Source: Liolophura sinensis (Eukaryota; Mollusca; Polyplacophora; Chitonida; Chitonidae). From it: a stretch of DNA of 64,000 nucleotides. Positions 1 through 64,000 of the stretch are shown piece after piece (the stretch's first letter is position 1; every line of letters begins with the position of its first letter). The position numbers and the translations under genes were made by a program. The notes below the pieces were generated by a model. That model did not search any database, was not told the DNA's origin, and saw only the letters and a program-made list of their open reading frames with translations. The stretch lies in assembly GCF_032854445.1 (NCBI RefSeq), contig NC_088301.1:13760281-13824280 (forward strand), given 5' to 3'.

Positions 1-75
1 GGTGAAATTTTGTGTCAAATAATTATACGGTACAAATATAAGAATTTACCTACAGTGTTGTCATTTTTGTTTCAG

Positions 76-3000
76 TGCCTTCATGTGCCATACACATCCT
101 TGACCATGTATATCTGTGATGACCAGAAAGAGAGAGACTCTGTCACAGCTTATCGTGAGTTAATTGACTAAACTGAGGGATGTTTGAAATTTAGTTTTAA
201 TCTTTACTTATTTATTCATTTATTTATTTATTCCTTTACATTTCTGATGACATTCACAGTTAAATTTTGGATAGGAATTTTATGGGAATTGCTTTCATTT
301 TTGACATTCCTTTGATGGGTAGACAGATTTCGTCAACCAGGCCAGAGGTTGTCTGTGGCATACTCGGCTAAAAAGGCTCTAGCTTTCCACAACCTGTTCA
401 TCAGTCATTACCTACTCTTTGGGTGTGGTGCTGCTCCACAATAGTATGTGGAGAAGGTAACTTTCTACAACCAGTCAAACTATGACACGTATCGACTCAC
501 TATTGATAAATCACAGACTGACTACAGGCAAACCACAAACCCACTACAGGCAAACCACAAACTCACTACAGGCAGACCATAGACGCATTACTGGCAAATC
601 ACAGACTCATTACAGGCCAACCACAGACTCACAACAGGTAAACCACTGACTCACTACTGGCAAATCACAGACTCACTACAGGCAAACCACAGACTCACTA
701 CAGGCAAACCACAGATTTACCACAGCTAAACCACAGACTCACTACAGGCAAACCACAGACTCACTGTAGAGGCAAACAACAAAGTCGCTGTGCAGACAAA
801 CCACAGTGTTACTAGAGGCAAACCACAGTGTCCACGACAGGCAGCTATATAATCACAAGAGGCAAACAACCTTGAACAAGTGGAACACTACCATTGTACC
901 TGTGTGCTTTAAAGCTGGGTTAAAACAGTCTTTTTTTTTATATGTAATCCAGGCTATTACCAAACTGTGAAACAAATTTGATCTGCCAATTTGTGATAAA
1001 GAGTTCCTGCGATCATTTTGCTGCACCTACTTATTACTGACTTTTTAAAAATTTCCATGTCCATTTACCTGTCAGGTATGCTGTCTGAAGCTGTGGGTGT
1101 TTTACTGGCTGTGGTTGTTCAGGGTCAGCTTGTGAACAAATACAGAGTGGCAGGGGAGTGTAGTGCAGAGACAACCATCTCACCTGGCCAGATCAAAGAT
1201 CAGGTGAGGACTTGGTGCTATAAAAAAGATACAGAATTGATCAGTCCTAATACAGAGTGGCGAGAGAGTGTAATGCAGAGACAACCATCTCACCTGAACA
1301 GATTATTGATCAGGTGAGAACCAGGTGTTATAAAACATGATACAGAATTGATCAACCATAAGAGAGAGTGGCAGGAGAGTGTAGTGCAGAGACAACCATC
1401 TCACCTGGCCAGACCAAAGACCAGGTGAGGACCAGGTGTTATAAAACATGATACAGAATTGATCAACCCTTATACAGAGTGGCAGGAGAGTGTAGTACAG
1501 AGACAACCATCTCACCTGACCAGATCATAGATCAGGTGAGAACCAGGTGTTATAAAACATGATACAGAATTGATCAACCCTTATACAGAGTGGCAGGAGA
1601 GTGTAGTATAGAGACAACCATCTCACCTGATCAGATCATAGATCAGGTGAGAACCAGGTGTTATAAAACATGATACAGAATTGATCAACTCTTATACAGA
1701 GTGGCAGGAGAGTGTAGTACAGAGACAACCATCTCACCTGACCAGATCATAGGTCAGTTGAGAACCAGGTGCCATATAACATGATACAGAACTGATCAAC
1801 CCTAATACAGTGTGACAGGAGAGTGTAGTACAGAGACAACCATCTCACCTGACCAGATCATTGATCAGGTGAGAACCAAGTGTTATCTGGGACTAATATA
1901 ACTGTTATTTATCCCAGGCGTTATATAACATGATACAGAATTGGTCAGTAGTAATGAAGAAATGATCAGTCATAGTGGTGAGATGGTCAACCATAATACA
2001 GAACTGACAAGCCATTTTACAGAAATATACAAGCCATACAATACTACAGTAATAGACATTATCAGATGCATAGTACAGACATTATCAGCTGCATAGTACA
2101 GACATTATCAGCTGCATAATACAGACATTATCAATCACCTTACAAAAATAACCATAAAAATAAGACAATGGGATTTAAAGTGACCAGTCATGATACAAAA
2201 TAACCCAAGGATTCATTAAAAATAAAACAATCTTATCAATGTACAGAAACGAATAACCATAACACAGAAATGAATAGCGGTAACATAGAAATGAATAGCA
2301 GTCACACAGAAATGAATAGCGGTAACATAGAAATGAATAGCGGTAACATAGAAATGAATAGCAGTCAAACAGAAATGAATAGCGGTAACATAGAAATGAA
2401 TAGCGGTAACATAGAAATGAATAGCAGTACTACAGAAATGAATAGCGGTAACACAGAAATGAATAGCAGTAATACAGAAATGAATAGCGGTAACACAGAA
2501 ATGAATAGCAGTAATACAGAAATGAATAGTGGTAACACAGAAATGAATAGCAGTAATACAGAAATGAATAGTGGTAACACAGAAATGAATAGCAGTAATA
2601 CAGAAATGAATAGTGGTAACACAGAAATGAATAGCAGTAATACAGAAATGAATAGTGGTAACACAGAAATGAATAGCAGTAATACAGAAATGAATAGTGG
2701 TAACACAGAAATGAATGATTCTCCCAAATTAATCGACAAAAGTATTCAGAAATAACCAGCCAGTAATCACAACTGATCGACAATAAGTATGATTAATATA
2801 TTTGTGGCAACCAAATTATACATTATACAAAAGCATGACTTCCTGTTTATTTTTTTTCTGCTGCCAGGAATGGTCCTACATGTATGGTGCCTTTATAGTG
2901 ATAGGAATCTATGTGATTTGTTCCTGTACAGTATTCTTTGGAGTCAAGGAAAAACAAGGTAAGTCTTGGAAGGATCAGTAGAAATGCATAGGACATCTTC

Positions 3001-6000
3001 TGTATTACACAGCCATTGCAAAAGTGAAATATTTTTCGCTATTGGCACGGCATAAAATACCAGTCATAAAATAAATAAATATTGTGTATTACAAGCCTGA
3101 CAGAGAGAACTCATAAGTTCCCTTGACAATGGACCTTGACCTTTGACCCTTGACTGGCTCTGAAGTTTCCAGTTTGCATCTAGATTTCCATGATGTCTGC
3201 CATGACTTTAAGTCAGGATGTTTGTCAGGAAGCTGGTGAGATGTTTTAAGGGTTTAACACCTTAATCTTGGTGTTTGTTGTGTGACCCAATACCACTGAA
3301 CCTTATTTCTCACCTGAGCACTTGAGAGGTTTGACGAGGTGCAAAAGAATGTTTAGCAGTATTGAGTTACACAACAAACACCAAGATGAAGGAGTATCAA
3401 GTTACACAACAAACACCAAGACGAAGGAGTTAATTAAAGTCTATTGTACTCTGAAAATGTGGTAAAAATAGCATATTTCTTGCTTGCTACTGTCCTCTTC
3501 ACCCTGTTAGGCTGAGGGCATGGATTTTAGAGCAATCAACATCAAGTTGAACTTTGGACCCAGATATTCTGAAGAGATATTACAAATGTGTAGTAATGTA
3601 AAAGTGTTGTAATAACAGAGTGATATCAATAAACAATGTGGAATTTATTGCACCTATGTTGTAATAACAAAGTGATATCAATGAACTATGTTAAATTTAT
3701 AGCACCTGTGTTGTAATAACAAAGTGATATCAATAAACGATGCGAAATTTATAGCACCTTTATCACTGAAGGAAATGAGTGTATTTCACCAATATATAAA
3801 TCATAAAACAAATCTAGCACATAAACAAGCTCTAAGTCCATTTATGCAGAAATAAGCAGGAACGACCTTTTTCTTCGCTGAAGTAAACATACCAGCTGGT
3901 ATGTTGCGTAACACACTCAGTGTTGCTTGAAAGGTCCTCTCTGTTTGATATGCAAATTTGCACATGGCCCACAACTGACAGTAGAGTAGAATATGGTTCC
4001 CCCTGGTGTTTGTGTAGTTTCCTTTAGCCTTAAGCATGAATCTTGCCATGCCTTGGAGAAGTAAAATATTAACAGGGTCAAATGTGTTCTGCTACTTACT
4101 GGTTGGCAGGCTGACAAATTGTGTATGTGCCAAGCTACTAATATATCTCCTTGTATTAAATTTTGTTGCACGACATTAAACTTTGTTGCACGACAAAGCA
4201 CTGACTGACTAACTAACTATGTTTCAGTCCTCTTTAATCACCTCTTGTTTCTTACCTGTACAGGTGTCATCCAAGATGGCCATGAACCTTTTTTCAGGGC
4301 TCTGAAGCTTGTCTTTACCCATGGGCCTTATGTTAAACTGGTTGTCATATTCCTCTTCCACTCATTAGCCATTGCGGTAAGTCAAGTGCTGTAAATATTC
4401 ATGAATATACATGAATGTGCCGCATAACTCAAAAGTTGACTCAAAAGTCATTCTTGACTTTCATGATATGCCCATTTTTCCAGCTCATCGTCATATGACT
4501 GAAAGTTTGTGAAATACAACGTTAAACCCCCAGCATACATACATACTTTTTTTTATCAGTGGGAATTTAGATATTACCTACAGTAAGTGATATTACCTAC
4601 AGTAAGTGATATTACCTAAAGTAAGTAACTTAAAGTTACTGTATTTTGCCTGAAGTTTGGTATGTAAAATGCACTGTCAGAAGCACATAAAGGCCTTAAA
4701 TTAATACTTTTGAGGCCACCACTTAAGTTTTGTCTGATGAAAGAAATTAGTCAAACTTCTCAAAAAACTCAAATGGCAGAATAAGGAGAATGAATCACTG
4801 CGAATCCAGAAAAATATGCCGCCTGAAAAATGCCGAACTTAAGGTGCAATGCAGTACAGTTTGAAATGCAGTATTCTGTGATTTCTGTGAAGGTGTGAAA
4901 TCCATCAATTCTCGATCAGTCTGCAAATAACTTATTTGGGCTTTAAATCGTCAGTATGCGTAATCTGCAATAGTTCATGAGTCTTACGTGAATGATCAAA
5001 TTTTACATACATCGCTGTGTTTTATGTGATGGAAATACATGTATACTACACACTAAAATTCAAAACTCATTACATCATCAGTTAGTGTTTTAATATAATG
5101 CCTGGATCAGTGTTTCTTGTTGGTTTCAGATTGTCCAGGGTAACTTAGCCCTGTTTGTTACGCACGCTCTCCATCAAGGAGACCAGTTTGCCACGATGAT
5201 TCTTGTCCTTCTGGTAGGTCATCAGGTCATTCATGGATGTATATTACCTGTTTTATACACGTACTGTAATTCTTCAGCCTTTCTGCATATTTGCAAGATG
5301 TTTATTCCAGCATATTCTGAGGGTATTGTTATATGTGGACTGATTATTCTGAGGGTATTGTTATATGTGGACTGATTATTCTGAGGGTATTGTTATATGT
5401 AGACTGATTATTCTGAGGGTATTGTTACATGTAGACTGATTATTCTGAGGGTATTGTTATATGTAGACTGATTATTCTGAGGGTATTGTTATACGTGGAC
5501 TGATTATTCCAAGGGCATTGTTATATGTAGACTGATTATTCCGAGGGTATTGTTATATGTAGACTGTTTATTCTGAGGGTATTGTTATATGTAGACTGAT
5601 TATTCTGAGGGTATTGTTATATGTAGACTGTTTATTCTGAGGGTATTGTTATATGTAGACTGATTATTCTGAGGGTATTGTTATACGTGGACTGATTATT
5701 CCAAGGGCATTGTTATATGTAGACTGATTATTCCGAGGGTATTGTTATATGTAGACTGTTTATTCTGAGGGTATTGTTATATGTAGACTGATTATTCTGA
5801 GGGTATTGTTATATGTAGACTGTTTATTCTGAGGGTATTGTTATATGTAGACTGATTATTCTGAGGGTATTGTTATACGTGGACTGATTATTCCGAGGGC
5901 ATTGTTATATGTGGACTGATTATTCTGAGGGTATTGTTATATGTAGACTGATTATTCTGAGGGTATTGTTATACGTGGACTGATTATTCTGAGGGTATTG

Positions 6001-9000
6001 TTATATGTAGACTGATTATTCCGAGGGTATTGTTATATGTAGACTGTTTATTCTGAGGGTATTGTTATATGTAGACTGATTGTTCTGAGGGTATTGTTAT
6101 ATGTAGACTGATTATTCTGAGGGTATTGTTATATGTAGACTGATTATTCTGAGGGTATTGTTATATGTAGACTGTTTATTCTGAGGGTATTGTTATATGT
6201 AGACTGATTGTTCTGAGGGTATTGTTATATGTGGACTGATTGTTCTGAGGGTATTGTTATATGTGGACTGATTATTCCGAGGGTATTGTTATATGTAGAC
6301 TGATTATTCTGAGGGTATTGTTATATGTAGACTGTTTATTCTGAGGGTATTGTTATATGTAGACTGATTATTCTGAGGGTATTGTTATACGTGCACTGAT
6401 TATTCCGAGGGTATTGTTATATGTGGACTGATTATTCTGAGGGTATTGTTATACGTGGACTAATTATTCCGAGGGTATTGTTATATGTAGACTGTTTATT
6501 CTGAGGGTATTGTTATATGTAGACTGATTATTCTGAGGGTATTGTTATATGTAGACTGATTATTCTGAGGGTATTGTTATATGTAGACTGATTATTCCGA
6601 GGGTATTGTTGTATGTGGACTGATTATTCTGAGGGTATTGTTACATGTAGACTGATTATTCTGAGGGTATTGTTATATGTAGACTGATTATTCTGAGGGT
6701 ATTGTTATACGTGGACTGATTATTCTGACGGTATTGTTATATGTAGACTGATTATTCTGAGGGTATTGTTATATGTGGACTGATTATTCTGAGGGTATTG
6801 TTATATGTGGACTGATTATTCTGAGGGTATTGTTATATGTAGACTGATTATTCTGAGGGTATTGTTATATGTAGACTGATTATTCTGAGGGTATTGTTAT
6901 ATGTAGACTGATTATTCTGAGGGTATTGTTATATGTGGACTGATTATTCTGAGGGTATTGTTATATGTGGACTGATTATTCTGAGGGTATTGTTATACGT
7001 GGACTGATTATTCCGAGGGTATTATTACATATAGACTGATAAAACAATGCTTTTTTTAAGCTGGCAAATCAAAGCAGTATAGTTTTGTCTCCAAACTCAA
7101 ATTAAAAATATGCATAAATCGCAATGAAAGTTGCTCTTTTTTATAGGAAAAGGTTGAGAAATTAGGGTATATCTCATGTGTATGTGTCAGATGTCATGTC
7201 TGTTTTCTATTCACAGTTGAGTGCAATAGTTTTCATGCCTGCCTGGCATCTTTTGTTGTTAAAATTTGGCAAAAAGAAAGCCTACGCAGCAGGTCTTATT
7301 GTAAGTATCATGTTTAAATATCATCAGTACTGTTTGATATGTGAAATAACAGTGAGTATGGCGTAAAACACTAATCAAGTAAATCAAGTAAATAAATACT
7401 GTTTAATCAAAATGATGACATTAATAAGGGGTGCTTATAAAGTGTGCCCTTTTTTATCTTTTGAAGTTAACTAACAAACATAAGTACATGTACATTAATT
7501 TGGGGATTATGTGAATCTATATTAGGTTCTTATAAAACAGAAACAGATTTGGAATGGTGAAGAGCTAGTGATACGTACAGAATGCAACAAAAATGAAAAT
7601 ATATTACCCTATTACGTCTAATTTTTGGGACACCTGGTCTGCACATTTTAGTATATATATGTAATTGTAGCAGGAATATTGAGTTTCTTTTTTCTCACAT
7701 GGTTAAACCATCTAATTACTCATATCTTTACTTTCCTAAAAGGCTGGTAAAGAAATGTAATATTCTACTTTCAACACAACTAATATCTGTCCTATAAATT
7801 AGAAGAATTAGGGTAACTACATGTATAATATTCTGTTTTAGTTGATCATTGGGTGAAACATGATTTGATCACATGTATCTGCTAAAACAAAGATCCATGT
7901 ACAAAAAAGAAAGAAAATAAGAATCATGCGTTTTAGGTATCATTTAAAACCTTAACAGTTGGAAATAAGTGTTGCACATTGCTGCATGTGCATGTATGTG
8001 TTGACTGTTTGTGTTGACTGGTTATGTTGACTGGTTGTGTTGTGCAGTTGTTCATCCCAGTGCTGATATCACAGTTGTACGTACAAGGCAGCATCTATGT
8101 GTATTACCCTATCCTGGTGGTGGCTGGCGCCTGTGTGGCCGTCGCCCTGCTCTTACCCTGGTATGTGTACAGATTCGATAAACTTTATTAAATTGTATAC
8201 ATTTTTATCTGTAGTCTGTGAGTTTTAAGTTTACTTCATGTGTGGGTACATGTGATTTAAAAGTAGTGGTACACGTATCAGCAGTGTTTGTGCTTTTGTT
8301 GATTTTTTTTATGCCCCCTTGGAAAATTTGTCAGTATCCATTATTGGAAATACTTGATAGTCTTCATCATTGAAAATGTTCACTAGTGTTCATCATTGGA
8401 AATGATCACTAGTGTCCATCATTGGAAATGATCACTAGTGTTCATCTTTGGAAATGATCACTAGTGTTTATCTTTGGAAATGGTCACTAGTGTCCATCAC
8501 TGGAAATGATCACTAGTGTTCATTATTGGAAATGATCACTAGTGTTCATCTTTGGAAATGATCACTAGTGTTCATCTTTGGAAATGATCACTAGTGTTCA
8601 TCATTGGAAATGATCACTAGTGTTCATCATTGGAAATGATAACCAGTGTTCATCATTTGAAATGATCACTAGTGTTCATCTTTGGAAATGATCACTAGTG
8701 TCCATCACTGGAAATGATCACTAGTATTCATCATTGGAAATGATCACTAGTGTCCATCTTTGGAAATGATGACTAGTGTCCTTCTTTGGAAATGATGACT
8801 AGTGTTCATCTTTGGAAATGATCACTCGTGTCCATCTTTGGAAATGATCACTAGTGTTCATCTTTGGAAATGATAACCAGTGTTCATCATTTGAAATGAT
8901 CACTAGTGTTCATCTTTGGAAATGATCACCAGTGTCCATCATTTGAAATGATCACTAGTGTTCATTATTGGAAATGATCACTAGTGTCCATCATTGGAAA

Positions 9001-12000
9001 ATGATGACTAGTGTTCATCTTTGGAAATGATCACTAGTATCCATGATTAGAAATGATCACTCGTGTCCATCTTTGGAAATGATCACTAGTATCCATCATT
9101 GGAAATGATCACTTGTGTCCATCATTGGAAATGATCACTAGTGTTCATCGTTGGAAATGATAACTAGTGTCCATCGTTAAAAATGATCACTACTGTCCAT
9201 CATTGGAAATGATCACTAGTGTCCATCGTTAAAAATGATCACTACTGTCCATCATTGGAAATGATAACTAGTGTCCATCACTGGAAATGATCACTAGTGT
9301 CCATCGTTAAAAATGATCACCAATGTCTTTCATTGGAAATTTTCACTAGCGTTCATCACTTGAAATGATTACCAATGTCCAAGAATTGGAAATGATCACC
9401 AGTGTCCATTATTGGAAATGGTCACTAGCGTTCATCCAGCCTTGCTTTAAGATACTGTGGACAGCCTTGCTTTAAGATACCATGCACATTGTAAAGCCTT
9501 GCTTTAAGATACTGTGGACATTGTCCAGCCTTGCTTTACGGTACCATGGACATTGTCCAGCCTTGCTTTAAGATACTGTGGACATTGTCCAGCCTTGCTT
9601 TTAGAAACCATGAACAGTTTCCACCCTTGATTGTGAGAACTACAGACAGTCTCCACCCTTGCTTATAGGATGAGTGGACAATGCCCACCCTTGCTTGTAG
9701 AAACAATGAACAGTGTCCATGTGTACTCATAGAAAAAATTAACAATGTCAACCGTTGCTTGTAGAAACCATGCATGGACGATGTCCACTCTTTTTGGACA
9801 GTGTTTACCCTTGCTTGTGGAAACAGTGGTTATTTATTTATTTATTTATTTGATTGGTGTTTTACACCGTACTCAAGAATATTGTGGAAACAGTGGACAA
9901 TGTCCACCCTTGCTTGTGGAAACGGTGGACAATGTCCATCCTTGCTTGTGGAAACACTGGACATTGTCCACCTTGTGTGTAAACAGTTAACCAGCCTTGA
10001 CAGTAGTATACACTGGAGACAAAGTCTTGTTTGTGGATACCAATGACTTGTCCATTTCTCCAGTGAAAACAATGGACTTTGTCCAGCCTTGTCTGTTACA
10101 AATACTGTGGATAATGTCCACCCTGTGTTTGTTAACCATTAAACCACATTGTCAAGCTTGTGGAAACAGTGAACATTTTCCAGATTTTCTGTAGAAACTA
10201 CAGATGTTGCTTCTTTTGGAAACCATGGATATTTAGTTTAATCCAAGTCTCAGTAATCCAATGTAAACCTGTTGTTATCAGAATTTTGTTAAGAAATACT
10301 GTATTTGACCAAAATTTTTCTCCAAGATTAAGTTACTCATTTAGTCTGATTCTGACAGTTTTCCTGACCTTAATAGAAAGGTGTTTTTGAAGTTTATTTG
10401 GAAAGCAGGATGTTTATATACTACTGGAAACAAATGTAAATTTGAACACCAGAAGTAATTTTGTGACCTCTACTGACCAAAATTTTATAACCTTTATTTT
10501 CCTCTATAAATTAACGAATTAGTGGAAAAATTTTAGGGTAAATACACCACACCATATAAAAATATTGTGAAAGCCAGTCACATTTTCCAACATTGTCTCC
10601 ACAAGTCATGGGCATTGTTTACTGGTAAACGATAACCATGTTTTTCTTTTTAATTGGAACCTAATAGTTAGCATCTGGCCTTCTGTTAAGGAAACCCTGT
10701 GACTTTGGCAAGAAGTTGTTCAATTTGGCTACCATACTGGCTACAGTCTTTCAGGGACAAACATTTTGCTCATTCATTAGAAAATGAAGTTATGAAAATT
10801 TATTAAACAATAAATTCGTGAGTTTCTTATTTACAAGGTCTATGCTCCCAGACGTCCTAGATGATTTCATGCTGAACACAGGCACGAGGAAAGACGCCAT
10901 ATTTTATTCCTTCTACGTCTTCTGCAACAAATTTGCTGCTGGAATCGGGTTAGGATTCTCACAGATAGCCCTAGAGTAAGTATAGCCACATTAAGTCATC
11001 CTTACAAATATGCAGTAGACACTAATTCCTCAACCGTTTCGTATATGAAAAAGCAACTTTCAGTGCAATTTATTGACATTTTTAATTTGATTTTTAAGAC
11101 ATTGGTTGGATTGACCAGTTTCAGGGCTTCACAAAAAGCACAGAATAATACCTATGCTTGTATAATCACTTAATTTGCAAACATTTGAAAAGCTTGAAGA
11201 ATAACATTAACTGTATGTAAAACAATGAGTCTTCACTATAACCTTGCAGTACATGAGTTCCTACATACATTATAAAATACGCTATTTGTTTAGAAATGAT
11301 GTCTCTCTCATTTTAGAACACTGTAGGACATGTCCATGCAATTGAAACATTGAGATGTTGTGTAGAACTTTGCAAAAAAGGTTATGAGACTATTCCTCTG
11401 AATCATTTAATATGATTTGGGATGTTATATTAACTATAAAGAAATAATCTGCCAGTAGGTTTGATAGATCTCCCAAAAATAGTTACGTTATTGAAAAGAA
11501 AGACACGTACATGTAAGCAGCCCTAACGCGTCAGGAAGTAGGGAGGTCACAGTTGAATGTTATAGCATGGTGACAGCAGACAGACTCAGTAATCAGATAA
11601 TCATAGACTGGTGATAAAACCAAAAGTTTAGATGTAGGATGTTCATTTGTTTGGGGTTTTTTAGTGTCACAGTGTATACAGTGTACAGTGTATAATTGTG
11701 TCAGCTTAGTCAGACATGCTTAACGTGCTGCCTCACTGGAACGCAATTTCCTAGAAGCCAGACATGATTCCCCACTCATTCACATTTAACCTGTTTTTCT
11801 CAACTCAGGGTAACTGGTGTAGGTGGCCTGAATTTTCCCCGTCATGTACTACAAGTACTGGAGGCATGAAAATTCCAAATTCCCATTGTGACCTTGACAG
11901 GGTTTGAACCCAGATCTCAATGCAAATTTACATCCTAATAAATTGGACACCACAATGCAGTCAGGTTAAGGAATCATAGTGCCTAGCTGTGACAAAGTGA

Positions 12001-13713
12001 CGGAATGTGACAGAAAACTTCTGTGACAGATCTGGTATATATCCCTCTGGCAGAAGTGGCACTTTTTAAACCCAGTACCATCGCCCCGCACCAAACCTCA
12101 GACTAAACCCTACCCTAAACCCCACCCTAAATCCTACCCCAAGCCACACCCTTTGGTTTTAATCACATCAGGAGGTGTGTCCGATACTCGGTGGTGTGTT
12201 GTTTCCTCTTCTGCTGGGTTAATCTTAAAATGATTGTTTCTGTATCAAACAAATGAATAGAATGTTCTGAATTTCTGTTTAAACTTTAAATGTAGTGGAA
12301 TGGTAATCTCATGCATGACTTCTCAATCTTTCTCAGGATTGGGGGGTACCAGACAGGGGCATGTGTCCAGCCCAACAGCGTGAGCCTAGCACTAAGGATT
12401 CTCATGGTTCCAGGTCCTGTTATCTTCATCCTCATTGCTCTCATCTTCCTCTGGAAATATCCCATAACAGAACATCGCAGATTAGAGATTAGACAAGCTA
12501 TTGAGGATTTAAAGTAAGAATGGTTTTCTGATGTCTTTATTTGTGCATGATTGTTTACGCAATCACCAAAGCTATTCAGATATTTTCACTTATTTAAATT
12601 ACTTTTTGAAGGTGTTGATAATTTCAAATTCTGCGCTATTTGTATTAACATAAAAAAATGGTAAAACATGTATGTTTAAAATCTTTATGGGACCCTGACC
12701 AAAGGTCACCTTTAAGGGTAATGTATGATGTAAAATTGATACAAATTTAATAAAATGGAGGGAGCAGGAACAGAGAGTTTCGTATATACATGATTTAAAT
12801 TCCCGTATTTCACCTGAAGTGTAGCCTGTAAAAAATGCACTTCCAAAAACACATAAAAGCATGTTAAAATGACAGTTTTGGTGTCAGCTCTTAAGTTTTT
12901 CTGATGACAAATTAATCATCAAAAAAAAAGGAAAAAAATCAACTGAAAACTCGTCAAGTGGGACCATAAAGTGAATCAGTCAATCAGAATTAAGTGTCAA
13001 AATGTGTCACTTGAAAATAGCTTTAAGTTAAACACATGAAGTAGACTCTGAAAAGCAGCACAGCTGAATATGCTGTCTGAGCCTGGCATAGTAAATCTGT
13101 TTTCTTCCATTAATTTGTATAGCTGACAGGTAGGCCAACACCTGTTAAAGACCAGGTAACAAGCTGTGCTATAAAGCCTCTACCCTGCCCTTTTATGTGG
13201 CCAATTGAGACTTGACATGCCAGGTGTTGTACTAACTGCACAGCTAGGTTGCTTTGTTCTTCACAAAATATATTACAACCAGCTTCAACTCTGTCTGGTT
13301 TGGATGGTGAAAAAAACAAAACACTGTGAGGGGTGGATCCCAACAGCTAGCCAGTCAAGGCCCAACTTGTGTGTAATCACGTGTTTATTTATTTATTATT
13401 TTTATTATTTTTTTCTTTACCATTTGAAAATGACTTTAACAAAACAGTGATCTAGCTATATCATCTTTTCTTTGTTCCTTATTTGTCTTATTGGAAAGTG
13501 AATAAGCCATTTTTGATCAAATTCTAAATGATCCTCTTATATACAATACAAATGATGTTGCAAAACTTTTTTCTTTTCCCATGATTCACCAGGAGTGATC
13601 AAAGCCCAAACCACAATTCAGGGAAGAGACAGAAGACAAATCAATCTAACAGGTCAAAGGAGGTCCTTGCCAGTTTGAGTTACAGAAGTATAGATGACTC
13701 AACAGAATTTTGA
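76..13713 (+). CDS. MFSD2A: MFSD2A-like sodium-dependent lysophosphatidylcholine symporter, last 10 coding exons (5' end outside window)
   Basis: Major facilitator superfamily lipid transporter of the MFSD2 family, which imports lysophosphatidylcholine at the plasma membrane with Na+. Coding exons, all with AG/GT borders and joining in one frame: 76-154, 1076-1203, 2868-2958, 4264-4376, 5130-5213, 7217-7300, 8048-8160, 10838-10975, 12337-12513, 13593-13713 (stop TGA). They total 1128 bp, i.e. 375 residues, against roughly 540 for vertebrate MFSD2A, so about 150 N-terminal residues lie to the left. Family hallmarks: HVPYTSLTMYI followed by ERDSVTAYR; VVQGQLV; HGPYVKL; FGKKKAYAAG; LLPWSMLPDVLDDF; FYVFCNKFAAGIGLG; GGYQTGACVQP; a cytosolic tail after KYPITEHRR. 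The loop VNKYRVAGECSAETTI between two membrane helices is not conserved with vertebrates as I recall them. Choosing MFSD2A over MFSD2B is by overall similarity; a single invertebrate MFSD2 ancestor is equally possible. Confidence 0.93.
503..840. repeat. 22-bp minisatellite in MFSD2A-like intron
   Basis: About 15 degenerate copies of a 22-bp unit built on ACTACAGGCAAACCACAGAC. It fills the middle of the intron between the exons ending at 154 and starting at 1076. There is no coding signal. Confidence 0.85.
1142..1880 (+). repeat. 111-bp tandem array seeded by an exon end and its splice donor
   Basis: Seven tandem units with a period of 111 bp (first step 110). The first unit contains the last ~60 bases of coding exon 1076-1203, its donor, and ~50 bases of intron; the next six are downstream copies of that block. 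Donor-like GTGAG sites recur at 1204, 1314, 1425, 1536, 1647 and 1869; the sixth copy at 1758 is mutated to TTGAG. Only the donor at 1204 keeps frame with the next exon: later ones add 110 bp plus multiples of 111 (2 mod 3) and bring in a stop codon. Confidence 0.9.
1889..1918. mobile_element. Fragment of the 30.9-kb MITE-like element
   Basis: GGGACTAATATAACTGTTAT followed by TTATCCCAGG matches the centre of the inverted-repeat element at 30942-31124. It directly abuts the end of the 111-bp array. Confidence 0.5.
2053..2132. repeat. 23-bp tandem repeat, about 3.5 copies
   Basis: Unit GACATTATCAGCTGCATAGT plus ACA, repeated in the intron 1204-2867. Confidence 0.8.
2256..2716. repeat. 21/42-bp minisatellite with open frames
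   Basis: About 22 copies of a 21-bp unit (GAAATGAATAGCAGTAATAC plus A), arranged as a 42-bp dimer alternating AGCAGT and AGTGGT versions. The unit is a multiple of three and has no stop in several frames, so it gives a 161-codon open frame (2270-2755) of EMNSSNT/EMNSGNT heptads. It lies inside an intron of the MFSD2A-like gene and has no independent evidence of translation. Confidence 0.92.
3247..3434. mobile_element. Foldback (inverted-repeat) element
   Basis: The arm CTTGGTGTTTGTTGTGTGAC (3261-3286 with flanks) is the near-perfect reverse complement of GTTACACAACAAACACCAAG (3366-3391), with 2 mismatches in 26. The right arm is duplicated at 3401-3426. It could fold into a hairpin with an ~80-base loop and is probably a MITE or foldback remnant. 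Confidence 0.6.
3606..3762. repeat. 52-bp tandem repeat, 3 copies
   Basis: Units start at GTTGTAATAACAAAGTGATA at 3606, 3658 and 3710. Located in the intron between 2958 and 4264. Confidence 0.85.
4475..4550 (+). mobile_element. Fragment of SINE family A (tail region)
   Basis: CATATGACTGAAAGTTTGTG followed by CAACGTTAAACCCCCAGCAT is the reverse complement of the tail of the SINE at 31764-32118 (GTTTAACGTCG ... CAGTCAT). It lies in the intron after exon 4264-4376. Confidence 0.6.
4638..4857. mobile_element. Diverged MITE family 2 copy
   Basis: Starts CTGTATTTTGCCTGAAGTTT and contains an internal segment (CACTTAAGTTTTGTCTGATGA) like those at 12803-13050 and 58711-58920. The right end, CGAACTTAAGGTGCAATGCA, is decayed. 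Confidence 0.45.
5313..7038. repeat. 32-bp minisatellite, about 54 copies
   Basis: Unit TGATTATTCTGAGGGTATTG plus TTATATGTAGAC. It fills most of the intron between exons 5130-5213 and 7217-7300. Variants (CCAAGGGCAT, ATACGTGG, TGTTTATT) recur in the same order 192 bp apart (for example 5491 and 5683), showing a six-unit higher-order repeat. Confidence 0.95.
7350..7397 (+). mobile_element. Tail fragment of SINE family B
   Basis: GAGTATGGCGTAAAACACTAATCAAGTAAATC matches the 3' end of family B in forward orientation, with an AAATAAAT-type tail. Immediately downstream of exon 7217-7300. Confidence 0.55.
8335..9436. repeat. 26-bp minisatellite, about 42 copies
   Basis: Unit TGATCACTAGTGTTCATCTT plus TGGAAA. 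Most units contain two overlapping palindromic hexamers, TGATCA and ACTAGT. It lies in the intron between exons 8048-8160 and 10838-10975. Confidence 0.94.
9437..10190. repeat. 32-bp minisatellite with a palindromic core
   Basis: About 20 degenerate copies of a 32-bp unit (GCCTTGCTTTAAGATACTG, then TGGACATTGTCCA). The core TGGACA-T-TGTCCA is an inverted repeat. It directly abuts the 26-bp array and is interrupted at 9830-9884 by a SINE fragment. Confidence 0.88.
9830..9884 (-). mobile_element. 5'-truncated SINE family B inserted in the 32-bp array
   Basis: (TTTA)n tail followed by TTTGATTGGTGTTTTACACC and CTCAAGAATATT. TGTGGAAACAGTGG occurs on both sides, consistent with a target-site duplication, although the array repeat itself could also supply it. 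Confidence 0.75.
11019..11163. mobile_element. MITE family 1, left-end fragment
   Basis: ACTAATTCCTCAACCGTTTC begins the element; the internal GCAACTTTCAGTGCAATTTA and TTTAATTTGATTTT match the copies at 25616 and 61618. The right terminal repeat is missing. Confidence 0.6.
11690..11965 (-). mobile_element. Possible decayed tRNA-derived SINE
   Basis: CAGGGTTTGAACCCAGA at ~11899 is, on the minus strand, a good pol III B-box-like sequence (GGTTCAAACCC). No clear A box or tail was found, so this call is tentative. Confidence 0.3.
12803..13050. mobile_element. Diverged MITE family 2 copy
   Basis: CGTATTTCACCTGAAGTGTA at the left and CTCTTAAGTTTTTCTGATGA inside resemble the complete copy at 58711-58920. 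The right end is poorly preserved. Located in the last intron of the MFSD2A-like gene. Confidence 0.45.
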
Positions 13714-13861
13714 TTTACTGTTAGTATCTATCTATATAAACGTGTTAAAGTTTACTACTAGGTTGAGAACTGATGAACACCATGATTTTATGCTTTAAAC
13801 TGGTTTATAATGGAATGGTATAAGAAAGTTATCCAAATACATGCAGTTTTCAGTCTACATG

Positions 13862-14013
13862 TACTGTAATTCTTCAACCTTTTCATGTTTGCAAGGTATT
13901 CACGACCGGCTGATAAAATTTTACATTTTGTGAAGCTCTGAAATTGACAAAAAATGTGAATAAGTTGCACTGAAAGCTACACTGTCAAATGAAAAGGTTG
14001 AAGAATTCAGGTA
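13862..14013. mobile_element. MITE family 1 copy in the MFSD2A-like 3' region
   Basis: Ends TACTGTAATTCTTCAACCTT and AAAAGGTTGAAGAATTCAGG-TA are inverted repeats, each bounded by TA, suggesting a TA target site. The 152-bp internal part is shortened. It is ~150 bp past the stop codon and so probably within the 3' UTR. Confidence 0.75.
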
Positions 14014-14983
14014 CTTTTACAATGTTACTTTTGTAACGATTTGCATATACCAAAGCACCAAGTTTAAAATTCACAGACTTTGTTATCCTGTGGCCGGTGT
14101 ATTTTAACCATATGTGAAATCACATAAGTCAAACAACATTGTACAGTGTTTAACATTTTCTTTGTGTGAGGAAAGAAGTCAAATAAGATCAAAGGCACTA
14201 TTTTCTTTATTTACTTTTCTACATACTAGTATTTTGCTTATTGTGCAATTTTACGAGATTACAAACATGCATATTCTATATAAACCATATATGGAAGAAA
14301 TTTTGATGAATGTTCCATGTAGGCCTACATCATTTCATTTGTATAATATTGCTAGCTGTATGTGGGCTATATAGCTTAAAACTGACCAGTTATGGATTCT
14401 ATTGAAGTACTCATAATGATCGTAGAAATCTCAAATTGTTAAAGCATTGCAATGCATTTAAGATGTAGTTATTTTGTGCCAGTCGTTTACGCAGGGTAAC
14501 AAAGGACTTCCAAAGGACTCTTTCAATCATTACACAGACAAAAAAATTGAAAGAAAATTGATTTTATTCTGAAATTGATATCATGATTGGCAAAAAACCC
14601 ATACGTATGTAAATTTGTACTTCGCATATCTAAGATCATTTAAATATGCTGTACAGAAGCTGAGTTTCTATTGCCTTTCCATTATTTCTGTATTACCATA
14701 ACCACAAAATAGAGGACTCTCCAGTAAATGTCATACATCATAGTAATTTATGTGGTTGTATCCTTCTAGATATTTTCATACAATAAGACACCATGTTTTA
14801 AATATTGTTGTTTTTCTATCGGAAGTTTTTATAGTGCAAGATATGCAGTGTAAAAATAATTAATGCTTTCTTTTGAGAAGTATTTATAAATTATAAAATA
14901 TTTTGTTTTTTGATTCCCAATATCTTAATTGCACGTGTAAAAATATAAATCGATATGCATGTTACATTTCTTTGACATCATCT

Positions 14984-14989
14984 AATAAA
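14984..14989 (+). terminator. Candidate poly(A) signal AATAAA for the MFSD2A-like gene
   Basis: First canonical AATAAA I found after the stop codon, ~1.3 kb downstream. A second lies at 15415-15420 (AAAATAAAAGAT). Neither has transcript support here. Confidence 0.35.
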
Positions 14990-15414
14990 GCCTACAGTGA
15001 TACTTATGGATTCTTTACATCCCAGAAATTATTGAGGTGAAATGATTCTTGTCAAACACATTGTGCAGTAAAATCTATATGTACGAGTTCAAATATTTTA
15101 ATCTTTCATGGTTTGTTATTATACTGTTATGTTTTTTTTGTCCAAATGAGCTGGTGTGCAAATTGTTTTCGAACCCTTAATCATTCATTCTACTTTTACA
15201 AAGAACCTAAAGAATCTATGGTATATCATTTGTATGCACAAAGTTTTAATATGACCACGCACATACTGAGCTAAAGTTAGGACTTCATATTAAAATTGTT
15301 ACCAGTGTTTTTTTACTATTATTATTTACATGAATGTATGTATTATATTCCCCATGATTAAGCTTTCATAATTTCTCATTATAATTTACCAGCATTGCAA
15401 CAGTTGACCATCAA

Positions 15415-15420
15415 AATAAA
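15415..15420 (+). terminator. Alternative candidate poly(A) signal
   Basis: AATAAA in an A-rich context ~770 bases before the next gene's start codon. It is an alternative to the signal at 14984. Confidence 0.3.
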
Positions 15421-16186
15421 AGATACAAAACCATTTATACTTTGCCATTAAAGAAACCACTTGCTTTCTGTGTCCCATTTCTCACTTGTTGAAGTTTTAG
15501 AATAAGACTACGTGTAGGCAAAAAAATAAGTGAAAATAGGCCTACTTAACCTTTGCTAAAGGAGAATACCTCATATCAAGAGCAGGGTCCACTTTCACTA
15601 AACAACATGAGTCAGATTTCTCATAACTTTCTTTCATAAAAGGTGTTGTCTGTGTCATAGTGAGAATAAGGTGGTGTCCTTTACACGAAAAGTTACAAAA
15701 AACTGATTTATAAAGTTTTATGAAAGTGGGCCCACAATAACAACAGGGATGGTGGGTGGGAGAGGTGGGTAAATTTCAGATTAGGAGAGGGTCAAAGGGA
15801 CTGCTCTATGAAACATGGCTGTGCATTGTGGCCAGAACATGTTTGAGTTTTATGATGATCACAAATATCAGAGCAGATCATCTACAAGTCTGTGGGGAGA
15901 AAATAGTATCTTTCAGAAATTATTCAGGGGTATTTTTCACTGAGTTGGTGTTTCCTCCCACCATAATGCTATCTGTAGTCATATAAGTAAAATATTCTTG
16001 AGAATGGTACTGGTGGCACTGGTGTTTATAAGAAGTAGTGGTAAATGTTCAGGATTGAATTGTGCATGTATATATTTTATTTGACGTTTTACGGCAAAGG
16101 GAGGTAAGCGTTAAAGTGGGATAGGGGGCGCCTCGGTCAATTTATGCTCATGTGATAGGAAAACGAGTAGACGTACAAACAGCAAG

Positions 16187-19100
16187 ATGGAGTTGGAAAG
16201 GCAGCCTACGAAGACGATTGGGATGCCAACAAGGCTAATTTATGATGTCTTAGTGGGAATATTCATCTCAATTTTAATTTTAATAGGTAAGTCTGTGAAC
16301 AGTTTCCCAATGTATATTTATGAGAGGTGAACTAATTTGATATTTCGACCTAAGGTTATTTTTGTCAATCTGTGACTGTCAGTCACTTGACATCACCGGA
16401 ATGTCAGGTGCCGTAGGGTTCTCAAAATGATCACTCAACCGGCATTTGGCAAAATCAAACAAAACACCAGAAATATTATTGGAATGTTATTAGCATCCAA
16501 CAAATCAGAAATTAGATGTAACAATGACAATCGTGGTGTGGTAAATTATTGTTGAGAGCCAGAGGAATCTGAGATTGTTGTGTTTGTAATTTTGACACAA
16601 GAATCCAGGAGAGGATGTCTTAATTTTGTGTCCGTTACCTGAAATTTCTTTTTTATGAGGAAAACCAGAATTTCTGTTGTAAGGAGAATACGATACATGG
16701 CAAGTTTGAAACAAATAAAGGCTGAACCTGCAGATTCATGGTCGTGGGCTGCCCTAGTCCATCTAGATGATCTGGATGAGTGTGCTATTTAAATATTCTG
16801 ACATCCATCAACACCTCTCAAAAGCATGGCATGGATTTCAAACTCCCATCTCCTTTCAACTAAGGGCAGTCCAAATCACTTCCTTTGTGCATTTATATCT
16901 AATTTTCCAGTGGAATCTCTAATACCATCCTCTTAATTTATTATCCACACCAATAGAACTAATTCACTCGCTGACTTGTCATCACACAGACTGCTAGAAC
17001 TTCGGCAGAACCGAGTGCCTTGCCATTTTGAAGTGTCATGTGACCTACTACTGGGTTTAACTGAATTTCGGCATTGAAATCCTCGGGAAAACTATCATGT
17101 TCCCACTGCCGTTTGCAAGAACAACTTCATTCTTCGTAATTCAAACCAAAAAGGCATAAAAACGAACATGTATTTTAGTGCAGGTAAGTTTGGGTGCTGT
17201 TAGCGCAGACTTTGAGAGGTGGCAATAGACTCAGTATCACGATGAATGACAGAATTTTAAAATAGCACACTGTGTTCAATTAGATGTACAAGGGCTTGCT
17301 AGCTGCTGTTGTATAAGTGAAATATTCCTAAATCAGTTTATGTTTAACTGCTTGTCGAACATGCTTACAACAATTTAGACTGACTGGATTTAGTCATAAC
17401 TTTCATCGTAGCATGCAGTAAGAGTTGAAAAAAAAAATAAAATTGTTTCCTCCCTTTCTCACTACTTGTGGGACCTTGGTGTTCATGAGCATTCAGTGAC
17501 ACTTGTGTGGCTGTTTGCACAATGATCATTGAAGACCACGCGTCTCCCACTAGTGTGATGTGCATACATCTGTATAAAACATGTGGTAAATTTCGTCAGT
17601 AACTTGCCCAGGTTCAGTAGTTTACATCTGGCACTCCTGTTTCCTTCACCCATAAAGCTCACCACCATCATATATATATAATATTATTCACCAGTACTGG
17701 GCGGTATGGCATTAAATGGCAATCAAATAATTAACAAAAACGTAGCTTGAACTATTACTTTGTTTTTGTCTTTTGTCACCCTGCATGGATTATAGTGTGA
17801 ATGGTGAGATGAAATGATCTTCAGTGATTTTAGTATTCACCTATCTGCAAAGGTATCAGGCTAGTCAAGGGTGACTGCATATAACTCTGCAAAAGTTTAT
17901 GTTGACACATACTGTAGTCACCAGGGAGCTAGGGGAAATCTAGTTAAGAGGGGGGAATACGCATGCCAGTTTGGCCTAGCTTCATGTACAGGATCTGTAC
18001 ATGTACGGCCCATATGCGTGAAACAAAACTGGTACATAGCAAAGACAGTAAAATGTGCTAGTGCAATTATTCAACCTTTTTGCATGTTTTGAATTACATT
18101 AAATTTTGTTAAAGGAAAAAATAAGCAACAGGGTAGAGGAAACAACAGCACATCACCAGGTACCTGACATATCTGGTGAGCTCATAGTACAGCTTTGGGT
18201 TAAAAGATTTGTACGTCTAATCTCCCTGTTAACTTGCTTGTTTGAGAGATGGAATCAGTGAAGCTGCTATCATGGATGTAGATAGTGTTACAAGCACTCA
18301 GACAGGATAGACATAAGGAGTAGGCACATACTATTGATGGGCTTCTTCTTTGATGAATATAGATAAAATGTAGATATTGTTACAAGCACTCAGACAGGAT
18401 AGACATAAGGAGTAGGCACATACTATTGATAGGCTTCCTCTTTGATGAATATAAATAAAATGTAGATAGTGTTACAAGCACTCAGACAGGATAGACATAA
18501 GGAGTAGGCACATACTATTGATAGGCTTCCTCTTTGATGAATATAGATAAAATGTAGATATTGTTACAAGCACTCAGACAGGATAGACATAAGGAGTAGG
18601 CACATACTATTGATAGGCTTCCTCTTTGATGAATATAGATAAAATGTAGATAGTGTTACAAGCACTCAGGCAGGATAGACATAAGGAGCAATCACATACT
18701 ATTGATAGGCTTCTTTGATGAATATAGATAAAATGTAGATAGTGTTACAAGCACTCAGACAGGATGGACATAAGGAGTAGGCACATACTATTGATAGGCT
18801 TCCTCTTTGATGAATATAGATAAAATGTTGATATTGTTACAAGCACTCAGACAGGATAGACATAAGGAGTAGGCACATACTTTTGATAGGCTTCCTCTTT
18901 GATGAATATAGATGAAATGTAGATAGTGTTGCAAGCACTCAGACAGGATGGACATAAGGAATAGGCACGTACTATTGGTAGGCTTTTTCTTTGATGAATA
19001 TAGATAAAATGTAGATAGTGTTACAAGCACTCAGACAGGATGGACATAAGGAGTGGGCACATACTATTGATAGGCTTCCTCTTTGATGAATATAGATAAA

Positions 19101-22100
19101 ATGTAGATAGTGTTACAAGCACTCAAACAGGAAAAACATGAGGAGTAGGCACATACTTTTGATAGGCTTTCTCTTTGATGAATATAGATAAAATGTAGAT
19201 AGTGTTGCAAGCACTCAGACAGGATGGACATAAGGAATAAGCACGTACTATTGGTAGGCTTTTTCTTTGATGAATATAGATAAAATGTAGATAGTGTTAC
19301 AAGCACTCAGACAGGATGGACATAAGGAGTGGGCACATACTATTGTTAGGCGACCTCTTTGATGAAAAAGGAGTATACACATGCTGAAGTTTAAATTTAT
19401 GTTCAGAATTCTCTTTGCATTCCCCAGTTACATTTAGATTTTCACACAAAGACTTCATCATTATATAAAAGGTCTCCAGAATACAGTGTACCTAATTTAT
19501 GTGTCTTTTTTTATTTACAGGTCTTTACTACATCCTCTCAGGCTATGGTGAAAGATTTGATATAGGATGGTAAGTAGTGAATAATACTGTGCGATAAAAA
19601 TAAAAACAACGAATTTTGCTTGGATTGAATCAGTCAAGTTTTGCCCCAGGCTGTTTTTTTTTATAATTCTTCCATTAACTTCTTGTTTTGATGCGTATGG
19701 TAAATTACCTAAAATTTATTTGCCTCTAAAATGGAATTTTTGACAAAATTATTGGTGATAATTTGATCATGTTTTTTCTGTGACTTACAAAGTACTGCTG
19801 TAAAGGCTGTCGACCGTCATCATTGATCCAACTGTATAAATGTGCTTGCTTCTGTGCCAGGTTCCTGACAGACACCTCACCGTACATGTGGGCCATGATT
19901 GGTATTGGCCTCTCCATCTCACTCTCTGTGGTAGGAGCCGCCTGGTAAGACACAGTGCCTGCTAACTATATTGAACCTACAATTTTTATCATTAACAAAG
20001 TTACTAATTTTGTCTGGGAGTTTTTCTCATCTTTGAAAGGTATCTTGAGGTTTGTTAGGCATTTTTTCTCCTACTTCCCATATTTCTCCCATGTTAAATT
20101 GCATAAGAATTTAGTTTCTCAAAGATGCTAAGTCATGAAACGAAGGGATGAGGAGTCTGGAAAGTGTAAGCTTGCATTGGTATTAAAAAGAGAAATTTCC
20201 ATTTTCTTTTTTGATTGCTTGGCGAATGAATACTTTTAAAAAATTTAAAAGGTAATAATACACACGGTAATAAGAATGATATAGTTTTGTCCTCACAAAT
20301 AAAAAGGAAATGGTTACTGAAAATTTCTTTGCTTCTTGTCACATTAACGTTGTATTACCTGAGGCTATGAAGTGACATGAGGCCTTACTATTCCTGTTGA
20401 TATAAAGCTGATATAAGGGAAAACATCCATGTTACAGGGGCATCCACACAACTGGAGTCAGCATCCTGGGGGGTGGAGTGAAAGCACCGCGAATCAAAAC
20501 CAAGAACCTTATCAGTATCATTTTCTGCGAAGCTGTGGCCATCTATGGAATCATAATGGCCATCGTGATCAGCAACAACGCTGAGGTCAGTTCACGGAAA
20601 CACGCTTTCTTTTTCAGTTAAACATGCCCTAATTCTTCAGGTGTTTCAACCACTTCTGCAACCAATATTTTGAAATATTCTAACATAAGTACATGGTGTG
20701 CAGAAGTGATTTGCACAGTTCTATGAAGCTTGTTTCTTTAGTGACATAAACAAGTCATTTTTAGTATCATTTTCATAATAATTGTATGCATAAATTCAAC
20801 GGAAAAAAGTGCTTTAGTGGTTGAAAAGGTTGAAGATTACAGTATTCTAACAACATGACTTCATATGGCCTCTTTCATGCAGCTATTTAATTATACGCTG
20901 CCAGGCAGAAATATTCAAGAGATAATAAGGGGAGATAACTATTTTGTGATTCACCAACTATGTGCCTTGGTAAAATATTTTGGCAGATGTCGTGAAACTC
21001 TTGAGTGTTACAATTAAGAAGTGTCCAGAAATATGAAAAGGTACTGTAGTTCACTAAATGTACTGCACAGAAAGCAAATTGGAATTTACATTATTTTACC
21101 TGCATTTTTAATGAGAACTATAAATTTTAAATGTTGTTTTTTATTTCAGGCGTACGATGATGCTATTGTGAGACTGCCACAGAATGCAGAGGCTTTGAGA
21201 AGTAATTATGCTGCTGGTAAGTGTGATATTTACTGCTCTACGGTTTGGTTTGTTGTGCACAAACATTTCATCATTAACTATGGACAATTTCATTCATCAC
21301 AGAACACTGAACAGTGCAAAGACATCATGATAGCCAGCATTGGAACACCTCTACCTTATAGCATGTGGTAAACGGGAAATGGTATGTTATTCAGTACAAC
21401 AATGCTATATTTGAGCATCAGTGCTTAGCAGCCATGGCACCCTCATTTCAGACAAATTTTCATTGTTAATAATAGGCTCCATCTGTTCGATAAATCTGTG
21501 TTAGTCCATACTGTGTTGGGCACAGCCCAGCCTTGTCAGAAAAGAAGGGCATTTTAAAGTATTGCGCTTTTTGCAATCTGGTTAATGGAGATATTTGTAT
21601 TGATGGAGTGTGTCGCTAAGCAGCCTTTATATAAACAAATAAGTATTCTTAAAGGTGGCTTCTCCAAGGTTGTCTTTTTTAATTTTTTTTCTTTTTTGAC
21701 AGATAAGAGATCTGTCAGGAGTGTGGAAGATTCATTAGAAAGACATTTGAGTAAAATCGTTTAATTTCAAATAAGTGTGATATGTATCAGGTGTTCATGT
21801 CAGGTGACATCTATTTTGCAGGCTATAAGATGTTTGGAGCTGGGTTGACAGTGGGACTAACAAACCTGGCTTGTGGCATCTGTGTGGGTATTGTTGGTTC
21901 AGGGGCTGCCCTGGCGGACGCCCAGAATGGCAGCCTCTTCGTGAAGATCCTCATCGTGGAAATCTTTGGCAGTGCTATCGGGTTGTTTGGCATCATCGTG
22001 GCCATCTTACAGGTAATGAGTTCATGATCATGACTTGAAAACTTGTTTGTCAGGATAATGTAGGTAGTGTGGCACAGTTAAAGTATGCCCTCTGTTAATT

Positions 22101-22266
22101 ACCATAAATTACAAAATTCCTCACTTCTGATTTCTTTTTGTAGCCTTTCTGCCAAATCTAATGATTTTTTTTTTTTTTTTTGATAAATAAATGGGATTAA
22201 CTGTGGCTTATTCCTCATATCTTTTTTTTTTTTCAGACAAATGGAGCTAAAATGGGAAATCCTTAA
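16187..22266 (+). CDS. ATP6V0B: V-type proton ATPase 21 kDa proteolipid subunit c''
   Basis: Membrane rotor subunit of the V-ATPase V0 sector, which pumps protons into endomembrane compartments. Seven exons with GT-AG borders in one frame: 16187-16286, 19521-19569, 19861-19944, 20438-20585, 21150-21216, 21822-22012, 22237-22266 (TAA), giving 222 residues (human about 205). ATG 16187 has a good context (AAG before, G after). Five hydrophobic segments are visible. The conserved proton-carrying Glu is E109 in FCEAVAIYG (the counterpart of the essential Glu in yeast Vma16), and a second conserved Glu is E196 in [33 protein letters not shown] and [14 protein letters not shown] are family signatures. 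The loop from residue 128 to 150 is encoded by its own small exon and is the least conserved part. It is a housekeeping gene; intron 1 holds a large minisatellite. Confidence 0.97.
18058..18105. mobile_element. Small MITE family 1 end fragment
   Basis: GTGCAATTATTCAACCTTTT plus TGCATG resembles the left terminal repeat of MITE family 1. Too short to be sure. Confidence 0.35.
18276..19364. repeat. 92-bp minisatellite, about 12 copies, in ATP6V0B intron 1
   Basis: The unit starts ATGTAGATAGTGTTACAAGC and recurs every 92 bp (18278, 18370, 18462 and onward). Variant units repeat in blocks of three (276 bp), so two 80-codon minus-strand frames 276 bp apart (18788-19030, 19064-19306) are near-identical; they are by-products of the repeat and not genes. 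The array ends ~155 bp before exon 2. Confidence 0.92.
20626..20845. mobile_element. MITE family 1b copy
   Basis: Begins CCCTAATTCTTCAGGTGTTT and ends TTGAAAAGGTTGAAGATTAC-AGTA. The interior AACCAATATTTTGAAATATT and TTTTCATAATAATTGTATG match the copies at 58307-58499 and, inverted, 41038-41274. It lies in the intron after exon 20438-20585 of ATP6V0B. Confidence 0.7.
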
Positions 22267-24404
22267 TGCAGATTTAATCCAGGTGCAAGGTGAAAAATCT
22301 ACAACTACTGCAAGCCACGAGCCACTCTGCAAAACTCTGTGTGGAGTACATCATTCGTCTCATTTGTATAGTTCCATTATTCACATCGCCTGATTTCATT
22401 TTTGTGATTTCAATAAGTTGATATTAATTATTGTTCATCTGAAAAATAGTGCAGTGATATTGATTTGTATACACATGTATTGGGTTACACAAACTATCTG
22501 AATATTTCAAATTATTTCACACACCTTTAAGATGACAGATCAGAGTTGGATAAGCTTGCACTAATCACTTCAGTTGCAAGTTCAAGTCCAGGCTTGGCAT
22601 TGTCTTAATTTTCTGGGTCAGTTTCTAAGACCACTGTCTTCAGTTTTACACAGTTTGTCTTTGTTGGTGTTTATTCTACTGGAAATGTATCAGAATTAGG
22701 AAACATTCCTATATGGATTGCAATTTATTAAAATGTATCTTTCACTCTAGATATAGTTTCATTGAAGCATAATTTTGTGCACTCTTAAGTTGGCTGTGTC
22801 CATATGTGTAAGATACCGTATATTATTAAAGTATGAGAGAAATATTTGTATTTTAGGTGTTCAGTGAACATTCATTATAATTGCTGAGGCACAAACATAC
22901 CAGATTTATTTATAATGTAAAAAATTATCTGTTGGATTGTTATTAAATCAACAATGTTGTGTTTAGTGTGTAATCAAGCCCACAAAGGTTGCAAGTTCAA
23001 ATCCAGCCATGGTATTTGTCAGGATTTAGAAAAGGTCTTCATCTACGTGCCTGGGGTTTTGTAACAGCTTGTTCTGGGTTGTACTTTAACTTGATTCTGG
23101 TTTTATCTACTGGTAAAAGTTCAGATATCATATAAAACTTGATGAGAAGATTCTGTGTGATTGAAATAGTAGATATAAATTACTTTAAAACAGATAAACG
23201 TGTGCAAGTTTAAAAAGTTGGTAATCAGTTGGCAGAACATGACTGTGCAGATGCAAAATGTTGATTCGCTAAGCTCTTCGTATTACTGTCTGTCATATAC
23301 CTACTCCTTTCTGTACATCACAACAGAAAATACAGTATATATGTGAGGATTGTGGGAAAGTTGTTCATGCTAGTATTTCGGGTAAAAAGCTGTCAATTAC
23401 ATGTCTGTGTGTATATTACAATAGTGATCTGAAAACTGTAAATAGCCGAAATTAGCTTCTGTTCTGCCACAGATTGATGATCTGCAAGTATTTGTTTACT
23501 CTGATTTGTAAGAGAATCAAGCAGTATATGTCTTTATGTGTTCTGACAGTGGATAAAATGTAAATATTTAGGTTGATTGAGGCTTTCAAGCTCCGGGCCG
23601 GAGAGCTTATCTTTACTTGAAAGTTTTCAGTTTGCTTTGAGTTCTTAATAGGAGCATAATACGTACAAGAGTGACCTTTGTAATGGAACAGCAGTATAAC
23701 AGTTCAGCCTGTCTGTTACAAGGTACATATTGGACTCTTGTGTAAGATCTACATCTACTGTAAAATATTAATTGTCCCAATCAGCTCATGACTTTCCATC
23801 CCATGTGTGACAAAATGTTCGGGTCCAACCTGTAAAAGGAATTTCAGTTGTCAAGTTATGCAAGAAATAATAATTTAGTTGACTGATGATTTGAGTGTAC
23901 GGTTTCTGGTAGGTCATTGGATGCACCGGCTTTAAGGGGCATTGATAATCTAGTCACATAGTTCAAGCACCATAGTACAGGTTCCGCGAGAGAAACGAAG
24001 GAAACTGGAAACCTCAAGGTTGGAAGACTGGTTGGTATTTTTTACAAGGCATGGTCACTGTTTAAGATGAACTGCAAAGTGACAATCAATGAAGTGAAAA
24101 AACCCATGTATTGGACTGCAGCTTGTGATTAGAATGTCGATGATATACAATGATAATTAATAATCAATGTATGTTTCATAGTTTTATCGTGTAATCTGTC
24201 CAGGTGTAACTGACAAGCACCTGCAGGCCCACTTAATTTTTCACCTGTCCAGGTAGATACCGAGCCAGTGGGTACTATCATTTGTTATTATCCGGACTAG
24301 ATCCATGCTGTGTTGTGGATGGAGAAGGTAAAATGATGTACAAAGTAAATAGAACAAAGAAATAATAAAAAATTCTATCCCAACAGAGTATTTGTTGTCT
24401 TGTT

Positions 24405-24660
24405 CGTGAACTTGGGTGGGAAGTGGGAACAAAAGTATTTGTACGTATTTCAAAATTCTTGGCATGAACTTGGGTGGGAAGTGGGAACAAAAGTATTTGT
24501 ACGTATTTTAAAGTTTTGTTCATGAACTTGGGTGGGAAGTGGGAACAAAAGTATTTGTACGTATTTCAAAGTTTTGGCATGAACTTGGGTGGGAAGTGGG
24601 AACAAAAGTATGGGAAGTGGGAACAAAAGTATTTGTACTTATTTCAAAGTTTTGGCATGA
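24405..24660. repeat. 58-bp minisatellite, about 4.5 copies
   Basis: Unit GAACTTGGGTGGGAAGTGGG followed by AACAAAAGTATTTGTACGTA; starts at 24408, 24466, 24524 and 24581. The last unit carries an internal ~21-bp duplication of the GGGAAGTGGG part. Confidence 0.88.
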
Positions 24661-24971
24661 TATAGCTGATGGTCAAGTTTTCGTGTTGATACATTGCTAA
24701 CAGAGCAATGGCTTTGGGTAAATATTATTTGGATTTCCATTTTTCAAAAATGTATAGGTAGGTTAGAATATACCAAATGCTATAAAATAAAGGAGTTTTA
24801 AGACGATATGACATTATGGTGAAGTCCCTTAATGCCAAAGAATATTTTCCATAGTCGATCACTTATTTCCTGTAATAATTGGTGTAGTGAATTTGTTTAG
24901 GCACTTCAGTAATTTGAAGACATCTTTTGTGGATATTTCGCAAGTTTGTGCATATCTGCCCATGTTGAAAT

Positions 24972-25085
24972 GCACTGAGGGCTGAGGTGGTTAGCCTGCC
25001 AGTGTGGTGCAATGAACAAAGAGCCTCTCACATATGCGGTCACGGTGAGTTAAAGTGCAAAACACCAATCAATAAACTGAAAAAA
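24972..25085 (+). mobile_element. SINE family B, internally deleted, forward orientation
   Basis: The tRNA-like head GGGCTGAGGTGGTTAGCC and the segment GAGCCTCTCACATATGCGGT are joined to the tail CAAAACACCAATCAATAAAC. The middle of the element is missing. Confidence 0.6.
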
Positions 25086-25370
25086 ATGCACTGATTAGCC
25101 CATGTTCCACAAAGCCATATCATGGCACAAAGTGATGTCACCATCATGATGTTTGGTAGAAACTCGAAATTTTCATATCGACAATATTGACACTTCATCA
25201 CTCATCAGTCAGGAGAGGGTCAGTTTGCCAAGCAGCACTCAGCCCAGTGTTCGTCATCAATGATGCAAGCTTCATTAAACTGTGCAAATTCGTTCTATAA
25301 GAATGCTTCAAAATATTAGTTGCAGAGGCGGATGTAAGGGTAGAAGAATTTAATAGGGTATGTTGGTATT

Positions 25371-25580
25371 ATTTTATTTTTACTTATTTGATTGGTGTTT
25401 TACGCCATACTCAAGAATATTTCACTTACACAACGGTGGCCAACATTATGGTGGGAGTAAACCCATGACCATATGCAAGGTGCTGACAGACCTTCCCATG
25501 TACGACCGGAGAGGAAGTCAGCATGAGCTTTACTTGAACTCTCAGCTACCGCATTGATGTTGGCATTAAGTCCAGCGTTC
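25371..25580 (-). mobile_element. SINE family B
   Basis: ACTTATTTGATTGGTGTTTT-ACGCC at the left (the tail on the minus strand), then CATTATGGTGGGAG and CTTACTTGAACTCTCAGC. The tRNA-derived head is truncated or diverged. Confidence 0.75.
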
Positions 25581-25615
25581 TAAAACATGATCTGTAAAGA
25601 TGACCTGAACGGAAG

Positions 25616-25828
25616 TACTCTAATTTCTCAACCATTTCGCATATGAAAGAGCAACTTTCAATAAAATTTATGCGCATTTTTAATTGATTTTGGAGACAAA
25701 ATTACACATTGGTTGGATTGGTCAATGTCAGAGCTTCACGAAAAGTATATTAAACTTGATCATTCTACACAGAATGTACTCGAAAGAAGAACTTGCAATC
25801 ATGCAAAAAAGGTTGAAGAATGACAGTG
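25616..25828. mobile_element. MITE family 1 copy, near full length
   Basis: TACTCTAATTTCTCAACCAT at the left and AAAAAAGGTTGAAGAATGAC-AGT at the right form the terminal inverted repeats. The interior CATATGAAAGAGCAACTTTC and ATTGATTTTGGAGACAAAAT is shared with 61618-61795 and 34626-34848. About 213 bp, no coding capacity. Confidence 0.78.
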
Positions 25829-26696
25829 ATGTTGAAAGCAAACAATGTAAGTCTGCAGCAAAGCTACTCATAAACAAACTCCTGATAAACAGTCCAATGA
25901 TATAAACCATACCTTTATTAAAATATACAATTAGCAGCATTTCATGTTTTAAACTTCAGACTGACAGTCAAGTTAGGGACTTAAAATGGCAGCTCCGAAA
26001 TCTAGGAAGCGAATCATTTACTCAGTGCAAGCATATATAAAAGTATACATAGAGAATGGATGAATTTAGACATGCCATTCAGTCATTACCACAGCACTAA
26101 CTGTGCTAATGAGAAATCCTCCAAAAAGAGACAACATAAACTGAACTCTAGTATATATTACATATATATGGTATTAGCCTCATTGAACAAGCAGATATGC
26201 TCAATAAATACAACTTTAGTTTAGACTAGATATCACTCAGATCCAAGTATTTGACTCCGTCAACGCCAATGGAAAGTTGACTCGTGGTAACTCACATTTA
26301 CGTACATTTAATTTATGACTTGAAGCTAAATACATCTGCTACATAATATGGCAAGATATCAGGATATACTTTTAAATTTACAAGTTCTCATGTACATTAA
26401 TTTTCATAAATAAATGTAAATATTAACGTCTACTAATACATGTACAAAGATCTGGAAACAATTCGCTTTTGGTTGACATTCCTCTTTCTCAGTTTTCATA
26501 TTTCACACCAGCATTGAATTTAACTCAAAAAATTGAAGATCAGTTATATTCAGTTAGGGGGAAACTTTTCTGAAGATTTTTTTAACACAAGATCTCAGAT
26601 CTAAATTTTTAACCATAGACTTCACGCCTTCACAACTGACAGACAAGAAGGCTCAACACATACAGTGTTTATACCCCGAATGCACCAATTCTTTCA

Positions 26697-26946
26697 TTTC
26701 TTTATTTATCTGATCTGGTTCATTTATTTGTTTGATTGGTGTTTTACGCCGTATTCAAGAATATTCACTTTTAGCAATATAAGCATTATGATGGGAGGAA
26801 ACCGGGCACAGCCTGGTGAAAACAAACAACGATCTGTAGGTTGCTGGCAAACCTTCCCACGTACCACCGGAGAAGAAGCCTGCCAGAGCTGGACTTGATC
26901 TCACAGCAACTTAGCGTGCTAACTAACTGAGCCACGGATGCCCCTT
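26697..26946 (-). mobile_element. SINE family B, full length (tRNA-derived)
   Basis: On the minus strand it starts GGGGCATCCGTGGCTCAGTT (A-box-like TGGCTCAGTTAG), has a weak B box, and ends with the family tail and an A/T-rich TAAATAAA run. The duplicate is at 41883-42128. Confidence 0.8.
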
Positions 26947-27044
26947 GTCTGATTTGATGTTGTGTGCCTTACTCAAGAATTTGTCACTTTTACGTGACAA
27001 TTGGGGCCGTGATTATGAGTGAAGAAAACTGTTCGTGTAGCACA

Positions 27045-27236
27045 TTTTGCTTGATTCTGATTGATTCATGCGCCTTAAAGGTCCACTTAAGAGTTTTCAG
27101 TGAAGTCTGATTAATTTCTCACAAAAAAATACACAAATGTTGGCATGAAAAGAGTCCTTTTATGGCCTTCATGTCTTTCTGCAAATGCATTGTTACATGC
27201 CAAATATTAGGTGAAATATACCACCTTTTTTTACAC
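27045..27236. mobile_element. MITE family 2 copy
   Basis: TTGCTTGATTCTGATTGATTC, then GTTGGCATGAAAAGAGTCCT and CCAAATATTAGGTGAAATAT at the right, matching the complete element at 58711-58920. The duplicated copy at 42225-42372 lacks ~40 bp of the interior. Confidence 0.55.
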
Positions 27237-27631
27237 TAGTATTGAAAATAATAAAAATTTGAGGAATATATGTGGAAGGAATTACATGACATCATTATAT
27301 GACAATTCAGCTTAATTAAAGGCCTGTGGCAGCATTCAGCCTAATTATGTTCTAATCTGGCATAACCAGCAGCTACAGCCTGGTAAAACAAATATACGTA
27401 TCTGGCGTCTTTTTTTTTCTTCTTCTTCTCGGCATGTCTTTTAAACAAAACAACAAGAAAATCACACCCAGTTGTGTAATTACAAGACAGATTTTCTCAA
27501 ACCTCTGATGGTAATTCGTCCCTGTATTTTCTGCAGGCATACATCTGTGAAGGTAACTTTGGTATGTCATAATATCAATTTCTCCAGTCCATGCATTGTT
27601 CTGGCTGATCAGAGTTGTCTCCCTTGCTCCT

Positions 27632-30600
27632 TCACATATGAGAAGCGTAGGAGTTCGAGTTTCTGTAATGTTCTGTGCTTCTGTTTAGCTCTCTCATCTG
27701 GCTGTCCGACCGCATGCGATGCTTGCTGTCGCTGATTAAACTAGGGGGTCTGGAGCGCAGATGAGCTCGAGGGATGTGAAGGTACTGGCCAGGGCCAAAG
27801 AGCTGGGTGTGAGACTTCTCATGCTGTAAATAAACAACACTGACCATAAAGATCATGCTAGGAACACAATCATCTAAACAGTAAATTAATACAGCATGTA
27901 ATATCTGATTTAGTCTTGCTATGTCCTGAAAAAAAAAGTTCGCAAAAAAACTACTTCAGGCTTCATAAGTTCATGAAACAGAACTTTCAAATCGTGAAGT
28001 CATACCTCTCTTGCAGCAGCCATCTCGTAGATACTCTGCTGGAAATGCCGTAACGCTGTCTGCAGACATAAGCCCTCAAGGAAACAGTTCAGTACTATAA
28101 TTCCCTGCAAAAACAACATACAATTTATTTTATTTATTTTCATTTTATTTGATTGGTGTTGTACAGTGTACTCAAGAATATTTCATACTACGGCTTCCAG
28201 CATTATGGTAGGAGGAAACTGAGCAGAGCCCACAGGAAACCCACAACCATCAGCAGGTTGCTGGCAGACCTCCTACCTACCATTGGAGTGAAATCAAGCA
28301 TGAACTGGACTTGAATTCACAGCGACCAGATTGGTGAGAGGCTCATGGGTCATTGCACCCCTGGCACGCTAACCACCTCGGCCGTGAATGCCCTAAGGAT
28401 AATATAAGTCTTAGCAACAATCACATTCACATAAGAGGAGATCCATGAATAGATCAACACAAAGTAACATGAACAGATCAACAAACAGTAACATGAACAG
28501 ATCAACAAACAGTAACATAAACATATCAACAAACACAAACATGAACAGATCATGAGCTCATTACATCCATTACTTTTCAGATACCTTGACACTGCTTTCG
28601 ATGCTTGGGGTGTGACACCAGCAATGCCTTAGATTTGTACAGAGTGAGCTAAAAATCAGCATTTGTTATTTTCCTGTTGGAGCGAAAAATGGCACTGGAT
28701 GTACCAATGTGAACCAAACCATAACACACTGTACCACTCTGCCAGCTTATTAAGCCTTCGAAAATCACAGAAGTAGACTCACAAGATAAAATGCCATGAA
28801 GGATCCTAGCCCAAATCCCACAGCCACATCTGTCCAGTGTGACCTGTTCTGAGCTATCCGTGACAGTCCACAAAGCAGTGCCATCATGGCAAGAGACAGC
28901 GCCAGGAAAGGACGCAACACTTTGACAGCATGTGTGCGGATTGCTCCATGAAGGTATATCTGGATTAAGCATGAAAATATGTCGGAGATGAAGATATATT
29001 TATTTTGAAAGAAATGTTACATTTTCACCAAAAAATGGTGACAATATTTTAAATTTGTCTCGGGGAAAAACTATAGCATATATTACTTTTAAGTTTGGAA
29101 ACAGGATTATAGTGTTTAACTCAAGTTTTGTTGCTCATGGGGAGTGGACCTCCCTGTACCTATATTACAGGCTTCCTTGTACAATATACTGACACCAGAA
29201 TTGGATAGCCAATGACAAAACATATAATACATGTATTACATAATTTCACTTACTGATTAAGTTAGGCAGCATGAGAAATAATCACGACAAAATACATGTG
29301 TGGTAATAAATGGCCTAATATCTGGCCCATGAAAATTGCAAGTTTAGAGGCCAATTAATTATTATAATATATTACATTTGGTGCTGAAATTTAGATTGTT
29401 GATTACAATTTCACCTTACCTGCACAACAAACCTCAAAACACCTTTTTATGATCAACACAACTCGCAGAATCAGGTAACGTGCAACTTAATCATGTGCGA
29501 TATTTTTTGGTGATTTAAGATGTGTGTACACTTACAGCTGTGAATACTGCTGAATATGAGGTCAGTGCTGAGTGCATGGAAGGGAAGGACAGTCTGAAAT
29601 GAAGACACAGTTCACATTAGATTAGAAATTACAAAATTATTCTTTTTTTTTGGCTATTTAGTTACAGCCTCTTACATGCAGTTCTGGAAAGAAAGAATAA
29701 ATTTAAAAGTGGGTTGTTTGTACACATACACACTCAGCCTACACAGGACTCCCCTAGATAATAGGTACTTGTACTTAAATATATGTGTGACCAGCTACCA
29801 ATTATCACACTGTGGGTATGTCATATGTATGCGACCAGGTACCAATTATCACACTGTGGGTATGTCGTGGGTATGTCATATGTATGTGACCAGGTACCAA
29901 TTATTAAACTGAAGGTGTGTCATATATGTGTGACCAGGTTCCAATTATCAAACTGCGGGTATGTCATATATGTGTGACTAGGCACCAATTATCACACTGT
30001 GGGTATGTCACATGTGTGATCAGATACCAATTATCAAATTGTGGGTATGTCATATGTGTGTGACCAGGTAACAATTATCACCCTGTGGGTATGTCACATG
30101 TGACTAGGTACCAATTATCACAATGTGGGTATGTCATATATGTGACTAGGTACCAATTATCTAACTGTGGGTATGTCACATATGTGACTAGGTACCAATT
30201 ATCACACTGTGGGTATGTCACATATGTGACCAGGTACCAATTATCAAACTGTGGGTATGTCACATATGTGACTAGGTACCAATTATCACACTGTGGGTAT
30301 GTCACATGTGACCAGGTACCAATTATCAAACTGTGGGTATGTCACATATGTGACCAGGTACCAATTATCACACTGTGGGTACGTCACATATGTGACCAGG
30401 TACCAATTATCAAACTGTGGGTATGTCACATATGTGACTAGGTACCAATTATCAAACTGTGGGTATGTCAGATATGTGTGACCAGATATCGATTATCACA
30501 CTGTATGGGAAATTTTCAAATAAATTGGGAGAGGGTGGCCAAAAAAAGGTATACAGGGCAAGGAGGGACTGCTTTTGGCTTCTCACAGGGCAATTCTTTA

Positions 30601-33600
30601 ACATAACACATACAGGTGAAGATCAAAGATGAACATGTATGTTTTAGGATAAGAATTTAACACCGGAAAAGCAACAGACACTGAAATCTGTGAACAACAG
30701 AAAAATGTTACATCTATCCCCAGCCATGGCCAATGCTAACTGAACATCAGGAAATGTCACCTTCACAAGACACACAGAAGAGAGAAAGGTACAAAATGAT
30801 CTGCACACCGCATATATACAAGCCTTGTGCATTTTAACTTTTTCACACAATATAGATTTTGTAAAGCTTCAACAACAATGTGATATTTTTGGCGTTGCAG
30901 TGTATGTAGAGTATTTGCATGTCAAACTTATGTAACATGACCCAGTTGTTCAGAAGTGTATTAGGAGTGAAGCCCAGTATTAACTTAAGTCTGGACTAAA
31001 GTCCCCTTAGGTTTGCACTGGGACTAATATAACTGTTATATTATCCCCAGGTTTGTATTAGGCCACGACATGTAATAAGGTTTAAGCCTGGCTTAACTTT
31101 TAATACACTTTTGAACAACTGACCTCAGGTATTAATGGAGAAAAATTTGTTCCCAACTTGTACTTTTTTAGGCAAATCACATCAGTGAACTAATATTTAC
31201 TTAAATGCAGGCTGGTACATTTGGAATCTCTGACTTCATAATTACATCAGGATGATTGATGTGTATTTGACTTCATTGGGGTGATTGATGTGTATTTGAC
31301 TTCATTGGGATGATTGATGTGTATTTGACTTCACTGAGATGATCCATGTGTATTTGACTTCATTGAGATGATTCATGTGTATTTGACTTCATTGAGATGA
31401 TTCATGTGTATTTGACTTCATTGGGATGATTCATGTGTATTTGACTTCATTGGGATGATTGATGTGTATTTGACTTCACTGAGATGATTCATGTGTATTT
31501 GAAACATACCTAAATGTTTAATATATGCATTTATTTCATTGGTAGTTTACACATTGGTTGAGAACGAGAGTTTATTTAATTATTTAATCTGACATAGATG
31601 TCTTTTTTAGGGTTATATGTAATTACCTTCACTCGTACCATGGTGCTAAAATAAAAAACTGAAGGAAGCAAATCGGACAGAACCGAAATCTTTCAAGAAC
31701 AATTAATTCTCAAAACACACTCTGAAACAATAAGTATGATTGACACAATGTCAATAAGAGTGAGTGAGTCAATTAGTGAGTGCTTGAGGTTTAACGTCGT
31801 TTTTAACAATTTTTCAGTCATAATACGGCAAAGGAGTTCTTAGAGCGTATGTAATGTGCCTCCTTGTTGCAGGACGGATTTCTACGGCTCTTTTATCTAG
31901 TGCTGTTTCACTGAGATGACTTACCGAAAGCAAGTAAGCTGCACTGCCCGAGCCATTACACTCATACAGGTCAACCAGTCGTTGCACTATCCCCTTCATG
32001 CTGAGCGCCAAGCGAGGTAGTTACAACTTGCGCTTTTTTAAGATCTTAGGTGTGACCTGACCAAGGATCTACCGCCCTCGAAGTGGGTGCTCTACCAACT
32101 GTGTTATAGGGGTCGATCAATGTCACCAAGAAATGATGAGTATGTATATGTAATTATACATTTTTCCTGTTAGTACGTGTTATAGTGATTTTGTTAGGGC
32201 TGCATCTGCCAAGAGATCAAAGGGTAATTCCTCCTGTCCTGGGGGTACATAGCTGCTAGTCTCTACACCGTTATATACAAGTATGGTAACAATTAGAATG
32301 ACATGAAAAGACTGTTCATAATACACTCTAATTATCTCTGCTCACAAATGCATCTGATATCAAGTCACACATACCCACAGTGTGCCTATTGCTATCTGGC
32401 CACACATACCCAAAGTGTGCCTACTGCTATCTAGTCACACATACCCACAGTGTGCCTATTGCTATCTGGCCACACATACCCAAAGTGTGCCTACTTCTAT
32501 CAGGCCACACATACCCACAGTGTGCCTATTGCTATATGGTCACACATACCCACAGTGTGCCTACTGCTATCTAGTCACACATACCCACAGTGTGCCTATT
32601 GCTACCTGGCCACACATACCCACAGTGTGCCTACTGCTATCAGGCCACACATACCCACAGTGTGCCTATTGCTATACGGTCACACATACCCACAGTGTGC
32701 CTACTGCTATCTAGTCACACATACCCACAGTGTGCCTACTGCTTTCAGGCCACACATACCCACAATGTGCCTGCTGCTATATGGTCACACATATCCACAG
32801 TGTGCCTACTGCTATCTGGTCACACATACCCACAGTGTGCCTACTGCTATCTGGTCACACATGCCCACAGTGTGCCTACTGCTATCTGGTCACACATATC
32901 CACAGTGTGCCTACTGCTATCTGGTCACACATACCCCCGGTGTGCTTACTGCTACCTGGTCACACATATCCACAGTATGCCTACTGCTATCTGGTCACAC
33001 ATACCCCCAGTGTGGCTACAGCTATCTAGTCACAAATACCTAAAGTGTGCCTACTGCTATATGGTCACACATACCCACAGTGTGCCTACTGCTATATATT
33101 CACACATACCCACAGTGTGCCTACTGCTATATAGTCACACATACCCCCAGTGTGCTTACTGCTCTCTGGCCATCATGTGATAACTGGTATCTGGTCATAT
33201 ATACCCACAGTGTGAGACTTGATATCTGTTCATACATACCCACAGTGTGATAACTGGTATCGGGTCACACATACCCACAGTGTGGTAACTGGTATCTAGT
33301 CACACATACCCATACTGTGATACTTGGTAGCTAGTTACACATACCCACAGTGTGATCACTGGTATCTGGTCATGTAGACCCACAGTGTGATACTTGGTAT
33401 CTGGTCACACGTACCCACAGTGTGATCATTGGTATCTGGTCATACATACCCTCAGTGTGATAAATGGTATCTGGTCACACATACCCACAGTGTGATCACT
33501 GGTATCTGGTCATGTAGACCCACATTGTGATACTTGGTATATGGTAACACACATCCACAGTGTGATACTTGGTATCTGGTCATACATATGCACAGTGTGA

Positions 33601-36600
33601 TACTTGGTATACAGTTACACACACCCACAGTGTGATACTTGGTATCTGGTCATACATACACACAGTGTGATTCTTAGTATCTGCTTACACATACAAACAG
33701 CATGATAACTGCTATAACTGGTATCTGGTCCCACATACCCACAGTGTGATAACTGGTATTGGGTCACACATACCCACAGTATGATAATTGGCATCTGATC
33801 ACACATACCCACAGTGTGACAATTGGTATCCAAATACACATTATCATATCCACTGAGTGATAATTGGTATCTGGTCACACATAATCATACCCACAGTGTG
33901 ATAACTGGTATCTGGTCACATATAATCATACCCACAGTGTGATAACTGGTATCCGGTCACACACATCCACAGTGTGATAATTGGTATCTGATAACACATA
34001 ATTATTCCCACAGTGTGGTAGCCGGTCACACATGCCCACAGTGTGATAACTGGTATCCAATCACACATAATCACACCCACAGTGTGATAGTTGGTATCTG
34101 GTCACACATATCCACAGTATGATAACTGGAATCTGATGACACATAATCATACCCACAGTGTTATAATTAATATGTGGTCACACATGTTTACACTCTCATG
34201 ACAGTATAACATTTCCACAATGCTTATAACTAAGCCTTACCTGGCATCTCTTAAGGCCCAGTAGTCCGTGGTGGAGCATAGTTCTTCATCCCCAGACAGG
34301 TTCTGTAGGGCACATGCTGTAAGGTTCACCTGACACACCTCCAGGAAATTAGGTCGTAATATACCAGTCATAAACTTTGTCACATCCACGAATATCAACA
34401 GAGTGAAAGCCCCAAACAGAAAAACTCCTGAAGAAAAGAAGAAATAAATGATTTTGTATCCACAAATATCACTATTAATTTCTTTGTGAAAACTCAAATA
34501 AGAAATGTGGCAAAATATCTTTTTAGTCTTGCAGGTGTCTTTTTAGTCTGGCAGGTGGATAAAACTGGGTACATCCTAAGGAAGAGTAAAGGAACTGGGC
34601 AATGATGTGATCTCTAACTAAGAGTTACCCTAATTCCGAAAAATTTCACATGAGAAAGAGCATCATTCACTGTAATTTATGCACACTTAATTTCAATTTG
34701 ATTCTGGAGAAAAAATGACATTTGTTGCATTGGCCAAATGCAAAACTTCATAAAAAGTATAACTTTCTCAGTCAACAGAGAATATTGCCTTCGAAGTATG
34801 CTTGAATAAACATCTTGCCTCTTCATAATGACAGATTGTAAAGTAATGTAATGCTCATGTTTTAATGCTAGAAAGAGAGTTGTAATCTAAACACTGGTGA
34901 ATGTTATTGTTACTATGGTTAAAAGATTGGCCCAACCCCTTTTCACATACTATTTCTATAAATGAATCATGTCTTCCTACTGGAACAATCCTTGTGAAAA
35001 CCTCTTTCAGACTTTCAGTTAAGACCCTTGAGTTTCAAACTCTCTGGAAATGAGTATCTTGCTGAAAACTTCTCATTTACACAGTATAAAAGTATTCCAC
35101 ACTAAAACAGTGTGTTATACAATGTGGAAAAATAGCTTGACACCTACACATGTATTCCGCATCAACCAAGGAGTTTTGCAGGTGTGGAAAGAAGTGGGGC
35201 TCAATTTACACAGCACCTCTCTGTGAGAAACAGGCCAATCCCGACCACCACTACACTGACGAGTAAAAACTTCTCAGAAGGTGTGTGGCCGCACCACCAA
35301 CAAACCAGACCTTAGTTTAGTTGTTAAATTCCCCACCTTTGTGTGGGCCTGTTTTTAATGCCCGTTATGTTTACCCTCAGCTCAGGGTTTGAATAGGGTG
35401 GGTACCGCCGGCAAAGTCGGCATGCAGGAAGTTAAGCCATATGACCTTTGGCCTTACCGATGAAGCGAACCAGTCTCCGTATGACTTGAGGAATCTGGCA
35501 TTGTTTGCACAAAGCCCGCACCACTTTCTGCGGATCACTGCTGAAGGCCCAGACTCCTATCTCCCCGATTGAGATCTAAATTAATTCAACAACAAGCAAA
35601 TCCTCAATTGATTCCCTCCATATGTGCTAAATCAAACAGCCATCTTTGATCATATAAACAGGCAAGCCTTTAGATAACACACCTCTCTTAATATAAAATA
35701 ACAATTGATGGCACTGAAATTACTTTATCATCCTTAAAACAATGTCACTGAAATTGCTTGTGCCACCCCTAGGGAAATGGCCATGGACAAATTCCTCATC
35801 TGGTATGTTTGATATCAAACAATATACGACAAAAAAACCACACAAACACACAAAAAATAAAAAAACACACCGCTCACAACACATTTTTACATGATTATAG
35901 ATTACCATTTGCTATATGTACCATGCTGTCCTCAACATACATGCTTAATATACAATGATGTCATGAATGAAGTCAACAAATTCCTTTTCAATTTAGCCCC
36001 ATCCAGGCTATCTACCATTGTTTACCTTTTATTGACTCAACAGCAAAGCTGAATGCTGCTGAGGTAGGCTGAGTGTTCCATCCACACTACAAATCAGACA
36101 GGTCAACATTGTTCAACATTGATGGTCATGTGTTGAACTGTGTTGACCTGTGTTTTTTTAAACCAAACTTTTGATAAATTGGAGGGAAATTTCTGTCTTT
36201 CTCTCCAATGCATGAAACATAATGACAAGCAGCCGGAAGAATTGTGTCGTGGGTTTATTGGCTGTGTTTATTATCATGGCCGTACTCCTGTATCAACGGA
36301 AGAATCGTGTCGGGGTTTATTGACTGTGTTTATTATCATGGCTGTACTCCTGTATCAACGGAAGAATCGTGTCGTGGGTTTATTGGCTGTGTTTATTATC
36401 ATGGCTGTACTCCTGTATCAACGGAAGAATCGTGTCGTGGGTTTATTGGCTGTGTTCATTATCATTATTGCCATACTCCTGTATCAACGAAACTGACCCA
36501 TCGTGAGACCAGTTTCTCCCTTTGACTTTTGGCGCCGACATTTTGCCCAAGTCACGTGCCTCAAGACGGTTATTTCTACATGCCCGCTGATTGGCTACAT

Positions 36601-39600
36601 TCATTCAACTTGATTCAACTCGCTGACAAAAAATACACATACACATTTCCGATTCAACGAAGTTGGATGGTGTTGAGTGTTGTTGAACAGAGTTGAAGAA
36701 CCTGTCCAGATTACTCAACACGGCTAAACTTGTTGACTCAACCTCAAGTTGATTCTTGTTGAGTCAACAAAAGCTAAGTGATGTTGGGTAATCTGGATTG
36801 GGGCTTTACAGATTATTTCAAACAAACCAGATTAAGAATTTTCCTACGGATAGTAGAGAAATTTCATTGACACTGTCCCAAGGATGGTAGAGAACAAAAT
36901 ACTCATCTATGTTTGTTTTGTTTTTTTCATCTATATAATGGTAGCTAGCAATTCTTTGCAATTTAAAGGAAAACAACACAAGAATATTACATTTAGAGGA
37001 AGTATTAAAACTGTCTCACCACAAATGGAGGGACACAGATACTGAGGGCATAGATAGCCTCAATTGGTACATGGGCCCTGAAGGCAAACTCTGAGAGGAA
37101 ATCGCTACTGGAGCTCTGAGAGATCTGTGGGTCAACACAGGAGAAATTCTGCTTCCTCATCGGGAAAATGTCTGTCCATCTGCAGGAGAAATCCACAGAA
37201 ATGGTGAATGTGTAAATTTAACTTATGTACACTGGATGGAATTAAACCATTTTCTGAATACAGCATACATTGAACATATCCACTTTTTTATTTCCCTGTT
37301 GTTTGGTACCTTACTCAAGAAGTTTTCTCTTAATATACAGTGGAGGTGCATTAAAAAGTAGAGAAAACTGGAGTGCCCTGGGAAAACCCCTGACCATTGG
37401 CAAATTACTGACAAACTTTCCTAGATGTGACGTATAGATATGTGCACCATTTTGGTGGAGGAAAAGTTGTCCTGCACAAAAGGCCAAAAAAGTAATGGTT
37501 ATCATTTATTGTCACCAAGCCCACAAACAGTGAGACCATAATTGTACCAAATAAAACTCTTCTCTTAAAATATGACACAATTTCATCGTTCAGACTCAAT
37601 AATAAAAGAGTGTCATGATAACAGTCACATTTATATCATCCTTAAATGAATAAAATAAGGATTTTAATGAAGGAAAATGCCCTTAAAATTTGCTCACATT
37701 TTCATGCTGAATAATCATGCGCATGGACACACAGACAAACAGACACAAATGCACAAGTCCACATCATATAGGACGAGTGGATGCACATGTCACAGACACT
37801 GCCTGGACACGGCAATATGACAATAAATGTGCCAGTACAGGAAATCAATAAACACCCTGTTTTTCTCTTAGAGCCTCTTCTGTTTAAATCTTAGCCTTTA
37901 TAACATCCTTTCAGGCCTATAAAGTGCCAAGAAAAACTCCATATTTGGCAGCCATGTGATGAATGTATGTTTATGTTTGGCCCAGAGACAAATAGCCAAA
38001 TCGGCTTTCTGAGCCTGGGTTGTTGGGAGAGGTTTAAGATGTGAGGAAACGAGCTCCCCCTACCCTCCACCCTCCAAAACATGGGCCATTATCACCAAAA
38101 CCCTCCCTCACATTGGGGCTGAGACTTTTTAATTCTTCACTGGGCCAGGTAAGTGCCAAAAAACCGCCAGGTAAAAGCAAATAAAAGAGTTCCACGTAAC
38201 AGGAAATTTCCTCGAAAAATCACATCCTCAGGTGACGAAAAGGCCAGATGCTGCCATGTACTTATAACATGTTGAGCATTAGGAGATTGAGCGTTAGGAG
38301 AAACCTGGCATACACACAGTCCACAAGTTAGAGGGGTTAGAAAATGACATCTACAAAACAAACAAAAAAAAAAGATGTTTCCAGCCAGCTTACAGGTTGT
38401 CAAAAAAAACCACAAAACTAAATCATACAGAACTCAAGATTTAATTCTGACACTGAACAAGAGAAACTAAAATCAGAGACATACAGAACTCAAGATTTAA
38501 TTCTGACACTGAACAAGAGAAACTAAATCAGAGACATACAGAACTCAAGATTTAATTCTGACACTGAACAAGAGAAACTAAATTAGAGGCATACACATCA
38601 ACAGAAACACATACATGTACATTGTACATTCCCATCCCCGCACGTAAAACAAGGAAATACTAGACCGCTACTGGATAAACCAGACTGCCACAGGATAAAC
38701 CAGACCGCCACTGGATAAACCAGACTGCTACTGGATAAACCAGACCGCCACTGGATAAACCAGACTGCTACTGGAAAGCCAGATTACTACTGGATAAACC
38801 ACACCGCCACTGGGTAAACCAGATTACTACTAGATAAACCACACCACCACTGGGTAAACCAGACTGCTACTGGATAAACTAGACCGCGACTGAAAAAGCC
38901 AGACGGCTACTGGCTAAGCCACACTGCTTGTGGAAAAAAACAGACCACCCCTGGAAAAGCCAGGCCACTACTTGGAAAAGCCAGCCCACTACTGGAAAAG
39001 CCAGACCACTACTGGAAAAGCCAGATTGCTACTAGGAAAGCCAGACCGCCACTGGATAAACCAGACTGCTACTGGAAAGCCAGATTACTACTGGATAAAC
39101 CAGACCGCCACTGGATAAACCAGACCACCACAGGATAAACCAGACCGCCACAGTGTAAACCAGACTGCCACTGGCTAAGCCAGACCGCTAATGGAAAAAA
39201 ACAGACCACTAATGGAAAAGCCAGGCCACTACTTGGAAAAGCCAGCCCACTAATGGAAAAGCCAGACCACTACTGGGAAAGCCAGACCACTACTCGGAAA
39301 GCCAGACCACTACTGGCTAAGCCAGACCGCTAGTGGAAAAAAACAGACCACTACTGGAAAAGCCAGACCACTACTTGGAAAAGCCAGCCCACTACTGGAA
39401 AAGCCAGACCACTACTGGAAAAGCCAGACCGCTACTGGCTAAGCCAGACCGCTTGTGGAAAAAAACAGACCACCCCTGGAAAAGCCAGGACACTATTTGG
39501 AAAAGCCAGCCCACTACTGGAAAACCCAGACCACTACTGGGAAAGCCAGACCACCACTGGATAAACCAGACTGCCACTGGATAAACCAGACCGCCACTGA

Positions 39601-41412
39601 ATAAGCCAGACCACCACTGGATAAACCAGACCACCACAGGATAAACCAGACTGCTACTGCATAAACCAGACCACCACAGGATAAACCAGACCACCAAAGG
39701 ATAAACCAGACCACCACAGGATAAACCAGACTGCCACTGGATAAACCAGACTGCTACTGGCTAAGCCAGACCACTAGTGGAAAAAAACAGACCACTACTG
39801 GAAAAGCCAGGCCACTACTTGGAAAAGCCAGCCCACTACTGGAAAAGCCAGACCACTACTGGGAAAGCCAGACCACTACTGGGAAAGCCAGACAACAACT
39901 GGGGAAAAAACAGACCACTACTTGGAAAAGCCAGACCACTGTTGGAAAAGCCAGACCATTACTGGAAAAGCCAGATCACTACTTGGAAAAACCAGCCCAC
40001 TACTGGAAAAGCCAGACCACTGTTGGAAAAGCCAGACCACAATTTGGAAAAGCCAGCCCAATACTGGAAAACCAGACCACTACTGGAAAAGTCAGACCAC
40101 TACTGGAAAAAAACAGACCACTACAGGAAATGACAGACCACTACTTGGAAAAGCCAGACCACCAATGGAAAAAACAGACCACTACTGGAGAAAAGCTAGC
40201 CCAACACCAAAATTGAGACCAACACTGACATTTTCCCCACATCAATACACTATCTCACCTACCTCTACCACCACAGGCTAAAAACATTATTTAGGGCCTT
40301 TAGCATTATATTAGAAAATAAATGACGACTTCTTATGTTCATAGAATGTACTTTTCCAACAGTTCCACGGATAACCAAAAATTGCCAAAAATTACTAACT
40401 ATATGGAAACACGTAGACAAAAAGGCAATCTGCAGCTTTCAATTAAGTTTTTGAGCCATTTTTTTGCTCAAGTTACATACTGAGCACACAAAAAAAAAAC
40501 ATGAGCTGTACATCTACATGAGTGCAAATAAATTCATGTTTTGCTTCTAACATCAGGACATCCACATCACTGAATACATTTGTAGGAAGGCCAAGGCAAT
40601 GCAGTACGCATGATTCAGATAAAATATTACAGGCTACAAAGATACATACTAGAACATGCTGGAATCTGCATGTTTCAGAACAGACCAATTACATCACATC
40701 AGCAAGGGTTATGATGTGGGTACAGGTAATGTTTAAATGTAAACACGGCCTGGTGAGATGGGACCAGGAATGACAGGAAGTGAAAGCAGGTAAGACAGCT
40801 AAGGCTAACAGGTGCACATCATGTCTTAATCCCGGTCTACCTGATAGATCCAATATTTGTTGTCTAGAGCAGGGGTGAGCACTAGGGTTTTGAGCACAAC
40901 AAAAGATAAATGAAAGTTAGGTTCTCAATGGATGTTGTGGGGGTGGGGGTGGGTCTGTGGTTAAGGTAGTGCTGCAGCACAATGACTCACCAATGTGGTT
41001 GATGTGAGTTCAAGTCAAGCTAACCCTGGCTTCTTCTACAGTCATATGTTTGAAGGTCTTTCCGCAACCTTCAATGGTCGTGGCATTCAACTTCCAAAGC
41101 ACTTTTTTTCAGTGGAATTTATGCATGCAATTATAATGAAAATGATGCCATTTTTTGTGTCACTAAAGACTGTAAAAAAACTATGCACATTATTTCTTTA
41201 CAACGCACAGTCCTCTCAGAATGCTCCAGAATACTGGTTGCAGGGGTGGTTGAAAAGGCCAAGGAATTAGGGTAAAAGCACAGAGGCCTGATTTTTTTAT
41301 TGAGTCAGTCGGGTGACAAAAACTATTTTAATTTACGCCTTACCTGATATAATATTCAAGCACGATGACAGCCGACAAGATGAGCAGTTCCAGGGTAAAG
41401 GTGACTGCAATG
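27632..41412 (-). CDS. PLPPR: Phospholipid phosphatase-related protein (PLPPR/LPP superfamily), haplotig A; 5' end cut by gap
   Basis: Six-pass membrane protein of the lipid phosphate phosphatase superfamily. Coding exons on the minus strand, high to low: 41344-41412 (partial exon 1, cut by Ns), 37020-37179, 35458-35575, 34241-34427, 29536-29593, 28783-28959, 28006-28104, 27632-27823 (TGA). All borders are GT-AG and the frame is open throughout. Joined to the 5' part seen in copy 2, the protein is 400 aa. Motifs in full-length numbering: C1 K181-x6-R188-P189 is intact (KFMTGILRP); C2 is SFPSMH (Gly to Met at 232, His233 kept); C3 is SRIAQNRSHWTD, with Ser285 where active LPPs have the nucleophilic His, and Asp289 kept. 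Exon 2 encodes an extracellular NFS glycosylation site. The ~95-residue tail after the last helix (exons 7-8) is Ser/Arg-rich and cytosolic. PLPPR is favoured because the nucleophile is lost; a diverged LPP is the alternative. Confidence 0.9.
28125..28396 (-). mobile_element. SINE family B in the last-but-one intron of copy 1
   Basis: TTTATTTGATTGGTGTTGTA at the left end, GGACTTGAATTCACAGCGAC in the B-box region, and CACGCTAACCACCTCGGCC at the tRNA-like head, which reads on the minus strand as GGCCGAGGTGGTTAGCGTG. Duplicate at 43276-43552. Confidence 0.78.
28437..28553. repeat. 24-bp minisatellite, short allele (about 5 copies)
   Basis: Unit AACATGAACAGATCAACAAA plus CAGT. The equivalent array in copy 2 spans 43592-44190, and about 860 bp of array plus flank is missing here. 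Confidence 0.85.
29793..30512 (+). repeat. 42-bp minisatellite, orientation 1
   Basis: About 17 copies of ACCAATTATCACACTGTGGG followed by TATGTCACATATGTGACCAGGT. It is in the intron between exons 5 and 4 of the PLPPR-like gene. Its reverse complement (CACAGTGTGATAATTGGT) is the core of the array at 33180-34185, so the two form a long inverted repeat. The unit is a multiple of three, which explains the open frames on both strands. Confidence 0.93.
30942..31124. mobile_element. MITE family 3 with ~35-bp terminal inverted repeats
   Basis: Left arm CCAGTTGTTCAGAAGTGTAT and right arm ATACACTTTTGAACAACTGA are reverse complements with few mismatches, extending inward through TGAAGCCCAG / CTGGCTTAAC. 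~183 bp, no ORF. Duplicate at 47157-47338; an interior fragment is at 1889-1918. Confidence 0.75.
31250..31503. repeat. 29-bp minisatellite, about 9 copies
   Basis: Unit GATGATTGATGTGTATTTGA plus CTTCATTGG. The duplicate array at 47464-47690 has one or two fewer copies. Confidence 0.9.
31764..32118 (-). mobile_element. SINE family A, full length (tRNA-derived)
   Basis: The right end, read on the minus strand, resembles a tRNA start (AACACAGTTGGTAGAGCACC, then GGCGGTAGATCC). The body contains CCTCCTTGTTGCAGGACGGA and TTCACTGAGATGACTTACCG; the tail is TTGAGGTTTAACGTCG followed by TGAGTGAG. Other copies: 47951-48301 (duplicate), 62105-62408 (independent), 4475-4550 (fragment). Confidence 0.8.
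32361..34185 (-). repeat. 35-bp minisatellite in two subfamilies, orientation 2
   Basis: Unit CACACATACCCACAGTGTG followed by CCTACTGCTATCTGGT in the left part (to ~33180) and by ATAACTGGTATCTGGT in the right part; about 50 copies. Some right-hand units are lengthened by an ATAATCAT insertion. The right subfamily is the reverse complement of the 42-bp array at 29793-30512. The array ends ~55 bp before exon 4 of the PLPPR-like gene. Confidence 0.94.
34626..34848. mobile_element. MITE family 1 copy (copy 1 of duplication)
   Basis: TACCCTAATTCCGAAAAATTTC at the left; interior TTTATGCACACTTAATTTCA and GAATATTGCCTTCGAAGTAT; the right terminal repeat is degraded. Equivalent element at 51107-51329. 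Confidence 0.6.
36238..36498. repeat. 63-bp minisatellite, 4 copies (long allele)
   Basis: Unit GGAAGAATCGTGTCGTGGGT plus 43 bases ending CTCCTGTATCAAC. The other haplotig (52725-52852) has 2 copies. A multiple of three, so it gives a hydrophobic open frame that is not a gene. It lies in the intron between exons 3 and 2 of the PLPPR-like gene. Confidence 0.9.
37295..37432 (-). mobile_element. Old, diverged SINE family B copy
   Basis: GTTGTTTGGTACCTTACTCAAGAAG, then ACTGGAGTGCCCTGGGAAAA and TTGGCAAATTACTGACAAAC correspond position by position to the younger copies. Equivalent copy at 53655-53798. Confidence 0.55.
38425..38600. repeat. 55-bp minisatellite, 3 copies (short allele)
   Basis: Unit CATACAGAACTCAAGATTTA followed by ATTCTGACACTGAACAAGAG. 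The other haplotig has 8 copies at 54786-55225. Confidence 0.92.
38660..40205. repeat. 20/21-bp minisatellite, about 75 copies
   Basis: Interleaved units CCACTGGATAAACCAGACTG and CTACTGGAAAAGCCAGACCA, with blocks of ~20 units repeated (around 38930 and 39450). It lies in the first coding intron of the PLPPR-like gene. Equivalent array at 55294-56760. Confidence 0.93.
40948..41037 (+). mobile_element. Possible tRNA-like SINE fragment
   Basis: GTGGTTAAGGTAGTGCTGCA (A-box-like) and GATGTGAGTTCAAGTCAAGC (B-box-like), ~55 bases apart. It follows a G-rich stretch GGGGGTGGGGGTGGG. Equivalent at 57503-57587. Confidence 0.45.
41038..41274. mobile_element. MITE family 1b copy, inverted
   Basis: Right end GGTTGAAAAGGCCAAGGAATTAGGGTA; interior TTTTTTTCAGTGGAATTTAT and GTCACTAAAGACTGTAAAAA are the reverse complement of the copies at 20626 and 58307. 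Equivalent at 57588-57824. It is ~70 bases from coding exon 1. Confidence 0.6.
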
Positions 41413-41612
41413 NNNNNNNNNNNNNNNNNNNNNNNNNNNNNNNNNNNNNNNNNNNNNNNNNNNNNNNNNNNNNNNNNNNNNNNNNNNNNNNNNNNNNNNN
41501 NNNNNNNNNNNNNNNNNNNNNNNNNNNNNNNNNNNNNNNNNNNNNNNNNNNNNNNNNNNNNNNNNNNNNNNNNNNNNNNNNNNNNNNNNNNNNNNNNNNN
41601 NNNNNNNNNNNN
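41413..41612. other. Assembly gap of exactly 200 Ns
   Basis: A run of 200 undetermined bases. The round number suggests a placeholder of unknown true size. Sequence left of it matches up to 57960, and sequence right of it matches from 26412, so the two flanks overlap instead of adjoining. Confidence 0.99.
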
Positions 41613-41882
41613 AAATGTAAATATTAAAGTCTACTAATACATGTACAAAGATCTGGAAACAATTTGCTTTTCGTTGACATTCCTCTTTCTCAGTTTTCAT
41701 ATTTCACACTAGCATTGAATTTAACTCAAAAAATTGAAGAATCAGCTATATTCAGTTAGGAGGAAACTTTTCTGAAGATTTTTCTAAATTTTTAACCATA
41801 GACTTCACGCCTTCACAACTGACAGCCAAGAAGGCTCAACACATACAGTGTTTATACCCCGAATGCACCAATTCTTTCATTT

Positions 41883-42128
41883 CTTTATTTATCTAATCTG
41901 ATTCATTTATTTGTTTGATTGGTGTTTTACGCCGTATTCAAGAATATTCACTTTTAGCAATATAAGCATTATGATGGGAGGAAACCCGGGCACAGCCTGG
42001 TGAAAACAAACAACGATCTGTAGGTTGCTGGCAAATCTTCCCACGTACCACCGGAGAAGAAGCCTGCCAGAGCTGGACTTGATCTCACAGCAACTTAGCG
42101 TGCTAACTAACTGAGCCACGGATGCCCC
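41883..42128 (-). mobile_element. SINE family B (duplicate of 26697-26946)
   Basis: Same insertion site and near-identical sequence as in copy 1, showing that it predates the split of the two copies. Confidence 0.8.
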
Positions 42129-42224
42129 TTGTCTGATTTGATGTTGTGTGCCTTACTCAAGAATTTGTCACTTTTACGTGACAATTGGGGCATGATTATG
42201 AGTGAAGAAAACTGTTCGTGTAGC

Positions 42225-42372
42225 ACATTTTGCATGATTCTGATTGATTCATGCACCTTAAAGGTCTCACAAAAAAATACACAAGTGTTGGCATGAAAAG
42301 AGTCCTTTTATGCCTTTCATGTCTTTCTCCAAATGCATTGTTACATGCCAAATATTAGGTGAAATATACCAC
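42225..42372. mobile_element. MITE family 2 copy, with interior deletion
   Basis: Counterpart of 27045-27236; about 40 bases containing CACTTAAGAGTTTTCAGTG are absent here. Confidence 0.5.
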
Positions 42373-42780
42373 TTTTTTTTTTACACTAGTATTTAAAATA
42401 ATAAAAATTTGAGGAATATATGTGGAAGGAATTACATGAACACCATTATATGACAATTCAGCTTAATTAAAGGCCTGTGGCAGCATTCAGCCTAATTATG
42501 TTCTAATCTGGCCTAACCAGCAGCTACAGCCTGGTAAAACAAAATATACATATCTGGCGTCTTTTTTTTCTTCTTCTTCTCGGCATGTTTTTTAAACAAC
42601 AAAAAGAAAATCACACCCAGTTGTGTAATTACAAGACAGATTTTCTCAAACTCTGATGGTAATTCGTACCTGTATTTTCTGCAGGCATACATCTGTGAAG
42701 GTAACTTTGGTATGTCCATAATATCAATTTCTCCAGTCCATGCATTGTTCTGGCTGATCAGAGTTGTCTCCCTTGCTCCT

Positions 42781-45700
42781 TCACATATGAGAAGCGTAGG
42801 AGTTCGAGTTTCTGTAATGTTCTGTGCTTCTGTTTAGCTCTCTCATCTGGCTGTCCGGACCGCATGCGATGCTTGCTGTCGCTGATTAAACTAGGGGGTC
42901 TGGAGCGCAGATGAGCTCGAGGGATGTGAAGGTACTGGCCAGGGCCAAAGAGCTGAGTGTGAGACTTCTCATGCTGTAAATAAACAACACTGACCATAAA
43001 GATCATGCTACGAACACAATCATCGAAACATCTAAACAGTAAATTAATACAGCATGTAATATCTGATTTAGTCTTGCTATGTCCTGAAAAAAAAGTTCCC
43101 AAAAAAACTACTTCAGGCTTCATAAGTTCATGAACAAAACTTTCAAATCGTGAAGTCATACCTCTCTTGCAGCAGCCATCTCGTAGATACTCCGCTGGAA
43201 ATTGCCGTAACGCTGTCTGCAGACATAAGCCCTCAAGGAAACAGTTCAGCAACTATAATTCCCTGCAAAAACAACATACAATTTATTTTTATTTATTTTC
43301 ATTTTATTTGATTTGGTGTTGTACGGTGTACTCAAGAATATTTCATACTACGGCTTCCAGCATTATGGTAGGAGGAAACTGAGCAGAGCCCACAGGAAAC
43401 CCACAACCATCAGCAGGTTGCTGGCAGACCTTCCTACCACTGGAGAGAAATCAAGCATGAGCTGGACTTGAATTCACAGCGACCAGATTGGTGAGAGGCT
43501 CATGGGTCACTGCACCCCTGCACGTTAACCACCTCGGCCGTGAATGCCCTAAGGATAATATAAGTCTTAGCAAACAATCACATTCACATAAGAGAAGATC
43601 CATGAATAGATTAACAAACAGTAACATGAACAGATCAACAAACAGTAACATAAACAGATCAACAAACAGTAACATAAACATATCAACAAAACAGAAACAT
43701 GAACAGATCAACAAAACACAAACATGAACAGACCAACAGACAGAAACATGAATAGATAACAGATAGAAACATGAACTGATCAACAGACACAAACATGAAC
43801 AGATCAACAAACAGTAACATCAACAGATCAACAAACACAAACATGAACAGGTCAACAAACAACAAAATGAACTGATCAACAGACAAAAACATGAACAGAT
43901 CAACAAACAGTACACAAACATGACCAGATCACCAAAGAGTAACATGAACCAATCAACAAACACAAACATGAACAGACCAACAGACAGAAACATGAATAGA
44001 TCAACAGATAGAAACATGAACTGATCAACAGACACAAACATGAACAGATCAACAAACAGTAACATCAACAGATCAACAAACCACAAACATGAACAGGTCA
44101 ACAAACAACAAAATGAACTGATCAACAGACAATAACATGAACAGATCAACAAACAGTAACACAAACAGATCAACAAAACAGTAACAATAGAAACAGGACA
44201 TATCCATAAATAAATTCACACAGATCAAAAAATAGACCACCAGATGGGTGACACAATTCATGAATAGATTCACTGACAGGTAAATAAATAAAATGAGTGA
44301 AATACACAGGGTCCATATACCCATAAATACAAGCTAATATCAACTTGGATGTGGTAAAAAGCCTGCCTGTGGGAGACATATGAGTGCAAAAGTTGACCCT
44401 CAATATTTACAAACAGTACATAAACATTTACCGTAACACGGATTCTAATGCACAAAATAGACATGAAAGTCAGGAATTTGGTATTCAAGGTAATTAACAT
44501 AGATACAGAGCATCAACAATGGAACATGCCCCTCGTGCCATTTTGCTTTACATGTTTGCACAATTTGAGCTCATTACATCCATTACTTTTCAGATACCTT
44601 GACACTGCTTTCAACATTATTGGATGCCAATGTCGATGCTCGGGGTGTGACACCAGCAATGCCTTAGATTTGTACAGAGTGAGCTAAAAATCAGCATTTG
44701 TTATTTTCCTGTTGGAGCGAAAAATGGCACTGGATGTACCAATGTGAACCAAACCATAACACACTTTACCACTCTGCAGCTTATTAAGCCTTTGAAAATC
44801 ACAGAAGTAGACTCACAAGGTAAAATGCCATGAAGGATCCTAGCCCAAATCCCACAGCCACATCTGTCCAGTGTGACCTGTTCTGAGCTATCCGTGACAG
44901 TCCCACAAAGAAGTGCCCATCATGGCAAGAGACAGCGCCAGGAAAGGACGCAACACTTTGGACAGCATGTGTGCGGATGGCTCCATGAAGGTAGTATCTG
45001 GATTAAAAAATGAAAATATGTTGGAGATGAGAGATATATTTACATTTCACCAAAAAAATGGTGACAATATTTTAAATTGTCTCGGGGGAAAACTATAGCA
45101 CATATTACTTTTAAGTTTGGAAACAGGATTATAGTGTTTAATTCAAGTTTTGTTGCTCATGGGGAGTTGGACCTCCCTGTACCTATATTACAGGCTTTCT
45201 TGTACAATATACTGACACCTGACTTGGAAAGCCAATGACGACACATATAATACATGTATTACATAATTTCACTTACTGATTAAGTTAGGCAGCATGAGAA
45301 ATAATCATCATCAATAATCAATGATCACAAAATACATGTGTGGTAATAAATGGCCTAATATCTGGCCCATGAAAATTGCAAGTTTAGAGGCCAATAAATG
45401 TAATAATATATTACATTTGGTGCTGAAATTTACATTGTTGATTAGAATTTCACCTTACCTGCACAACAAACCTCAAAACACCTTCTATGATCAACACAAC
45501 TCGCAGAATCAGGTTAACGTGCAACTTAATCATGTGCGAAATTTTTTGGTGATTTATTTGTGTACACTTACAGCTGTGAATACTGCTGAATATGAGGTCA
45601 GTGCTGAGTGCATGGAGGGGAAGGACAGTCTGAAATGAAGACACTGTTCACATTAGATTAGAAATCACAAAATTATTCTTTTGTTTGGCTATTTTAAGTT

Positions 45701-48700
45701 ACAGCCTCTTACATGCAGTTCCGGAAAGAAAGAATAAATTTAAAAGTGGGTTGTTTGTACTCATACACACTCAGCCTACACAGGACTCCCCTAGGATAAT
45801 AGGTGCATGTACTTAAATGTATGTGTGAATACCAATTATCACACTGTGGGTATGTCATCCATGTATATGTGTGACCCAGCTACCAATTATCACAATGTAG
45901 GTATGTCATATGTGTGTGACCAGGTACCAATTATCACACTGTGGGAATGTCATATGTATGTGACCAGGTACCAACTATTAAACTGAGGGGTGTGTCATAT
46001 ATGTGCGACCAGGTTCCAATACAAACTGTGGGTATGTCATATATGTGTGACTAGGCCACCAATTATCACACTGTGGGTATGGTCACATATGTGTGACCAG
46101 GTAACAATTATCACCCTGTGGGTATGTCACATATGTGACTAGGTACCAATTATCACAATGTGGGTATGTCATATATGTGACTAGGTACCAATGGTCAAAC
46201 TGTGGGTACGTCACAATATGTGTGAACCAGATACCAATGATCAAACTGTGGGTATGTCACATATGTGACCAGGTACCAATTATCACACTGTGGGTACGTC
46301 ACATGTGACCAGGTACCATTATCAAAACTGTGGGTATGTCACATATGTGACTAGATACCAATTATCAAACTGTGGGTACGTCACATAATGTGTGACCAGA
46401 TACCAATGAATCAAACTGTGGGTATGTCACATATGTGACCAGGTACCAATTATCACACTGGTGGGTATGTCACATGTGACCAGGGTACCAATTATCAAAC
46501 TGTGGGTATGTCACATATGTGACTAGGTACCAATTATCAAACTGTGGGTATGTCACATATGTGTGACAAGATATCAATTATCAAACTGTGGGTATGTCAC
46601 ATGTATGACTATGTACCAATTACAACAATGAGGGTGTGTCACATATGTGTGACAAGATACCAATTGTCACACTGTGGATATGTCACATATGTGTGACCAG
46701 ATATCAATTATCACACTGTATGGGAAATTTTCAAATAAATTGGGAGAGGGTGGCCAAAAAAAGGTATACAGGGCAAGGAGGGACTGCTTTTGGCTTCTCA
46801 CAGGGCAATCCTTTAACATAACACATACAGGTGAAGATCAAAGATGAACATGTATGTTTTAGGATAAGAATTTAACACCGGAAAAGCAACAGACACTGAA
46901 ATCTGTGAACAACAGAAAAATGTTACATCTATCCCCAGCCATGGCCAATGCTAACTGAACATCAGGAAATGTCACCTTCACAAGACACACAGAAGAGAGA
47001 AAGGTACAAAATGATCTGCACACCTCATATATACAAGCCTTGTGCATTTTAACTTTTTCACACAATATAGATTTTGTAAAGCTTCAACAACAATGTGATA
47101 TTTTTGGCGTTGCAGTGTATGTAGAGTATTTGCATGTCAAACTTATGTAACATGACCCAGTTGTTCAGAAGTGTATTAGGAGTGAAGCCCAGTATTAACT
47201 TAAGTCTGGACTAAAGTCCCCTTAGGTTTGCACTGGGACTAATATAACTGTTATATTATCCCCAGGTTTGTATTAGGCCACGACATGTAATAAGGTTTAA
47301 GCCTGGCTTAACTTTTAATACACTTTTGAACAACTGACCTCAGGTATTAATGGAGAAAAATTTGTTCCCAACTTGTACTTTTTTAGGCAAATCACATCCG
47401 TGAACTAATATTTACTTAAATGCAGGCTGGTACATTTGGTATCTCTGACTTCATAATTACATCGGGATGATTGATGTGTATTTGACTTCATTGGGATGAT
47501 TGATGTGTATTTGGCTTCATTGGGATGATTGATGTGTATTTGACTTCACTGGATGATTCATGTGTATTTGACTTCATTGGGATGATTCATGTGTATTTGA
47601 CTTCATTGGGATGATTCATGTGTATTTGACTTCATTGGGATGATTCATGTGTATTTGACTTCATTGGGATGATTCATGTGCATATTTGAAACATACCTAA
47701 ATGTTTAATACATGCATTTATTTCATTGGTAGTTTACACAGTGGTTGAGAACGAGAGTTTATTTAATTATTGAATCTGACATAGATGTCTTCTCTAGGGT
47801 TATATGTAATTATCATTACTCGTATAATGGTGCTAAAATAAAAAAACGCAGGAAGCAAATCGGACAGAACTGAAATCTTTCAGGAACAATTAATTCTCAA
47901 AACACACTCTGAAACAATAAGTATGATTGACACAATGTCAATAAGAGTGAGTGAGTCAATTAGTGAGTGCTTGAGGTTTAACGTCGTACTTAACAATTTT
48001 TCAGTCATAATACGACAAAGGAGTTCTTAGAGTGTATGTAATGTGCCTCCTCGTTGCAGGACGGATTTCTACGGCTCTTTTATCTAGTGCTGTTTCACTG
48101 AGATGACTTACCGAAAGCAAGTAAGCTGCACTGCCCGAGCCATTACACTCATACAGGTCAACCAGTCGTTGCACTATCCCCTTCATGCTGAGCGCCAAGC
48201 GAGGTAGTTACAACTTGCGCTTTTTAAGATCTTAGGTGTGACCTGACCAAGGATCTACCGCCCCCGAAGTGGATGCTCTACCAACTGCGTTATATGGGTC
48301 GATCAATGTCACCAAGAAATGATGAGTATGTATATGTAATTATACATATAAGTTTTCCTGTTAGTACGTGTTACAGTGATTTTGTTAGGGCTGCATCTGC
48401 CAAGAGATCAAAGGGTAATTCCTTCTGTCCTGGGGGTACATAGCTGCTAGTCTCTACACCGTTATATACAAGTATGGTAACAATTAGAATGACATGAAAA
48501 GACTGTTCATAATACACTCTAATTATCCCTGCTCACAAATGCATCTGATATCAAGTCACATATACCCAGTGTGCCTATTGCTATCTGGCCACACATACCC
48601 AAAGTGTGCCTACTGCTATCTAGTCATACATACCCACAGTGTGCCTATTGCTACCTGGCCACACATACCCACAGTGTGCCTATTGCTATCTGGCCACACA

Positions 48701-51700
48701 TACCCAAAGTGTGCCTACTGCTATCTAGTCACACATACCCACAGTGTGCCTATTGCTACCTGGCCGCACATACCCACAGTGTGCCTACTTCTATCAGGCC
48801 ACACATACCCACAGTGTGCCTATTGCTATGTGGTCACACATACCCACAGTGTGCCTACTGCTATCTAGTCACACATACCCACAGTGTGCCTATTGCTACC
48901 TATCCACACATACCAACAGTGTGCCTACTTCTATCAGGCCACACATACCCACAGTGTACCTATTGCTATATGTTCACACATACCCACAGTGTGCCTAATG
49001 CTATCTAGTCACACATACCCACAGTGTGCCTACTGCTTTCAGGCCACACACACCCACAATGTGCCTACTGCTATATGGTCACACATATCCAAAGTGTGCC
49101 TACTGCTATCTAGTCACACATACCCACAGTGTGCCTATTGCTACCTGGTCACACATACCCACAGTGTGCCCACTGCTATCAGGCCACACATACCCACAGT
49201 GTGGCTACAGCTATCTAGTCACAAATACCTAAAGTGTGCCTACTGCTATCTGGTCACACATACCCACAGTGTGCCTACTGCTATATAGTCACACATACCC
49301 ACAGTGTGCTTACTGCTCTCTTGCCACCATGTGATAACTTGTATCTGGTCATACATACCCACAGTGTGATAACTGGTATCTGGTCATATATACCCACAGT
49401 GTGAGACTTGATATCTGTTCATACATACCCACAGTGTGATAACTGGTATCTGGTCACACATACCCACAGTGTGGTAACTGGTATCTAGTCACACATACCC
49501 ATACTGTGATACTTGGTAGCTAGTTACACATACCACAGTGTGATCACTGGTATCTGGTCATGTAGACCTACAGTGTGATACTTGGTATCTGGTCACACAT
49601 ACCCACAGTGTGATACTTGGTATCTGGTTACACACACCCACAGTGTGATCATTGGTATCTGGTCATACATACCCACAGTGTGATCATTGGTATCTGGTCA
49701 TACATACCCACAGTGTGATAAATGGTATCTGGTCACACATAGCCACAGTGTGATAACTGGTATCTGGTCACACATACCCATACTGTAATACTTGGTATAT
49801 GGTAACACACACCCACAGTGTGATACTTGGTATCTGGTCATATATACACACAGTGTGATCACTGGTATCTGGCTATGTAAACCCACAGTGTGATACTTGG
49901 TATCTGGTCACACATACCCACAGTCTGATACTTGGTATCTGGTTACACATACCCACAGTGTGATCATTGGTATCTGGTCACATATACCCACATTGTGATA
50001 CTTGGTATATGGTAACACACACCCACAGTGTGATACTTGGTATCTGGTCATACATATGCACAGTGTGATACTTGGTATACGGTTACACACACCCACAGTG
50101 TGATACTTGGTATCTGGTCATACATACACACAGTGTGATTCTTAGTATCTGCTTACACATACCCACAGCATGATAACTGCTATAACTGGTATCTGGTCAC
50201 ACATACCCACAGTGTGATAATTGGCATCTGATCACACATACCCACAGTGTGACAATTGGTATCCAAATACACATTCTCATATCCACTGTGTGATAATTGG
50301 TATCTGGTCACACATAATCATACCCACAGTGTGATAACTGGTATCTGGTCACACATAATCATACCCACAGTGTGATAACTGGTATCCGGTCACACATAAT
50401 CATACCCACAGTGTGATAACTGGTATCCGGTCACACATATCCACAGTGTGATAATTGGTATCTGATGACACATAATTATTCCCACAGTGTGGTAGCCGGT
50501 ATCTGGTCACACATGCCCACAGTGTGATAACTGGTATCCAATCACACATAATCATACCCACAGTGTGATAGTTGGTATCTGGTCACACATATCCACAGTA
50601 TGATAACTGGAATCTGATGACACATAATCATACCCACAGTGTTATAATTAATATGTGGTCACACATGTTTACACTCTCATGACAGTATAACATTTCCACA
50701 ATGCTTATAACTAAGCCTTACCTGGCATCTCTTAAGGCCCAGTAGTCCGTGGTGGAGCATAGTTCCTCATCCCCAGACAGGTTCTGTAGGGCACATGCTG
50801 TCAGGTTCACCTGACACACCTCCAGGAAATTAGGTCGTAATATCCCAGTCATAAACTTTGTCACATCCACGAATATCAACAGAGTGAAAGCCCCAAACAG
50901 AAAAACTCCTGAACAAAAGAAGAAATAAATGATTTTATATCCACAAATATCACTATTAATTTCTTTGTGAAAACTCAAATAAGAAATGTGGCAAAATATC
51001 TTTTTAGTCTTGCAGGTGTCTTTTTAATCTGGCAGGTGGATAAAACTGGGTACATCCTAAGGAAGAGTAAAGGAACTGGGCAATGATGTGATCTCTAATT
51101 AAGAGTTACCCTAATTCCGAAAAATTTCGCATGTGAAAGAGCATCATTCACTGTAATTTATGCACACTTAATTTCAATTTGATTTTGGAGAAAAAATGAC
51201 ATTTGTTGCATTGGCCAAATGCAAAACTTCATAAAAAGTATAACCTTCTCAGTCAACAGAGAATATTGCCTTCAAAATATGCTTGAATAAACATCTTGCC
51301 TCTTCATAATGACAGATTGTAAAGTAGTGTAATGCTCATGTTTTAATGCTAAAAAGAGAGTTGTAAGCTAAACACTGGTGAATGTTATTGTTACTATGGT
51401 TAAAAGATTGGCCCAACCCCTTTTCACATACTATTTCTATAAATGAATCAATGTCTTCCTACTGGAACAATCCTTGTGAAAACCGCTTTCAGACTTTCAG
51501 TTAAGACCCTTGAGTTTCAAACTCTCTGGAAATGAGTATCTTGCTGAAAACTTCTCATTTACACAGTATAAAAGCATTCCACACTAAAACAGTGTGTTAT
51601 ACAATGTGGAAAAATAGCTTGACACCTACACATATAGCCCGCATCAACCAAGGAGTTTTGCAGGTGTGGAAAGAAGTGGGGCTCAATTTACACAGCACCT

Positions 51701-54700
51701 CTTTGTGAGAAACAGGCCAATCCCGACCACCACTACACTGACGAGTAAAAACTTCTCAGAAGGTGTGTGGCCGCACCACCAACAAACCAGACCTTAGTTT
51801 AGTTGTTAAATTCCCCACCTTTGTGTGGGCCTGTTTTTAATGCCCGTTATGTTTACCCTCAGCTCAGGGTTTGAATAGGGTGGGTACCGCCGGCAAAGTC
51901 GGCATGCAGGAAGTTAAGCCATATGACCTTTGGCCTTACCGATGAAGCGAACCAGTCTCCGTATGACTTGAGGAATCTGGCATTGTTTGCACAAAGCCCG
52001 CACCACTTTCTGCGGATCACTGCTGAAGGCCCAGACTCCTATCTCCCCGATTGAGATCTAAATTAATTCAACAACAAGCAAATCCTCAATTGATTCCCTC
52101 CATATGTGCTAAATCAAACAGCCATCTTTGATCATATAAACAGGCAAGCCTTTAGATAACACACCTCTCTTAATATAAAATAACAATTGATGGCATTGAA
52201 ATTACTTTATCATCCTTACAACAATGTCACTGAAATTGCTTGTGCCACCCCTAGGGAAATGGCCATGGACAAATTCCTCATCTGGTATGTTTGATATCAA
52301 ACAATATACAACAAAAAAAACACACAAACACACAAAAAATAAAAAAACACACCGCTCACAACACATTTTTACATGATTATAGATTACCATTTGCTATATG
52401 TACCATGCTGTCCTCAACATACATGCTTAATATACAATGATGTCATGAATGAAGTCAACAAATTCCTTTTCAATTTAGCCCCATCCAGGCTATCTAACAT
52501 TGTTTACCTTTTGTTGACTCAACAGCAAAGCTGAATGCTGCTGAGGTAGGCTGAGTGTTCCATCCACACTACAAATCAGACAGGTCAACAATGTCCAACA
52601 TTGATGGTCATGTGTTGAACTGTGTTGACCTGTGTTTTTTTAAACCAAACTTTTGATAAATTGGAGGGAAATTTCCGTCTTTCTCTCCAATGCATGAAAC
52701 ATAATGACAAGCAGCCGGAAGAATTGTGTCGTGGGTTTATTGCCTGTGTTTATTATCATGGCCGTACTCCTGTATCAACGGAAGAATCGTGTCGTGGGTT
52801 TATTGGCTGTGTTCATTATCATTATTGCCATACTCCTGTATCAACGAAACTGACCCATCGTGAGACCAGTTTCTCCCTTTGACTTTTGGCGCCGACATTT
52901 TGCCCAAGTCACGTGCCTCAAGACGGTCCATGTTATTTCTACATGCCCGCTGATTGGCTACATTCATTCAACTTGATTCAACTCGCTGACAAAAAATACA
53001 CATACACATTTCTGATTCAACGAAGTTGGATGGTGTTGAGTGTTGTTGAACGGAGTTGAAGAACCTGTCCAGATTACTCAACACGGCTAAACTTGTTGAC
53101 TCAACCTCAAGTTGATTCTTGTTGAGTCAACAAAAGCTAAGTGATGTTGGGTAATCTGGATAGGGGCTTTACAGATTATTTCAAACAAACCAGATTAAGA
53201 ATTTTCCTACGGATAGTAGAGAAATTTCATTGACACTGTCCCAAGGATGGTAGAGAACGAAAATACTCATCTATGTTTGTTTTGTTTTTTTCATCTATAT
53301 AATGGTAACTAGCAATTCTTTGAAATTTAAAGGAAAACAACACAAGAATATTACATTTAGAGGAGGTATTAAAACTGTCTCACCACAAATGGAGGGACAC
53401 AGATACTGAGGGCATAGATGGCCTCAATTGGTACATGGGCCCTGAAGGCAAACTCTGAGAGGAAATCGCTACTGGAGCTCTGAGAGATCTGTGGGTCAAC
53501 ACAGGAGAAATTCTGCTTCCTCATCGGGAAAATGTCTGTCCATCTGCAGGAGAAATCCACAGAAATGGTGAATGTGTAAATTTAACTTATGTACACTGGA
53601 TGGAATTAAACCATTTTCTGAATACAGCATACATTGAACATATCCACTTTTTTATTTCCCTGTTGTTTGGTACCATACTCCAGAAGTTTTCTCTTAATAT
53701 ACAGTGGAGGTGCATTTAAAAAGTAGAGAAAACTGGAGTGCCTGGGAAAACCCCTGACCTTTGGCAAATTACTGACAAACTTTCCTAGATGTGACGTATA
53801 GATATGTACACCATTTTGGTGGAGGAAAAGTTGTCTGCACAAAAGGCCAAAAAAGTAATGGCTATCATTTATTGTCACCAAGCCCACAAACAGTGAGACC
53901 ATAATTGTACCAAATAAAACTCTTCTCTTAAAATATGACACAATTTCATCGTTCAGACTCAATAATAAAAGAGTGTCATGATAACAGTCACATTTATATC
54001 ATCCTTAAATGAATAAAATAAGGATTTTAATGAAGGAAAATGCCCTTAAAATTTGCTCACGTTTTCATGCTGAATAATCATGCGCATGGACACACAGACA
54101 AACAGACACAAATGCACAAGTCCACATCATATAGGACGAGTGGATGCACATGTCACAGACACTGCCTGGACACGGCAATATGACAATAAATGTGCCAGTA
54201 CGGGAAATCAATAAACACCTTGTTTTTCTCTTAGAGCCTCTTCTGTTTAAATCTTAGCCTTTATAACATCCTTTCAGGCCTATAAAGTGCCAAGAAAAAC
54301 TCCATATTTGGCAGCCATGTGATGAATGTATGTTTATGTTTGGCCCAGAGACAAATAGCCAAATCGGCTTTCTGAGCCTGGGTTGTTGGGAGAGGTTTAA
54401 GATGTGAGGAAACGAGCTCCCCCAACCCTCCACCCTCCAAAACATGGGCCATTATCACCAAAACCCTCCCTCACATTGGGCTGAGACTTTTTAATTCTTC
54501 ACTGGGCCAGGTAAGTGCCAAAAAACCGCCAGGTAAAAGCAAATAAAAGAGTTCCATGTAACAGGAAATTTCCTCGAAAAATCACATCCTCAGGTGACGA
54601 AAAGGCCAGATGCTGCCATGTACTTATAACATGTTGAGCATTAGGAGATTGAGCGTTAGGAGAAACCTGGCATACACACAGTCCACAAGTTAGAGGGGTT

Positions 54701-57700
54701 AGAAAATGACATCTACAAAACAAACAAAAAAAAAACATGTTTCCAGCCAGCTTACAGGTTGTCAAAAAAACCCACAAAACTAAATCATACAGAACTCAAG
54801 ATTTAATTCGGACACTGAACAAGACAAACTAAATCAGAGACATACAGAACTCAAGATTTAATTCTGACACTGAACAAGACAAACTAAATCAGAGACATAC
54901 AGAACTCAAGATTTAATTCTAACACTGAACAAGAGAAACTAAATCAGAGACATACAGAACTCAAGATTTAATTCTAACACTGAACAAGAGAAACTAAATC
55001 AGAGACATACAGAACTCAAGATTTAATTCTGACACTGAACAAGAGAAACTAAATCAGAGACATACAGAACTCAAGATTTAATTCTGACACTGAACAAGAG
55101 AAACTAAAATCAGAGACATACAGAACTCAAGATTTAATTCTGACACTGAACAAGAGAAACTAAATCAGAGACATACAGAACTCAAGATTTAATTCTCACA
55201 CTGAACAAGAGAAACTAAATTAGAGGCATACACATCAACAGAAACACATACATGTACATTGTACATTCCCATCCCCGCACGTAAAATAAGGAAATACCAG
55301 ACCGCTACTGGATAAACCAGACCGCCACAGGATAAACCAGACTGCCACTGGATAAACCAGACTGCTACTGGATAAGCCAGACCGCCACTGGATAAACTAG
55401 ACTGCTACTGGAAAGCCAGATTACTACTGGATAAACCACACCGCCACTGGGTAAACCAGATTACTACTGGATAAACCACACCACCACTGGGTAAACCAGA
55501 CTGCTACTGGATAAACTAGACCGCGACTGAAAAAGCCAGACGGCTACTGGCTAAGCCACACTGCTTGTGGAAAAAACAGACCACCCCTGCAAAAGCCAGG
55601 CCACTACTTGGAAAAGCCAGCCCACTACTGGAAAAGCCAGATCACTACTGGAAAAGCCAGACTGCTACTAGGAAAGCCAGACCGCCACTGGATAAACCAG
55701 ACTGCTACTGGAAAGCCAGATTACTACTGGATAAACCAGACCGCCACTGGATAAACCAGACCACCACAGGATAAACCAGACTGCTACTGCATAAACCAGA
55801 CCACCACAGGATAAACCAGACCACCAAAGGATAAACCAGACTGCCACTGGATAAACCAGACCGCCACAGGATAAACCAGACCGCCACAGTGTAAACCAGA
55901 CTGCCACTGGCTAAGCCAGACCACTACTGGAAAAGCCAGACCACTACTTGGAAAAGCCAGCCCACTACTGGAAAAGCCAGACCACTACTGGAAAAGCCAG
56001 ACCGCTACTGGCTAAGCCAGACCGCTTGTGGAAAAAAACAGACCACCCCTGGAAAAGCCAGGACACTACTTGGAAAAGCCAGCCCACTACTGGGAAAGCC
56101 AGACCGCCACTGGATAAACCAGACTGCCACTGGATAAACCAGACCGCCACTGGATAAGCCAGACCACCATTGGATAAACCAGACCACCACTGGATAAACC
56201 AGACTGCTACTGCATAAACCAGACCACCACAGGATAAACCAGACCACCAAAGGATAAACCAGACCACCACAGGATAAACCAGACTGCCACTGGATAAACC
56301 AGACTGCTACTGGCTAAGCCAGACCACTAGTGGAAAAAAACAGACCACTACTGGAAAAGCCAGGCCACTACTTGGAAAAGCCAGACCACTACTGGGAAAG
56401 CCAGACCACTACTGGGAAAGCCAGACCACTACTGGGAAAGCCAGACAACAACTGGGGAAAAAACAGACCACTACTTGGAAAAGCCAGACCACTGTTGGAA
56501 AAGCCAGACCATTACTGGAAAAGCCAGATCACTACTTGGAAAAACCAGCCCACTACTGGAAAAGCCAGACCACTGTTGGAAAAGCCAGACCACAACTTGG
56601 AAAAGCCAGCCCACTACTGGAAAAGCCAGACCACTACTGGAAAAGCCAGACCACTACTGGAAAAAAACAGACCACTACAGGAAATGACAGACCACTACTT
56701 GGAAAAGCCAGACCACCAATGGAAAAAACAGACCACTACTGGAGAAAAGCTATCCCAACACCAAAATTGAGACCGACACTGACATTTTCCCCACATCAAT
56801 ACACTATCTCACCTACCTCTACCACCACAGGCTAAAAACATTATTTAGGGCCTTTAGCATTATATTAGAAAATAAATGACGACTTCTTATGTTCATAGAA
56901 TGTACTTTTCCAACAGTTCCACGGATAACCAAAAATTGCCAAAAATTACTAACTATATGGAAACACGTAGACAAAAAGGCAATCTGCAGCTTTCAATTAA
57001 GTTTTTGAGCCATTTTTTTGCTCAAGTTACATACTGAGCACACAAAAAAAAACATGAGCTGTACATCTACATGAGTGCAAATAAACTCATGTTTTGCTTC
57101 TAACATTAGGACATCCACATCACTGAATACATTTGTAGGAAGGCCAAGGCAATGCAGTACGCATGATTCAGATAAAATATTACAGGCTACAAAGATACAT
57201 ACTAGAACATGCTGGAATCTGCATGTTTCAGAACAGACCAATTACATCACATCAGCAAGGGTTATGATGTGGGTACAGGTAATGTTTAAATGTAAACACG
57301 GCTGGTGAGATGGGACAGGAATGACAGGAAGTGAAAGCAGGTAAGACAGCTAAGGCTAACAGGTGCACATCATGTCTTAATCCCGGTCTACCTGATAGAT
57401 CCAATATTTGTTGTCTAGAGCAGGGGTGAGCACTAGGGTTTGAGCACAACAAAAGATAAATGAAAGTTAGGTTCTCAATGGATGTTGTGGGGGTGGGGGT
57501 GGGTCTGTGGTTAAGGTAGTGCTGCAGCACAATGACTCACCAATGTGGTTGCTGTGAGTTCAAGTCAAGCTAACCCGGGCTTCTTCTACAGTCATATGTT
57601 TGAAGGTCTTTCCACAACCTTCAATGGTTGTGGCATTCAACTTCCAAAGCACTTTTTTTCAGTGGAATTTATGCATGCAATTATAATGAAAATGATGCCA

Positions 57701-58103
57701 TTTTTGTGTCACTAAAGACTGTAAAAAAAACTATGCACATTATTTCTTTACAACGCACAGTCCTCTCAGAATGCTCCAGAACACTGGTTGTAGGGGTGAT
57801 TGAAAAGGCCAAGGAATTAGGGTAAAAGCACAGAGGCTGATTTTTTTATTGAGTCAGTCGGGTGACAAAACTATTTTAATTTACGCCTTACCTGATATAA
57901 TATTCAAGCACGATGACAGCCGACAAGATGAGCAGTTCCAGGGTAAAGGTGACTGCAATGAAGACGTTAGGACGTTCTCGTTTGGAACTGACAGATGAGC
58001 TCTGGTCCAGATCCAGGTATGTCCTACCATTCTCCTCCATCTCCTTGGTCAAGTCTAAGCGGTCAAGCGTCTCCCCCTGGATGTGGTTAGTGTACAAGGC
58101 CAT
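42781..58103 (-). CDS. PLPPR: Phospholipid phosphatase-related protein, haplotig B; complete 5' end, frameshifts in exons 6-8
   Basis: Same gene as 27632-41412. Coding exons high to low: 57892-58103, 53384-53543, 51940-52057, 50722-50908, 45572-45629, 44817-44997, 43162-43262, 42781-42973. ATG 58103-58101 is supported by an in-frame TGA nine bases upstream (58112-58110) and by a likely 5' UTR splice acceptor (TTTCAG) ending at 58124. Exon 1 encodes a ~47-residue acidic N-terminus, then helix 1 (FIAVTFTLELLILSAVIVLE). Relative to copy 1, exon 6 has four extra single bases, exon 7 two and exon 8 one (GTCCGGACC versus GTCCGACC), so the frame is broken; splice sites are intact and substitutions are mostly silent. 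I read these as sequencing errors near the contig end, not as a pseudogene. Confidence 0.88.
43276..43552 (-). mobile_element. SINE family B (duplicate of 28125-28396)
   Basis: Same intron position and sequence as in copy 1, with small indels. Confidence 0.78.
43592..44190. repeat. 24-bp minisatellite, long allele (about 24 copies)
   Basis: Units such as AACATGAACAGATCAACAAA plus CAGT, with variants CAGACA and CACAAAC. A block of ~260 bp is repeated (compare 43713 onward with 43966 onward). On the minus strand it gives long Cys/Leu-rich open frames that are artefacts of the repeat. The following ~375 bp (44191-44566) is absent from copy 1. Confidence 0.9.
45830..46722 (+). repeat. 42-bp minisatellite, orientation 1 (duplicate)
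   Basis: Counterpart of 29793-30512, longer by several units and containing many one-base insertions (for example GGGTATGGTCAC, CAGGGTACC, CTGGTGGG) that are not seen in copy 1. Confidence 0.92.
47157..47338. mobile_element. MITE family 3 (duplicate of 30942-31124)
   Basis: Practically identical to the copy 1 element, in the same position. Confidence 0.75.
47464..47690. repeat. 29-bp minisatellite (duplicate)
   Basis: Counterpart of 31250-31503, ~8 copies, slightly shorter. Confidence 0.9.
47951..48301 (-). mobile_element. SINE family A (duplicate of 31764-32118)
   Basis: Same site and orientation as in copy 1, with a handful of substitutions. Confidence 0.8.
48553..50665 (-). repeat. 35-bp minisatellite, orientation 2 (duplicate, longer)
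   Basis: Counterpart of 32361-34185. The GTGCCTACTGC subfamily (left) is shorter and the GTGATAACTGG subfamily (right, from ~49330) is longer than in copy 1. It ends ~55 bp before exon 4. Confidence 0.93.
51107..51329. mobile_element. MITE family 1 (duplicate of 34626-34848)
   Basis: Same site as in copy 1. Here the left arm reads TTTCGCATGTGAAAGAGCAT, closer to the family consensus. Confidence 0.6.
52725..52852. repeat. 63-bp minisatellite, 2 copies (short allele)
   Basis: Counterpart of 36238-36498, with two fewer units. Confidence 0.88.
53655..53798 (-). mobile_element. Old SINE family B copy (duplicate of 37295-37432)
   Basis: Same position between exon 2 and the first coding intron; similarly diverged. 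Confidence 0.5.
54786..55225. repeat. 55-bp minisatellite, 8 copies (long allele)
   Basis: Counterpart of 38425-38600, which has 3 copies. Confidence 0.92.
55294..56760. repeat. 20/21-bp minisatellite (duplicate)
   Basis: Counterpart of 38660-40205, ~80 bp shorter, with units lost or gained in blocks. Confidence 0.93.
57588..57824. mobile_element. MITE family 1b copy, inverted (duplicate of 41038-41274)
   Basis: Ends GGCCAAGGAATTAGGGTA. It lies in the intron just downstream of exon 1. Confidence 0.6.
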
Positions 58104-58123
58104 CTTATCTCATAGGCATCATT
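58104..58123 (-). other. 5' UTR segment of the PLPPR-like gene after a likely splice acceptor
   Basis: On the minus strand TGATTTCAG precedes 20 bases that contain an in-frame TGA and run into the ATG. This implies an upstream non-coding exon somewhere to the right, which I could not locate. Confidence 0.5.
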
Positions 58124-58306
58124 CTGAAATCACATACAAATATCATCACATTCAACCATGCAATCCTGAAATCTCCATTATTATAACTACTTTAAACAAA
58201 CATTAAATTGTGGATCATAACAGAGTTTAATATGATCTCTGAATCCTACACAATTCTAAAGTGTCTGTTCTCAGAACAGTTCTATCATTGTGAAACAAAA
58301 AAATCC

Positions 58307-58499
58307 TACCCTAATGCTTCAACCTTTTCAACTGCCTGTACAACCAATATTTTGAAACACTATACTGTGTGGTGTACACAAATAATATGCACAGTGCACT
58401 TTAATGACACGAACAAATCGTTATTAGTGTAATTTTCATAATAATTATATGAATATTTTCCACTGAAAAAAGTGCTGAAAAGGTTGAAGATTTACAGTA
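58307..58499. mobile_element. MITE family 1b copy
   Basis: TACCCTAATGCTTCAACCTTTT at the left and AAAAGGTTGAAGATTTACAG-TA at the right; interior ACAACCAATATTTTGAAACA and GTAATTTTCATAATAATTAT. It is the best-preserved member of the subfamily. Confidence 0.8.
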
Positions 58500-58710
58500 T
58501 TCTGCTTGGACTGACAATTTTCTTAAATCCCACCCTCGGGACATGGCATTATTTATTTTTAGATGTCTTCGATTTCCCTGTTTTCTGATCCTCAATGGCC
58601 AAACATGGATGTCAGTGGTCGTTGGTGCTCATGTGGATGTTCACTTAGTCTTGCATGAAGTTTATTGGACCTGGCCTAGCTTTCCAAAGCCATGCGTGCA
58701 CGTTTATAAC

Positions 58711-58920
58711 TGTATTTCACCTAAAGTTCATCACTTTTCAAGTAACATATTTTGCTCGATTTTGATTGATACATCCGGCTTCTATGAAAACCTTTATAAG
58801 AATATTTTCATTTAATTTTTCATCAGAAAAACTTAGGTGTTGGCATCTGAAGTATTGTTTTAGGGCCTGTATTTGCTCCTGAAAGTGCATCTGTACATAC
58901 CAAACTTCAGATGAAATACA
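58711..58920. mobile_element. MITE family 2, complete copy
   Basis: Left end TGTATTTCACCTAAAGTT and right end AAACTTCAGATGAAATACA are near-perfect inverted repeats of ~19 bp. 210 bp in all, no ORF. The interior TTAGGTGTTGGCATCTGAAG is shared with copies at 12803 and 27045. Confidence 0.75.
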
Positions 58921-59278
58921 GTTCTGGCTAAAGGTCAAGGGTTCACCTCAGATACTCCTCAACCCATATAACTGACCAGAGTCTGGAGTAAGGCAATACA
59001 TGTACATCTCAATCAACTAAATTACACCAACAGTTTTCCCCCAACACAAGAACATAATCATTAGAGATCTCTACTGGGTAAAACTCCTATGTCTTCCTCA
59101 TCATATATGAGACTATTATTCTGGTATACAAGAGAGGCAGAAATAAATCACACGCAATCCTTTGAAGCCTATTACACACAACCAGCTGTCAGACAAACGC
59201 CAGTAAGAAGCAATACTTCCCCTAGGGTCCTGACACTAATATGCACTGTCAATCTCTGCTGCAGAACTTGCTTCTTTT

Positions 59279-59465
59279 TTATTTCAGTCTTTCATGGGAG
59301 TTTAATGTCATATTCGACAATATTTAACAATATTTATATGATGGTGGTCTAGTTAACGAGTCTAATTCAAGAAACTGGACAATCTTTTACGCCTCACAAT
59401 TAATGTTTCTGACTTAAGCTGTAGCAAATGAGAGAATTTGAGCAGGATTTGAACTTGCAACCATA
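59279..59465 (-). mobile_element. Decayed SINE related to family A
   Basis: GAGTTTAATGTCATATTCGAC (tail region) and, ~150 bases on, CAGGATTTGAACTTGCAAC, which reads on the minus strand as a B-box-like GTTCAAATCC. Confidence 0.45.
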
Positions 59466-59477
59466 ACTATAAAGGGT

Positions 59478-59600
59478 TAATCTATTTATTTATTTGATTG
59501 GTGTTTTACGCTGTACTCAAGAATGTTTCAGTTATACGATGGCGGCCAGCATTATGGTGGGAGAAAAACGGGCAAAGTCTGGGGTAAAGGATAACTGCCA
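59478..59600 (-). mobile_element. 5'-truncated SINE family B
   Basis: TTTATTTATTTGATTGGTGT, TTTACGCTGTACTCAAGAAT and GATGGCGGCCAGCATTATGG. The tRNA-like head is missing. Confidence 0.75.
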
Positions 59601-61617
59601 GTACTGAAGAATTTACAGGGGAAACTAAGACTCTGAAGGCTTGAAAGTTTTGTGACAGATGAGCGTCCTTTGGATGTTTCAAAGGTGACCTGGCGACCGT
59701 TCACTAATCCAGGTGATCACGCTGTGCACTAAAGGTGCGCTGTCTCCCTGACGAACACTGGCTTAAAGCTGGATTGTCAGCCTCTGTGCCTCTATTCTCC
59801 CTGTCCTTCCGTGTGAATTTCCTTCCACACACAATGTCGTCTCATCAAAAACAGCTTGCACATGGACAGATTATCTTCTGGGACGTCATAAACCCTGGCA
59901 CCCAGAAGGGGAATTATGCCCACAAAAACATGGCTGTTGCAAGAGTATTAGAGAAGGTGAGTGAGTTCTGCCACCTCTAAATGTCCTCTTGTAGCCATGA
60001 AAAACCTTGGCATATCAACAATCTTAATAACAGCCGTTGTGAAGCTGTTGTCACTACTGGTGCCAATTACAGGTAAAAAGACCTGGCTCCAAAAACATAT
60101 ACCTCTATAAAGTTGTTTGACAATATAGGAATATATAACAATAAAGTCTAAGCATAATGCAGATCTATTTTTTTAAGTATCTCAATAAAGTAAGTTGAAA
60201 AAAATGGATTTTATCCTGTTTTACAGAGTACACTAAAATCTTAGATTGGCAGGCACAGCATTCTGTCCGTCAACAAAATTATTAATATTATCAATATTTT
60301 CTTGTCGATAAAAAAAATAAATAAAAAAGAGGAAAGACGACTTGTACCAGTCATCTTTCATCAACCATATCACTTGACTTTGAAAGACATGTATGTCATC
60401 TTAATACCTGTGAACCTGCAAAAAGGGCTATGTTCCACAAAGTGTGTGTGCATTGTATTAGTACAAAGTAAGACATGATTAAAAAAGGAAGGACATTTTA
60501 CAAGGAAGTCTACACAATAACTAGTAACATCATCCTGAGGTACAACAGCTTGTAGCTAGCAGGAACCTTCTGCAATCCAAGAGCCAATCAACAATACAGC
60601 TTTGTTGTCATCTATTGATCAAAACCTGTTTATGTCCAGAAAACAAATTACAACAATGTGGTCACAAATGATCTCCCACACAGAACCAAGATATACGGCA
60701 AGCCTTACTGTTCAGTTTCACGCAAACAGCCCTGTCCAAGTGAAGAGCATACATGTATGTAAGAAACTATACATGAACCTGCTTTAGTGTAATCAGTTTC
60801 ACTCCTGCATTTGGATTCACAAAAAAGTCTTCCTGTGAGTTTCTATATAACAGCAGCTTCTCTAAATTTTCACATTCAACTACTTCTTATCACCATTCCA
60901 GATGATTAGATTACAAGAACTTGGTAGACAGAAGTCTTTCCTTTTTCATTCTTTGCATTCAAACCTTGAGCCTTGAAATGCCTGAAAACCAGTAAATCTT
61001 GCTCTGAGTTCTTTGCCTGTCCGTGAACATCACAAATCTGTACTTCACTGAACAGGAATTCCATCACTGAGATTCCAGGTGTAAAATCCAAAACATCCAA
61101 ATGCTTAGTACCACTCACCTGAGTCTGTCTCACCTGAAGACACAGGTGTGTGCAGGTGTACATCAGTGGGGGGAAGTGGGCAACCCGTGAGGGAGACAAG
61201 GCACAGGGCCCACAGCCAACTTTCCTGTAAACATCCTCAGTTTGGATTAGAGTGACCAAATCAGCATGATCGGCAGCCAGACTTCAAGCCTACATTAGCT
61301 GGCTGGTCGGGGTGACTACATAGCAGTTTACAGCACAGGTCAACACTTGTGTAAACGCAGCATGATGTTCTGTGTGCATGCTAATGTACCGTCCCGTGGA
61401 ACAAATAGAATCGGGATTCTGCCTACATGAACAATCAACAACCTGTATGTATTCCTGCCTGACGATATAACACCAGTGTCTTCTTAAAGTTCAGGACAAT
61501 TGATGCTGCCGCTAGACGAAGACATCAAAATATTAACGTCTGCCAAAAACAGATACAGCTACATCAATGATTTATTCTTGTCCACAAGAACGAGCTCTTG
61601 TGTGTGTTAACAAGCTA

Positions 61618-61795
61618 TACCATAATTCTTCAACCTTTTCGCATATAAAAGAACAATGTAAGTGCAATTTATGTACATTCATAATTTGATTTTGGAGACA
61701 AAGTATCATTTTATCTGTCTACACAGAATAATGCTTCCAGAATACACTGGAATAAACACCTTGCAAACATGCGAAAAGGTTGAAGAATTACAGTA
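61618..61795. mobile_element. MITE family 1, internally deleted, with intact termini
   Basis: TACCATAATTCTTCAACCTTTT at the left and AAAAGGTTGAAGAATTACAG-TA at the right are almost perfect inverted repeats of ~21 bp. 178 bp, no ORF. Confidence 0.82.
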
Positions 61796-62104
61796 CAGGT
61801 GTGAAGGAAAAGCCATCAATAATTATGGCTTCCTTGAGATAGAGACTTCATGACATTTTTTCTCCCATTATCAATAAACTTATCCTCATTAAAATCATAA
61901 AGGTAATATTGGAAAAGACAAACATTACTTGGTACATAATACTAGACACAGAATATACCTAGGCTTTTATCAAACCGGAAAGCACCAAGCTACATGTATA
62001 CCTTAATGTCAAATATCATCAAACAAGCATAAATTTGCAACAACTGTGATACCTTCAAAAAGTCGATGTCAACTTTTGACCCACAAACTCACTGATCAAC
62101 AGAC

Positions 62105-62408
62105 AGTGTGAAATTTTTTTTTCAGACATACGACGATGAAGGAATCATTAGAATACATGTAATGAGCCTCCTGTTTGCAGGGCGGATTTCCACCTCTCTT
62201 TTTTTATTTACAGCTGCTTCACTGAGACGACTTACTGAAGGCAAGTAAGCCGCCCCGCCCGAGCCATTATACTGGTATGGGTCAACCAGTCGTTGCACTA
62301 TCCTCTTCATGCTGAACGCCAAACGAAGAAGTTACAACTTCCTCTTTTAAGGTCTTAGGTGTGACTAGACCCAGGAATGACCCTGGATCTACCGCTCCCA
62401 GAGGCTTA
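62105..62408 (-). mobile_element. SINE family A, independent older copy
   Basis: GCCTCCTGTTTGCAGGGCGG, TTCACTGAGACGACTTACTG and GTCAACCAGTCGTTGCACTA match the copy at 31764. The tRNA-like end (GGATCTACCGCTCCCAGAGG) is truncated. Confidence 0.75.
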
Positions 62409-62551
62409 TAGAACAATATCATGAACAGCTTTGAAACTTTAAGCTAATGGAAGATCAGAACCTTAGTGACCTAACACAGAACAGGTGATAACAATCAACA
62501 ATACAAAAATCCCCGTACGATTCAGCGTAATACTACCTATTCTACACGTAC

Positions 62552-62760
62552 TACCCTAATTCCTCAACCTTTTCCCATGTGGAAGAGCAAATTACAGTGT
62601 AATTTTAGCAGCCACCTGTTTAATTTGATTTGGTAGATAACACTACACTGGATGGGTTGGCAAAAAAAAGGAAACTTTCATCAGTCTACGCAAAATAATG
62701 CCCTGTAGGATATGCTTTAAAAAAGTCTTGAAAACACGTGAAAAAAGTTTGAGGAACAGA
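62552..62760. mobile_element. MITE family 1 copy
   Basis: TACCCTAATTCCTCAACCTTTT at the left and AAAAAAGTTTGAGGAACAGA at the right. The interior CAGTCTACGCAAAATAATGC is typical of the family. Confidence 0.72.
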
Positions 62761-64000
62761 AGAAATGTGAAAATTACCTCCTCCGAGTAATGTAGCTCCA
62801 AGTAATGCGCCTATTGATTGAGCATGATTGAACCCTATGTCGGATCAACCGGAAGGGTCAATCAAAAAGCTTAAGTGTTTTGGCAATCACAACCTCACAT
62901 GGCACTGTACTCACCTTCGCCACACGGAAACCACCAAGTTTACGTGTCCATAAAATTTTCTATCAACACAGGTGTGATAGATATGGAATATGACAGGAGA
63001 TGTGAGATTCAAGCTTTAGGACATGTCCTGTGTGTCTGCCTGTGAGACCAGTGCAGCCAAAGTTCTGTGAAGAACAAACACCTCTGCACTCAGTGGACAA
63101 CTGTTTCACTTCCTTCTCAAAGACGCAAGAACCCTTCAGCACCACGTGGTCACATTACTACAACTGTTTACCAGAACAACATTTAAACAGCATGAAAAAG
63201 AATGCAAATACCTCCAACTGGACGCAAAAAAATGTCATGAAAAATTACCCGCAAATAAATACACACAGAAATCATGTGGACCAATATTTGTGTTCAACAA
63301 GAACCCAAATGTTTTGTGGTGTGATAGAAAGAGTTACAGGCTCCCGCCGTTAATTAAGAGTTGTTTGGAAGGATGTTGACAGAGCCGGGACAACCAAACG
63401 GAACACTTAGTTTCATTAATTAGCACCTTGCAGTACAATCAGCAAGGCCTTATGGGTTATGACATATTCAGATATTACCTCAGTTTGATCAAACACACCT
63501 ATACTTGACCACTCCTAAATTGAATCATACTCTGAGAGCTTACCCCCACCTCACAGTGCAGAATTTCCTAAACGGCAAAATCCCTTACACTTTATATTTT
63601 GCTGTTTCATTTAGTTCAGTGCTTAACAGCTTTTGAGTTATAGGTTAAGCAATGAAATATCAACCAAATACTTACAAAGCACACATAGAACTACACTGAA
63701 AATTTACATACATTGTATATACGTCCCCATTACAGGTACACGTACGGGCACTCATAAATAAAACTGCCTAGCATTTCACAAATTACCAATGTAATACTGA
63801 GCATCAAAGAATATTTTTAAAGATCTGCAATTCTTAAAGCATTTCAGACTGCACCCTATGAAGACTATGGTCCAATCCAAAGACTTAATAGTATTAATTA
63901 AATTTAGAGCATTTAAAGCAACCTTAAAGGAATATGTAATGAAATCATGACGAATGGGGACTGGGTGCAGAGTGTCATGGCTGGTGCATTGACAGTGAAG

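Follow-up and report, generated by a model that had tools for sequence, protein, structure and literature searches.

Two copies of a PLPPR-like locus flanking an assembly gap in Liolophura sinensis: very probably an assembly artefact

The window analysed here, a stretch of 64,000 nucleotides (C7:13760281-13824280 in a 609-Mb assembly of 632 contigs), carries two homologous copies of a locus that codes on the minus strand for a relative of the phospholipid phosphatases (PLPPR-like). In all likelihood the two copies are a heterotype false duplication, that is, two haplotypes of one locus set side by side, a known type of assembly error with no real gene duplication behind it. The preliminary description of this DNA had also proposed two haplotypes of one locus, and this proposal is supported as the best reading by the geometry of the copies, their divergence, the pattern of coding differences, flank probes that match only once, and the copy count in the assembly. 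The features are listed in Table 1.

Table 1. Features of the two copies and of the gap between them (positions are those of the window).
Feature	Position	Strand	Remarks
Gap between contigs	41413..41612		Sole N run in window
Copy 1, right end of left contig	26412..41412		Blastn chain and global alignment to copy 2; preferred reading: haplotype A
Copy 2, left end of right contig	41613..57960		Blastn chain and global alignment; preferred reading: haplotype B
Complete first coding exon, stop-to-stop open frame	57888..58109	-	ATG is the third codon past the upstream in-frame stop; part beyond 57960 found once in the assembly
First coding exon, copy 1, truncated at gap	41346..41412	-	0 differences across 66 common coding bases
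Coding exon 2, copy 1	37020..37178	-	Copy 2: 53384-53542; 1 synonymous, 0 nonsynonymous
Coding exon 3, copy 1	34243..34428	-	Copy 2: 50724-50909; 3 synonymous, 0 nonsynonymous
Coding exon 4, copy 1	29536..29592	-	Copy 2: 45572-45628; 1 synonymous, 0 nonsynonymous
Coding exon 5, copy 1, open frame	28783..28956	-	Copy 2: 44817-44994, 4 one-base insertions; 3 synonymous, 0 nonsynonymous
Coding exon 6 and stop, copy 1, open frame	27632..27823	-	Copy 2: 42781-42973, 1 one-base insertion; 1 synonymous, 0 nonsynonymous
24-bp array and adjoining ~380 bp of non-array sequence, copy 2	43601..44566		Copy 1 without the ~380 bp; copy 2 ~0.86 kb longer overall
35/41-bp array, copy 1	32364..34185		Copy 2: 48555-50666
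63-bp array, 4.0 units, copy 1	36234..36489		Copy 2: 52716-52846, 2.0 units
55-bp array, 8.1 units, copy 2	54786..55232		Copy 1: 38424-38595, 3.1 units

Copy 1 (15,001 bases) and copy 2 (16,348 bases) are homologous, colinear and on the same strand, and the N run between them is exactly 200 bases long. In the blastn comparison, position 26412 pairs with 41613, where sequence resumes directly after the gap, and 41412, the last base before it, pairs with 57960. A greedy chain connects these two pairs through five colinear blocks on the plus strand, and the stretches that it skips are covered by additional colinear blastn matches. The main blocks have an E-value of 0.0, which excludes chance similarity. 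Given where the chain ends, homology between the copies stops only where the sequence itself does: one scaffold holds both copies, an assembly gap separates them, and the homology reaches the contig end on either side of that gap. These results bear out what had been described beforehand, namely a duplication of about 15 kb across a 200-N gap, with copy 1 stopping at the gap inside exon 1 (the whole exon is found further along, across the end of copy 2) and copy 2 beginning directly after the gap at the homologue of 26412.

Exons 2 to 6 of the PLPPR-like gene are present in both copies, and the one complete first coding exon lies at 57.9-58.1 kb. Joined, the exons encode a protein of 329 aa that contains a PAP2 domain (PF01569, 63.2 bits against a cut-off of 27.2) and matches five solved chains, which are PLPP1, 2 and 3 (best E 1.6e-20). 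Where an active PLPP would have a histidine, at the nucleophile position of the C3 motif, this protein has a serine; the PLPP1 chain 9l0i has His at this position and the PLPP1 chain 9l0u has Ala. The 9l0i histidine aligned to our serine is the residue that we take to be the C3-motif nucleophile. When eight single open frames were compared with Pfam, only exon 5 (PAP2, 27.6 against 27.2 bits) and a neighbouring frame at 21.8 kb (ATP synthase C) passed the cut-off, and six additional open frames had no Pfam match.

Over the 834 coding bases that the copies have in common, there are nine synonymous substitutions and no nonsynonymous one. About a quarter of random coding changes are synonymous, as a round figure, and at that rate nine out of nine would be expected with a probability of ~4e-6. 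The coding sequence also differs by five indels, all of them one-base insertions in copy 2, four in exon 5 and one in exon 6, the exons nearest its contig start. Both copies thus go back to a functional gene that was under purifying selection, and consensus error is a likelier source of the frameshifts in copy 2 than decay. The frameshifts themselves had been noted in the preliminary description, and they are indeed there as single-base insertions across two exons. We considered copy 2 as a decaying pseudogene and rejected this candidate, as its five frameshifting bases lie amid substitutions that are synonymous in nine of nine cases.

Two further observations concern these counts. One synonymous change in exon 5 (CTG to CTT) is near an insertion and may itself be an error; excluding it, eight of eight are synonymous. 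Nine changes over ~208 synonymous sites (a hand estimate, a quarter of 834) correspond to ~4%, above the 1.8% found outside the arrays, a count too small to build on.

Outside the tandem arrays, the global alignment contains 176 substitutions over 9967 aligned bases (1.77%). In the middle of the overlap the value is 1.47% (82/5596), with few short indels, and the four middle blocks of a second aligner gave 1.45% (81/5569). The zones differ in substitutions: the start of the right contig has 2.65%, the middle 1.47% and the end of the left contig 0.83%. With the second aligner, single middle blocks vary between 0.54% and 3.18%; rates this uneven among zones and blocks give no common substitution pattern at the two contig ends. 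The copies also differ in their arrays (Table 1). The 24-bp array has ~24 units in copy 2 against 4.5 in copy 1 (28444-28552). Next to this array, a dispersed repeat in copy 2 crosses the end of the ~380 bp (it matches to query position 412, and the shared sequence starts from 380), which suggests that copy 1 may carry a deletion. Substitutions and array differences of this kind would be ordinary haplotype differences of an outbred animal. The differences thus look allelic and do not consist of errors alone, given that the middle of the overlap has 1.47% substitutions but few indels, and that nine of nine coding changes are synonymous; young paralogues would show the same features.

A search of the assembly with a PAP2-family query hit four further sites (two on C7, one each on C11 and C13) but overlooked the exon in the window itself, so copies were counted with the 329-aa protein instead. 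This protein gave 13 matches at E <= 0.001 (19 of 19 candidates scored), all within the window: one to the whole first exon, one to the copy 1 stump and, in each copy, one to each of exons 2 to 6, except that exon 6 of copy 2 is matched in two pieces. As for the flanks, probe 57950-61300 matches itself alone at E 1e-200 (best 40 of 3794 candidates scored) and probe 21000-24200 matches itself alone at E 1e-100 (5 of 5 candidates scored). Among the best 40 candidates scored for each of three copy 1 stretches, a count that is not exhaustive, there was no third close copy or haplotig, and at 98% or above only the two window copies were found. The remaining matches among these candidates, at 68-89% (those above 86% short), 71-78% and 78-86% for the three stretches, look like dispersed repeats.

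As a yardstick of heterozygosity, 3-kb pieces were cut from nine small contigs and two were searched; both are satellite, not haplotigs, and gave no allelic yardstick. One of the nine pieces (L001) matches five others (L002-L006) with a period of ~549 bp among the matches listed, and the first 1501 bases of another piece (L009) are N. The piece L003 (C200) is absent from its own 14 matches, and candidate lists for repeats are thus partial. TRF on the small contigs covers periods of up to 500 against ~549 for this satellite, so its output of "no tandem repeat" was set aside.

Of the alternatives, a real and recent tandem duplication survives best, and we still regard it as unlikely. It would require a unit longer than 15 kb whose hidden remainders, among them the 5' portion of copy 1's first coding exon, lie in the unsized gap. 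The copies would then be a very young PLPPR-like pair in a minisatellite-rich region, both under purifying selection, with array lengths already far apart and the junction in the gap; this form is given the same small chance. The preliminary description had argued that a tandem duplication would not place both breakpoints at a gap. This is a strong argument, but it was overstated and is not decisive, because a longer real unit with both remainders in the unsized gap would end just as flush. The flush ends are therefore equally expected under tandem duplication if the gap hides both remainders, and the coding pattern and a divergence of 1.5-1.8% suit two young functional paralogues. In the greedy chain no unit boundary is visible, and a junction, if any, would fall inside the gap. 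What weighs against this reading is that it needs an extra event, plus the coincidence of a gap that conceals both unit boundaries. The flank probes, which match once each, also speak against it, although the missing parts would sit in the gap anyway. Finally, Ko et al. name as marks of false duplication a halved depth, a gap that separates the two copies within one scaffold, discordant linked reads and k-mers at the one-copy level, and they did not find the gap property for true duplications (PMC9516828). Of these marks, the gap is the one checked here, and it is present.

A second alternative, somewhat less probable still, is a homotype false duplication, in which the same haplotype was assembled twice, the contig ends overlap by about one read length and most of the differences stem from errors of sequencing or consensus. 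The short indels at the two contig ends speak in its favour. Counting indels of three bases or fewer outside the arrays, in zones that were drawn after seeing the indel list, we found 35 over 3169 aligned bases at the start of the right contig (11.0 per kb), seven over 5596 in the middle of the overlap (1.3 per kb) and eight over 1202 at the end of the left contig (6.7 per kb). The ends differ from the middle in short indels (Fisher p = 1e-9) and in the ratio of indels to substitutions (p = 2e-5). The extra base is on copy 2 in 22 of the 35 indels at the contig end of copy 2, and on copy 1 in seven of the eight at that of copy 1 (contrast p = 0.017). The second aligner, over seven non-array blocks, gave 10.2 and 17.5 indels per kb at the first end, with the extra base in copy 2 in 24 of 40, then 0 to 2.6 per kb in the four middle blocks and 6.7 per kb at the other end, where seven of eight extra bases are in copy 1. 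The split of 22 against 13 at the start of the right contig is weak by itself. As the extra base there is in copy 1 in 13 of 35 cases (16 of 40 with the second aligner), these indels cannot all be put down to insertion errors in copy 2.

We read this crowding of short indels as probable consensus error at thinly covered contig ends, and it fits 41412 and 41613 as true contig ends. Given the short indels at both contig ends, and the frameshifts of copy 2 in exons with only synonymous substitutions, part of the divergence between the copies, these frameshifts included, is probably sequence error on top of allelic difference. A homotype duplication would fit the ends of the overlap, but not its middle, where 1.47% substitutions go with no more than 1.3 short indels per kb. 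Nor would random errors respect codons as the nine of nine synonymous substitutions do, and the unequal array sizes and the ~380 bp of non-array sequence missing from copy 1 also argue against it. The last alternative, a tandem duplication on just one of the two haplotypes, is highly improbable, as it demands a real duplication plus an assembly break, nothing here calls for it, and the analyses run gave no positive evidence of it.

We return to the heterotype false duplication, for which we infer both the allelic state of the copies and the following history of the assembly. The left contig would lead from the left flank into one haplotype, ending at 41412, and the right contig would begin in the other haplotype at 41613 and continue into the right flank. 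The overlapping ends may have been too divergent to merge, with 1.5-1.8% substitutions, several differences in array length and ~380 bp missing from copy 1. Left unmerged, they would have escaped purging, and scaffolding would have joined them in tandem across a 200-N gap. There would then be one PLPPR-like gene at the locus rather than two.

Such an arrangement corresponds to the "flanking contigs" heterotype, a type 2 false duplication described by the Vertebrate Genomes Project in Extended Data Fig. 5a of Rhie et al. 2021 (PMC8081667). As in that figure, the 5' flank and one haplotype are followed by a gap, the other haplotype and the 3' flank, in tandem on one scaffold; unlike the case drawn there, the haplotype origin is here deduced from the sequence. 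The two primary contig ends also overlap as homologous chromosomes would, like the heterozygous contig overlaps treated by purge_dups, which also uses half depth (PMC7203741); that work gives most insects and marine animals as outbred, highly heterozygous examples where overlaps are kept (Guan et al. 2020). With homotype false duplications at contig boundaries, as described in PMC8081667 and PMC9516828, our case shares two overlapping contig ends with error-like indels near them, but it differs in the middle of the overlap, where the substitutions respect codons and the arrays differ in length.

The duplication is thus very probably an ordinary assembly artefact, of consequence solely for annotation. 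Indels at contig ends, together with coding differences that are all synonymous, provide a cheap hint of a suspect pair that needs no reads, and frameshifts close to gaps may be consensus error, which is a warning for annotation. The damage to gene models foreseen in the preliminary description, with one gene lacking its N-terminus and one frameshifted, matches the sequence, in which exon 1 of copy 1 is cut and copy 2 has five insertions. A gene builder would probably call two such PLPPR-like genes here, and this would be a false gene gain.

Aligned to a solved PLPP1 chain, the PLPPR-like protein (a relative of the phospholipid phosphatases) carries a Ser at the C3-motif position where PLPP1 has its His (GLSRIAQNRSHWTD vs GLSRVSDYKHHWSD). 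A C1-like K...RP is retained, as is the motif-2 His (SFPSMH), and we take these three motifs to have their usual roles in the active site. Judged by these residues, the protein looks like a pseudo-phosphatase whose active site has been lost in part only. Next to the locus, on the opposite strand, an open frame encodes an ATP synthase C domain; its product is presumably the 21-kDa proteolipid subunit of the V-ATPase.

Features of the window
Feature	Positions	Strand	Details
PLPPR-like exon 5, with the C3-motif Ser	28783-28956 and 44817-44994	-	alignment with PLPP1
Open frame, ATP synthase C domain	21755-22027	+	PF00137, 54.3 bits
Dispersed repeat families, two	35984-36833 and 41078-41280		assembly search
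Minisatellite	5313-7040		32 bp x 54
Minisatellite	8358-9436		26 bp x 41
Minisatellite	18276-19366		92 bp x 12

Both dispersed repeat families of copy 1 have numerous relatives on contigs C1-C13, mostly at 73-86% identity among the best 40 candidates scored. Long minisatellites are also abundant in the remainder of the window.

Among the matches listed, at least six of the nine small contigs sampled (pieces L001-L006, from C60, C120, C200, C300, C400 and C500) hold related copies of one satellite with a period of ~549 bp, mostly 89-95% identical to L001; many small contigs of the assembly may therefore be this satellite.
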